Shown: one piece after another, positions 1 through 64,000 of the stretch
Position numbering within the stretch: the stretch's first letter is position 1
How the letters are laid out: every line of letters begins with the position of its first letter
NCBI GenBank assembly: GCA_942159475.1
Contig: OW804096.1
Location: forward strand, 137,897,791 to 137,961,790
Direction: 5' to 3'
DNA length: 64,000 nucleotides
From: Sthenelais limicola
Lineage: Eukaryota; Annelida; Polychaeta; Phyllodocida; Sigalionidae
Made by a program: the position numbers and the translations under genes
Notes under the pieces: model-generated
The model's input: only the letters and a program-made list of their open reading frames with translations
Databases searched by the model: none
What the model was told of the DNA's origin: nothing

Positions 1-179
1 TATGATGGGTGCCAGGAAGGCCATTATTCTAGAATGTATAATGAGTGAATGTACCTACCAGTATAATGACTATAATGGGGGCCAGGAAGGCCATTATTCT
101 AGAATGTATAATGAGTGAATGTACCTACCAGTATAATGGCTATAATGGGTGCCAGGAAGGCCATTATTCTAGAATGTAT
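1..179. repeat. 70/71-bp minisatellite, left part of array
   Basis: About 2.6 units of the tandem repeat that resumes at 9492. The array starts outside the window. Each unit carries the perfect 10-bp palindrome ATTCTAGAAT inside a longer imperfect inverted repeat (CATTAT ... ATAATG) and the motif CCAGGAAGGCC. The last four bases (GTAT, 176-179) are one copy of the target duplication of the retrotransposon that interrupts the array. Confidence 0.97.
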
Positions 180-759
180 TGTAAAGAAGCACTAAGGGTT
201 TTTAGCCCATAGGTTCAGTAAGATGAAGAAGTGAGACAAGAAGTCCGAGGTTGTAGTTCGTCTGGATTCGGCCTAGGCGGTGGTGACTCAGCGAGTAAGT
301 GAGTGTCTAGGTCCGAATGGTCACTTTATTTTATACTCCACAATCATGAATTATTCATACAATCAAACCCAGGAAATATTCCACTAGCTCTTCCCCTTCC
401 CTCTAATTGGTTGAGGGAGAGAGAATCTTCCTTGCCCACACGCCGACCTCTGCTCCCCAGGCAGAGACCATATATGGAATGCACGCAGGTCGGATCCCTC
501 TCCTCAGCCTTCCCCCTCCCACCCCTTACTCATGGATCCCATGGCTCGTGCCAGCCCCCCCTCCCTCTTGGCCCTTCCCCCCTCTTGATACCCCAGAGCA
601 GTGTATAAGTAATTAGGTCGGGCTGGGGGAGGTGGGGTGAGCCCTGAGTGGCTCATCCCCCCCCTCCCTCCTGGCCAGGCCACGTGTGGCGTGCGTGCCC
701 TGACCATGATCAGGGCTAAATAGGTCGGGTCTGGGATCCAAAGATGCCAATTCTTTACA
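180..759 (-). repeat. 3' LTR of the retrotransposon
   Basis: 580 bp, starting TGTAAAGAA and ending TTCTTTACA on the plus strand, so the ends form a 9-bp inverted repeat with TG...CA termini. By eye it is identical to 8912-9491 (constant offset 8732). On the minus strand it contains TATAAAATAAA at 325-335, where a TATA box overlaps a polyadenylation-type AATAAA. Short open frames inside it are duplicated exactly in the other LTR and are not treated as genes. Confidence 0.97.
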
Positions 760-1718
760 TTCGTCCCATATTTTATTTTTGTTGAAAGCTTTCTTTCGAA
801 CAAAATATTTAGCCACTGATCAACCCAGTCCAACCAGACAAGAGAAATAGAAATAAGGTTACATAATTTACACACACAAAATCATAGAAAAGGGTAAAGT
901 AAAAGTATTATAAATTATTATATCTGTAGACCTAACGGGTCAAGATAGAAAGTTTCCAAAGGGAGTGGCTCTATTAAAAGGAGTGTTCATTTATATCAGA
1001 GGCCATCACCCTGCACTAAAAAGTCTTTTAGTCGAATATTATGTAAGAGAAGTCTCTGTGTTTTTAAGTGTGCTCCTGAACACTGTTAAATGTCTTCCTT
1101 TGTACTGAGCTAGTACTCACAAAGTTCTCCAATACGGTCGTCACCGCCGTCTCCTCTGCCCGGCCGGTCAGCCGAGGCCCCCGCTGGACCTCGTCGCTGA
1201 CCGACAGGACGCCCGTCTCTTTCTCTCTCCTCCTTTGGCCATGGAGAGTGAGAGCGGTTGGGTAGTCAACACTACAATATTTCCATTTTTAACCTCAAAC
1301 GCTACAGAACACATGTCGACTTTACTGTAGCATCACGTATAAACTCTCATTATTTGGAAAAAATATCTCCTCAAAGCAGAATGGTCGGAGACAAGGTGAG
1401 GGCTTCGATTCCATGGTGCTTCCTCTCAGGCTCCTCTGTCTCGACCGATTCTGTTTGTGTAAAAACAACTTCTCACAATGAGAGTTGAAATAAAAATACC
1501 TATTTGGGCTGGATCCTTGTTCACGGATTCCACCATTTCCTCCCGAGAGAGAAAATGGATTTCACCCAGGTATACTACTCTGTGTTCTGTGATCTCCCTC
1601 GCACCCGAGAAGAGGACAGAACAAAAATTAATAGTAAATATTAAACAAGAGTAAGTTACAGACAAGTTCAAAAAGTGTTTGTTACCCCAGAGAAACCCAA
1701 TAAACATTGGTAGACTAA
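760..1718 (-). other. Untranslated region between env and 3' LTR, with polypurine-tract candidate
   Basis: About 960 bp between the env stop and the 3' LTR. Directly next to the LTR, the minus strand reads as an A-rich stretch followed by GGGACGAA (760-781). This is the position of a plus-strand primer, though it is a weak polypurine tract. A minus-strand open frame of 93 codons (1426-1707) shows no motif I recognise, and I do not call it a gene. Confidence 0.6.
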
Positions 1719-3632
1719 TTATTTCATCCTGGTCAGTCCGAAATTGGCAGCGTAATATGGTGAGGCGGGGGAGGGGGCAGGGATATGCTCGAGGGAACGA
1801 GAGCCAGTCCTAGCGCCTGGAGTGGCCTCTCCCTCCTCTCGATCTAGGTCTTGGAGGGCTAGGGCTACAGGGTGGTGGGTTGGGGGTCCTATTGGGATCT
1901 TCTCTCGGGGCTTAAGGTTTCTCAGACAACACAAAAGGTTGACTTTGCCTCTTGGGGCGAGCCCCTTTCGGCGGAGGTAGATTATTCCCAGGGTCATGAC
2001 TCCTAGGAGAGTGGGGATGAGAGTGGCTATACCCCAGATAGAACTTTCGGACCAAGGGGTGGAGGAAATCAGGGGGGAAATGGGTTTAGGAAAATCTGTC
2101 AGGGCTAGTAAGGGTATTTCAGCTCTTGGCAGGAAAGTCAATTGCTGATCTAAATGGGGGTAAAGGGATAATTTGCCATAAGTCAGATTAAACCCGGGGA
2201 GGGGCATAATCTTGGGGATGGGGAGGGTTATATGGGACTCATGGCGTTGGATGCTACTCACACGCCAATCCTTTCCGACCAGGAGACAACCGCCTTCTAA
2301 AATCACCCTGGCATGCCGATGATACGTTTGTATCACTGGTTTTTGCCCAGGGCACCTCAAGATTGTTTCCAGAGGTTCATAAATAGCCAGAATTACAGAA
2401 GAAATGGACTCTCCCTCTCTAAACACTTGGTTTGTTAAGTTATTTCTTTTTACAATCTGCGCCTTACAAAGGTCTGGCTTTTTACCTAAAATAATATTTG
2501 TTTCGCAGGTCGGGGTTAGATGTTCTATTGCAGCTGAGCACATCTGGGGTTCAAACCCGATACAATGCTGAGGAAGAAATGACGCGCTGGATATGCTATC
2601 TAGGGCCACCTCCTCTTCTCCTACCAACTTTCTCAGGTGGTCAGCACCATATGGGACCGGAAAATACTTTAATCTATAGTGTAAAAATTGAGTGCCTGAA
2701 ACTGCCGGAATTACTGTCTGGTATATTAGCTCCTGTTCGCCGTCTAATAATAGTCGAACGTTCAGGTGTCTATAATACCAGCGGTTATCTTGTGGGGTGT
2801 AATGTTTCCCTTCTTGTAATTTAGACAATATTTCTGCTAAGTAGGCCAGTGGTAAAATCTGGTCTGTTAAGAATCCCCTTTCCAGCTGAATGCGCTGGCG
2901 ATAAAATAATTCGTTTTGACGGTGGTAATTTTCCACCGCCCTACTCACTCGCTGCAATAGAATATCCACTTCCCTTTTCATATGAATTCTATGAATATCT
3001 TTACTGAAACCATTTAACTGTGTTAGAATGTCTGTCACTTGGCGGGAGATGTTACTTGCTGCAGCTTGGAGCTGCGCGATGTCCAAGCGGTTCTCTGTCA
3101 TGTAGAGCCTTGTCTGATTCAACACCGACACCATTTCTTCCTGACAATGGGCCAATGCGCTCTCGCTAGCCTGAGCTTCTTGTACTGCAGACCTTAATTC
3201 GTTCACCTGACCTACAGTAGCGGTGCCAAACAAGGCACGGCTTAGCGAGCCCACAAAATTGAATAGGCCTCTCTTCCTTCGGGTGTCTTGTTGGACTGGT
3301 GTTGGAATCTCTGCCTGGAGGAAACCCATGTGCTCCTCCCAGGCACTGACATCTCCGTCTCCCACAACCTCCGCCTGTCTGAGTTCTCCAATTCGCCTTC
3401 TTAGGACGGAGACCCAAGCACTGACAGGAGGGGGCGTGGGGGGGTGTAGAACGATCACTGTTGTCCAAGTCGCGGTCAGGGCTCTGACCTCCCCTTCCTC
3501 ATACACCAACACCCCTTCCTCCTCAAACAAATCGCCATTAGCCATCATAGCCAGGGTGATTATGAGGAGGGACTGGAAGGTGTAGGTTGAGAGAAGTCCG
3601 TCACTGGTGGTGCCCCTGGGTCGAACTCCCAT
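1719..3632 (-). CDS. env: env: F-protein-like envelope glycoprotein of the retrotransposon
   Basis: A 637-codon open frame. ATG is at 3632, inside the 3' end of pol and in a different frame (overlap 3560-3632). Visible parts are a hydrophobic signal-like segment at residues about 13-33, a furin-type site RRKR at 118-121 followed at once by a G/F-rich fusion-peptide-like stretch (GLFNFVGSLSRALFGTA), a long helical region, a cysteine-containing domain, and a single transmembrane segment at about 529-551 with an 86-residue cytoplasmic tail. RRKR followed by GLFNF...LFGT is the signature of baculovirus F proteins and of errantivirus Env. The protein would make the element potentially infectious, but whether it is expressed, probably from a spliced RNA, cannot be judged here. 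No stop or frameshift is seen. Confidence 0.9.
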   Translation of the reverse strand: MGVRPRGTTSDGLLSTYTFQSLLIITLAMMANGDLFEEEGVLVYEEGEVRALTATWTTVIVLHPPTPPPVSAWVSVLRRRIGELRQAEVVGDGDVSAWEEHMGFLQAEIPTPVQQDTRRKRGLFNFVGSLSRALFGTATVGQVNELRSAVQEAQASESALAHCQEEMVSVLNQTRLYMTENRLDIAQLQAAASNISRQVTDILTQLNGFSKDIHRIHMKREVDILLQRVSRAVENYHRQNELFYRQRIQLERGFLTDQILPLAYLAEILSKLQEGKHYTPQDNRWYYRHLNVRLLLDGEQELIYQTVIPAVSGTQFLHYRLKYFPVPYGADHLRKLVGEEEVALDSISSASFLPQHCIGFEPQMCSAAIEHLTPTCETNIILGKKPDLCKAQIVKRNNLTNQVFREGESISSVILAIYEPLETILRCPGQKPVIQTYHRHARVILEGGCLLVGKDWRVSSIQRHESHITLPIPKIMPLPGFNLTYGKLSLYPHLDQQLTFLPRAEIPLLALTDFPKPISPLISSTPWSESSIWGIATLIPTLLGVMTLGIIYLRRKGLAPRGKVNLLCCLRNLKPREKIPIGPPTHHPVALALQDLDREEGEATPGARTGSRSLEHIPAPSPASPYYAANFGLTRMK

Positions 3633-6600
3633 GGTTGGGGCTGTGGTGGGGGTGACGGTGGGGGTGGGGGTGTAGGTGGTGGTGATGGTGGTGGCGATGG
3701 TGGGGGTATACAGGGCAGCTTCCTCGGCCTCTGCACGGGCGAAGTGGGCGTGGCTGGGTTTGGTGAGGAGTCAGGCCTTTCCCTCTTAGTAGAGCCTAGA
3801 GGGTGGAACACTTTGATCCTCTTTTCAGTGCATTCAGAGGTGGTGGTCAAGGCCTTGGGTTTAGGGCACTTGGTTGGGGTCTCTATCCTCCCTCTTTTTG
3901 CCCTTGACCTTGTAACAGGACCTGGTGGTGGTGTGCGCGGGGGAGCAGTCTCCACAGCAACGGCTGGTGGCAGGGGTCGGCGCAATGTAACTGGCTTGGG
4001 TGAAGCTAGTACTAGCACCTTCTCCCTCGGCGGTCGCTGCTGGGGTGGGCGTGGCACTTGTTGTGGTTGAGGTGGGCGTGGCACTTGGTCCTCGTCCTCC
4101 ACGTGCATGTGCTCGTCCTCTGGTTGCTCTGCTCTCGCTTGGTCTTCCTGTTCTATCTGAATTGGAGGAGGCATGTTTGGTATGGGTAAATAAACAGTGT
4201 CGGGCACTGCCCTAGGCTGGGGTGGGGGAGGTGGTGGAACATGAACTTGTTGAGCTTTTTGGGCTTGTCTCCGAGCCTTATTTCTCTTTCCTTGACCCGC
4301 CCTCGGTTGCCTAGTTCTCAGTATATCCCATTCTATTTCCCCAGATACCATTTTTACCCTATCCCTATTTATACGCCTGCGTTCACCCTGGGGTCCCCTC
4401 ATAGTTAGGGTGGTACCCCTTATCCCCGTTATTACATAACCATGATCCCACTTGGGATCTAATGGAGCGCTGGTGCCTGATAGCACCACCACATGATCCC
4501 CTATTTTTAGATCCTTTGCATTTGCTCTGGCCCTTAATCTCTCATAATTAGCCACTCTACTGGCCTCAGTGCGCTCAGCAGCTTCTCTGAACGCATCTGT
4601 TAAGGCCTGTAGGCGCTCACTGAGTACGGCATCTTCTGTTCCCTCTGGAGTGGGGAATATTTTAGAAAAGGGATATCTTGGATTGGTGCCAAAAGTTAAA
4701 AAATATGGTGTAAAACCAGTTACACAAGAAGTGGAGACTCTATGTGCCCAGAGGGTTGGACCTAAATGGCTCTCCCACTCTGCTGGTCTTGCATTGATGA
4801 ATTTTCTTAGTATATTTTTAAAAGTTTTGTTAAATCTTTCGATTTTACCGTTTGTCTGGGGGTGAAAAGCTGTAGAATGCCTTACTTCAGTGCCTATGGA
4901 TTTAAGGTACCCTTCCACTTGCTGGTTCATAAATTCAAGTCCCCGGTCGGTGATGAGCACCTCTGGGGGGCCATACCTAGGGACATATTCATTAGCCAGA
5001 TAATCAGCAATGTTTTTAGCTGCTTTGGAGGGTATGGGTTTGACTTCTACCCAGCCAGTTGCGTGATCTATTACAGTCAAGATGTATCTATTACCTTTAT
5101 CAGAGACTGGGAAGGGACCACAGAGATCCATTCCCAGTATCTGACCAGGATATTTTGCTATTGGCATCGCAGTAGGAGGTACACGCGCCCTACCCACTCT
5201 GTTTACAGCACACCTAGCGCATCGGATTAAGACATTATAGGTATCTCTTCTCATGGTGGGCCATTTATAAGCCTCTTGGATCCTATCTAGGGTCTTCCTC
5301 ATGCCCTGGTGGCCTACTTCAGTGTGGGCGCGCCTCACTACTCTATGCCTAGCTGAGGGTGGCAGGACCAGGCGGGGGTAGGCTGGCTTGCCTGGGGGAG
5401 GGGTGAGAGTAAACAGCATGCCATCAATTATGGTGTAATCCCCCTCATCCTCCATCCCCTGTTGAAATTGTTCCAACTCCCTCTGTTCTAAACGTATTTT
5501 GTCTTTCTCGAGTTTATCAAATTCCCAAGGAATCTCATCTATCTCCTCCAAGGCACAGACTTCAAGAGAACTGAGAGTCGGCCCTTCCTTCTTGGGGTTT
5601 GTTTTTATTCGAGAAAGCATGTCTGCCCGGATATTGTTTGCCCCTTTTCTATATTCAATGGGAGCCCCAAACTCTGCTATTAATACCGCCCATCTTTGAA
5701 TTTTGGTGTTTTTAACTTCTCCCACAAACAGAGACTTTAAAGGCTTGTGGTCAGTGTAAATTTTGAATTCGCTACCCTGTAGATAAGGTCTGAGCTTGTT
5801 TAAGGCATACACGATTGCATAAGCCTCCTTTTCAATCGTAGCCCAATTGAGTTGTGGCCCAGAGAGTTGTTTAGAGATATACTGAACTGGCCTCTCTATG
5901 CCTTCACTATCAGACTGGACCAATATGGCCCCTATTGCGTAATCACACGCATCGCTATAGAGACGATAAGGCTTATCCAACTGGGGGTGCGCCATTACTC
6001 TATCTGAAGTTAGTAATTCCTTCAGAGTTTCAAATGAGCTTTGCTGCTCTTCCAACCATTCGAACCTGGCATACTTTTTGGTAAGTTTGACCAAGGGATG
6101 AGCTACCTTAGCATAATCTGGGATACATTGACGGTAATACCCAGTCATTCCTAGGAAGGAGCGAATTCCGCTCACATCCTCTGGAGGCAGCATATCCCTG
6201 ATAGCGCTACATTTATCTGGGTGGGAATTAATTCCATCTTTTGAAACTTGGTAGCCGAGGAGATCTACCTTTTCTTGTTTGAAAATACATTTACTCTTTT
6301 TGACTGTAATTCCGTATTCTTCTAATTTATCAAACACCAGAGCCAAATGGTGATCATGCTCCTCTTCAGATTTGGAATAGATTACAATATCATCTATGAA
6401 AGTCATGCAAAATTTGCCAATAAATTCCGAAAACATTTTGTTCATGGCCCGTTGAAAGACGGCTGGTGCGTTAGTGAGTCCAAAAGGCATCCTACGGAAT
6501 TGAAATAGGCCCCTATGACACACAAACGCTGTCTTTTCCATGCTATCCGGGTCCATCTCTACTTGCCAGTAGCCGCTTTTTAGGTCGATGGTGGAAAAGA

Positions 6601-7336
6601 CAGTTGATCCTGCTAAACTGTCAAAAATATCTTGAATATTTGGAAGTGGATGAGCATCCTTTTTGCTTACAGAGTTTAGTTTTCTGAAATCGACACAAGG
6701 TCTATTGCTCCCATCTTTCTTTGGGACCAACAATATCGGGCTTCCCCATGCTGAGCTGCTGGGTTCTATTACTCCCAGCTCCAGCATTTCATCTAATTCT
6801 TTATCTACAAGTTTTCTCTTGGCCAGGGGCAAACGATAGGGGCGTTGATTAATTGGACGTGCATTTCCAGTATCTATGTGCATTTTCACATCTTTAAAGG
6901 TACCTAATTTTCCCTGCTTTCCTATGCCAAAAACAGCGGGGTATTTTTCTTCCCATGCTTCTGCCTCTGTGTGGATAGAGGCGAATTCTTGATCTGCACT
7001 ACCCACTTGTTGCCTTCTGTAACTTTTTCCTTCCAAAATTACCTTTCTTTTTCTGAAGCTAATTTGGGCATCTAATATAAATAAGGCATCATCCCCCAGA
7101 AGCAGTTCATGGTGAAGTTTTCTTACAATATAAACTGGAAATGAGCTACCCCCCAAGTTAACTATCGCCTGCCCTTCAGTTTTAAGATCATGACCAGAGA
7201 GTGATTTAAGAGATTCCCCCTTTGTCAATACGAGAGGCCGATGATGGGTTTTGCAAAAGGCTCTCCATACATCCTCCCGCATTAGACTCCTTGATGCGCC
7301 GGTATCAATGAGGGCACGCATCTCCATCCCCGCCAC
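3560..7336 (-). CDS. pol: pol: protease, reverse transcriptase, RNase H, integrase
   Basis: An intact open frame of about 1258 codons from the GTG at 7336; the frame is open back to 7384, just after a TAA. Protease DTGAS is at residues 11-15. RT shows LPNIQDIFD and the catalytic FIDD at 313-316. RNase H shows YSDA and YTDHKPLKSL (about 460-537). The integrase zinc finger has H671, H676, C706 and C709; catalytic D737, D797 and E833 follow, the last inside HPQTNGKIERF. A GPY/F-like region with the sequence HGYVI comes next. The C-terminal ~200 residues are proline-rich and highly charged and overlap env. Pol is in the -1 frame relative to gag, so expression needs a -1 frameshift or equivalent. 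Nothing looks broken. Confidence 0.96.
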   Translation of the reverse strand: MAGMEMRALIDTGASRSLMREDVWRAFCKTHHRPLVLTKGESLKSLSGHDLKTEGQAIVNLGGSSFPVYIVRKLHHELLLGDDALFILDAQISFRKRKVILEGKSYRRQQVGSADQEFASIHTEAEAWEEKYPAVFGIGKQGKLGTFKDVKMHIDTGNARPINQRPYRLPLAKRKLVDKELDEMLELGVIEPSSSAWGSPILLVPKKDGSNRPCVDFRKLNSVSKKDAHPLPNIQDIFDSLAGSTVFSTIDLKSGYWQVEMDPDSMEKTAFVCHRGLFQFRRMPFGLTNAPAVFQRAMNKMFSEFIGKFCMTFIDDIVIYSKSEEEHDHHLALVFDKLEEYGITVKKSKCIFKQEKVDLLGYQVSKDGINSHPDKCSAIRDMLPPEDVSGIRSFLGMTGYYRQCIPDYAKVAHPLVKLTKKYARFEWLEEQQSSFETLKELLTSDRVMAHPQLDKPYRLYSDACDYAIGAILVQSDSEGIERPVQYISKQLSGPQLNWATIEKEAYAIVYALNKLRPYLQGSEFKIYTDHKPLKSLFVGEVKNTKIQRWAVLIAEFGAPIEYRKGANNIRADMLSRIKTNPKKEGPTLSSLEVCALEEIDEIPWEFDKLEKDKIRLEQRELEQFQQGMEDEGDYTIIDGMLFTLTPPPGKPAYPRLVLPPSARHRVVRRAHTEVGHQGMRKTLDRIQEAYKWPTMRRDTYNVLIRCARCAVNRVGRARVPPTAMPIAKYPGQILGMDLCGPFPVSDKGNRYILTVIDHATGWVEVKPIPSKAAKNIADYLANEYVPRYGPPEVLITDRGLEFMNQQVEGYLKSIGTEVRHSTAFHPQTNGKIERFNKTFKNILRKFINARPAEWESHLGPTLWAHRVSTSCVTGFTPYFLTFGTNPRYPFSKIFPTPEGTEDAVLSERLQALTDAFREAAERTEASRVANYERLRARANAKDLKIGDHVVVLSGTSAPLDPKWDHGYVITGIRGTTLTMRGPQGERRRINRDRVKMVSGEIEWDILRTRQPRAGQGKRNKARRQAQKAQQVHVPPPPPPQPRAVPDTVYLPIPNMPPPIQIEQEDQARAEQPEDEHMHVEDEDQVPRPPQPQQVPRPPQQRPPREKVLVLASPKPVTLRRPLPPAVAVETAPPRTPPPGPVTRSRAKRGRIETPTKCPKPKALTTTSECTEKRIKVFHPLGSTKRERPDSSPNPATPTSPVQRPRKLPCIPPPSPPPSPPPTPPPPPSPPPQPQPWEFDPGAPPVTDFSQPTPSSPSS

Positions 7337-7371
7337 TGAGATGGAGAGGCAGAACCTCTCATCCGGCGTTT

Positions 7372-7387
7372 CTATTCCCCCTGGTTA
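7372..7387 (-). promoter_or_regulatory. Probable gag-pol -1 frameshift site
   Basis: On the minus strand the gag frame reads CAG GGG GAA TAG, and the pol frame (-1) reads CCA GGG GGA ATA, open only from 7384. The shared window is just 13 nt and contains a run of five G (7377-7381) immediately before the gag stop, a plausible slip site. It is not a perfect X-XXY-YYZ heptamer. Confidence 0.55.
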
Positions 7388-8550
7388 ACATATTTGGCTG
7401 GCTTTTGAGTGGTAGAGGCCATCTGCATGGCCGCCACCACTGCAGCCTGTACATGTGCATAGCGGTGGGAACATTCTCTTGCGAAGTGTCCCTCCTCCCC
7501 ACACTCATAACAGACATTTTTACCCCTAAACCTCTTCCCTCCTCCCTGCTTATTTTTTTCCGGTCCTGGATTATCATTTCCCTTCCCCTTCCCTTTCCCT
7601 GGGTGATTTACTACCTGAGAACTGGCGATCGGGGGTGGGGGATAGGACGTGTTGAAATATGGGGGATACATAGGCAACATGGGTGTCTGAAAGGGGTACT
7701 GGGGTGCTGCACCTGATTGGGGAACGATCACTGTGGGGTTGGATGGTTTCCCCGTCTCCATCCTCTCTACTAATTTCGTAAGGTAATTCACCTTAGACTC
7801 CAAATCAGCTATCAGCTTCCAATCTGAAGCATCTTCTGGATTTGGCCCAGAGGGGGCCATTTTCTTAGGGAGGATAGCCCCAATTTCCATTGGTTCATCC
7901 TTCCTATCCCCTCTGGTAGGTTGTCCTGCCAGAGCGAATGTGTGAGCCGCAGCTGAGGCTTGTCTTATTGCCTCAGCCAGGGTATCAGGGCGAGCAGCAA
8001 ATACGTCATGACGTATTTGCTCATCCCTGAGTCCCAACACAAAATTCCTGACCAACGTCTCTTGGACTATCTCGTGGTCCAGGTTATCCACGCTGTAAGC
8101 CCTCTGAGACGCTAGTTGGAACTTGCGTCCGTATTGTTTTGCATCCTCATATGGGAGCTGATAGAGATCGGTGAGCCTTGCTCGCAGCTGCTGTTCCTCC
8201 TCTTCATTCATGAAGAGGCGGAAAATCTCAGCCCTCGCCAGATCCCATGTCCTATTGGCCGGTACCTGTAGGAATCCTGCCACGCACCTCGCCAGAGGCC
8301 CGCTGGCAAGAGTTCCCAAAAGCTCTAGAGTGAGCGTATCATTCGCTACACAGTAGGCTTTTGCCCTGCTTATTCCATCCAGCCACTCTCTCAAAGTGTC
8401 CTTATTGGACCCATCATTTACTCCTAGCATGGCGCCATGGCGTTCCATGCGCCTTCTGACCTCCTTAATAGCTGCAAACCTGGCCCTCCTTTGACCCTCG
8501 TCAAGCATGGCCAAGTCCGCGGCATTGAGATCCCAATTGATGTCTGCCAT
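7372..8550 (-). CDS. gag: gag: capsid/nucleocapsid protein of the retrotransposon
   Basis: 392 codons; ATG at 8550, stop TAG at 7372. The N-terminal two thirds is a helical, charged Gag capsid-type region. The C-terminal part has a glycine/lysine-rich stretch and one CCHC zinc knuckle, CYECGEEGHFARECSH (about residues 345-360), which binds RNA during packaging. The stop sits 36 nt before the GTG of pol, with pol in the -1 frame. The zinc knuckle and its position before pol make the assignment firm. Confidence 0.94.
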   Translation of the reverse strand: MADINWDLNAADLAMLDEGQRRARFAAIKEVRRRMERHGAMLGVNDGSNKDTLREWLDGISRAKAYCVANDTLTLELLGTLASGPLARCVAGFLQVPANRTWDLARAEIFRLFMNEEEEQQLRARLTDLYQLPYEDAKQYGRKFQLASQRAYSVDNLDHEIVQETLVRNFVLGLRDEQIRHDVFAARPDTLAEAIRQASAAAHTFALAGQPTRGDRKDEPMEIGAILPKKMAPSGPNPEDASDWKLIADLESKVNYLTKLVERMETGKPSNPTVIVPQSGAAPQYPFQTPMLPMYPPYFNTSYPPPPIASSQVVNHPGKGKGKGNDNPGPEKNKQGGGKRFRGKNVCYECGEEGHFARECSHRYAHVQAAVVAAMQMASTTQKPAKYVNQGE

Positions 8551-8890
8551 GTTTTACACTTTGTTGAGAGAGTGAGAGTAAAGAAAAAAAAAGAAAACTA
8601 GATGGCACAAGGTACAGAGTTATAACCAACAGAACCCAGAACCTAGCAAAGTTTTTGCCCCGAACATTGCTCACCCACTCTCCTTGTATTATGAGTGTTT
8701 GAGTGTGATCATTCTCCCAACCCTATACAGTGGCCCAGATCCACCCTCCATACATCCCATAAATACAATTTATAAGCTCAATCAGAGTTTTTAGAGTTCC
8801 ACTCACCTACTCTTCCAGCTCATCCTGCCTCTCCTAGGCTATGTCTCACTTCCAGTCAGAAGATTGGGTTGTTGCTCAACTTAGCAACAA
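8551..8890 (-). other. Retrotransposon leader between PBS and gag
   Basis: 340 bp of untranslated leader, where packaging signals would be expected. No open frame or recognisable motif stands out. Confidence 0.6.
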
Positions 8891-8911
8891 GTCCCAGAAG
8901 TGGTTCGCCAG
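8891..8911 (-). promoter_or_regulatory. tRNA primer-binding site
   Basis: One base after the 5' LTR end (8912) the minus strand reads TGGCGAACCACTTCTGGGAC. It begins with TGG, the complement of a tRNA CCA terminus, at the spacing expected for a minus-strand primer site. I cannot name the tRNA from memory; a search against tRNA 3' ends of the host would. Confidence 0.75.
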
Positions 8912-9491
8912 TGTAAAGAAGCACTAAGGGTTTTTAGCCCATAGGTTCAGTAAGATGAAGAAGTGAGACAAGAAGTCCGAGGTTGTAGTTCGTCTGGATT
9001 CGGCCTAGGCGGTGGTGACTCAGCGAGTAAGTGAGTGTCTAGGTCCGAATGGTCACTTTATTTTATACTCCACAATCATGAATTATTCATACAATCAAAC
9101 CCAGGAAATATTCCACTAGCTCTTCCCCTTCCCTCTAATTGGTTGAGGGAGAGAGAATCTTCCTTGCCCACACGCCGACCTCTGCTCCCCAGGCAGAGAC
9201 CATATATGGAATGCACGCAGGTCGGATCCCTCTCCTCAGCCTTCCCCCTCCCACCCCTTACTCATGGATCCCATGGCTCGTGCCAGCCCCCCCTCCCTCT
9301 TGGCCCTTCCCCCCTCTTGATACCCCAGAGCAGTGTATAAGTAATTAGGTCGGGCTGGGGGAGGTGGGGTGAGCCCTGAGTGGCTCATCCCCCCCCTCCC
9401 TCCTGGCCAGGCCACGTGTGGCGTGCGTGCCCTGACCATGATCAGGGCTAAATAGGTCGGGTCTGGGATCCAAAGATGCCAATTCTTTACA
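8912..9491 (-). repeat. 5' LTR of the retrotransposon
   Basis: 580-bp partner of 180-759, TGTAAAGAA...TTCTTTACA. The TATA-like TATAAAA lies at 9061-9067 on the minus strand, so transcription would start around 9030-9040 and run towards gag. Confidence 0.97.
9061..9067 (-). promoter_or_regulatory. TATA box of the retrotransposon 5' LTR
   Basis: TATAAAA on the minus strand, overlapping an AATAAA (9057-9062). The same pair occurs at 325-335 in the 3' LTR, where the AATAAA could act as a polyadenylation signal. Confidence 0.55.
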
Positions 9492-11526
9492 GTATAATGA
9501 GTGAATGTACCTACCAGTATAATGACTATAATGGGGGCCAGGAAGGCCATTATTCTAGAATGTATAATGAGTGAATGTACCTACCAGTATAATGGCTATA
9601 ATGGGTGCCAGGAAGGCCATTATTCTAGAATGTATAAATGAGTGAATGTACCTACCAGTATAATGACTATAATGGGTGCCAGGAAGGCCATTATTCTAGA
9701 ATGTATAAATGAGTGAATGTACCTACCAGTATAATGGCTATGATGGGTGCCAGGAAGGCCATTATTCTAGAATGTATAATAAGTGAATGTACCTACCAGT
9801 ATAATGGCTATAATGGGTGCCAGGAAGGCCATTATTCTAGAATGTATAATGAGTGAATGTACCTACCAGTATAATGACTATAATGGGTGCCAGGAAGGCC
9901 ATTATTCTAGAATGTATAATGAGTGAATGTACCTACCAGTATAATGGCTATAATGGGTGCCAGGAAGGCCATTATTCTAGAATGTATAATGAGTGAATGT
10001 ACCTACCAGTATAATGGCTATGATGGGTGCCAGGAAGGCCATTATTCTAGAATGTATAAATGAGTGAATGCACCTACCAGTATAATGACTATAATGGGTG
10101 CCAGGAAGGCCATTATTCTAGAATGTATAAATGAGTGAATGTACCTACCAGTATAATGACTATAATGGGTGCCAGGAAGGTCATTATTCTAGAATGTATA
10201 AATGAGTGAATGTACCTACCAGTATAATGGCTATGATGGGTGCCAGGAAGGCCATTATTCTAGAATGTATAAATGAGTGAATGCACCTACCAGTATAATG
10301 GCTATAATGGGGGCCAGGAAGGCCATTATTCTAGAATGTATAAATGAGTGAATGTACCTACCAGTATAATGGCTATAATGGGGGCCAGGAAGGCCATTAT
10401 TCTAGAATGTATAAATGAGTGAATGTACCTACCAGTATAATGGCTATAATGGGTGCCAGGAAGGCCATTATTCTAGAATGTATAATGAGTGAATGTACCT
10501 ACCAGTATAATGACTATAATGGGGGCCAGGAAGGCCATTATTCTAGAATGTATAATGAGTGAATGCACCTACCAGTATAATGGCTATAATGGGGGCCAGG
10601 AAGGCCATTATTCTAGAATGTATAATGAGTGAATGCACCTACCAGTATAATGGCTATAATGGGGGCCAGGAAGGCCATTATTCTAGAATGTATAAATGAG
10701 TGAATGTACCTACCAGTATAATGACTATAATGGGGGCCAGGAAGGCCATTATTCTAGAATGTATGAATGAGTGAATGCACCTACCAGTATAATGACTATA
10801 ATGGGTGCAAGGAAGGCCATTATTCTAGAATGTATAAATGAGTGAATGCACCTACCAGTATAATGACTATAATGGGTGCCAGGAAGGCCATTATTCTAGA
10901 ATGTATAATGAGTGAATGTACCTACCAGTATAATGGCTATAATGGGTGCAAGGAAGGCCATTATTCTAGAATGTATAAATGAGTGAATGTACCTACCAGT
11001 ATAATGACTATAATGGGTGCTAGGAAGGCCATTATTCTAGAATGTATAAAAGAGTGAATGTACCTACCAGTATAATGACTATAATGGGTGCAAGGAAGGC
11101 CATTATTCTAGAATGTATAATGAGTGAATGCACCTACCAGTATAATGGCTATAATGGGTGCCAGGAAGGCTATTATTCTAGAATGTATGAATGAGTGAAT
11201 GTACCTACCAGTATAATGGCTATAATGGGGGCCAGGAAGGCTATTATTCTAGAATGTATAAATGAGTGAATGTACCTACCAGTATAATGGCTATGATGGG
11301 TGCCAGGAAGGCCATTATTCTAGAATGTATAATGAGTGAATGTACCTACCAGTATAATGACTATAATGGGGGCCAGGAAGGCCATTATTCTAGAATGTAT
11401 GAATGAGTGAATGTACCTACCAGTATAATGGCTATAATGGGTGCCAGGAAGGCCATTATTCTAGAATGTATAAATGAGTGAATGTACCTACCAGTATAAT
11501 GGCTATAATGGGGGCCAGGAAGGCCC
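9492..11526. repeat. 70/71-bp minisatellite, main array
   Basis: About 29 tandem units. The 70- versus 71-bp length comes from GTATAATGAG versus GTATAAATGAG. Further unit-to-unit variants recur at a few positions only (AATGACT/AATGGCT, CTATAATGG/CTATGATGG, GGGGGCC/GGGTGCC/GGGTGCA, GAATGTACC/GAATGCACC). Every complete unit keeps ATTCTAGAAT. The array ends inside a unit at GGAAGGCC and passes into non-repetitive DNA. It lies in a GPCR intron. Confidence 0.97.
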
Positions 11527-11624
11527 AGAGGATGCCTGAGGTGGGAGATAACCAGCATCTGTGTGGGAAGAAATGTGAATGTGTTTGTAAATTTGCTTTT
11601 TACTAATAGGGGAATTTATTAGGT

Positions 11625-12236
11625 TGTGAATTATCAATGGCAATTTGCCCAGAGATTTGGTGTTCTAGTATAAATGATGAAGTCAGAGAAGTCGGTTGGA
11701 TGGTTGTCTCAGGCCAGGCAGCAAGGTGAGTCCTTAGCTAGGCGCTGGGGCTTTATTTATAGTCACAAGGTTAATTATTCATTAGCATCAATTGGATCTT
11801 AGCAATGCGCTCCTGGCGTCATACCCTTATGATTGGCTGAGAGGGATCCTTCTACCCCATGAACATGACCTCCCAGCACTCTCCCACGCCAAGGTCATGC
11901 GCTGTTCACATGATAGCTGGTCCCTTACCCTCAACCCCCCCTCCCCTCCCATTATCCTTGACCCAAGCATATGGCGTCCCCTCCATCCCCCAGTCCCTTC
12001 CCCCCACCCACTAATGAGTTTAGCACAGGGAACACTAGATAATTCTATTTCTGGTTGCTAAGACAATCAAACAGGTACACACACAACAACAGGTGTCCAG
12101 CATTACCGCTCTCCCCCGCTCCACCCAAGTCCCGCGTGGCGGTCGAGGCCCAGGCGGAGGGGAGGGGGGAGAGAGGGGGAGGGGGGACAGCCATTTTAGC
12201 TGGTAAATTCAACCCAAAAGAATGCAATTCTTTACA
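11625..12236 (-). mobile_element. Solo LTR related to the full-length element
   Basis: 612 bp, TGTGAATTATC...AATTCTTTACA, flanked by the perfect 4-bp duplication AGGT (11621-11624 and 12237-12240). The 3' end CAATTCTTTACA and several internal blocks (GATGAAGTCAG, a TTTATTTATA block, a C-rich stretch) resemble the 580-bp LTR. Minus orientation is inferred from that resemblance. Open frames inside are LTR sequence, not genes. Confidence 0.85.
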
Positions 12237-12357
12237 AGGTATAAGGATATGGGTCTGAAACACCTCTAAGGATAGTTACCTAAAGGTGGCATCAATCTGA
12301 AAGGAACCTATTTAAATAAGCTAGGAATTGATTGACTCCATGTGATTTAATCTTGAA

Positions 12358-12900
12358 ATAAAGGTAAATGCCAGCGTTGTTAGCACTGCAGCAGGCAGGA
12401 ATTCAACAAACTAATCCATGAAAAAATCAACTTCACAATATTGTTTTCAAACTTCGTCTTGAGAAAGAACATTGTTGGGGGAATACAAAAAGCCAAAAAA
12501 TAGGATGTTGTTATATTATTTTGTGTCCTAGGGATGAATGAAGTTTACTCCCATTCACTATTGATTTCAATGGGGAAAACTGATCGTGATACAAGTTCAG
12601 CTGTATAATTTTTTTTAGTTCAATGACCCCATATTTTCTTTAATTGAGAGGGTAGAATAACGTGTCAGCTAGGTATATATGCAGATTTTAAAGAAAATTG
12701 CATGATTCAATCATCTGCTATTTGGGGCAATTCCGGAAATACCAGTTTTCCCATAGGCTTCTATGATGAACAGTAATAAATTTCAGCGGTCCCTGAAACA
12801 AAAATTAATTCAATGACATATTCAATGGCATTTGGGGTTCCCACAACCATGTTCTTTCTAAAACCAAAATTCCATGATTCCTTCATTTTTTATTTTTTTA
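12358..12900. mobile_element. MITE (family I), degraded copy
   Basis: Matches 48317-48893 over most of its length: AAGGTAAATGCCAGCGTTGT at the start, then GCACTGCAGCAGGC, GAGAAAGAACAT and GGGGGAATACAAAA blocks in the same order. The right inverted repeat has decayed. From here to 13206 I see no exon. Confidence 0.75.
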
Positions 12901-13206
12901 TCTGAGTACTTTCCTATCCATTTCCAAGTAACCGGTTCCCGTTCCATCTAGGAGTAATTTGACCAGAATTTTGGAGTACTTTATCTGCCTGTTTTCTTAC
13001 AAGGGTTGCTAAAATTGCACATCTATATTTTGGGGACCCTCAGAAATGGCTTCATTTCATCGGCGGTTATTTTCCATTCAACTTCAAATTAGTCTCTAAA
13101 CATACAGCGTTAGTGATTAATTCAGAGCTGTAAATCAGATCTCTAGTAAATGTGGGAATTTGTTTGGTCATAATAAGTAAGAAAACATCTTCGAGTATAA
13201 ACATAC

Positions 13207-15579
13207 GCCTTGTCATGTCCATATCCATGTCCTCCCGTGGCGCCCGCTGATATGCCAACAATCACTGCTGGAACACCTGCAAGAATATTACATAATTACC
13301 ATATTGAAGAGTATTACATGCAAAGAGATATTATATGATTATATCGAACTAAAACGGTTACTTCATTATCTAAATTATACAGAAAGTGCAAATAGTACTG
13401 AACTTTGTTCGGATTTGTGTTAATTCATACCCCTCCTTTCCTTTGTTGCTGCTAAAAGCACGATATACATAGATAGATAGTAAATTGTATTGTGGGTAAA
13501 CATTGTGTAATATTATCTAACCCAAGCTGCAGCCACATTTGCTAGTTTAGACATTAACAAGTTCCATAAACATACAACAATAAAACAATATTTACCCCAG
13601 GCAGCAGCAACCAGGGCCATCTTCTCTCGCTTTGGGTGGGCGTAGAAGATAAGGACGGTGGAAAGGTAGAGCTCAAACGCCTCGGCCAACATGAAGAAGA
13701 ACACACTCAGGTAGAGGTAGTGCAGCATGATGGCGATACCTGTGCACAAGTCCTGCAATTCACAATAATATAAAGCTCCATGGGGTTAAAGAATATATCA
13801 CAACTATCATTAGAAACCAGATGAATACTGTAATGTTTTTCAGTATTCTAATACCAGACAATATCCGAACACACATGTATATATTCTTACCCCACGTTGG
13901 TGTATGTACCACATGCTATTTGTATGGGCTGGGAGTAATGTGGTAATTTACACCAGTTCAACGCATGTGGCATGACGTTGCCATTCCCTCTTCCTCTCCG
14001 CAGTACACAGCTATATACTTATACATAGCAACGTGGGAGTAAATATAGAACCTAAATATGCTTCTTGTGCTCTTAACACTGCAGAGACATTTATTATACA
14101 GTCCTGAAATATGGTACACATACTGATACAACAGAGATCGCTAAACACCAAAAATGAAACATTCCTACTAAGCAATAGTGTGGGAAAACATTTAAAAAGA
14201 TAGTTTCTGCGACGTATGACTGATTTTTTAAAAAATATCTAAGTTCAACACTAACCGGGTTTGCAGTCTTGTCAGCTCCGAATATGAAGACGAGATTGGC
14301 CAGTAGGAGTGCAACACAGAGGTTCAACAACATTGTAGCAAACCCATTCCCAGTTTTACTTTTGGCAGAAACGGTTTAAAATATAAAATACATTTTAAAT
14401 CCATGGTTACTTTCATGTTTGTGAAAATATGTTTGAACATTCACAAACGACAGCTAAGATTGATACATTGTCAACATCCTTTAATTCATATAATGCGACC
14501 ATCCACACCTTTTGTTGACAGACATGTTTCTTGTTATGACCCCCAGTGATATTTAATTAATGTTTCATCAAAATAAGATTCAAACGTATATCTTCACCAG
14601 TATAGGTACATCGATTTAGATATTATAAGGAGGCGAAGTAGTCCATGGCATCGTTGTGGACATAATAATTCTGTGATCAGTCATCATTTAAAAAAAATAT
14701 GAAGACCTGATATCAATCAATAAAGTGACAGCACTTTACGTGTGTCCACCAGTAGCTTTAAACATCTAACAGGGCTATGCATATTAACTCTAATTATCGC
14801 CCTTTCACCAGGCATTAGAATATGAATGCCAATTTTTATTATTATTGTATTTGTACTAGGTAATAAACCAGTCCTCTTTGCGAGGTGTTTCTCTTGTCCC
14901 AGTATAATAATCACACATATAAAATAGCAGAAACAATTGGCATTGCTTACAAATGTTAGCTCATCGGACTAATCAAATCAATATATTAAAGAAGTAACCT
15001 AGTCTGATCCGATAATATAATAGAGAACATACAGATATAAGCTTTGTTAATGTATTGCCAGCATTTTGCCGAGGTCATTGCAATACTCAATATTGCAATA
15101 TTCAATTTTGGATATTCAATCAGCTTAATAACCAAGAATCAATGGGAACTAACTGTAACCTATTTCGATCATATAACTTTGACTCAATTCATGACAAACA
15201 AAACTCTGTTTCTCAACGAGGAAAAGCCCATACTGGGAAGAAACTAACATTGACAATCACTTGGAAACCAAGCCCTTAATAAAGAGAACACTCTTACTTG
15301 AAAATCAAGTAATCTAAGAAAGAACTATTTGAACAATCTTTAATAAAATTAATAGGTAATACAGATTTTACGCAGAGTACTCTTCCAGTTCGGTAAATGA
15401 TTGATATATGAATTCAATGTAAGCTGTTACTGAATAAAAGTTGTTATATATATATATATTACTGTACACACTCACCTCCAAGATATGGCATACATGATGA
15501 TAACAGCCAGGAGACTAACAATGGAGACAGCACAGCCAATGGTGGATATGAGGCTTAGAATATCGCCATGTTTGCCCTC
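13207..15579 (-). CDS. GPCR exons 28-31: TM1 to TM4
   Basis: Exon 28, 15476-15579 (104 nt, phase 0 in, 2 out), TM1 with ISTIGCAVSIVSLLAVII. Exon 29, 14256-14358 (103 nt), TM2 with LNLCVALLLANLVFIFG, typical of class B2. Exon 30, 13596-13752 (157 nt), the DLCTGIAIMLHYLYLS stretch of TM3, then FFFMLAEAFELYL, where most family members have W in place of the second or third F. Exon 31, 13207-13276 (70 nt), TM4 with GVPAVIVGISAG and the start of ECL2, donor GTATGT. The next exons (ECL2 Cys-Trp, TM5-TM7, C-tail) are absent between 1 and 13206, which is all repeat or retrotransposon, so they must lie beyond the left edge or be lost. Confidence 0.93.
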
Positions 15580-18500
15580 CTGAAACATTGTCATACAAAG
15601 ACCTTACATAGTTTATATAGTGGTATTATTCTAATCTGTGATGTGCCACAGGAAGATCAAGCCATTGAATTCATCAAACGGAGTTATTCACAAGATGTCT
15701 TTGATATAATGAATCTCATCATTTTGGGGGGAGTTTAGTGCTACTAGTAGCATTAATACATGTACCAACTTACAAGACTGTGTATTGAATATATACAGAT
15801 TATTGTTGTTATTAATTCACGTTTGTCTTGGTTGACGTCAACGTCTTTGTTAACATCATGACAGCCGTCATGATGCATTGGCATATTTTTACGCGCCGCT
15901 GTTTCTGACCCACAAGCGTCAGGACTATATTTTAGAACGCAAAGTTATTTAATTCTGTACTGTCACATACAGTTATTTGACTCAACTTTTTTTCCAGTAA
16001 ATTACTCTAATAAATGTATTCAATTATATTTTTTAAATTTTGCAACTCATAATGTATATATATACAGGATAACTAACGAGTTGGTTGAAGGATTGTGAAC
16101 ATTGCACGAGTTGCTGCGCAACTCGTGCAATATTCACAATCCTTCAACCAACTCGTTAGTTATCTGATTTATTATATATGCTTTGTATAAACACAAAACA
16201 AAGTATATTTTGTAGAAATATTATCAAATTACGACCTTATGAGATGCTTGATCATGCTTTATTTGTGTGAATAGGCCTATTACTATGCACAACGCTGTTC
16301 TTACGGGCCTTGCTGCGAAGGATACAGACTTGAGAAAATAGGAAAATAGCTCACAGTTCCGAATCAATTTCAGACACTTTCACAGCTTCAAATCTTTTAA
16401 AAATGAAGTATTGCCTTGACAAAGGGTAGACTTTGATAAAGATAAAAGGATTTTAGTTTATTTATTCATTTGATGAAAATATTACACGTCGACCTGCGCT
16501 GAAAGTTATGACGATCTGCAGATCGATTTGTTGTCATTTGGTCACTGCGGGAAAACCGCTCACATTTTCGAATCGATTTCCAACGTTTTTGAAGCTTTAA
16601 ATAGTTTTAAAACCACATTAATGCTTTGACAAAGGATACACTCAGATAAAGATAAAGTATTCTAGTTTATTTCCTTCATTTTGATCTAATTTCACCGTTC
16701 TACCTCCTGTTCTGTCGCCGTTGACAACTAATCAGTGCAATGGCGTGATTCCCCACAGTTGACCCTGCACTGTCAGAGGCACCTTCGGGATGCCACACAG
16801 AGCGTGGAATTGTATACGACACAACTCAGAGCGTGGAGTTGTATACATACCCAACGTATACAACTCTACAATACGTTGTTTCATGGCCAACGCGTATATA
16901 ATAAGTGCTGATACTATTATAGTTGGAGAACTATATTCATTTCATATCAGCCTTAGGCCTGATATGGCTGTTGTATCGGCGGCAGGACTGTGTTGCACTC
17001 TCAGTATTAACTCAATGGGCCATGCGTATTGAACACATTCAAAGGTGAAGTAAGAAAGATTTCTTCCCATTTAGAAAAGTGCCAATGTTAAAAGAGATGC
17101 AGCACCCCCTTTCCTCAATCAACCATTTTCGTTTTAATTGTTGGTTACAAATTCAGGGGACTAGTTCATCTCACTGGTGGTCTTCCCCTATTACCTTGAG
17201 AATGAGGAAACACTGCAGCCTGGGTTCAAATTAACAACGCGCCAACCATGTCCACAGCCGATTTGGTCCCCGATTGCCTCCCGCCTTCGGGTCTCCGTAT
17301 GAATTCTATGATTTCATTTCAAATCATGATTCATCATTTTAAAATAACATAAACCAGGATTGGAAATGAAATCCTATAATTCATTGGGAGACCAAAATTT
17401 GGCGCGGGGGGGGTGGGGGGGGCGGGGGGGGGGGGGCAACCAGGGACCAGATTGGCTGTATGTGGGCAGGGTATAACACACCCCATCCCACAAGTAATGA
17501 ACTACTGTAAACGTATTTATTTTCGCGCAGATAAATTTTCGCGCACTAATTACATAGACACATTTTCGCGCGGATTTGTATTCGCGCAGCAAGGAAGTCT
17601 CACACCTTGTTTATGCAATAATTATACCTTTCGCGCAGGATTTATTTTCGCGCACAAAGGTGTGTGCGCGAAAATAGCGAAAATAAATACTGCGCAAACA
17701 TTAATACGTTTACAGTAACTATCTTAAAATCCTGTAATCGGCCAGTTTATCTATATATTCTATGGGTTGATTATCACAAGAGTAAAATGTATTTTATTCC
17801 ATTTTGTCTGACACCCCCCTTGTATTCCTCGATGAATATGTCGACCATTTTGGTCTTTGCCGTAATTATGAAATAAAATATATTGTTTTTTTTAAATTTA
17901 ATTATAATGATTTAATTTCTTTAATTCTAAAATTGATTAAATGTTTGATACTTACCGGTATGTAGGTAGATACAAGGATGGCAAAGTTGGTTGTGTGGCT
18001 ACAAGCACAGTGAACACGTTGGGCTGTCACATTCACCAGTTCACAGCCATCTGTGTCCCATGGTGTCCCACTGCAACGGAAGATTATCCATACAGATGTG
18101 AAATCTATTTTGCAAAACTTGAAAATAGGTTTGCAAATTTGACTAAATAAAATTTGGGCTTAAATCTTAATCAAATATTATTCATTATTGAATATATTAT
18201 TGTCCTGAAATGAAATTTTAAAAATATTATCGGTGCCTACAATTTTCAGATATTAACATATATATGCATAACTGATGCAGATTGTAAATAAATACAATAC
18301 ATATATGCACCTCTTTGCAAAGTTCAGGAAGCTGCAACTGAGGTGTGTAGGATCTGCCTGAAAACAAAGTTAATGTTGATTAGTGATCTAGTTTTCAATA
18401 TTCTGTCCATTTAAGCATACACCGAAAGCTATCGGCAAACTAAGAGGAAAGATTCCAAAGGAAATGCTATTACTAATCTACAAGGTAATGGTTCTACCTT

Positions 18501-21500
18501 TAATAGATCAAACAGACCTATTACACGATTCTCACGCTACAAATAACACAAATAGACTCCGAATTATACAAAATGAAATCCTACAAAGAATATATGGGCT
18601 ACCATCCAGGGCCAATGTTGAAAATATCCATTCAGAAAAGAATATTGTGACTCTTAAACATAGAAGAAGAATACATTTACTGCAGGATACTTAGACCTCA
18701 GAAATTTAGATACTCAAAATTGTGTGCAAGGAAGAAAATCTTTAAAACAAATAATACCTAAAAATGAACTATTAAGAAAATCCTTTTTAGAATTCCATTT
18801 GCTTGGAACCCTCTACGAACCATGGCCCATGGGATATCCGATTATAAATGTTTTAAGGCATTATCAAAGAACACACTAAACTGGCAAAACAAGAATTTGA
18901 TTGAATGAGTATATACCCGACTACGTGTATCTATTACCTATATCACTGATTACCAATAACCAGCTATAAATTGTAGGAAAAATCATTGACCATTGAACTG
19001 AGAATACTGAACTTGAAGATACCTACTGCGCTAATAACCACAATTAAATACAAATGTATGATGAACAGTTAATTAAAACTTAGCAGTGTAGCACCTTCGT
19101 CAAAGACGACAGTGGACTTGTCCACTGCTTATTATTACTGTAAAAACAACAGTGAGCATTAAGACCTCCCGTGACTGGAGATCCGCTCTCTGATAGCGAT
19201 AGATAAATCGAAAATAAAAGTTTCTAAATCTAAATCTAATTTATTATTTTCAAGGAGCTGATGGAAAACTTGACCAACTTCCCCCCTACTGTTCAGCATA
19301 TCTGTCAACCAAATTTATTTTGCTGGACACATCAGAGAGTCTGGGTCCTCTTTCATAATGGCTGAGACTGAATGGCTGACCCAACAAGGAATGTCCCGGC
19401 CTTGCATGTCATGATGTAGGACAGTCTTACGACATGCTATCTCTACACTCATTAGGGAGGTTTAGGAAGTCTAACTTGTATACGTAAACGTATACGAATC
19501 TGTATCTCTGATAAATAATCAAATGTTAAAAAGAAGAGTTTCAGCAAAGCATAGCAGGAAAAACGTAACATAACATATTAAGCGAAATGTTTCATCTAAC
19601 AATTTATTTCTCATACATAAAAATGAAACATAAGTCACAACAAAAATACGGATAAGGTTACAGCATAGAAATAAGTTTGCTTGCAGAACCTCCCTAAAGT
19701 TGAGATACTGACCTATTGAATTGTTGCTGGACATATCTCTAGGTTTGATAAATTCATTCGTTTTTTAGGCACATGACTATGCAAATGGTGAATGATAATA
19801 TTAACTGATGCCAGAATATCCGAGTAGTAACTGGCAAATACACAATTAAAAAGAAACAATACCTGACCATGCAAGTTGCTGAATGTAAGTGTTAGGTTTG
19901 AGTCCTGGAATTTTCTAGATTCCCTACCAAGGCCAACAGACAGTACTCTTGATGCTAAGGAACTGGAACAAAAGATTTAGTTCACTGCAATGAGAAGTAA
20001 ACTAGGACACCTCTTAAACGAAACTATCCTCATTGGTATTTCTATTAGAAATGATATGCATCGAATTCTATAACATAATTCATTCGAAATGTAAACATTA
20101 ACTAAACACTTTATTCTATAAGGATTTATTGAAGGTATATGTCTCCTACATGGAATTATTTGATTTGATAACGTTTCATAAGATAGCGGATGATCTTACC
20201 TTTCAACTGGGAGAATTGTGTGTATCGTCTCATAGAAGATGGTGGTAAGGTACACAGGGTTCTGGCATTGTGCATCTATAATGGTAAGGTAAGAATATAC
20301 GCAAATAAGCTCAGATATATCCAGCATAATAGGCCTATAATAGGGGAGTTGCATGTCTCACTGCGCATGTTTACTGCAGTGCATGCTGGGATGGATTCTG
20401 TTAAAATCTGTCATACAAATATTTGGCAAGATTTTATTGAAAATTGTCAGAATGTTTTCACTAAAACCATAGCTTATATAAATGATTTATGAAAACCAAA
20501 TGCATGATGGGAGAGCCGGGACATATATTATGGAAACATATATAGGATTTTTATTCCAACATCTGAAGTACAATACAGTTGTTAGAAATGGTCGATACAC
20601 TCTGCACCAGGTAAACCGGGTACACCCAAAGCATGTAAAACACGTGGATATTGACATTAGAGCATTAATAAACATTCCATCCTGAATATCGCATGTTTTC
20701 TATAGATCTTAGACTGTACCCTTAGTCCCATAATTCCATGCGAATCAAGATTCAAAATGGCGGCTATGCAAATCCCCTATTAAGCCTCTAATTGCTTGAC
20801 CTATTAAGAATTCATTTTATCAAAATAATTTTATCAACCATTCCAAACAAATAAACAGCACAACTAGAAAGAGAAGTAATTGATAAGCCAAGCAATTATC
20901 TCTGTTACAAATATACTATACAATTTCCATAAGGAAAACCTGCTAAATATTAGTGGATTACAAGTACAGTATGACGAGGCAGTCAGACAGCTCAGACGGT
21001 TTTAGAACATCACATGAATCTTCTTCCAGATTTCGTAACCTTTCCTCTTCAGAACATATGATTTTAGATTTAGTTGGGTGTATAATAATATAATGGACCT
21101 AACAATGTGATTGGATAACAGCTTCCTATATATTACAATATCCTATTAAAGATGAGAGACTGTCAACAGCTGGGGGGGGGAGATATTTATGAATTGGGGA
21201 GTATGTGTAAGTTATGTATGTTATGTTAGGTGTGTTATGAATATGAATAGATAAACTACTTTCAGTAACAGACTGAACTAAATATCAAATCATCTGGTAA
21301 TTATTAGGTTCTGAGAGAATATGCTATGATGGAGCCATATTCATTTTGGATATAATTATAGTATACAAGAAGCATTCATAATCTAAAGGTATATAACTAC
21401 TATTATTGATATAAAAACTGTACCCCTAAGGGATTGACACTGCAAATAGCAAACCCTCACCAAACCCAAACCCCTAGAATTAGATAGTGAACCCCTGTAG

Positions 21501-24500
21501 AATTCATTTTTAGTATTAGTAATATTATAAACCTATATCACCTGCACCATTAGATACTGTTTCTGGGTTACATGTATCCAAAATAGCAGATGCTGACACG
21601 GTGACTTCCTCATCTGCACCTTCCATGTGTATCTTGATCTCACGGTTTACATCTGATAAGTCTACCTCTTGTGCCAGAATAGCTGAAATTTGTAGAAGAG
21701 ATTCACCAGATTCAAAGTTATTTGGTTATGTAAAGGGCTATTGTAATAAAATAGTCACCCAAACCCAGAAGATGGGCACCAAGCGGTAGAGTCTGATATC
21801 GTTCTGGCTTCTTTGGAGTACATGTGTTGGCCAGAAGTCTGTCTCTCCAGGTGAAAAAGACACCCCAGCAAATGTATGCGTCGGGTTATGAGGATAGGGC
21901 CGTATGGTGATGTGGAAACTTCAAGATCACTGTTAGAGCTGCATTCTTAGCTATTACGACAAAACAAATCTTACCAAATTTACTCACATTAAGACTCATA
22001 CGACTCGATCAATATTCTGCTGCTGGTATCTATACTAGAATTCCAAGCCTATAATCATGAGAGAGCGGTGAGCGATAATAAGTGAAGCATGAAAGGATTT
22101 GGGCGGGTCCTCCAAATACAAATAAACCCGTATTAGAACCCCTTTAGCAAAATCAACTCAATTAAATCCGCCAACATTTTGGTCAAATGACATTTAGATG
22201 TCATAAACTATCTGGTGGTCCTGGGTAAGATCCTAACGTGCCTTTCTGTCTCTTTTCTCTGTCTCTCTCTCTCCCTTCTTCTCTATCTCTATTTCCTGGG
22301 TTAGGTAATAAATTACCTTTCTGTCTCTTTTCTCTGTCTCTCTCTCCCTTCTTCTCTATCTCTTTTTCCTGGGTATGACCTTAAACTGCCTTTCTGTCTC
22401 TCTCTCTCTGTCTCTCTCACCCTTCTTCTCTAACTCTATTTCTTGGGTGAGATCATAAACTGCCTCCCTCTCAGCTCTCCCGCCCTTGATATAAACGTAT
22501 TAAATGTGTTGATAAGGGCGTAAAGCAACCAATCTCACTCACTCACCTAAACTATCTGATGGTTTGGAAAAGTATGGAACAAGAAGTAAACAGATGTTCA
22601 GTGTTTTACCGACGTTATATAACTGAGAGTGCATCTTTGAGGTGATTTTAGACTCTTGATAATGGAGTCTTGGTCCTCTGTATACATGTGTCAAAGAACT
22701 GGGGGAGGACATCGAGCACAACATCATAACACTACGATAAAGGGGTGAGGTCAGTCTGCCTGGTATACAACGCAACTCTTGGGGAATTTGATAGTACAAA
22801 CATGTAATCAGCAAATGTTTGTATACATTCTTTTCAGGTGAGGACGGATTCCCCCATTTCGATTGTTATATATTGTTATATAAAATTACAGCTTCTAGTA
22901 ATACAGCATACAAATACAAATAAATAAATACTTGTGTATACCCTTGTAATACTTTGAAAGGCTTATGAAAGATAGACGTGACACTAAAAGGACGATTGGC
23001 AATCTCAGTTTGAGATTATTTCTAATTCTTATTTCATTAGTATTTCATTATTTTGTTTTGGAACAGTAGTACAATGGGTCACTGTTATTCTCTATTCAAC
23101 CTTTTCTTCAGAGGAAATTTACAAGTGTGATTCTTCAAGGGAGAGATGATATTGAAAACACTTACCCACGTTATTTGTCGGGGCTTGTATTGACAGGTTC
23201 TTTTGTCCTAGAAAGTCAATCATGAATGAATACGTCTCCACTACCCGGAGAACTTGTTTTCCTGGTTCGCCTTGACTCTGTGATATACCAATATTGTTCA
23301 AGAATTGATTAAATTAGACTGGAATCAGATCATTATAAAAACACATTTAAAACTTTCTAGGGGCATTTTAGAGTAAAGTTTGGTAAATCTACACCTAAAA
23401 ATTGACCTAAAGAAGTATCTTACCAAATTTTACTCTAAAATGCCCCTAAAAGTTTTAAAGCTCATTTTGATCCTAGTCTAAATGTACATGTTGGATACAT
23501 AAAAGAGTAGAAAGTTAAGGTTAGAGATGCCTGTCATCTGTCAGAGGCTCCCGGATAAAGATAGAGAGAAAATAAAATTGAGAGAATGTGGGCTAGTAAG
23601 TGCTCTTACAAGTTCATTGTTAATATTGTAAAGCTTGATTTTTGTTTTCCATTTGGCCGTTAACTATTAAGCATTCAAATAATTCATTTGACATATATAT
23701 TTCCTGATATATCTGTGTAATTCATCGTTTGCACTAGCCTGAAAGATATTTCTTAGTTTGGCTGTACAGATCTGCATTAAGAACGTTTACCACCAAAACC
23801 GATTATCAAATAAATTGTGTAGGACAGGAGTTATTTGCTTGTCCAACTCGATTAGGTACCGGTAGTTATAAGTTTCAGAGAGTATGTGTGGAAAGAAAAG
23901 GGTACATACATCGTTGAGTTTTTCCCAATTATTCGTATTGATCGTTTGATCCTGCCTGGGTAGAATGTTACCAACGGTGTCCACTAAATCCTAGACGAAA
24001 TACAGATGTTAAATATGAAATTATCCCAGTATTAATTTGCTTGGGACAATCCTCAGTGCATGTGTGATCATATTTACACTGGGCATCACAAGTCCCTCTC
24101 GGTGAAGGTTTCCTGAAAGTTATCACAGAAAAGGGGTTTCCTTAGAAATAAGGACATTTTAGAAGCTCTATAGCAAAAACAACCAGACGAAATCCCCCAG
24201 AAAGTTGGACAAATGCTTCATAGATAAGTTGGAAAAGAATTGAACAAATTGTAGAAAATATTTATATATTTTCTACTGATGAGTGTGCAGCTTTAGCAAT
24301 TTAATTTACAGATATAACAACAACCTGCATTTCCTCTTGACTGACATTTCCTCCAGTACCCTCCCTCAGGGCAGTCATGTGTACAAGGGCTGCGACTGTA
24401 CTGTTCAATAAGTTAGGTACCAGTTCTACATCTCTGGTCATGTTGTTCATTCTGTTCATTGCTTCTTCCAGGTCAGCCTTGGATGATGTTGAGTCCAGTC

Positions 24501-27500
24501 CCATGATCTTTGAAAAAATGATTGTATTGTTGTCATGATTGATGTTATATTAGTTGTAACCACAATCTGCATTTGATTGACACCTTTTAATTCAATATTC
24601 ATCTAGTAGGCAGATTATAGATTAGGTTTTGTCTATATTTAGTTAGAAATATTATATATATATAACAAACTATGACCCATGTTTAACCAAATTTAAGAGG
24701 CACTCGGAAGACATGTGATAGTCACAGAGAGTATTTCTCTTTCCATAAGTTTCTCTCTTTAATTTACACTGTATGACCCTAGTTGTAATATGATATTGGA
24801 ATAAAAATACATTATTATGATTATTACCTCTATAGCACTTGCTTAACATTTAAAGCGTTTTTGTATGAATGACCGATGATCTAACCAGCACCCGCATACT
24901 TCAACTCCCTTTTAGTCTCTACCTTGAACAGTTGTGGGGCAATATAACCATGTAAGGCAGACACTAAACGAATTAGAAACCTCCTGATTGGGTCTATTGT
25001 ACTGTGTTTGTCTTTAATCAGGTAGTAGCTGAATACAAATATCAAATAGAAATACAAGAGTGGCAAGAATAGCTCCATTAGATCACTGTAGACACAACTC
25101 TTAGTAAACAAAAGTGTCAATAAGATAAGAACTTCTCATAACGTTGTGATGAATCTTGCTGAGGTATATTTCGCAGAATAAATGAAATAGAATGTATTCA
25201 CCTCATCCAAAGTTTGCCTCCTTTGACAACCATTTCTTTTGAGTACATGGTCCCATGTACCATTGCTATGACATAAACGTTGACCGATGCCACCATCCCC
25301 ACCACATTCCCCTTCCGTTTCTTCAAAGGGATAGGTAGAAGAATTGAAACATCATTAGACATACAACATAGAGAAAGAGTAAAGAGGGGGGGGGACTGTT
25401 ATTAGAAGTGGAGAAAGCAATATAGAAAGATATGAAACTATAGAGATTGAAGAAATAGGGACGGGAGATACAGAGGGAAAGATAGGGAGTTGATAGAGGA
25501 GCAGGAAGAGCGAGGGGCAGACAGGTGAGAGAGCGGAGAAAAGGCCTCCGTTGTAGAAGCTAAACCAGCAATTTTAAGTTCCATTGAATTAAGGTATATT
25601 GTAGGTTTGTATGTTTTATTCAACCATACACCGCTAAATCTACACAAATGCGACTTCCAACTGTTTGCTCTAATCTTATATGTGGCAGATAGAGTGGGCC
25701 CATTTCCACTGCACCTTGTCCCTGATATTTCCGTCATAGTAATAGTTATAGTGTAACTGTCATAGTGCCTGACAAACACGATTTAAATACGACCCTAGTC
25801 TTGTCAACTGCTTAAACTCTGCCAACACATAGCCGATTTGCTTCCCGATTGCTCCCCGATTTGGTTCTTCCGATGAATCCTATGATTTCAAATCCTGGTT
25901 TATGTTTTTGAAATAAAATCAACCAGGATTTGAAATGAAATCCTAGGATTCATCAGGAGACCCAAATCAGGGAGCAATCGGGGGCCAAATCGGCTGTGTG
26001 TGGGCAGGGTCCTAGGCAGAAACTTACTATCTTGCACCGGCTGGCCAAAGGAAGCCGCCCAACAGTGGGTGGGGCTTGGCAGGCCCGACCTTCGGATCAA
26101 ATATTATTCATTTTTAGATTGATGAGATAACATCAATCTAAATGGATTGGGTACATGTCTGTCAATCATTAATAGCATCTTGGGTCCTCCCATCCTGGAT
26201 ATCAGTGTGAAGAATCTGTTGATTCTGATATCAGCAGATGGGATCATTTTGGGATCATTTTTCACTCCGACCCAGAGGAAACCTTATAAAAGCAGGCTAA
26301 GGAGGAATACTAGGCTTGCCCGATCTTTATAAATCAATACCTATGGCATATGCCAGTTTATATTCCCTGAATAAAGATAAGTTTTTGAAAAAACCAGCTC
26401 GGCCAAGATCTTATGTTTCCGCTGCTTGCACATGAAATAGCATTTGATTTGTGAACCTACCTGCACAACAGGTTCGAATTTCCCCCTTTGGTGTCTTTGG
26501 CCAAGTTATATTCTTCCAGTTTCTCTCTGGGCAGTGGGTACACACTGAAAATATCATTAAATAATGATTCATTTTTTATGATGTTATATGTCACAGGAAA
26601 ATGAGGCCCATCTTACAGGTGCATGGAATGGAGTTTAATGGAATAATACTTAATGGGATAAGTCATAAGAGCTCGGAAATGTAGGTCTATAAAATATGTA
26701 CTTTTTGAGGCATACTTACTTCTTGTAGTGTTTATCATTGGAATGTCTTTGCACTGCAGATAAAAAGTTAAAGCGATGAACTAGAAACTACCTGATGAAT
26801 AGCATAACGCTTTAGATGGCAGTATAGTATAGGAACGATACAGGGAATTATACTACTAAATCCGTTTAGTTAGGTCTACCCCCTTTAAAGACAGATTTTC
26901 CCCTTTATTTTGGAGAAAACCTTAATGAAATAAGCTTCTCCATTCTGGCCGACTTACATTAGCGATATGTTCTGCCAAAAACTGATATGATAATTACCAT
27001 GGATGTGACATTGTGATTGGTGCACACGCTGGAACTGATTGCAAAACACTCATTGAGAACCTGGCAAAGGGCACCATTGTCGTGCTGCCCTTCAGTCTTA
27101 TCTGCATGACAAGCTTCATAGCCAGGCGTACAATGCCCACCACCACACTCTCTGGATGAATGATACTAAAGTGAAATCAGAGAAACCAAGGGTATAATAA
27201 AGGTTTTACCATGATATGCGACTCAATGAATGTTATTTGTTAGTGTCTAACATCAACGCAATAAGCCTAAAGCACCCCATTGAAAGATCAGTTGAGTCAA
27301 CAGGTTTGGGAAATCAATTTTTAATATAATATGTTGATGAAATAGAATAAATGGTGAGTTGAATATTAAATGTGAAATTGATGACATGATTTATTTCCGA
27401 GGACTTGATAACGAAAATAGTTGATGTTTCATAAGATTGGATAATGGACTATGAAGTATGAGGAAAACTGCAATGATGATGAAAAGGTGTGGGTGGGTTG

Positions 27501-30500
27501 GTAAATATTGGGTATAGAGTCTGTCTTAAAGGCCTCATAACACTCTCTTAAATGTATGACTGCGAGGGCTTCATGATACGGTGGTTGTTGCTTTGAAAGT
27601 TTAGAATTTTGAGAGACTGACCCCTTAGGTAGTAAGTTGAATTAAAATTAGGATTTTTGCGAGGCAACTCAAGGGGTTGCGGGATTTGAGTGTGGTAAGA
27701 GGCCTCTCAGAGGTCTCTCAGACTAGTCTCAGAAGATAATCGTATATAGTTCAACACAAATTTTGCTAAGAGGGAGTTATGCAGCCTCTAATAGTGGTTT
27801 ACACACAAACATATATAGTGCAATGTCTCACATTGGAAATTGGAAATTAGTGTCTCTCATTTAACCTCTGTGAAGAAGCCATAAGGGTAACATATTGGAG
27901 ACAAAATGAAACAAACACAAAACGGAATGAAAACCGACTTGAGTGATTCTTAATAACAATAAAATATTGTAATACTTAATACATGTATTATTCAAGTTAA
28001 CACAAACAAAAGCGATCCATACTCACGCCAATTTCATAGAAGTTATTCTCGTCTAGCGCATCACACCAGAATTTCTTCTCATTTTTATATTTCTGAATGA
28101 TTGTTGCATTGCAGACGTATTTCTGTAAATCAATCAAAATACATGATCTCACTTCAAATCCTGGTTTATGTTTTTGAAATAACATAAACCAGGAATGGAA
28201 AAGAAATCGTAGGATTCATCGGGAGACCCAAATCGGGGGGCAATCGGGAGGCAAATAGGTTATGTGTGGTCAGGGTTTAACACCCACTTCTTACCGTATT
28301 CACGATAATCAGAATCAAGAACAAGAAACGCATTTACAGGAGTATGCATTTAGACTATGTGAGATAAAAACTAATGTAAATAGCCGCCCATTAACCCTAA
28401 AACCGGTATCAAATGGGAAGAAAACTACAAATACATCCCCCTACAACAGAAAGGTTAAAAGATCACAGATCACTTACTGGTATATCACGGTAGGAACGCA
28501 CAGCGAAATTGGAATTCAGGGGATTGAATGGAAAAGTACAAGTGATGGAATCATTTGTGACCGATGATGGTTCGCCATTTGACGCATTCCAAGCTCCTTG
28601 CCTGAAATTACAACAACAGTATAATACTTCCCGATGTTCATTTAACACTTTTGTATTGAGACATTGTGTACCAGAGCAAAGGAAAATAGTTCAATAATAA
28701 GGCGACTCCACTAGAGAAAAAACGGCGGCGACAAATTTTGTTGTCGCCCACTAACATCAGTTCATTTCATGTTTGCAATGTAAACGCTTATGGAGGGGTG
28801 TCAGGTGTGTCGTCACATTCTGTTTTTCTCTATGCCCTATAATAGGGCGGCTCCACTAGAGGGGAAAACGGCGGGGAAACATTTTGTTGTTGCCCACTAA
28901 TTTGTTGCAACAAATATCCATACAGAAACAACAGTTCCCAGACAATGTGGCAACACATCTGTTTTTTCTCTAGTGGACTTCCGCTAATAAGGATTATTTT
29001 CCTTCAGGAACCATGATACATGTAGAGGAGCTACTATAAATTGATGTACGGGAAATCAAGTCACAAATCACAAAAATGTTTGGCGTGATTAGCGGCACTA
29101 TTGGCATGAATACCAAATTTCAATAATGAATGTAGTTATGCATATCTGAGGTTATCCTTAAGAGTACATTTCACTACTTTACTAGTTATTATTGACCATC
29201 AAGAAGTATTGCTAACTTGTTTTTTTGATGCATACACAAATATAGAGGTACTAAAGTATAGAGTATAGAAGGTCAATTTTATGTGACATATGACTCATTT
29301 TCCCCTCAAACACCTACTTTAAAACTACATACTCGCCCAGCTTGCTGTGTTCCATTGTACCGCAGTAGAATTCCTCGCGATATTCCTAGGAAGAAATGCA
29401 GAACTTTGATCCTTTGGAATTACATTTCATGAAAGGTAATTCATCAAAATGAATTTCAACCAAATGTAAGATATATTTTGGTGTTTGTCAAAATCAACAA
29501 TTTTGGAGATTTTAATTATTAACTAAGTTTAGCAGGCTATATCTTGGAAATATTCAATGTATGAACAAACTGCATATTGACCGCATAAATACTCCCTCTT
29601 GCGTGCAGTAGAATGCTTATTTGTTTTTGTAGCTTACCTTCTTATGTATGTTCTCAAAACTGATGGACACTGTCGCATTATCCGCAACTGCATCCGCATC
29701 AAGACTTATAGACACCACTTTGGAAACTATCCTGTGTCAATTAAATTTTGTTTCATGTGATTTTCCATCTGGTATATTGACCACATATATATAAAGCTTA
29801 ATGTAAAGTAGGGCAAGTTTTATAGTTGGCTGGCTTGCCGGGGCTATATGGAGACATTTAGGCCTACACACCAGCCGTAAACAAATATACCAACACTATA
29901 GAGTGCTGAGATGACTAAAGTTGGCCAACAACCCAACCACAACCAACCCTGCAACCCAGAGTACATGACTTTAGTTTGGCTATAGGAAGCTAATTCCATT
30001 TTTGACATATAGTATTATTATGGATTGAATTGTGTGAACTCATAACTTGCATGATTATATTGTACTCTTTCTAAATTGGAAATGCACTTTATATATGAGG
30101 ATTATGCCGAATACTTGTTTTCTTAGATCGTAAACATAACAATATATATAAGGGACTGTGCCAATAGAGGAGTTGCATAGCCGCCATTTTGAATCTTGAT
30201 TCGCATGGAATTAACGGACTAATGGTACAGTGTAAAATTCATAGAAAACATGTCATGTTCAGCGTGGATTATTTATCATTGGTTTAATGTCAATATCCGT
30301 GTGTTACACATGTTTCTACAACACAAACCTCCATCTTTCCCATTATGCGTTTGGTTTTCATAGATGATTCATACAAGCTATGATATTGGTGAAAACATTC
30401 TTGCAATTTTAGATAAGATATTGCCAAATATTTGTATGTCAGATTTTATCAGAATCCATCCCAGCATGCACTGCAGTAGACATGCGCAGTGAGACATGCA

Positions 30501-33500
30501 ACTCCCCTATTAAAGATGCATTCTTAGCTAGCATAGATGTATAGGTCTGATCAATTTGAGGCTGTTTTTCACCTTTTGTTCCCTTATTTTCCATCGAATT
30601 GAATAGACACTTGACCAAACCTTTGGCTATTTCACCCAATAACTTTTTGCTGCAGGCCTTAATGAATCTATATCGCGGAGCTTTAGGTGGAAAATTACGA
30701 AGTAGCACCGGCTGGCTGAATCAAGCCATGCTGCAGTGGGGGAGGCCATGCTGCAGTGGGGGAGGGGGGGGGGGGGAGGCCCGGCCTTAATCATTTGGGA
30801 TCAAATACGATTCATTTTTACTAGTAATGGTCAACTACTTCCTTCACTGACTAAGGACTACCCATTGAAGGGTAGGTTTAGGGTTAATTTTAGTACAGAT
30901 CTATTTTAGTTCACATTTTCACTAGGGAACCCAAGCCGGCACCAGTTAAAGCAGCCAATCAGAAATGCAAAGTCACTGAAGCCACTTTCAGCCGGCCGGT
31001 GCGAGCTCGTGAGTTGCAGCTGCTTGCTATAGCAGTAGCCCCTAAAATATTTTGCTTCGACCGTTTCACTTATTATCGCTCACTGTTCTTGTTATGTAAC
31101 ATTACGTAACATTGTGTAACCTCATTATATTTATATTATTATTAATTATCACCTATTATCACATTACTTTAAATCGCTAATTATACTTAACTAGCTAGGA
31201 CTGTGCAAGTCTACTTATACATGCTAGGCCATGGATATTACGTAAGGGCTCCGCCCACTCATTATTATGCATGTAACCTCCTGGAGGAGCCTGTAGTTGA
31301 GATTACTTCTTCCATTAGATCATTACATTCTGATTTTCTCACCGATTGATAGCTAATCTATACATGTACATAGAGATCTTACAATCAGATAGTCAAATAC
31401 GTAGTCTGACCAACTTCTAATTAATCTAAATATATGATTTCTTCTTAATCTGTTTTTTCAATTTTTGACATTTTAAAATAACACTAGTAAATACCTGGGA
31501 TACCCACGGGATCTGCTAGTGGGACAGTGGGGCCCAGATCATCTCTCCTTGTTCCCTTCCCCACCATTTTCTCTTTCAAGTTGTCTCTATAACTTAGTAT
31601 CTGTATTAAAATTCATAACACAAATGGAACCCTGTTTAGATGGGTTTTTTGGTCACTGTTCAGTGCTGTGCTGTTGTTTTGTTGCCTGTCCCTGTCACTT
31701 TCCCTGTCCCTGTCCCTGTTCCTGTCCCAATCCCTCTCCCGCTCCCATTCCCTCTCCCGCTCCCTCTTTCATTGTGAGGTAATTAGTGGGCAGGTAAATA
31801 TCTATGTGGTTGGGCCTCTCCCACTCCTTCTGCCTCCCTCGTTCCCTCTCCCTCTTCCATTCCCTCTCCCGCTCCCTCTTTTGTTGTCAGGTGTTTAGTG
31901 GGCGGATAAATTTCGGCATGGGCGGGTAAATAGATGGAACCTAGCAAGGGGGAAGTCTGTACACTTATTATTGACCGAGGGAGCGCAGGAAGATAGAGGG
32001 CGTTAGCCCGAGATCTTCTGGGCTCCCGAGGTCACTAACAAGTGTACAGACTTCACCCGAGCTTTGTTCCATATTTATTACACCCCATTAATACATAAAA
32101 AATATAATTAATTAAAAATAAAAGAAGTAATTTAAGTTTTTGGTGGACCTACTTGCTGTATGTCCCCAGGGTGACATAACTCACATGTTATGCACCACTT
32201 TGACCAAGTGTGACATACAATGCTGAAGGTATAGGAAGCAACATCACAGGGGTGTAATAAATCTCTGATTTCACCCGTCAATGTAGCGGGCAAAGAAAAA
32301 AAGTTAACTTCACATACTGTACAAAGAGTGCTGAAGACTGAGGCCCCTTCACCCCAAAGTTTTCAACACAAATTCGGAAGAAGCAGGAGGAAAGAATCAC
32401 TGAGTTCTACTGCCTGAAACCCTTGACAAACTTTAGCTGCCACTGTCCTGTAGGCCTACCTATGGGCAACACACTTTGGCACCACCGTGGTCCTTGTATA
32501 CCACCTCCCCTCCCCCTCAAACCGCCTCCCTCCCCCAGCCTCCCTCCCCCCCTTTCCAACCCTAGTTTGTTAATGAAACATAGCGGAATGGCTCCGCATT
32601 ATTTTTGGGAATGTGGATGTGAAATATATCGGAGATCTGGCAAGCGGTTTCGGCGGAGATACGTTCAATGTACGGAAATCTGTTCCCGTATTAATATAGA
32701 GATTATAGATGATTACCTTGAGTTAAGGAGGACCAGATGCAAAGTTTCATACACTACTATAGTAAGCCACACCGTGTCCTCCGCCTGTTTGATCAATTCA
32801 ACTGTTTCTTTTGCAAACGTGAAATTGAATTTCAATTGAGTTTCATCCGATCGACATATGTTAATATCTGTAAAACGTAAATTGCTGTGAGAAGAAGCAT
32901 GCAGTACTATGTCTATAGATTAAGTCATGAGTCACAAAATTGATATTTTTCATAGTGTTTTATTTAAAAATGTATTTGTAGGAATGTTTTAGTCATTGGG
33001 ATATTTAGCAATTTATATGCATAGATGAATCAAATTTCAAGACTATATCAAATAATTAAGTCTGTCCGTTTCTAAGGTCATTGTATGGAGTATATTTAGT
33101 TACTTTACAAATAATTGGGCACCCAGAACAATTTCAAACATTTTTTCAAACATAAACAAAATCAAACATAAAATATAGAAATATATTTCAGATTTCCAAA
33201 GTGTCAACACCATTGAAATCCACTTAATATCATCTTTTCAAGTATCATGGTACCTCAAAATCCATTTTTCCCGGCAAATATCTTAATACATTTGACGATA
33301 TTTTAAAATAAGTTATTGATATACATGTGGCGCCGATTTACAAATATTTCTTGGAATTAGTGCTATGAAGGTACCTCAACATTTGCGTCAGACCATTAAA
33401 ATACGGCTCTACAGTTTCAGAGATACCTTTGAATATTTATGTCATACATTATAGTAGCACATGACCAAAAAGTAAACGAATTACCTATATTGCTTGTCTT

Positions 33501-36500
33501 GAACTCCCAATGGTCGGAGAACATATCCAGGCGTATGTAGGTCTGTACTACCAATAATAAATCATTTCCCTTATCATTCTCCTCCTGTAAAACATATGTT
33601 GTAGTAATGATTGGCACGTGATATGACATGCAGATATTCAGTCAGGGAATCAGTATATTAATTTAATCAGCCGTTAAGTCAACAATGTATATTTTTGTAA
33701 TGCATATAGGGTATAACTAATAATAGAAATAAAATGTTTACACCAGAGAAACAAAATTAGGAATATTCAAAAAGGTGTCAAAACGTACTTAACAAGTACA
33801 GGCAAAGTTTAAAGTTTAAAGTTATATATAAGACAAGCAAAACATTTGATACTTGCATGAGGTTTGTTAGCAATACAGAATGTTATACGATGATAAAGAA
33901 AATCGCTGACTCTAAGGGATGTGAAAGTATAATGATCAAATCGTACCATGAATCAATTTGACAGGCAGGACTAGCATTTCAGATTTACAGACTCTTACCT
34001 GGCTGTTTCCCATATAACTCTCAATTCATAGCTGTATATGTCCCCCAACCCATCTGATGGTCATTTGACCAAGGTTTTTGAGAATGTTGTCCAGTTGTTT
34101 TTGCTACAGGTCTATTAAAACGTCCTCATGTGCATTTGGAGGACCTGAATCCCTTCCTATGCGGACTTCACTTATTATCGCGCTCAGTTTACTCTCATCG
34201 ATTACACTTCAAATTCTTGTAATTGTAAACACATATAACAGCAGCAGAATATTGATTAATGCAGTCCTATAAGTCATAATTTAAGTAAATGTTATATGAT
34301 ATGCCTGTCATTATAGCTGAGAATACAGCTTTAACTACTCAGTGTTAGATAGTTAAACCCTATGATCCTCTATTGGAGTTGCTCCATAGATAGAACCTAA
34401 TGAGAATGTGACACTATTGCACTGTCCAAGATGTTTGTTTTTTTTGTGGCCCACGAGCCGATAGGCAAGGTTGGTTATGAAAAGAAACAAACATTGATGA
34501 CAGTGCAATAGTGCCCCGAGTTCCACATTCGAATTTAGGTTCTATATTTACTCCCACGTTGCTATGTATAGGTATATAGCTGTGTACTGGGGGAGGAAGA
34601 GGGAATGGCAATGCCATACCAAATTTGTGGAACTGGTGCAAATTACCACACTACTCCAGCCCATACAAATAGCATGTGGTACATACACCAATGTGGAATA
34701 ATATACATTGCCATAGGTCTTTGCGTTTAATATCACTAGTTATCTTGGCTGATTAGGACCCTCACATGAACATTACGTCATAGATAGCACTAGTTGCGAC
34801 GTATAGCCTAGATTAGAGTTAAAAAACTTTAGTTAGTTACCTTCAAAAGAGTCTTCCAGTTTTGGGGCAGCTGTTTTTCATATTCCTTTGGTAGAATATT
34901 GCTTACTGCTGTTACAACATTCTGAAACTGTATTAAATTTCATTGTTTATCGTTAGGAGAAGTCCATAACGTCTAACGGTTAAAGTATGTAATAATAATT
35001 CAATAACACATTTTTAATTAAACAATTGTATTGAAGCATTCCAATAGATTTTTAATAGCGTTAAACGTATATATATGTGGATGTTCAATGAAAACTTCCA
35101 GGGATTATCACGGACTACATAAGAGAGAAATTGAAAAAATATATATATCTCACCAACTTAGTTTTCCTTTTACAGTCGCTTGTAAATAATAGTGCTTTAG
35201 TTTGGGAGTCTATGGGAAAATGTTTTTTCCACTTTTACTATATGAACTGAAATTTTCCCAAACATTTCTACACATAGATATATGTGGTCATATGCTACAG
35301 ATTTCATGAAAACAAATAATCATATGTCGCGGGTTAAACAAGTTGTGGTCATCTAAAGTTGGCCATGCCGCCCAAATTCAGTTATTATGCAGCATAATCA
35401 ATGGTAACAAAATATAAAAATCACTACTCAAAACAGCTGTAACAGAACATAAAATGTAGGTATTGAACATCTTAACTTATGATGACAAGGAAATATTTCA
35501 ATGATGAAAATACGCCGAAAGGTGGCGTGTGTGTTAACACTCGCAAATATCTTTAAACATATAAAAAGGGTTCCTGTTTTGACAACTAATGCTTCGATTT
35601 TGGGATTCATTAAATTTGTATCAGTATGTAATCTGTTGTATAGGCTAACCTCTGTCTCTGACAGTCGTATGCCACCATCATCCAAATGTATCGGTCTCAC
35701 AGATATTATGCTGTCGTTAGTATTTAATTCAGTCACTCTTGACCCTTGTTTCCGCCGGAATCCCTTTTGTAGTTCTGTATAGGTTCTATTCCTCAGCTCG
35801 GCCACATGAACCAACGCTGCAATGGTATTGTTGAGTTGTGATGAAGAAAGCTCTCCCAGTCCAGGGATGCTACTAAGTGTTTCCATTGCTGTGATGAAAT
35901 CTTCGACATCATTATAGCTTGTTAATTCCAAGATCTGTCAATATAACCTAGCATAAGTGATATTAGCCAGTAAACAATGTAAATATGAAGACAAACTTCC
36001 AGTGAGTCAATACCCTATGGTTTAAATCTACCCCCCCCCCCCTCCACACCCCGCATATTAGTACAAATGTGATGTCTTCCAGGAAAATGAGTCATAAGTC
36101 GCAAAATTGATATTTTTCAAAGAGTTTTTTCACATGATCACATTATTGGAATGTTCTATTTTGGGGAAGGTTTATCACTTATAGCTATATCAATCAATGT
36201 ATTAAATTTCAGAACAATCTATGTTATATATCCTTTCGTTTTAAAGGTCCTCATATGGACTACATTCAGTTACTTTACTGTTTATTGACCCCCATAAATA
36301 TTGGAAACTTTTTTTCCCAAAACGAAAATATCAAACTTAAAATCTAGAAATACTTATTAGATTATTAAACTGTTTACTATCATTGGAATCGGCTTTATCT
36401 CATCTATTCAAATAATGGTAACTCAAAATCTATTTTTTGCGACTTGTGACTCATTTTCCTAAAACGGATCACAAATAGCCTAGGCCTAATGTATCGCTCT

Positions 36501-39500
36501 CATTCATTGGATATGAAATATTAAATTGATGACCATTTAATTCTAAGCTAGAACCGTGACCACAGAAACTTACCCCCTGAAGATGACGATCAACCAAACA
36601 GTATCCAGTGGTCACTTCATGATCCCAGGAACCATCAAGGTGACATTTGCGAGATCCTACCTTGCCTCTGCCCCTACATGAAGCTTCATCATCTAGAGAG
36701 AGAATACATTCAAACATTTAGCAACATTTTTATAGTGATCCTGAAGAAGGGCACATGTCGCCCGAAACGTCGATCTCATCTTATTGAATAAACCTACTCA
36801 AAACAAACTTGTCCCTAATGTGTTAGGAGTTGACTTCACATCAATTTGAATTGTTATAGTGAATTAGGAAGGTTTCGAAACGATTGAGGAAAATAGAAAC
36901 AATAGGACCCTGATAATTCATTGCAATCATTTAACCAGGGTAGCTTTTTTTCTTCTGACAATAGTTATGCCCTGCTTTCTATCTATATAATCAAACTACA
37001 CTAATTGAATGATGTTCCTGACTACTAGTAATAACACAGTTGAATTGCAACCTCGTTAAGATCTTGTATATTCACTTCTTGGCGTGTTAGAAATTATAAA
37101 GTTGTAATGATAAAGGCACAAATGCCAGAAGACTCCCTCCTACCACGGTATCCTCACCAATCCCTCTCCTAGCAGTAGATAGACAAACTTGGTGGATTAA
37201 AGGATTACTCTAGAAGGCCAGATCGTAATCTGAAGTGCACTACTTTGTTTTGTATCTGTAGTTTCTTGGCAACATAAAGAATTTAAATTCTATTGTTACA
37301 TCATGTTACGCAATAATGACGTAACAATGGGTAACCACTTTATGTCTAAAATTATCATTAATTATTATAATTACATTTAATATCTCAATTAGGTAACATG
37401 TCCATTACCCATTAAAGTCACATGGACCAAGCACCTACCTGTATGTTAGACCATAATAAACATTCATTCTAGATCTTAGGATCACAGCCTTAAGACTTCT
37501 TTTATACTCTTAATATAATCCCACAATATTTCTATAACTATTCCATATTTAAGACAGATCAAACCTTCATATAAAACTATTACTATCAAAATTTAGATCT
37601 TGTTGCATTTGTATGGTTTGACTACCCTGAAACCCTATTGCTCGACTTTTTGCAGGAACCGTGTTGATGATGTTTCAGCTAACAAGATTAATATACAACA
37701 TTTCGCCCACGATACAGTCTTGTACATATCAGACGTATATTGCGGAAGGATTTATTAGTATGGTTTATAATGTATGATACTTGTAATAATAGTAATATCA
37801 CTCCAGCCTCACAAAAAAAAAGAAGAAAAAAAAGAGAGACCGAACTGATACTGAATAACTATACTCAAACTTGTTGGAATCCGGTGGCCTGGAAGATCTG
37901 CTTTAAGTATCAGATGGTATTATTTCTATCACAATTAATTTAAACATCCTTTTCTGGAAAAAAAATTACACGCATGTATATGTTTACTGCTGGAATAAAA
38001 ATATTACAATACAATACAATACCTTCACAACAATGTGCCGTTTCCCCAACTGTCGTCTCCGGCCATGTGATATTCATATGGACGTCATTACCCCGGCATC
38101 TGCACACTGCAAAAACAAAGGTCAATCCTTTTGAATACAATTTCAGTATCAGCGGGGACATCCCAATTATCTAACAATATAATTAAAATTATTTGATTTT
38201 AACAAATCTTAATCAAAACTCTCTCATCAAAAAATACGTTGAGGTAAATATAGAAGAAATACGTTTTACTCACTTTCAATGGTTGTGACTGTATTTGTCA
38301 AGTTTGCACACTGCAAGAAAGATTAGCAGAGGATACATTAAAGCCCGGTTCCGAAATGTTGTTATGAAATGTATGATGAAATGTCAAATGTATGTAACGG
38401 AATTTTGGAATAAAAATCTTTATATATATATATATTATATACTTTGTACATCGTGTAATAGTTGTTATTTCTCTTCTGATGGTCATTACGTTGGATGCCG
38501 TGTATTACCTCTAAAGTTAGATTCATAAATTTGGAAAGCCATCACCCCCTTTTCTTTAGAGTAAACAAATATACTTAAAATGGTAACTATAAAATTGTTA
38601 ATATAAATAGTGAGTAGTGAATTTGTATCAATAAAAAAGCCTTCTGTAGTCCACTAAGCTGATTCTCATGCGATTTTGCATCGCAGAAGACACGTTTGCA
38701 CTCAATTCTATGAGAATCGCATGAGTATCAGCTTAGTGGACAAGGGCCTTTAGTCTCAACAACATTAACAAAACTACAGCCAACTTATGACATAAGCATA
38801 TTGCATGAAAATTCCAGTAATAATGACAGCATTGACCATGCATAAGTCCACGGGTCCAAAGTTCTGTATATCTCTAGAAAAGGTGTATCCTTAGTGTCAT
38901 ACAAACTAGATAGAAATATACCTTTTCTGACACATTATAGTTGGAGCAATTGTACGGAGTTATTTTATCACATTCTCTCAGGAAATCGCACATTTCTTGT
39001 AGATGCGGGTGGTCAATCCTTGTGTCATTCTGTAGATATGTGTTGCACCGTCCAGATTCAGGCTTACAAACACTGCCTGGCGGGCACACTCTGTAGGATA
39101 TTGAATTCTTCTTGGTCTGAAAAAAGAAAAGTTGGTTGAAATAAGATAATCACCATGGGGTAGCATTACGAAAGACCCATCGAGCTAATGCAGAAGGGTG
39201 AAATCTTCAGAAAATGTACAATTCACCTTCACCAATTTTCTCAAATAACCCATATTTAGGACAAAAATTAGCTTTGAAATGCGGTTTAACATAACAAGAC
39301 TGATACTTTAAATCAATGCGATGCCAAAATTTATACTCAGATATTCCTGGTATTCATTATTTTTCAGCCTAGTTTAGCAGAATTTCCTAAATGTGTAGAG
39401 CTGCCAATTGTACATTTTATGAAAATCTGACCCAGAAGCTCTCCTAAATTGGGTATTACTGACAAAAGGCAGTGAGACAGTTCAGTGACTAGCTAGTGAA

Positions 39501-41844
39501 TGGGTCAAAGAGATTTTCTTTTTATATGTTGGATAAACTGGGGGAATAGTGCAGTAGTTGCTGAATTGTTAATTTAGAATTGACTTGAGTAATAATAGTT
39601 GTATCTGCAATGCAAGCATACATTCACAATGTGGACATGCATCTCTTGTGATACAATGTTTATTGATTGTTTTGGCTGATTAAGTAATAAAATAAACTGT
39701 CATTGAGTGATGGCCTCCAAGTAAGATGGCAACCAGCCGGGTACGTCACGCACTTGCTACTACTTCCGGGACAGGAAGTGACGTCACGCTTATGGAAACA
39801 GCATTTTGACAGAGCGTTTTCATTGTTTTTTTTAACACTCCAAGGTTTATTCTAATTATACGTGTGTCTTGCCTCACTGCGCTACCACCACTGAGCTCAG
39901 AGCTCAGATTAGAACGTTCCACGGTAGCTTACCTGGCAACCAACGTGTTGCCCAGGTGTTGTGGATTTCCCCTTTGTGACATCACAGGTGTTGCCTGGAT
40001 GTCTCTCCTTGTAGAGTTAGGAGTTAGGTTTATTCTAAGTTCCGACCGCTGGATAGACATATACAGAGTCAAAGTATTCCATATATGGTGACCAAAAATG
40101 TTGGGACATTACTGAGGTGGTGGAAAATATGTTTATGTGTGGGCGCGATTCACTTTGTAAACCAGTTAAACGGGCGAACGGCGGCCATGATACTTACATG
40201 CCCTATTATGACAAATAGTAAATATTGCTATTGTAATCCAACCAAGTGCATGGCGAAACCTTGGAAAATATTAGTGCAAAGATCGAGCTTTGAATTACGA
40301 TCAGGATAATTATCAACTCTTCCTTTTACCCTCAAGATGACCCACTCACCTTGTGTGTTACTGAATAACGATCATTCAAAGGGTCACATCGGTTTGGTCT
40401 CCCTTTATCCAAGTCGGAGATACTGCAAAAGAATTTCTGCGACGAGCACAATATTTCCATATGATAATCAGGGCAGCAATATAATATAACGTGCAAGTAA
40501 ATATAGGTCAGTTAATAGATTCCTCAGTACTCATAGCTAGTCTTATGATAATGAACCTATAGTTGCTGGATAAGTACACATATGGTAAAATATAAGCATT
40601 CTCAATAGTACATGAAATTAAACCAATACTGCCTTCGCCATTCTTCTAGATGAAATTGCTTTATCAACTCTATGTTGTTATTTCTATTTGCGCGAGAAGA
40701 GTCTAAAGTTGGAAAAACAAAATATTTGAAATAATAAGTTGTTTCGTCTCAAACGTTTTGCCTTTGAAGTTTTGTATTATATAACAGCACAGAATATTGA
40801 TGAAATGCCGTCCTATTAATTATAATATGAATCAATTCGATAGGATGTATTTGGTAGTAATAGCTGATGATACAGCTTTACTTACCCCTGAATTTGAACT
40901 TTCCTTGCCGGCGCATGTGCTGACTGAAAATATTAATAAAAGCTTCAACACATTAGTTACAAGTTCTACTTGTACTTTTGTGTAAACATAAAAGTCATTT
41001 TTCTAACGCATATTATGAAAAACTCGGATAATATGTTCATTGGTTGCCTTCAGGTGTGGTGCATATTTGATTGTAATTTTTAAATTTCGGAAATACAGTT
41101 TCACATTTGCATATGTGCACGCTTGCACTCTTTGGAACAGCATCCCTAAAGCCTGGGTTCCACTGCCCCGCTACTTCTCCCGCTACTACTCCCGTTCCTT
41201 TGCTCCTGCTACTTTTAGAAGCGGGAACAAGCAGTGGGAAGTACCTGCTTCAATTCAAACATCGGGACAAAAGAAACTGGAGGAGTAGCGGCACAAGTAG
41301 TGGGGCAGTGGAACCTAGGCTTAACCATACAAAACTGTATAACTTAAAGGAATTTAGAAACTTTTCTGAGGGATTATATGTTAACAGATTAGGCGGTGAA
41401 GAAAGGATTCCCTGAGTCATCTCCTTCCTCCTATAGCTGACATTATAATTATCAATTAGAGTTAGAGATGGGAAGAACCCTATATATTCTTTGCAAGCAC
41501 ACATTACTTACGATTCCTTCTATTTGAGCTTTTTCTTCTAATACGTTAATTAAAAAGGATACACAATTAACATTAGCAATATAACATTCGAAAAACTGTA
41601 CCGTTTCCTTCATAGTAAGAACGTCTTGCCATCATACGTTTATAGATTATGTGAAGACGCCAGTGTTGTTATAGCAAGGCTGTTTATGAATTCATAGCAA
41701 TATAGACTCAAATTGTTCACAACAATAACTCACCTATAATCCATAGAAGTAAATAGCAGGCAGTAATGAGGGTAGTCACACGGTAGTATACTGCCATGGG
41801 TGCCGCCATATCGAGGTCTACCCTCTGGCCTTCAATTCAAAGTC
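13207..41844 (-). CDS. Adhesion G-protein-coupled receptor with two tandem HRM-GAIN modules (3' part outside window)
   Basis: Reconstructed from 31 exons (coordinates in the block entries below), 3317 coding nt, 1105 codons, starting with ATG at 41809 and leaving the window in phase 2. All acceptors are AG, all donors GT. Each exon has one open frame, and all phases chain correctly. Order: signal peptide (1-25), Cys-rich 1 (35-140), HRM1 (141-208), GAIN1 with degenerate GPS (209-509), Cys-rich 2 (510-608), HRM2 (609-676), GAIN2 with canonical GPS (677-961), TM1-TM4 (962-1105). Family knowledge: aGPCRs are cell-surface receptors whose GAIN domain self-cleaves at the GPS and exposes a tethered agonist. 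Ligand and subfamily are unknown. No disabling change is seen. Alternative: two fused or co-transcribed genes. Against this, only a 355-bp intron separates GPS1 from Cys-rich 2, and no TM exon lies between. Confidence 0.9.
13885..14045. mobile_element. Small inverted-repeat MITE in GPCR intron
   Basis: Ends TTACCCCACGTTG and CAACGTGGGAGTAA form a terminal inverted repeat. An inverted copy lies at about 34546-34700, sharing the internal blocks CATGCTATTTGTATGGGCTG and GTACACAGCTATATA. Confidence 0.75.
16068..16164. repeat. 97-bp near-perfect hairpin (MITE family E)
   Basis: Two 47-bp arms (GATAACTAACGAGTTGGTTG...) around a 3-base loop TGC at 16115-16117, with one arm mismatch. Diverged relatives with the same ACTAACGAGTTGGTTG start occur near 60756 and 62776. 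It sits in the intron before TM1. Confidence 0.9.
16310..16700. repeat. Two diverged direct repeats
   Basis: About 140-bp segments at roughly 16330-16480 and 16555-16700 share CGCTCACA/AGCTCACA, GACAAAGG and GATAAAGATAAA blocks in the same order. The following ~300 bp (16790-17040) holds a short duplicated GAGCGTGGA(A/G)TTGTATAC. No exon is seen. Confidence 0.55.
17255..17472. mobile_element. MITE (family D) copy with poly-G tract
   Basis: Palindromic element with central AACATAAACCAGGATT and an outer half reading GGCTGTATGTGGGCAGGG. Better copies are at 25816-26010 and 28148-28278. The right half has been invaded by a G-rich tract (17405-17436). Confidence 0.7.
17503..17717. mobile_element. 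MITE with TACTGTAAACGTA termini and TTTTCGCGC blocks
   Basis: 215 bp. Ends TACTGTAAACGTATT and AATACGTTTACAGTA are inverted repeats, and the interior has repeated TTTTCGCGC / GCGCGAAAA. No coding capacity. Confidence 0.85.
17956..24507 (-). CDS. GPCR exons 20-27: GAIN2 domain and canonical GPS
   Basis: Exons: 24325-24507 (183 nt, phase 0), 23910-23990 (81), 23166-23277 (112, ends phase 1), 21542-21682 (141), 20200-20275 (76), 19863-19962 (100), 18311-18357 (47), 17956-18070 (115, ends phase 0). GAIN marks include LLNSTVAALVHMTALRE, VDTVGNILPR, VYLTTIFYETIHTIL and SNLTLTFSNLHGQ. The GPS is complete: LSCSFLNFAK, then PWDTDGC, then CACSHTTNFAILV, with the H-T/T cleavage triad at about residues 948-950, so cleavage between 949 and 950 is expected and TNFAILVSTYIP would be the tethered agonist. 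Compared with GAIN1, one extra intron (between 21542 and 20275) splits the exon that matches 32717-32867. Confidence 0.92.
18430..19250 (+). mobile_element. 3' fragment of a LINE (non-LTR retrotransposon)
   Basis: The 18464-18694 frame (76 codons) resembles the C-terminal end of a LINE reverse transcriptase (LLIYKVMVLPLIDQTDLL, then NRLRIIQNEILQRIYGLP). It is followed by 3' UTR and a short tandem tail TCTAAATCTAAATC near 19230, typical of CR1/L2-like 3' ends. A similar tail is at 53078-53100. It lies in a GPCR intron, antisense to the gene. Confidence 0.75.
20339..20781. mobile_element. MITE (family C), ends TAGGGGAGTTGCATG / GCAAATCCCCTA
   Basis: 443-bp inverted-repeat element. An inverted relative occupies 30175-30509, sharing GCAGTGCATGCTGGGATGG and CAAATATTTGGCAA. 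Partial relatives end near 50977 and 54353. Confidence 0.8.
22228..22480 (+). repeat. Three ~75-bp tandem pyrimidine-rich repeats
   Basis: Three units, each CCTTTCTGTCTCT...CCCTTCTTCTCTA...CCTGGGT, almost pure C/T on the plus strand. They lie in the intron between GPCR exons 22 and 23. No exon is seen; see the rejected 22610-22777 frame. Confidence 0.85.
23346..23459. repeat. Hairpin-forming inverted repeat
   Basis: Two arms of about 41 bp (TTTAAAACTTTCTAGGGGCA... and its complement ...TGCCCCTAAAAGTTTTAAA) around a ~33-bp centre, with few mismatches. A compact foldback element in a GPCR intron. Confidence 0.85.
25202..26544 (-). CDS. GPCR exons 18-19: second HRM domain
   Basis: Exon 18, 26461-26544 (84 nt, phase 1 to 1), with NITWPKTPKGEIRTCC, the W-P-x-T-x-x-G core of hormone-receptor-motif domains. 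Exon 19, 25202-25320 (119 nt, phase 1 to 0), with GECGGDGGIGQRLC, NGTWDHV and a closing NGC. Both exons have exactly the length and phase of their counterparts in HRM1 (84 and 119 nt). HRM domains precede GAIN in many class B2 receptors and can bind extracellular ligands. Confidence 0.93.
25816..26010. mobile_element. MITE (family D), most complete copy
   Basis: Inverted repeat of about 195 bp: CTGCCAACACATAGCCGATT on the left, AATCGGCTGTGTGTGGGCAG on the right, meeting at CCTGGTTTATG / CAACCAGGATT. It lies in the intron between GPCR exons 18 and 19. Confidence 0.85.
26720..28122 (-). CDS. GPCR exons 15-17: second Cys-rich module
   Basis: Exon 15, 28027-28122 (96 nt, phase 0 to 0), KYVCNATIIQK then FWCDALDENN. 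Exon 16, 26998-27165 (168 nt, phase 0 to 0), RECGGGHCTPGYEACHADK, then LCQVLNEC, then SSVCTNHN. Exon 17, 26720-26753 (34 nt, phase 0 to 1), CKDIPMINTTR. The pattern K-[FY]-x-C, C-D-x-L and GxxC matches Cys-rich module 1 exon by exon. I do not recognise the module as a named domain. For exon 16 the acceptor TTTCACTTTAG was chosen because it gives phase 0 and the same start as exon 4. Confidence 0.9.
28148..28278. mobile_element. MITE (family D), right-half copy
   Basis: Matches 25890-26010: CTTCAAATCCTGGTTTATG, then the half ending GTGTGGTCAGGG. It lies in the 355-bp intron that joins the two receptor modules. Confidence 0.75.
28478..35934 (-). CDS. GPCR exons 8-14: GAIN1 domain with degenerate GPS
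   Basis: Exons: 35650-35934 (285 nt, phase 0; the donor at 35650 is the best of two in-frame choices), 34841-34921 (81), 33485-33584 (100, ends phase 1), 32717-32867 (151, ends phase 2), 29638-29731 (94), 29318-29385 (68), 28478-28601 (124, ends phase 0). GAIN marks are QLNNTIAALVHVAELRN, NVVTAVSNILPKEY, VWLTIVVYETLHLVLLNS and VVSISLDADAV. The GPS region has EFYCG, then GAWNAS, then ITCTFPFNPLNSNFAV. The second cysteine of the usual four, the C-x-C pair and the H-[LT]-T cleavage triad are all missing, so self-cleavage is not expected. It is followed directly by Cys-rich module 2 rather than TM1. Confidence 0.9.
28701..28984. mobile_element. MITE with CTCCACTAGAGAAAAAAC termini
   Basis: Ends GGCGACTCCACTAGAGAAAA and the complement TTTTCTCTAGTGGACTTCCGC form a terminal inverted repeat. 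A second internal copy of the left end lies near 28848 (GGGCGGCTCCACTAGAGGGG), suggesting nested or tandem insertion. Confidence 0.8.
30175..30509. mobile_element. MITE (family C), inverted copy
   Basis: Reverse-complement relative of 20339-20781 with ends TAGAGGAGTTGCATAG and GACATGCAACTCCCCTA. Confidence 0.8.
30690..32400. other. GPCR intron stretch with G- and C-rich simple repeats
   Basis: Contains a poly-G tract (30736-30776), a CCCTGT/CCCTCTCCCG-rich segment (31680-31870) with a duplicated GCTCCCTCTTT...AGTGGGC block, and AT-rich sequence. At 26030-26120 and 30705-30810 a CACCGGCTGG...GGATCAAATA block is shared. No exon is seen. Confidence 0.5.
32922..33280. mobile_element. MITE (family B), decayed copy
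   Basis: Starts with CATGAGTCACAAAATTGATATTTTTCA, compare 36090-36120, and ends with the TATCATGGTACCTCAAAATC block seen at the right end of other copies. Confidence 0.65.
34546..34700. mobile_element. Small inverted-repeat MITE, second copy
   Basis: Inverted copy of 13885-14045: TTTACTCCCACGTTGCTATG at the left end, CACCAATGTGG at the right. Confidence 0.7.
36063..36475. mobile_element. MITE (family B), full copy
   Basis: About 410 bp with long terminal inverted repeats. The left end has ACAAATGTGATGTCTTCCAG then GAAAATGAGTCATAAGTCGC; the right end is the complement, GCGACTTGTGACTCATTTTC then CTAAAACGGATCACAAAT. No coding capacity. It lies immediately downstream of GPCR exon 7. Confidence 0.85.
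36574..38106 (-). CDS. GPCR exons 6-7: first HRM domain
   Basis: Exon 6, 38023-38106 (84 nt, phase 1 to 1), CRCRGND and NITWPETTVGETAHCC. Exon 7, 36574-36692 (119 nt, phase 1 to 0), SCRGRGKVGSRKC, DGSWDHE and TTGYC. The Trp-Pro-x-Thr-x-x-Gly core and the Cys spacing are those of the hormone-receptor-motif family. The exon pair has the same lengths and phases as exons 18-19. Confidence 0.93.
36741..36770 (+). other. Hammerhead-like / Penelope-type terminal motif
   Basis: CTGAAGA, a GGGC...GCCC stem and GAAACGTCG, followed by ...TTGAATAAACC. A related motif on the minus strand at 47961-47990 reads CTGATGA, GGTAT...ATACC, CAAACGTTG, with AATGAATAAAACC beyond. Penelope-like elements are known to carry hammerhead ribozymes with CTGATGA-stem-GAAA cores. 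Neither copy here has a perfect core. Confidence 0.4.
38274..40436 (-). CDS. GPCR exons 3-5: first Cys-rich module
   Basis: Exon 3, 40350-40436 (87 nt, phase 0 to 0), KFFCSISDLDK then NRCDPLNDRY. Exon 4, 38922-39116 (195 nt, phase 0 to 0), RVCPPGSVCKPESGRC, then MCDFLREC, then YNCSNYNVSEK. Exon 5, 38274-38310 (37 nt, phase 0 to 1), CANLTNTVTTIE. For exon 3 the acceptor GCTCGTCGCAG was chosen over one 14 nt further in, because only the first gives phase 0 and restores K-F-F-C, matching K-Y-V-C in exon 15. Eight or more cysteines suggest a disulphide-bonded extracellular module. The domain family is not recognised. Confidence 0.88.
38641..38750. mobile_element. Foldback element (family G)
   Basis: Ends GTCCACTAAGCTGATTCTCA and the complement (TGAGTATCAGCTTAGTGGAC), with a short centre. 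A larger relative is at 50267-50817. Confidence 0.8.
39196..39433. mobile_element. MITE family A, copy 1
   Basis: 238 bp, GGGTGAAATCTTCAGAAAAT...ATTTTATGAAAATCTGACCC, flanked by AGAA/AGAA. It is the only copy in the transcribed part of the GPCR gene, lying between exons 3 and 4. The other 17 copies are listed below. Confidence 0.88.
39700..40340. other. GPCR intron stretch with a short palindromic GC-rich block
   Basis: Near 39750-39790 the sequence TACTTCCGGGACAGGAAGTG is a small hairpin flanked by two TACGTCACG / GACGTCACG motifs. These look like CRE-type sites, but in an intron their role is unknown. Otherwise I see nothing. Confidence 0.35.
41149..41322. mobile_element. MITE (family H) with GGTTCCACTGCCCCGCTAC termini
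   Basis: Left end AAGCCTGGGTTCCACTGCC, right end GGCAGTGGAACCTAGGCTT, an inverted repeat about 174 bp apart. A half copy is at 49996-50076. Confidence 0.8.
41512..41844 (-). CDS. GPCR first coding exons: signal peptide
   Basis: Exon 1, 41734-41844. The acceptor ATATTTTAG at 41845-41853 shows it is preceded by a 5' UTR exon. The ATG is at 41809. The coding part (76 nt) gives MAAPMAVYYRV followed by TTLITACYLLLWII, a good signal peptide. Donor GTGAGT. Exon 2, 41512-41537 (26 nt, phase 1 to 0), EEKAQIEGI, donor GTAAGT. This microexon is supported only by its splice sites and because it supplies the phase that exon 3 needs. Confidence 0.85.
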
Positions 41845-42399
41845 CTAAAATATAATGTAGACTAGTCACAAAGTTACAACAAAATATACCATCATATTTG
41901 AAAAGATGAGATCAAGCCAGGTCCAACGATAGTAAACATTATAGTACATCCAATATAAGTACCTCTATATGTCTTTTATACATGAAAAACAAGTTGGCGA
42001 TAGGTTTATGGTCAATTACTGATAAAGTGTATAGCAAAGTACCCGTGCTCCGGACGGTCACCCTCTCTCCCCATACTTCCCCCTCTCCCTCATTTCCCTC
42101 CCCCTCTTCTCTGACTTTCATACCTGTTTTTCTCTCCCAACTGCACCTCTGTGTTTGCGTTGTTTTCATAATGAGCATATATAATGTGATATACTTAGCA
42201 ACTTAATCCAACAAGTAAATTGTTTCATTATATGTTCCTATGATAATCTAAAAGGAAAGTTTTATGTCATGTATTTGAAATACGGCGTAGTTGTGCCTTT
42301 TGCTCTTTTCACCTATATAGCGTTGATGTGGTAAATTGCGTTTACTACTATATGTTAATTAGGGTTAATAGGTAAAAAAAAGAAAAGAAAAATACTTAT

Positions 42400-42635
42400 G
42401 GGTCAGGTTTTTTAGAAAATGTACAATTGGCAGCCTTACAGATTTAGTAAACTCTGCTAAATTAGGCTGCAATTTGGTCAATACTAGGTAAATTCGAGCA
42501 TATTCGGCATTGCATTGATTCTAGCAATCTGTTTGATTAGGTTGAACTGAATTTTGAACTTTATCTTTGTCTAAAATTCAGGTTATTTGAGAAGATTGAC
42601 GAAGTTGAATTGTACATTTTCTGAAAATCTGACCC
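42400..42635. mobile_element. MITE family A, copy 2
   Basis: 236 bp with GGGTCAGG...CTGACCC ends, flanked by TTAT/TTAT. It sits between the coding start and the candidate 5' UTR exon. Confidence 0.9.
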
Positions 42636-42690
42636 TTATAGTTAGCTTCCAATTTAATAAACTATATGCAAACCGTTATACGCGACTTAC

Positions 42691-42780
42691 CTCCAGTTAG
42701 TCCGTCCAACTTGTTTTGCTGCAACGCCTAGGTTCTTGTATTAGGTAAAGATCTATCCACGCCAACTCTCTGTCTGATAA
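42691..42780 (-). promoter_or_regulatory. Candidate 5' UTR exon and promoter region of the GPCR gene
   Basis: The minus strand reads AACTGGAG|GTAAGTCGCG with the exon edge at 42691, a strong splice donor. It would pair with the acceptor before exon 1 (41845). The upstream boundary and transcription start are not determined; the right edge given is only nominal. No clear TATA box is seen. Confidence 0.5.
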
Positions 42781-43589
42781 AACAGCAGCGATATTTGGGC
42801 TACATAACCCAATGCGGCCTCTACGATAAGCATCAAAGTGAACTGAACAATCCGTTTTATTAAAGCGACACAATTAACTTCTGTGTTTCCTAAATTTCCA
42901 TAGCCTGTCTTCTCTGTTGTCACCATGGAATTGAGATTGTAATCAAACGTTGTTTTTCGGTGCTGTATTTTTTTTTAAAAACATATTTTTATTTCGATAC
43001 ACAGTTCTACATAAGTAGTACGTTTCAAGATATCGAACATAGCCATATGCTGAAAATGAGTAATTAATATAACCACCAGACAATCAATACTATCTATATA
43101 CAATAACAACCCTGATGGGGTATAGGTGGAGTTGAAATTTTACCATAAGTTTATAGTGTATATATTTTTGTTGCCGTCATTAAAACAGTTACAGAGTTTT
43201 CCGCGGGTTAGAAACTACTAAGTACTGCAAACAATTAATTGATGATTAATTCATACCTAAGCACAACTTTGTACTACAAATCAAAATAAAAATACTAACG
43301 TTACAAGTGTGAACAGAGGGAATAACAATTAACATAGCAATACAATTTATTATTTATTAGGCCTTACATAATCTGTTGTTCAGGTAATTGCAAAATTGTT
43401 TAAAACAATGTTGAATTCAGAATATTACCAAATGACAGTGCGTAATAGCATAGGAACGTTTGAAGGCAGCTTAAATCCCCCGTCATGGAAAGAGATGCAT
43501 TTCAATCAACAAATTATATCTCCTCTGCATGAAGTGAGGTCTACCAGCGAGGTGAATTGTCATACGACGTTCCGATCGGGACATCAAGT

Positions 43590-44143
43590 GGTTCCGATTT
43601 TGAGAAAATGTACAATTGGCAGCTGTACACATTTAGTAAATTCTGCTAAACTAGGCTGCAATTTGGTCAATACTAGGTAAATTCGAGAATATTTGGCATT
43701 GAATTGATTCTAGTAATCTGTTTGGTAAGATTGAATTGTATTTTGAACTTTACTGTCGTCTAAAATGTGGGTTATTTGAGAAGAGTGGAGAAGTTGAATT
43801 GTACATTTTCTGAAAAACTAACCCAAGTAATACAATTAATACCCTACTACTATATACATATGAATATGAATCATATGAAAGATAAAGGTAATTCACCTAC
43901 GATATGGGTTAGATTTTCAGAAAATGTACAATTGGCAGCTTTAGATATTTCGAAGATACTGCTAAATTAGACTGAAAAATTAAAAAAACCCGGGGATATC
44001 TGAGTATATTTAGTATCACGTTGATTTAAAGTATCTGTTTTGCTATGTCAAACTTCATTTTGAAGCTCATTTCTGTATTAAATGTGAGTTATTTGAGAGG
44101 AGTGGAGTGCGGGAATTTTGCATTTTTTCTGAAAATATGACCC
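43590..44143. mobile_element. MITE family A, copies 3 and 4
   Basis: Copy 3, 43590-43824 (flanks AAGT/AAGT; left end decayed to GGTTCCGA). Copy 4, 43916-44143 (GGGTTAG...TGACCC, flanks ATAT/ATAT). Open frames 43396-43680 and 43767-43970 are element sequence. Confidence 0.88.
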
Positions 44144-45543
44144 ATATATATATATAAATTTCACGGTTACAGATTCACAAACTATCAAAACACAAAATAT
44201 GCATAATGAACCTCTGCTTTGAGATGGAACTGATGTTGAACATTGTTGTAATGAATAATAGCGCAAAAAAACCCCAGAAAATAATATTTCCTTTTTTGCA
44301 TAGACTTTGTCAAGTGGATATCAGAAATTATGACAACAGCTCCTCAAGGGAATAAAAGAAAACTCTCTGAGTGAGAATTTAATTAAAATATTATTCTTCC
44401 TGGCCACCACACAAGTGCGCGGTAGAGAATATTTGATCAGCAGTAAATCTAACATTGACAAAGGACCGCTTTGTCTAAATCACCTTGAAATATATTATTA
44501 AGTTATTGTTCTGTTGGGCGGGAACGTAATCGAGTAGACTAAAGAAGCATAATCAAGCTAATTCATAAACATGTAAAAATACCATGAAACATGTTAAAGG
44601 TATGATTATGTGGGTGTAAAAACACATGCCAACTAGCGGCTCCTTTTTTCTTAGAAACATTTCCTTGTTATCATAAGTTTGGATGTATTTGTGCACAATT
44701 TTCAATAACTACAGTTTATTTTCTGTTAGAGTTTTTTTTTATAGTTTTTGTAACCATTTTTGTTTGTTTTTAAAATACTTTTATTCAATCTGTCAACAAA
44801 TTCTCTGGTTCTCCTGGGGTTGATAACACTATGAATACATCGCACCCTCTCTATCCTTGAGCCAGATTTGGACAACAAAAAATGAAACGGAAGTAAAAAT
44901 AAACATTTCAGCGTACAAAATTAGTTGTGTTTTTGTAACCATTGATTATGCTGCGTAATTACTGAATTTGGGTGATGCCGTCAACTTTAGATGACCACAA
45001 CTTGTTTTACCCCCACAACGTATATTTGAATTTGAATTCGCTACATTAATGTGAGGTTTAACAGATGGGTCAACAAGCCTATAGAACTATATTCCATGTC
45101 TTCCGGCTGTTATTCGAAAAATATTCTATTCAGGAGACGGATAAATTTTATCATAAACGAAATTCTCAGCATAGCACCCAAATGTCGCCTGAGTCACTTT
45201 TATTCTCATTATCAAAGTTAGCACGAATGCACAGACAGAAGCTCTTTTATTGTTTATCCTTATACATGTACTCAAACACCAAAATATAATCCTCTATTAA
45301 TGAATGAAATGAATTTCATCCAGGAGCGACTGTGCTGACCCCAAGTGGCTGGTCACGGCAGCAATCGTAGCCTGGAAATGTGGTACTACCTGTACTGACA
45401 TAGGATCAGACATTTAAGGTTAGGTTTAGAGTTATAGTGAACATTGGTATCAACCCATATACTCAATTCCACTTCACAGAACACGTGAACATGTAGTGCA
45501 TAATGGTAACATAGCTGTCTAAGTAGCCTGGCGCCTAGTATCT
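44144..45543. other. Intergenic stretch without recognised gene
   Basis: AT-rich. At 44930-45010 it carries an inverted relative of 35320-35410 (GATTATGCTGC, AACTTTAGATGACCACAACTTG), another dispersed repeat. Nothing else is supported. Confidence 0.5.
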
Positions 45544-46330
45544 GGGTCAGATTTTCAGAAAATGTACAATTGGCAGCTGTATACATTTAGTAAATTCTTC
45601 ACAATTAGGCTGCAGTTTGGTCAATACTAGGTAAATCCGAGTATATTCGGCATTGCATTGATTCTAGCTATCTGTTTGGTTAGGCTGAACTGTATTTTGA
45701 ACTTTATCTTTATCTTTGTCTGACATCTTGGGTTATTTGACAGGATTGGTGAATTAAGGTGAATTGTACATTTTCTAAAAACCTGACCCATCTATAGTCG
45801 CTTCCATCTCTCTCTTTGAATCCTTTAAATAAGGAGACAAATACTGGACGAGAAAATAAAAAGGTAACCAGAGGCGCCATCTGGCTGATTACTCTAGCAT
45901 TGAAAGTGCGGCCGAAATACATACAGGCGCCACCTAGAGACTTCACTGCTACCTAAGGCCAGAGAAGCTGTACATACAAACTATTGATGTGAGGCCAGGA
46001 GAGAAAAATATAGTCGACATTAATTGGGTTGTGTTATAGGAAAATGCGATTTTTCAAATGAATGTTTTAATTCTTTGAGAGTTTAAAGTTCTTGATATAT
46101 GAAGTAGGTCAGATGTTCTGAAAATATACAATTGGCAGCTCTACACATTTAGTAAATTGGGCTGCAATTTGGTCAATACTGGGTAAATCAGAGTATATTC
46201 AGCATTGCATTGATTCTAGCTATCGGTTTGGTTAAGTTGAACAGTATTTTTAACTTTATTTTCGGCTGAAATTCGGGTTATTTCAGAGAATTGGTGAAGG
46301 TGAACTGTACATTTTCTGGCGACTTCACCC
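45544..46330. mobile_element. MITE family A, copies 5 and 6
   Basis: Copy 5, 45544-45789 (flanks ATCT/ATCT). Copy 6, 46106-46330, whose right terminus has changed to GGCGACTTCACCC, the same variant end seen in copy 18 (63424). This suggests a subfamily. Confidence 0.85.
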
Positions 46331-46557
46331 TAGAAGCAATACATGAACAAAATCCAAAGATCTATGTATCTATGAGTTTCTGAGGTCAACCTGAGATTAT
46401 ATGTTATATTTAGCGACTAGTAATTGACCATTAAGAACTGTTACCCTTTTTGTCTTTCATGAGTCGCAAAAAAATGGATTTTGAGATATCATCATATTTG
46501 AAAAGATTAGATCAAGCCGACTTTAATTGTAACGGCCGGGAGACCTGCATTTTATTC

Positions 46558-46970
46558 AGAAGCCAGTATAACATTTGTGATGTGTTTCAGGAAAATGAGC
46601 CATAAGTCGCAAAAAATAGATATTTTCCAAATGATTTATTTATAAGATATCTTCGTTAGAATATTCTAATTCTTGGGGTGCTTAATGCTGCTAGTAATAA
46701 TAATTCATGTACGAAATTTCAAGGCAATTTATTAAATATATCTATGCATTTCTAGGGTCATCCTATAGAGTATATTTAGGTACTTTATTAGTAATTTTCC
46801 ACCCAAAAATATCTATAACTTTTTGTTTCAAAAATAAAGTTATCAAACTGATGATATAGAAAGACTACTTAGATGTCCTTGATGTTTACTACCATTAGAA
46901 TCGGCTTGAGCTCATCTATTCAAAGATGATGACTCGTTTTCCTGAAACACATCACATTTGTTTCTACCTC
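46558..46970. mobile_element. MITE (family B), second full copy
   Basis: AACATTTGTGATGTGTTTCAG, then GAAAATGAGCCATAAGTCGC at the left; GACTCGTTTTCCTGAAACAC then ATCACATTTG at the right. A fragment of the other end lies just before it (46455-46530). Confidence 0.83.
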
Positions 46971-47229
46971 TAAATGATTTTGAAATTATTTTATTTAGGA
47001 CACAGACATTTTGATACATATAGTACGAATATTCCCAGAATAGCCTGAATTACTTTTAAATTACATTACATCGAAATTCAACTAGTGAAAATAAAGAGTA
47101 AGTTAATAAGAACTATGTATGAAGTTATTTGAACATTCAATCTTCTCAATATCATTACCCAAATGATCTGATCTGGTAGTATAGTGCTAAGTCAATTTAT
47201 ACATCTAGACAAGAGAATTCATATCAGAT

Positions 47230-47340
47230 ACATTTTATGCTTTTTACACATGTAGTATCATATTCATTCATTGTCAGTGAATGTAAAGTTTGGGCAAAAT
47301 AAAGTATAAATCAATCAATCAATCAATCAATCAATGATGG
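47230..47340 (+). mobile_element. Probable LINE 3' end with (AATC)n tail
   Basis: GGGCAAAATAAAGTATAAATC followed by six to seven AATC units, the form of a non-LTR retrotransposon 3' end. No coding part remains. Confidence 0.5.
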
Positions 47341-47494
47341 TAAACATTAGGTCAGCTGTTAACTAGTAGGATGAGATTCGCAACACAAGGATATATTTAA
47401 TAGACTGCCCTGAGATTTGTTACAAATGTTTATATGACCAAAAGCGCTAAACCCACTAAAAGTGAGAGTATTCCAACTATTGGGTCTTGGGAAT

Positions 47495-48220
47495 AAATTA
47501 CTTTGAAAAATATCAATTTTGCGACTTATGACTCATTTTCCTTGACATTTGCTTGGATATAAAATCTGTGATTTTTGAAATCTTGAGGCTCCCTTTGACC
47601 CACCCTAGATTGCCACTGACCCCTACGGCCCTTCGGGACCACTCCGGGGGCCCTTCTGACTCACCCCTAGGCCCAGTATATGAAATGCAGCTTTTATGAA
47701 ATTACTTTGAAAAATATCAAGTTTGCGACTTGTGACACATTTTCCTGGAACTCATCACATGTGATTTCGAAATATTGAGGGCCCCCCTGACCCAACCTGA
47801 GGTCCTTCATGACCACTCCGGGGGCCCTTCTGACTCACCCCTAGGCCCAGTATATGAAATGCAGCTTTTATGAAGTTACAAAGGGATTGAGGCGACTCTG
47901 AACACAAGTAGGACACAGTTATTAGTTTATGAAGGAGGTTTTATTCATTCAGGGGTGATCAACGTTTGGGTATCATTATACCTTCATCAGGATAATTACA
48001 TGATAAAATTATGCTCCTTTTTTATGAAATTACTTTGAAAAATATCAATTTTGCAATTTGTGACTCATTTTCCTGAAACACATCACATGTGACATAAATC
48101 AGTGATTTTGAACATCTTAATGCCCCCCCCCCTCACTGAGGCCCTTCGTGACCACCCAGGGGGCCCACCTGACCCACCACCACTACGCCCAAGTATGTGA
48201 AATGCCGTTTTTATGTGCAG
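47495..48220. repeat. Three-unit tandem repeat containing MITE-B ends
   Basis: Three successive blocks, each beginning with TACTTTGAAAAATATCAA, GCGACTT(A/G)TGAC(T/A)CATTTTCC, then a C-rich block with GACCACTCCGGGGGCCC and CCCAGTATATGAAATGCAGC (47640-47702, 47810-47873; a diverged third at 48150-48216). An amplified composite of a MITE terminus and a C-rich segment. A Penelope-like motif is inserted at 47945-47990. Confidence 0.75.
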
Positions 48221-48316
48221 TAGAAAGGATTCTATCTCTGCTTACAATTAACACCCGCCCGCTCCCCTCCCCAGGGTGACATTAAATGAGGGCCAATGTA
48301 GTTGCTGACCCGGCCA

Positions 48317-48893
48317 TTAAAGATAAATACCAGTGTTGTCAGCACTGCAGCAGGCGGGAATTCAAGGAACTAATGCATGAAACAATAGAAGTCAATATAT
48401 TTTGTTCAAACTTTGTATTGAGAAAGAACATGGTTGGGGGAATACAAAATGCCAAAAAAACTGGATGTTATCATATTATTTTGTGTTTTAGGGATGAGTG
48501 AAGTTTTCTTCCCTTCACTATTGATTTCAATGGGGGAAACTCATTGTGATACAAGTTTAGCTGAATAACTTTTTTTTTAGTTCAATGAGCCCTTATTTTT
48601 TTTAATTAGGAAGGTAGAATAACATGTCAGCTATGTATATGCAGATTTTAAAGAAAATTGTATGATTCAATCACATGCTATTGGAGAAAATGCAGAAAAT
48701 ACCCGTTTTCCCATAGACTTCTATAGTGAACAGTAATAAATTTCAGTGGTCCCTGAAATAAAAACTAGTCCAATGACATATGCTTTTTGGGGGCTTTTTG
48801 AGTTCCCCCAACCATGTTCTTTCTAAATCCAAAGTTTAAAGAAAATTCCATGATTCATTCAATTTTTAAGTAAACACTGGTATTTACCTTTAA
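48317..48893. mobile_element. MITE (family I), full copy with TTAA flanks
   Basis: 577 bp. TTAA then AGATAAATACCAGTGTT at the left; AACACTGGTATTTACCT then TTAA at the right. The TTAA target duplication points to a piggyBac- or Kolobok-mobilised family. A degraded copy is in the GPCR gene at 12358-12900. Confidence 0.85.
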
Positions 48894-49010
48894 GGGAACC
48901 ACTCAAGTGGACCTCAGGGCCACCACTGTGGTGCTGCCACCACCGGTGGTGCTGGAGGTTGGAGAGGAGCTCAGGGAGGTCTCAATAGGGGAGTTTGGAT
49001 TTTTGTATTT

Positions 49011-49284
49011 GGGTCAGATTTTCAAAAAGTGCATAATTCGCAGCTGTACGTAGTTGTACATTAGTAAATTCTGCAAGATTAGGCTGCAATGTGGTCGATA
49101 CTAGGTACAGTTGGGTATATTCGGCATTGCATTGATTCTAGCAATCTGTTTGGTTATAAATGTTGAACTGAATTTTGAACCTGATTTTTGTCTTAAATTT
49201 GGGATATTTGAGAGGATTGGTGAAGGGGAATTATACGTAAAAGATTGGCGAAGTTGAATTGTACATGTTCTGAAAATTTGACCC
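49011..49284. mobile_element. MITE family A, copy 7
   Basis: GGGTCAGATTTTCAAAAAGT...GAAAATTTGACCC, flanks ATTT/ATTT. Longer than usual (274 bp) because of a short internal duplication of the GGTGAAG-GAATT(A/G)TAC block. Confidence 0.86.
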
Positions 49285-50266
49285 ATTTGTAAACTTTTAT
49301 GTCCATCTTGATCACATTAAGGGGGCAGTTCTCTCGACATCTGGAGGTTTGCGAGCCCTATCTAAGGTCTAACAATAGTGTAACAGTGAGATGTTATCAA
49401 ATCTATTGCCACTTTCCACAATAGCAGAGATTGCAGCTTGTAAACCAGTAATCATACAGATTGCCAAGTGAACATCTAATTAATTAATTGTCCAAAGATT
49501 GAGTCATAATGCGAAGCCGAAGAATGATGAGATGTCTTTATCAGTTCCCAATTTTTCAGGCTATATAATTAATTAATTGACTTTCATTTCACACTAACAA
49601 CTTGCTGATCTTAGAGTAGGAGCTTAATCAGTCCGAAGCTATTGACCAATTTGTTAATTGTTAAAAAAAAATTCTCTACTAAGGGTCATTAACTTCACAG
49701 AGAAAAATCGATTTGAGGGATTTTTTATTTACCCTTAAAAAGTAGTTAAACAATAATTTAATAATTTTAGATTTGGAAAACTTGAAACTATTAAACAAAC
49801 TTAATGGGAGGTACAGTTGTTTGGATCTGTCGCTCATGAGTTTAATTCGACTGACTGACATACAAATACTAACATTTTAATAAAAAATGCACACTTTTTT
49901 TCATCAATATCACAGCTTGTGTAAAATAATCTAAGAAAACCAAATGCATGCTGATAAAGATGAAGTTTTATGGAAACGGCTACCTCCCATTAGTTCCCAT
50001 TACTTCTAAAATCCTGGGACCAAAGAAACAGGAGGAGCAGCGGAAAAAGTAGCGTGGCAGTGGAACCTAGGCTTTAATCTTATGCAGGGATTACCTAGAT
50101 CAGTATTACGTAACTTTCACACAGAGCTAGGTCACACCTATAGTAAACAGGCATTGATTTTATCTTGTTTATCAGTCTCCTTTATAGCTGAGAAATAAAT
50201 TCAATGCAATCCGTGAAGTGATATCATCTAATTTGAGGTGACAGTTCATGCTTATTTCACGCCCAT

Positions 50267-50817
50267 TAAGGGCCTGGTCCACCAAGCCGATTCTCATGCG
50301 ATTTTGCGCCGCACAGGACTCTTTTACACTTTATTACATACATGTGCGATTTCACGGGTGCTATTCGGGGTGCTATTCGAAATGTTAAATAGCACACATG
50401 TGCTATTTGAGCAGGGCATTAACACGTGACCAATATGACGCAATTTCATTGGTTTGCCGACGTTGCGCACTTGGTGACGTTGCGCTCTGCTGTGTAGTGC
50501 TGCCTTGCAGGTTTCGAAAGTTTTCAAGCTAAGTTCCGATAATTTGGCAAGAAATACAGCGATAATAAGGTAAATATAACAAATAAATCAATAAATAGGT
50601 ATGTAATAAATATCTAATAATCTCTAATAATAATCTAATATACTATCTAATATAATATCTAATAATATATCTAATATAATATCTAATAATCAAATCGCAC
50701 TCAACCCCTTTGGGGTTTCGTGCGATTTGACCCAACGTCGAGATCAATTTGACATCGAACAGAGGGCTCTTAGATATATAAATTCTATGAGAATCGGCTT
50801 AGTGGACTAGGCCCTTT
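50267..50817. mobile_element. MITE (family G), long copy
   Basis: TTAAGGGCCTGGTCCACCAAG at the left; CTTAGTGGACTAGGCCCTTTA at the right, with CCGATTCTCATGCGATTTTG just inside. The interior has a TATCTAATA(A)-rich simple repeat. Preceded at 49996-50076 by a half copy of family H. The rest of 49285-51103 shows no gene. Confidence 0.8.
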
Positions 50818-51103
50818 AGGCTGATAAGGGAATGATACCAAAGAAGATCAACAAAATTATTGGCGTAAATTTGCTCAAGTCATATGAGACCCAATCTACT
50901 TGAAATCAGTCTCAAATAACGTCCATCAGATCCGCAAATCAACATGGCGGACATGAAACTCCCCTATTAACGGTGACCATTCACCCTGTTTGCTTGCAAG
51001 TGCCCTCCTTGGGGGAAACAGCCTATTTATTGGAGCTTATGTGGGTCGCGCTTCTCTTATGAAAAATGCCCATGTGCTTCTCCTTACACGGGCAGGCCCA
51101 TAC

Positions 51104-51338
51104 GGGTCAGATTTTCAGAAAATCTACAATTGGCAGATCTAGACATTTAATAAATTCGGCTAAATTAGGCTGATAAATGAAGAATACCAGGTATATCTGA
51201 GTATATTTGGGGTCACATTGATTTATAGTATCTGTTTTGTTATGTTAAACTGCATTTTGAAGCTCATTTCTGTCTGAAGTGGGGGTTATTTGAGAGGATT
51301 GGTGAAGGCGAATTATACATTTACTGAAAATCTGACCC
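51104..51338. mobile_element. MITE family A, copy 8
   Basis: 235 bp, GGGTCAGATTTTCAGAAAAT...CTGAAAATCTGACCC. Flanks ATAC/ATAA differ at one base. Confidence 0.88.
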
Positions 51339-51559
51339 ATAAGCACGGGCCCGGTGGTACTGGCTCGGGTGCGGGGGAATTGGGAGGTTTAGGGAGGCGT
51401 ACGGGGCAGAGCAATCTGGGCAGAATTAGCCTGAAATGAATAACCCAGGTTCACAGGGGTTGTAGCGCAGGCAGGTAATCAGGCTAATGTGCATGCATGG
51501 CTATACGTGTCGTCCTGCTATCCATAGGGAGGGGCGGGGGACGGGGGCGGCGGGGGGGG

Positions 51560-52535
51560 TATGTGTATGCAGGCCCCAAGATTTGTATTCAGCAATTTGA
51601 ACATTATGTAACAGTTACACTATTCTCAGAACGTGCTGATTTAATTACAAGAGGAAAAAGAAATATGACCATCTTATCCTCCAAGCTCAGTAAAATCACG
51701 GATTCAATAACATATAAATCTCGACTACGGTGGAACGAGTTGAAGCCGGTAGCACATAAGATTGAAGATAGCATTACATTTAGGAAATTTACACAGCAAC
51801 TACTAACCCCATTTTAGAACCACTCTGCTTTTACATCTTCAAGAATATAGGCTAAGTTGTCGTGTTTTATTTATTTATTTATTTATCTATTTATTATATC
51901 TTCTAGGTCAGAGTCTCTCTGGTTAGAGTCATACTGCCTCGCCTTACCAATTCATAAACTCTGCCAAAAATACTGTGTGTTCACCTATTAAACACCCAAT
52001 CCACCTTCAGTGTCACGTTGACACTAGTCGCTTATTTAGCGTATTATCTATCTTTGTACTTTATCAATTCAAACTGCACCAAGGCCAGAGGCCAACAAAA
52101 TGTATATTGTTATTAATTACGAGGGATAAACCATAATCTCTCAATCCTGTCATTTAAGCTAGTAACATCGCCTACCTTTCATCTGTTATTAATCATATCA
52201 TAAAATGTTGTTGTTTAGATTACTTTCTCTCAAAAACTCTATAAGGGACCTCATGACTTTGATATTAGTGAATTGTTGTCTCACTCCGATTAAGTTATTA
52301 ATTTCTGTATTCACCCCTATAAGGGGCCTTTAACGTCTACGATAGTAGCGACTTGTTGTTGTTTGACCCTAACAAGGGATTATCATGTTCATCCTAACTG
52401 TAACAAATCTTAAGATACGAAATATGGCAAACTCCGGAAGAACTGGCACGCTCCAGTGTCAGACTTGTTCGTCCATTTGTAAATCAAGATCTTGCAATAA
52501 AGGATATTTGAATTGAATTGAATTGAATTGAAAAA
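51560..52535 (+). mobile_element. LINE 3' fragment with (GAATT)n tail
   Basis: Open frame 51497-51817 (106 codons) includes about 80 residues typical of the very C-terminus of a CR1/L2-type reverse transcriptase (SRLRWNELKPVAHKIED then FRKFTQQLL, then stop). It is followed by ~700 bp of 3' UTR with ACAAGGGATT/TATAAGGGGCC blocks, and the tail TTGAATTGAATTGAATTGAA at 52508-52530. The start of the frame (51497-51580) is G-rich unrelated sequence. Confidence 0.75.
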
Positions 52536-52919
52536 GGTAACAGAATGTCAGTGGTCGGAATCATTTTATAATATATATATATCGAAACAAATCATTATGG
52601 ATAAGAGTAATATTAAGAGCCTCGCACATTAGGCAGTTTTAAAATGAAATAATAATAATAATAATAACAATAATGAACAAATAGAAGAGTATCTAAGAAG
52701 TATTAATAAAAAATATAAAATCCAGCCCCAGCCTTGTGTCTAATACAAATATTCCAAAAGGGAGTGGACAGTATATGTTTTTTTTAAAACAAAATATTGA
52801 CAGATTATAGACTCAAAAAATAAATAAAAAACCATGCAATTGAAAACTAAATATGAGATAAGAGATGATGATGAAATGCATCTCATGTTTAAATACATTT
52901 ATATGTACAACCTAATTGA

Positions 52920-53105
52920 TCATTGGATAAGAATCACTTACAGTAATTATTGACGAAAGTGACATTGTTCACATTCTAAAAACACTCTGTAAGTTAAGCC
53001 TAAGAGGGATTTAAAACCCCCCACTAGCCGGAGAATGCCTTCTTATCGCAATCCTTGTATTAGATAACTTTGTATTGTTTCTAAATCCAAATCCAAATCC
53101 AAACT
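52920..53105 (+). mobile_element. Short LINE 3' end with AAATCC tail
   Basis: Ends TTTCTAAATCCAAATCCAAATC. The preceding GAGAATGCCT...TTGTATT resembles the 3' UTR of the fragment at 18430-19250. Only the 3' end is present. Confidence 0.5.
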
Positions 53106-53560
53106 TACATAAAGTACAGATTTATAATAATCGTCAAAACTAAATTATGAATACACATGGGAATATATCTATTCTGCGACTTGAGACTAATTTGTCTGTA
53201 CCCCTCACACAGACCGGTGATATCTACAATATCTGCACCATGCATAATTAATTCACTTAGGCCAAGAACAAAAATAGGTGTGTTTCCGATTTACCCCCCT
53301 ACCTAGAAAAACCTTCCCCTACCTAAATTTTGTTTTGACCATACCTGATTTTTGTTTTACCCTACCTTACTTTTTTTGATTTTTTGACAAAAAAAGCTAA
53401 TAAAAGCAGAAAAAACAGGTTTTCTTAACCCAGAACTGTAATGTTGAAAACTACTGTTATGAAATAGACATTACCATCCCCCCCAATCTTGTTTTCAGCC
53501 AGATAAATCGGAAACACACCTATTATTTTTTTGGCCTTATTGTAAATGAATCCAATATAT

Positions 53561-54112
53561 TGTGAGAATTCAATGACAATTTGCCCAGAGATTCGGTGTT
53601 CTAGTATAAATGATGAAGTCAGATGAAGAACAGGACTGGGTGAGTGGAAATCTGAACTCCGATTTTGCTTGTATATTATTGTGGGATGTGTGGGGAGTGG
53701 ATCTGGGGACACTGTATAGGATTTGGTGTAATGATCACACTTAGCCACTCATAAATACCTGGAGAGTGCGTGAGAAATGCTTGGAGCTTAAAGATGCATT
53801 ACCGCTGTGGAAGATCCTGAAATGAAATGACTATCCTTGAGATAAACACCCTAAACCTATCATATGTCCTGGACAAACGATTTAAATGAAGAAAAACTGA
53901 TTAAAACTAACAAATTCGGTATCGGTTTTTGCTCTGCTTACCACTGCATCAGTGGCCTGTAAGTGCCCATTCAAGACAAGAGGGGTAGTGGGGAACCCTT
54001 AGTCATTTTTAATACCACTAGGTTTTGGGTTCTGTGGTTTTAATTCTGTACCTTACACTCTCTAGTTATTCGCTCGATCTGAAAAGTTGCAATGGAAGTT
54101 GATTGCTTTACA
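53561..54112. mobile_element. Probable second solo LTR related to 11625-12236
   Basis: Its first ~62 bp match the other solo LTR nearly base for base (GACAATTTGCCCAGAGATTC, GTGTTCTAGTATAAATGATG). It ends ATTGCTTTACA and is flanked by ATAT/ATAT (53557-53560, 54113-54116). The interior is much diverged, so the right end is less certain than the left. Confidence 0.55.
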
Positions 54113-54736
54113 ATATAAAACAAGTTAGAGACTTTATTTCGACAGATTTTCCAATGTTGAACATGCTCATCGTCATGCATTTGGTCTTTATAAATAATTT
54201 TACATAAGCTAAGCTATCGGTGTAAACAATTATTTGCTTTTATTTTCGATAATAAAAATGTTGCAAAATATTTGTACATTAGATTTGAACCGAATCCATC
54301 CCTTCACACACTATATAGACAGGCGCAATGACACATGAAAATCCCCTATTGGCAATGGCCTCCCCTTTGTACTAGAAACCCAGATATGCATTGTCCCTGG
54401 AACCCTGAGGATCCAAACCCATTTCCCTATTTTCCAGTTTGTCTAAGGAATTATTTGCATCCATCATTGGCTGTCCTTTCATGGCGTAGATGGGAAGGGG
54501 CTGGCTGTGATTCCCCTCTGACATGGATGACCCTATGATTAGCTGAGTGAGAGATGGCAAGCATGAGAGCCTACCCACCCATCACAACATACCCTTAACC
54601 CTTTACCACATGTGTGCGATGGGGGAGGTAGGGAGAGGGGGATACAGGGGCGGGGGGGGGGAAGCCTTGGAACAAAGACACTCATAAAAACATACCCTGA
54701 GCACAGCCATTCTTAGCTATTCTTTGAAGGTGTGGA

Positions 54737-55045
54737 TAAAGGGGGAGGGGGGAGAGAGGAGGAGTGAAGTAGAGGGGAGAGAAAGGCAGAGAAAGGTACA
54801 GAGAGGAAAAGCGAGAGCAAGAGGGAGAGCAAGAGAGAGAGGAGGAGAGACAGGGAGAGGCAGAGGGAGAAAGGCAGAGAGGGACAGGAAGAAACGGAGA
54901 AATACGAGAGAAAGAGGAGAGAGGGAAGATAAGAGGGAGAGATAAGAGAGAGGGAAGGAGAGGGGCAGAGAAGGCTGGAGAGGGAGAGCGGGAGGGGGGG
55001 GGCAGAGAAGTGAGAGGGGAGGAGAAAGGGAGGGGAGACATTCTC
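54737..55045 (+). repeat. 300-bp polypurine (GA-rich) tract
   Basis: Almost pure A/G on the plus strand, built from GGGAGAG/GAGAGAGG blocks. The long frames read here on both strands are compositional artefacts. Such tracts can form intramolecular triplexes. Confidence 0.9.
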
Positions 55046-56108
55046 TGATGTGTCGAGATAAGTTTGAACCCAAACAGAGTGCCATTTGCTATTTATTACA
55101 CACTTTATATGGATGTTAAAAAGTAAATTTAACTTGTTTGGCCTAAATTTTCGCTCATGGAAGCCAATGAGATTGCGTCTTTGCCCGTACTGTTCACGTG
55201 AACAGTTCGGATCAACCTAACTGCACCCCCAAACTGCACCTTTCTAACTGCTCATGTGTATAATGATTCATATATTAGGACAAAAGCATGAATGATTTGA
55301 CAGCCTAAGATTGCTCCAAATAAGCTCATAGTCTCCTTGGCAAATACCTTTGGTTCTTAAGGGTTTAACTCTTCAGACGTTAGCACAATATACCTAGGTG
55401 GGGAACATGTTTTCGTGCAGTGATGGACCCAGCATTGCAAGTTCTAAACGATATCTGCGTCTTCCACAGTGGCATTTTTGGTTTATCTATATCACCAAGG
55501 CCACCACAACATTTCATTATTTGATGTTGATTCGATATTTAAAGTACACTTAAAGTTGTTAAGGAACTTAATGAAGTACAATAACACATCTTATATTGTA
55601 AAATGCATATTATATCGTCATATGAAACACCCTTTCTGTCTCCTACCTCTCTTCCCCCACCTCAGCAAAGGTCCACCAGTGCAAAGGCCTTTCCCCGCAG
55701 TACCTCAGACGTGCCTAGATATGGATCTACATGAATTTATTTCCTCCTAGTTTACTCCCCGTTTCACACTTCCCCAGTCTCTCCTAATCTCAAAAGGCTT
55801 TTCAAATTTGTGATTTCACTTGCTCTATAGGCTGCGTCTTCAGAGAGACTTAATTATTTGATTTCTCGGGTCTGCACGGCTTCTAGGAAATCAATGTCGT
55901 AAAAGCGGAAATCAATGTCGTAAAAACGGAAGTGGGTGTCGTTGTGAGGAAGCCTTTGGGAGTCTTTCGGTGACCACCAAAGGGAGGGATCCGTTACTTC
56001 CGGCAAATTCTCCATTTTCGTGGCTGAAAAATCAAACAAAGATGGTTGTGTGCCGAGGAAATTATGTCGATTAGTAGTAACTTGATTACAGGCTATTGGT
56101 GAAGAGAT
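55046..56108. other. Intergenic stretch without recognised gene
   Basis: Contains a 22-bp direct repeat (GGAAATCAATGTCGTAAAA-type, 55889-55930). No exon or RNA gene is recognised. Confidence 0.4.
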
Positions 56109-56342
56109 GGGTCAGATTTTCAGAAAATGTACAATTCAACTTTGCCAATCTTCTCAAATAACCCAAATTTTAGACGTTTTAAAGTTGAAAATACAGTTCA
56201 ACCTAACCAAACAGTTTGCTAGAATCAGTGCAATGCCAAATATACTTGTATTTACCTAATACTGACCAAATTGCAGCCTAATTTAGCAGAACTTACTACA
56301 TGAGTACAGCTGCCAATTGTACATTTTCTGAAAATCTGACCC
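56109..56342. mobile_element. MITE family A, copy 9
   Basis: 234 bp, GGGTCAGATTTTCAGAAAAT...GAAAATCTGACCC, flanks AGAT/AGAT: a perfect example of the family. Confidence 0.93.
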
Positions 56343-56861
56343 AGATGGTGGCTCAGAGTTTGATGCAGCTAAATCATGTCTCAGAAGAATTATTCTAAAG
56401 TCGGAAGAAGATTTCTTAAGTGTTTTTTTCCCACAAGTTCTCTGTGTGTGAATGCTCTGAATTGTTTTAGGTTGCATAGTGATGTCAGTCACCCCAAAAA
56501 AGAATTATATTTATATTATTCTTAGTGTTATCTAATACCTCAAAAGGTAACTTTTAGAATATCTTATAAAAAATGCAGCTCGGAAATACGACAATTAAAA
56601 ATGTCCCTCATCAGGACAGTCAAAACGTTGGCATCTGTACCAGTACTAACAACCTTATCAAAAGGTTTTAATGTGAAAACCCATTATCATATTGAAAAAA
56701 GTTATTCATCGTTCAAGCATCTCCACTGGTATCATTGCTCTTTATTACTTCTCCTCTGACCGTTGATATAACTCGGCCAGTAGACACAGGGTCTGTGCAA
56801 GAGCATGCATGTGTATGCACACATCCCTGTTAATGCCTGCTGCAACTCGTCTGATATATAA

Positions 56862-57364
56862 GGGTCAGATTTTCAGAAAATGTACAATTTCTCAATAAAA
56901 TTTGGCAACTGTACACATGTAGTAAATTCTGTTCAATTAGGCTGCAATTTGGTCAATACTTGGTAAATTCGAGTACATCGCATTGATTCGCATCGCATTG
57001 ATTCCAGCAATGTGTTTGGTTAGGTTGAACTGTATTTTGAAGTTCATTTTCGTATGAAATTTGGGTTATTTGTGATGATTGGCGAAGTTGAATTGTACAT
57101 TTTCTGAAAATATGACCAATTATATATATATATATCGGTCTGATTTTCAAAAAATGCACAATCTGAAGTTCTACACATCTATCAAATTCTGCTAAATTAG
57201 AGTGAAAATTGATAAAACTAGTTATATCTGAATGTATTCTCTATTGTATTCATTGAATAAATCTGTCTGGTTATGTTGAACTGTATTTTGAACCTCATTT
57301 CTGTCTTAAATTTGGGTTATTTGAGAGGATCGGTGAAGGTGAATTGTACATTTTCTGAAGACTT
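56862..57364. mobile_element. MITE family A, copies 10 and 11
   Basis: Copy 10, 56862-57117, and copy 11, about 57136-57364, lie almost head to tail, separated by a (TA)n run. Copy 11 belongs to a diverged subfamily (TCTACACATCTATCAAATTC) shared with copies 12 and 14. Confidence 0.82.
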
Positions 57365-57514
57365 AATATACTGCATGGTATAGCTAAACTGCACGGGTGC
57401 ATTGTATGATTGTGACTGTGCCTAGTCCCTCCCCTCTCACCACCTCCTCCACTGGGTATCAGTGGACATAATCAACCCTGGGCAAACATTAATTACCTGC
57501 ATCTGAACACTTAA

Positions 57515-57730
57515 ACCCCTTCTGTACCCCTTTAGCCTTTTACCCTAAGCTTATCTTATAAACCCCTTCTGTACCTGTTTAGCCTTAGCTTATCTTATAA
57601 ACCCCGTCTGTACCCCTTTATCCTTTGACCCTTGGCTTAAGTTCTGACCCTTCCGTACCCCCTTTCACTCTTTTACCCTTATCCCATAGTATAACGCTTC
57701 TGTACCCCCTTTGGCTTTTTTACCTTTAGC
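57515..57730 (+). repeat. ~65-bp diverged tandem repeats before the C-rich array
   Basis: About four units with CTTCTGTACCCCTTTAGCC and CTTATCTTATAAACCCC blocks. They grade into the decanucleotide array. Confidence 0.65.
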
Positions 57731-57732
57731 TT

Positions 57733-58830
57733 AGTCCACCTCAGCCCCCCTCAGCCTCCCACAGCTGCCTCTGTCTCCTCACTCTCCATCAGTCCCTTTA
57801 GTCCCACTCAGCCCCCCTAGTCCCCCTCATTTCCCCTCAGCCCCTCAGTCCCCCTCAGCCTCAAGCTGCTGCCTCAGTCCCCCTCAGTCCACTTTAGATT
57901 CCCTCAGTCCCCCTTCAGTCCCCCTCAGTCCCCCTACATTATTCTCCTTAGTCCCCCTTAGTCCCCCTCAGTCCCCCTCAGTACCCCTCAGTCCCCCTCA
58001 GTCCCCCTCAGTCCCCCTACATTATTCTCCTTAGTGCCCCTTAGTCCCCCTTAGTCCCCCTCAGTCCCCCTCAGTACCCCTAAGTCCCCCTCAGTACCCC
58101 TTAGTCCCCCTTTAGTCCCCCTTTAGTCCCCCTTGAGTCCCCCTTAGTACCCCTTAGTCCCCTTAGTCCCCCTCAGTCCCCTTAGTCCCCCTTAGTCTAC
58201 TTTAGTCCCCCTCAGCCTCCAACAGCCACCTCAGTCCCCCTAAGTCCCCCTTAGTCCCCCTCAGTCCCTTTCAGTCCCCCTTAGCCCCCCTCAGTCCCCC
58301 TCAGTCCCCCTTAGTCCCCCTCAGCCCCCCTCAGTCTCCCTCAGTCTCCCTCAGTCCCCTTTAGATCCCCTTTAGTCCCCCTCAGTCCCCCTCAGTCCCC
58401 CTCAGTCCCCCTCAGTCCCCCTCAGTCCCCCTCAGTCCCCCTCAGTCCCCCTCAGTCCCCCTTAGTCTCCTTCAGTCCCCTTCAGTCCCCCTCAGTCCCC
58501 CTCAGTACCCCTCAGTCCCCCTCAGTACCCCTCAGTCCCCCTCAGTCCCCTTCAGTCCCCCTCAGTCCCCCTTAGTCCCCCTTAGTCGCCCTTAGTCCCC
58601 CTCAGTCCCCCTCACTCGCCCTTAGTCGCCCTTAGTCCCCCTCAGTCCCCCTCAGACCCCCTCAGTCCCCATCAGTCCCCCTCAGCCCCCCTCAGTCCCC
58701 CTCAGTCCCCCGTCAGTCCCCCGTCAGTCCCCATCAGCCCCCTTAGTCCCCCTTAGTTCCCCTCAGTCCCCCTCAGTCCTCCTTACTCCTCCTCAGTCCC
58801 CCTTAGTCCCCCTTAGCCCCTTAACCCTCT
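57733..58830 (+). repeat. C-rich decanucleotide minisatellite (CAGTCCCCCT)n
   Basis: About 1.1 kb of imperfect 10-bp units CAGTCCCCCT / TAGTCCCCCT, roughly 100 copies, with a near-perfect stretch at 58376-58460. The minus strand has G5 in nearly every unit, so G-quadruplexes there and i-motifs on the plus strand are likely. No frame is conserved. Confidence 0.95.
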
Positions 58831-59152
58831 CATCTCAGCTCCCTTTAGCTTTTGTCCCTTAGCCCCTTAACCCCTTAGCCCCCTTGCTGCACCTCAGATC
58901 CTCCCCTTCTCTGAACCAGGATCTGGATCCATAGCGCATACAGACAATGCCGCTCACACTGCCTCCTGGTGTCAGTTGACATAGGCAGCCTCAGAAGCGG
59001 AGGACAAACTTTCATTACCTCATGTGATTGTTGGGTGGGGAATACATGCATAAGGGCTATAGCCTGGGTAAACAGTGGGTCGCCATCTGTCATGTGGGGA
59101 AATACAAGCAGCCCTGCCACTGCCCGAGTGCGAGAAATATTCCCCTACTTAT

Positions 59153-60359
59153 GGGTCAGATTTTCAGAAAATGCACAATCTATAGTTCTATGCATCCATT
59201 AAATTCTGCTAAACAGTGGACACAGGGTCTGTGCAAGAGCATGCATGTTTATATGGGTCAAGTTTTCTGAAAATGTACAATTTACCTTCACTAATCTTCT
59301 CAAATAACCCAAATTTCAGACGAAAATAAAACTCAAAATACAGTTCAACCTAACAAAACAGGTTGCTAGAATCAATGCAATGCTGAATATACTCGAATTT
59401 ACCTGGAATTGACCAATTTTCAGGCTAATTTAGCAGAATTTACTAAATGTATGGAGCTGCTAATTGTAAATTTTCTGAAAATCTGACCCATATATACATC
59501 CCGGTCAATGCCTGCTGCAATTAGCCTCATACATAAATGGGTCATATTTTCAGAAAATGCACAATCTACAGTTCTACATATCTATCAAACTCTGCTTAAT
59601 TAGAGTGAAAATTGATAAACACTAGGCATATCTGAGTGTATTCTGTATTGTATTTATTCAATGAATCTGTCTGGTTATGTTGAACTGTATTTTGAACCTG
59701 ATCTTTGCCTCAAAGTTGGGTTATTTAAGAAGATTGGTGAAGGTGAATGGTACGTTTCCTGTAAAGTTTTCATTTTTAAAGCGCTTAAAGTTATTTCTAG
59801 CATGAATACATGTGGGTCAGACTTTCAGAAAATGTACAATTAATGTACGAAAATATGTACGAAAATGTACGAAAAATAGCTTAATTACCAGGGAAACCTA
59901 TTGTAATATAACCGATAGTGATGTAAAGGTCTTAAAGTACAATAGGACCTAAATATTACCTAAGTACCTCGCTATAAAAATTGTAACACTGAGCCTAAAT
60001 CATCGATGAATCATTATGTAAATCAAGATATATGTTCGCTATTCATTTTATTTAGGACACATTGGAAGACCTGCACTGTAGAATTGTATGCCCTTTTCAT
60101 GACTATGTAATTGTTGAAAATTCATGAATAAAAATTCAATATATATATAATTGGCAGCTGTACACATTTAGTAGATTCTGCTATATTAGGTTACAATTTG
60201 GTCAATACTGGGTAAATTCGAGTATATTCGGTATTGCATTGATTCTAGCAATCTGTTTGGTTAGGTTGAACTGTATTTTGAACTTTATTTTCGTCTGAAA
60301 TTTGGGTTATTTTAGAGGATTGGTGAAGGTGAATTGTACATTTACTGAAAATCTGACCC
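59153..60359. mobile_element. MITE family A, copies 12-16 (cluster)
   Basis: Five copies in 1.2 kb: 12 (59153-59213, left end only), 13 (59255-59489, full, flanks ATAT/ATAT), 14 (59540-59768, diverged subfamily), 15 (59815-59845, left terminus only), 16 (60148-60359, left terminus missing). A GGACACAGGGTCTGTGCAAG then AGCATGCATG segment is shared between 56787 and 59217, so part of the cluster arose by segmental duplication including flanks. Confidence 0.82.
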
Positions 60360-60360
60360 A

Positions 60361-60640
60361 TGTACCAAATTTCAGGACAGTGTAATAAACATATTTATGC
60401 ACTTCTAAGGTCATCTTATAGAGTATATTTAGTTACTTTATTAGTAAATGTCCACTCAAAAATATGGCAAACATTTTTTTTCGAAACTAATATATCAATG
60501 ATGAAAAATAAATACTTATTTGATTTCCTGTATGTTTCATCATTCGAATGGCTTGATCACATTTTTAAAATATGATGGTATCTCAAAAATCTATTTTTTG
60601 CGATGTGTGACTCATTTTCCTGATACACATCACATTTAAC
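60361..60640. mobile_element. MITE (family B), right part
   Basis: Begins directly after MITE-A copy 16 and ends with GCGATGTGTGACTCATTTTC then CTGATACACATCACATTT. Confidence 0.7.
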
Positions 60641-60749
60641 GTTGGTTAAAAAAGAAAATATTACCTATATTTTCCAATATTTCCTATATTTTCTTCCTCT
60701 CTGCCTTTCCAACCCATCTAAAACTCATTTGACCAAAATTCTGGATATA

Positions 60750-60975
60750 TACAGGTGAACTAACGAGTTGGTTGCATAGCAATGAGTACAATATTCTAAG
60801 CGACCGAGACCAACGAGCCTTAACAGATTGCAAGCCTGAACAGATTTATTATACATGCTTTCAATCATGAAAATAGAAATGACGACCCCACCTAAGTCAC
60901 TAGTGAAATACGCACTATGCATGAATCACTCTAGATACGTTGTTTTCAGAGCAATGCATATATGATGAACATAAT
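60750..60975. repeat. Left copy of a segment duplicated at 62776-63050
   Basis: Shares, in order, ACTAACGAGTTGGTTG, CAATATTCTAAGC, GCAATCATGAAAATAGAAA-type sequence, CACTAGTGAAATACGCACTATGCAT-type sequence and TCAGAGCAATGC. The starts are family E elements (compare 16068). Confidence 0.75.
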
Positions 60976-61145
60976 GTATACAGAGGGCTGTTGCACAATG
61001 AATTTCGAAGAACGAGCAGAAAAACCTATTCGTAGGGGTCTTAGAACGAGCAGGAATAGGCACAACTAGCACTCTGTTGCACAATGCCAGGTCCTAAACT
61101 ATACTCGTTGTAGGTCTGCACGTTCGTGGGTGTACTATACTATAT

Positions 61146-61380
61146 GAGTGAAATCCCCAGAAAATGTACAATTCACCTTCACCAATCCTCACAAATAATC
61201 CAAATGTGAGACAGAAGGGAGGTTCAAAATACAGTTCAACATGACCAAACAGATTGTTTGAATCAAGGCAATATCAAATATACTCAGATATACCTAGTAT
61301 CGACCATTTTTCAGTCTAATTTTGCGGAATTGACTAAATGGGTAGATCTGCCAATTGTACATTTTCTGAAGATCTGACCC
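61146..61380. mobile_element. MITE family A, copy 17
   Basis: 235 bp with flanks ATAT/ATAT; left end decayed to GAGTGAAATCCCCAG, right end GAAGATCTGACCC. Confidence 0.87.
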
Positions 61381-61557
61381 ATATGTAGGAGGTGTGGACC
61401 CAGTCAAAAAGGGGTACTCCGTTGACTGATGTCATTCATAGGGGATATTCCGACCTAGTTTTTGACCTGTTTGATAGTTTATTTTGAAATTCTCAGTGAG
61501 AGTTAGTCCTCACTTCCACGTGGACAGTGCCTCTATATCAGGATGCTTGGATCCTGC

Positions 61558-62064
61558 TGTCACGACTACTTTATCCTCATTTTATAATTATAAGGTATTA
61601 CGTAAGATTATGCAATAGCATAACAGTAATTATTAATATGTGTGAAAGATGAATATGAATATCATTAAGACCATAAGTCACGAGGCTTCACGCTAGGTGG
61701 AGCCACGAGCATATAGGTTTCTCTGAGTCACCACCATGACTCTAGCCTATGAATATTCATACCTGATTACTATTGGTCAACCATAGGGACCCCCCTTGGT
61801 TAATATGTAAGATTACACATCATTGGGTAATGAATGTTAATTAACCTGATTGGATAATTAATGCGCATGCTCGCGCATGCGCACCACATGTTCTCCATGT
61901 ATAAATACCCATGTTTTCAGCATTAAAAGTTATGTCTAAACAGGACTGAATCGCTGCTCATTTATTCATAATAGTCAGGCTATACCAAAGCCTTGACTAG
62001 ATATAATATCTCCAATACTCTCTACGACTAGCACCCTAACCTCGGAGATATTCCATACATATCA
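61558..62064 (+). mobile_element. Solo LTR of a different retrotransposon family
   Basis: 507 bp, TGTCACGACTAC...CATACATATCA, TG...CA ends, flanked by CTGC/CTGC (61554-61557, 62065-62068). Plus orientation is inferred from TATAAATACCC near 61900. A GCGCATGC palindromic block (61862-61882) precedes the TATA box. Confidence 0.75.
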
Positions 62065-62775
62065 CTGCTATGGACCTGCCACGAGCAAGCCTCATAGCCA
62101 CGAATTTCAAAAACATAGAAAAATGAATTATCAACGTGCAAAACCTTTAATACACCATTTGTTACTCAATATGAATGCATATATATCAATAAATACATTT
62201 CAGGGACCTTCAAATTAGGTACGAACAGACTTAGAATAACCTTGGAGGTCGTCCTAACTTTTCATTGTGCAACAGTATTTGTGTCTCTAAATTTGTCAAT
62301 GTCCCCACGAACGAGCAGGAATGGAAATGATTAATCCTCTGTTGCACAATGAAATCCCTGCCCATTCGTGGGTGTACCCTACCAGAAGGTGTGGGCCCAG
62401 TTAAAACGGGGTTATTCCATAGATTGACGTCATGGATTAGGGGTATATTCCGACCTTGTGACCCATGACTGACTATGTTGATGGAACATTGGTTGAAACA
62501 AACGTTCGCTGAACATGTTACATAATCAGTTTAAGTGTTTACCACTTGATCAACAATACCTCTAATAGTCATTGTACACAATTCAGAACCATTTATGTAT
62601 GGTACATATCCATGAACAAGTCCACGAACGAGCACCTATGCATTGGTTGTGCAACAGGTTCTCGTTTGTTGCACAAAGAACGAGCAGGGATTTCAACGAG
62701 CAACAGAGACAGAGCAACAGAGCTAAAAACAGCCACAAATTTGCTACGAACAGGCGTTGTGCAACAGCCCTCAGT

Positions 62776-63050
62776 TTAACTAACGAGTTGGTTGAAGGAG
62801 TGTGAATAATCCATGAGAAGCACAGCAAAGAGTGCAATATTCTAAGCAACTGAAACCAACAAATTAGTTAACAGATTTATCATATGCTTGCAATCATGAA
62901 AATAGAAACTAATCGAGTCATAGATTTGAATTTTACTGGTAATCTTAGTAAAACACCTGATCGGTTGCCATGACAACCCCACGTAAATCACTAGTAAAAA
63001 ACGCACTATGCATAAATCACTCTATATACCTTTTTCAGAGCAATGCGTGT
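62776..63050. repeat. Right copy of the duplicated segment
   Basis: Counterpart of 60750-60975, starting with a family E element (62776-62871). A MITE-B terminus follows at 63055-63115. Confidence 0.72.
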
Positions 63051-63189
63051 ATAATAAATGATGATATCTCAAATTCATTTATTTTGCGACTTAAGACTAA
63101 TTCTGTGACACACCACAAATATGACAAATGTTCCTCTGAAGGGTCTCCCCATATGAAGGTCCGGCGCAGACATAAGGCCAAGGCTAAAT

Positions 63190-63424
63190 GGGTCAGACTT
63201 TCAGAAAATATACAATTGGCAGCTGTACACATTTAGTAAATTCTGCTAAATCAGGCTGCAATTTGGCCAATACTAGGTACATTCAAGTATAGTTGGTATT
63301 GCATTGATTCTAGCAATCTGTTTGGTTAGGTTGAACTGTATTTTGAACTTTATTTTTTTCTGAAACTTGGGTTATTTGAAAGGATTGGTAAAGGTGAGTT
63401 TTACATTTTCTGGCGACTTCACCC
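63190..63424. mobile_element. MITE family A, copy 18
   Basis: 235 bp, GGGTCAGACTTTCAGAAAAT...TTTCTGGCGACTTCACCC, flanks AAAT/AAAT. Its right end has the same variant as copy 6. Confidence 0.88.
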
Positions 63425-64000
63425 AAATACCCTAGACTTGAGTCATGGGACATTAGCGTGTGGTTGTGGGTCCATGGGGAGTCGTCCCACCAAGCCCCAC
63501 CAAGCCCCTCCACTCTGCAGCACCCAATTGCTCTGTCAATCTTTCTGATTTATACCGTGGTCTTACACAATAGGTTCCTGTTGGAAATGATAGCAACAGC
63601 TCTGTGTTATTGCACCTGGGACATAAAATGGCCAGAGCTGGAATTATTAAAATATTGGTGTTTAAGTGGGGGCGACATGAGGGCGCGATCCAGGATTCGC
63701 CCTAAGGACGGGGCGACCTGTAATAAAGTCGCTTTGTGTCATTTCAGACTAGGCCCAAAGTTGAGAGAGTCCCTTCAAACGAAGGGAAAACATATGGCCT
63801 CAAACCACAAAGTGCCATTATAATTCCATTAAGACCACAGAATGTCATTATATTCCGATTAAAACGCTGAGTCTTGGGCGAAAAGATCGATTAGCGAAGC
63901 AGGATTACATACCATTCTTATCTGATCTGAGGGTTTGGACCTAGAGTGATTTTCTTTTTTTTTTTTACAACTTTATTTATACTGGGTGTGAAAAATCCCA
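63425..64000. other. Window end without recognised gene
   Basis: A plus-strand open frame of 121 codons (63458-63823) shows no domain, signal or homologous feature I know. I do not call it a gene. Confidence 0.4.

Follow-up and report, generated by a model that had tools for sequence, protein, structure and literature searches.

In adhesion GPCRs, the GAIN domain is regarded as the switch next to the membrane. According to passages of one account, H-X-S/T is its canonical cleavage motif, although the motif alone is not sufficient; the GAIN domain by itself suffices for cleavage, and the Gly-Cys cysteine is disulfide-bonded in most GAIN domains (PMC13062082). The same passages report CTF-size fragments in brain for ADGRB1 and ADGRB3, both of which are without the His (PMC13062082). 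For ADGRE2, sections of a second source describe GAIN cleavage as requiring membrane tethering and as helped by the 7TM domain (PMC12488864).

A second complete HRM-GAIN unit in one receptor was, according to the original prediction, not known to be a described architecture. No receptor with two GAIN domains was found in open-access full texts, subscription papers lying mostly outside that literature. Look-up of the relevant terms found no two-GAIN/GPS receptor in PMC11697300, PMC12716839 or PMC4302439, none was found in the first 300,000 characters of PMC13197933, and a two-GAIN receptor is unmentioned in 12 of 20 passages of the amphioxus survey PMC2246102. The phrase "two GPS" in the relevant part of PMC5548486 denotes two GPS mutants, not two domains. 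A second GAIN in one receptor would be surprising to specialists. Here we describe a gene of the polychaete Sthenelais limicola in which the ectodomain of an adhesion GPCR is doubled.

Organization of the Receptor Gene

The sequence analyzed is a 64-kb window, to whose positions all coordinates refer; the receptor gene lies on its minus strand (Table 1). Thirty-two exons, running from 41809 to 11492, form one stop-free frame of 1132 codons from the leader to TM5, and all 31 introns are bounded by GT..AG. The length of 1105 codons originally given for the protein is replaced by this value, which applies up to TM5, where the gene model stops; TM6 and TM7 of the 7TM domain are located outside the window. 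The acceptor of exon T2 is weak (score −4.5). The leader encoded by exons E1 and E2 is probably a signal peptide. Behind it, the predicted product would carry two consecutive modules, each comprising a Cys-rich head, an HRM-like segment and a GAIN domain (module A, exons E3–A11, 475 residues; module B, exons B0–B11, 452 residues), followed by the 7TM domain.

Table 1. Positions in the window of the receptor exons, the intermodular region and the MITE-like repeats.
Feature	Position	Strand	Remarks
Exon E1	41734..41809	-	ATG and hydrophobic leader; hydrophobicity judged by eye
Exon E2	40886..40923	-	End of leader region; exit phase 0
Outer (membrane-distal) module A, 12 exons (E3–A11)	28478..40436	-	Cys-rich head, HRM-like segment, diverged GAIN
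Exon A3	38023..38106	-	HRM-like segment of module A, first part; HRM E = 0.017, under cut-off
Exon A4	36574..36692	-	HRM-like segment of module A, second part
Exon A11	28478..28601	-	Degenerate GPS of module A; donor GTAAGT
Intron between modules A and B	28123..28477	-	355 bp
Candidate alternative first exon	28295..28333	-	13 codons (ATG and 12 strongly hydrophobic), signal-peptide-like; donor GTAAGA; phase 0 into B0
MITE-like palindromic repeat	28145..28276	-	Truncated; in A11–B0 intron, adjoining exon B0
Inner (membrane-proximal) module B, 13 exons (B0–B11, B8 in two pieces)	17956..28122	-	Cys-rich head, HRM-like segment, GAIN, GPS
Exon B11	17956..18070	-	GPS with H-T-T triad and tethered-agonist-like stretch
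Exons T1–T5	11492..15579	-	TM1–TM5 of secretin/adhesion-type 7TM domain
Exon T5	11558-11492	-	TM5
MITE-like palindromic repeats	26010-25796; 17479-17253		Further copies, in receptor introns

Homology of the Two Modules

The paired exon lengths reported for the two halves were all reproduced (87/96, 195/168, 37/34, 84/84, 119/119, 285/183, 81/81, 100/112, 151/(141+76), 94/100, 68/47, and 124/115 nt), as was the agreement in intron phase, entry phases being equal in 12 of the 12 exon pairs. When compared by BLASTP, modules A and B align over their full length with 25% identity (E = 2e-34), and their heads alone align across 96 residues (E = 5e-14). Once spliced, the outer-module exons contain no stop in frame, whereas the two alternative frames have 28 and 43; in 2000 random splices, assembled from pieces of the outer-module exon lengths drawn from positions outside exons, the best frame had a minimum of 12 stops and a mean of 24.9. 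The doubled feature did not arise by chance. In a tree of 11 GAIN domains, A and B are sisters (97/96), with a branch of 3.59 for A versus 1.19 for B, a length for which the tool warns that the placement of the long row is unsure.

The doubled ectodomain in this adhesion GPCR gene is real and well preserved. The earlier description of a Cys-rich/HRM/GAIN/GPS series occurring twice stands insofar as tandem homologous modules in one open frame precede an adhesion-type 7TM domain; its claim of two complete HRM-GAIN units does not, as the outer GPS is without H-X-S/T and two cysteines, and HRM falls under the cut-off in both modules. An assembly artefact that merged two separate receptor genes or alleles is the least probable explanation considered here: the window does contain elements that are hard to assemble, namely a minisatellite of 71-bp units and an LTR-type insertion that looks young, but these sit at 1–11525, away from the A/B junction, and modules only 25% identical are not alleles.

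The Inner Module and the Seven-Transmembrane Domain

Two HRM and two GAIN/GPS hits had been anticipated from a Pfam search, and this expectation was borne out for the GAIN and GPS of the inner module; the outer GAIN and GPS went undetected, and HRM was under the cut-off twice. Module B, which adjoins TM1, scores over the cut-off for both GAIN (PF16489, E = 1.7e-10) and GPS (PF01825, E = 1.8e-10), and its triad reads H-T-T. Exons T1–T5 match 7tm_2 (PF00002) across TM1–TM5 with E = 5.1e-30. The nearest solved structures to module B are those of ADGRF1, ADGRD1, ADGRB and ADGRL (20 distinct sequences at E ≤ 1), and a homologue search with the GPS–TM5 stretch returned 21 proteins, all 21 of which contain 7tm_2. 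Judged by its inner GAIN, GPS and 7TM sequences, the predicted gene product is an adhesion GPCR.

HRM is found in many adhesion GPCRs, not in all of them. It was the sole Pfam family reported for either head when these were searched alone, though under the cut-off of 26.2 bits (E = 0.017 and 16.0 bits for A; E = 0.04 and 14.7 bits for B), and hhalign of the heads against six HRMs gave weak matches (E = 0.011 and 0.013, probability <4%). With the whole of module A as query, the HRM match was weak (E = 0.43) and stood alongside four unrelated families, also under the cut-off. These values lend weak support to an HRM identity, and both heads are here labelled HRM-like.

The Outer GAIN Domain and Its Degenerate GPS

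Pfam detected neither GAIN nor GPS in module A; phmmer matched it to none of 22 relatives, 14 of which were matched by module B, and its one match among solved structures was to an unrelated protein (E = 0.62). The outer GAIN was also compared by hhalign with a profile in which nine other receptors were represented by their GAIN-GPS stretches and B was excluded. Residues 94–282 of its 301 align with this profile (E = 2e-5, probability 77%, against 98.8% for B), and the score of 41.8 compares with a maximum of 19.6 in shuffles, of which 40 of 40 were scored. Over this part of its length, module A is homologous to GAIN.

When the outer GPS is aligned with that of B, the H-X-S/T triad is seen to be replaced, and the first and third cysteines are kept, one in exon A11 and one in exon A10, while the second and fourth are absent. 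The first GPS cysteine pairs with the third and the second with the fourth, so that one entire bridge is gone, which argues against random decay. This bears on the reading of module A as a decaying relic, in which an ordinary receptor would be preceded by a pseudogene segment. The long A branch in the GAIN tree, the degenerate GPS and the failure of Pfam to detect GAIN could all be cited for this reading; we consider it very improbable, since not only was the bridge lost as a unit but 475 codons persist without stop or frameshift, and phases and splice sites are intact despite about 25% identity.

Lacking H-X-S/T and two cysteines, the outer GAIN is inferred not to undergo cleavage. This is tempered by the statements cited above that the motif alone is not sufficient, that the GAIN domain by itself is, and that ADGRB1 and ADGRB3, although without the His, give fragments of CTF size in brain (PMC13062082). 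The locus probably, though far from certainly, represents one gene for one receptor, in which a cleavage-dead outer GAIN, a working inner GAIN and a 7TM domain are combined. The inner GAIN would fold at the membrane, cleave itself at H-T-T and hide a tethered agonist. The outer GAIN, freed from cleavage duty, would have lost the triad and the two GPS cysteines and may act, uncleaved, as a spacer or as an extension for ligand binding, relaying force or a binding event to its inner counterpart. Loss of the cleavage site in a GAIN distant from the membrane would fit the tethering requirement described for ADGRE2 in sections of PMC12488864. ADGRB3 is comparable in that H-X-S/T is missing (no His) and, according to passages of PMC13062082, the protein was obtained uncleaved; in receptors of this type, however, the uncleaved GAIN is membrane-proximal, whereas here it is a second, outer GAIN. 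If this reading is true, a structural or ligand-binding role of GAIN would be separable from its role in cleavage and tethered agonism, and the proposed dependence of cleavage on membrane tethering could be tested in a naturally occurring receptor.

The Junction between the Modules and a Candidate Internal Start

The donor of exon A11 is in phase 0 and scores 6.2, ranking 24th of 32 in the gene, a value equalled or exceeded at 166 of the 3353 GT sites of the minus strand; the acceptor of exon B0 has the third-best score of the 31 in the gene. Unspliced, A11 would meet a stop four codons further on, and a scan of the 355-bp intron for polyA signals found no AATAAA or ATTAAA and one weak CATAAA near the 3′ end. 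Together, the read-through stop, the lack of AATAAA/ATTAAA in the intron, the phase-0 GTAAGT donor of A11 and the high-ranking B0 acceptor favor splicing of A to B; the low rank of the A11 donor speaks against it.

The same intron contains the candidate alternative first exon listed in Table 1, a mini-exon of the kind that had been named beforehand as a possible refutation of a single receptor. It is the sole match on both strands of the window to a hydrophobicity of at least 3.5 combined with a consensus-like donor; as these criteria were fixed after the mini-exon had been noticed, the share of the window taken up by the intron (355/64000, or 0.55%) is a rough guide only. At a laxer hydrophobicity of at least 2.6, there are 31 sites on the minus and 2 on the plus strand, most of those listed being copies in the TM5 minisatellite. 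The donor of the mini-exon scores 6.7, above the 6.2 of A11, and 146 of the 3353 GT sites do as well. As the mini-exon is in phase with B, a receptor with one module may begin there, in addition or instead.

Such an internal start competes seriously with the single-protein reading. It is possible, if unlikely, that two starts or two genes are present, that B and the 7TM domain are made mainly as a one-module receptor from 28333–28295, and that the two-module protein is absent or minor; A would then be the secreted or read-through product of an upstream paralogue whose 7TM exons were lost. Besides the ATG, the hydrophobic stretch and the phase-0 donor of the mini-exon, whose score exceeds that of A11, there is precedent in human adhesion GPCR genes, for which parts of PMC11039983 report internal promoters, soluble N termini arising via premature stops and intron retention, and a shorter form of ADGRG7 that has a signal peptide and is made from an intronic promoter. 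Against this, only about 130 bp, in which there is no AATAAA or ATTAAA, would have to accommodate both the A 3′ end and the B promoter, the GTAAGT donor is still in phase at A11, and 13 residues are short for a signal peptide.

The gene might also make two receptors with one 7TM domain, although we hold this to be rather unlikely as well: in the long form, a cleavage-dead outer GAIN would precede an inner one that cleaves, and the short form would have the inner module only. The short form could arise from the internal signal-peptide exon or from skipping of E3–A11, whose phase-0 ends would preserve the frame. In that case the outer GAIN would be, as far as searches of open-access full texts show, the first described to serve a GPCR purely for adhesion or force bearing at a distance from the membrane. 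The likeliest outcomes are that only the two-module receptor is made, or that both forms are.

Origin of the Module Pair and Related Receptors

Both ends of the doubled block are in phase 0 and coincide exactly with the leader/head boundary on one side and the GPS/TM1 boundary on the other, so that either a single unequal exchange or a tandem pair minus its first 7TM domain would give the observed layout. We suggest that the pair may have originated by tandem duplication of the phase-0/phase-0 exon block through one unequal exchange. Alternatively, tandem genes may have fused with loss of the first 7TM domain, and the mini-exon could be the former first exon of the second gene. A tblastn search of the window with the 1132-residue protein for a remnant of lost TM1–TM5 between the modules yielded, in the 355-bp intron, only the run-over of B0, and a remnant of this part of a 7TM domain was rejected. 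MITE-like copies are present in the A11–B0 and B11–T1 introns; a duplication mediated by them was considered and rejected, the copies in the window being about 76–88% alike against 25% protein identity between the modules, so that the repeats look younger.

A homologue search with residues 480–999 gave one match among the 7993 candidates sharing most words, a search with residues 30–660 gave none at E ≤ 10, and neither search found a two-module relative. Pfam placed at most one GPS stretch in 14 of the 15 relatives scanned (8/8 and 6/7, from 22 collected), a count that would miss any second copy diverged to the extent of module A. Four Haliotis proteins (P0004, P0005, P0006 and P0008), of the HRM-GAIN-GPS-7TM type, resemble the inner module and have the order GAIN-GPS-7tm_2; their GPS–TM5 stretch is 41–43% identical to that of the receptor described here, and their GAIN-GPS stretch is matched by module B. 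The remaining scanned protein, Mobula birostris P0002, is the only one of the 15 with two GPS stretches in one prediction, but it also has two 7tm_2 stretches, unlike the present arrangement of two modules on one 7TM domain, and seems to unite two complete receptors, either because the genes form a tandem pair or because the model is merged.

Other Repetitive Elements in the Window

The 71-bp minisatellite occupies 1–179 and 9492–11525, the larger block comprising about 29 copies with 96% matches. It overlaps the 3′ end of T5, and its unit carries a copy of the exon end with the splice donor. Inside it, at 180–9491 on the minus strand, sits an LTR-type element with gag-, pol- and env-like genes, which we presume to be such from inspection by eye; its terminal repeats of 580 bp are 100% identical, and the insertion therefore looks very young. 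Between 57733 and 58813, a 10-bp unit is repeated in tandem about 108 times.
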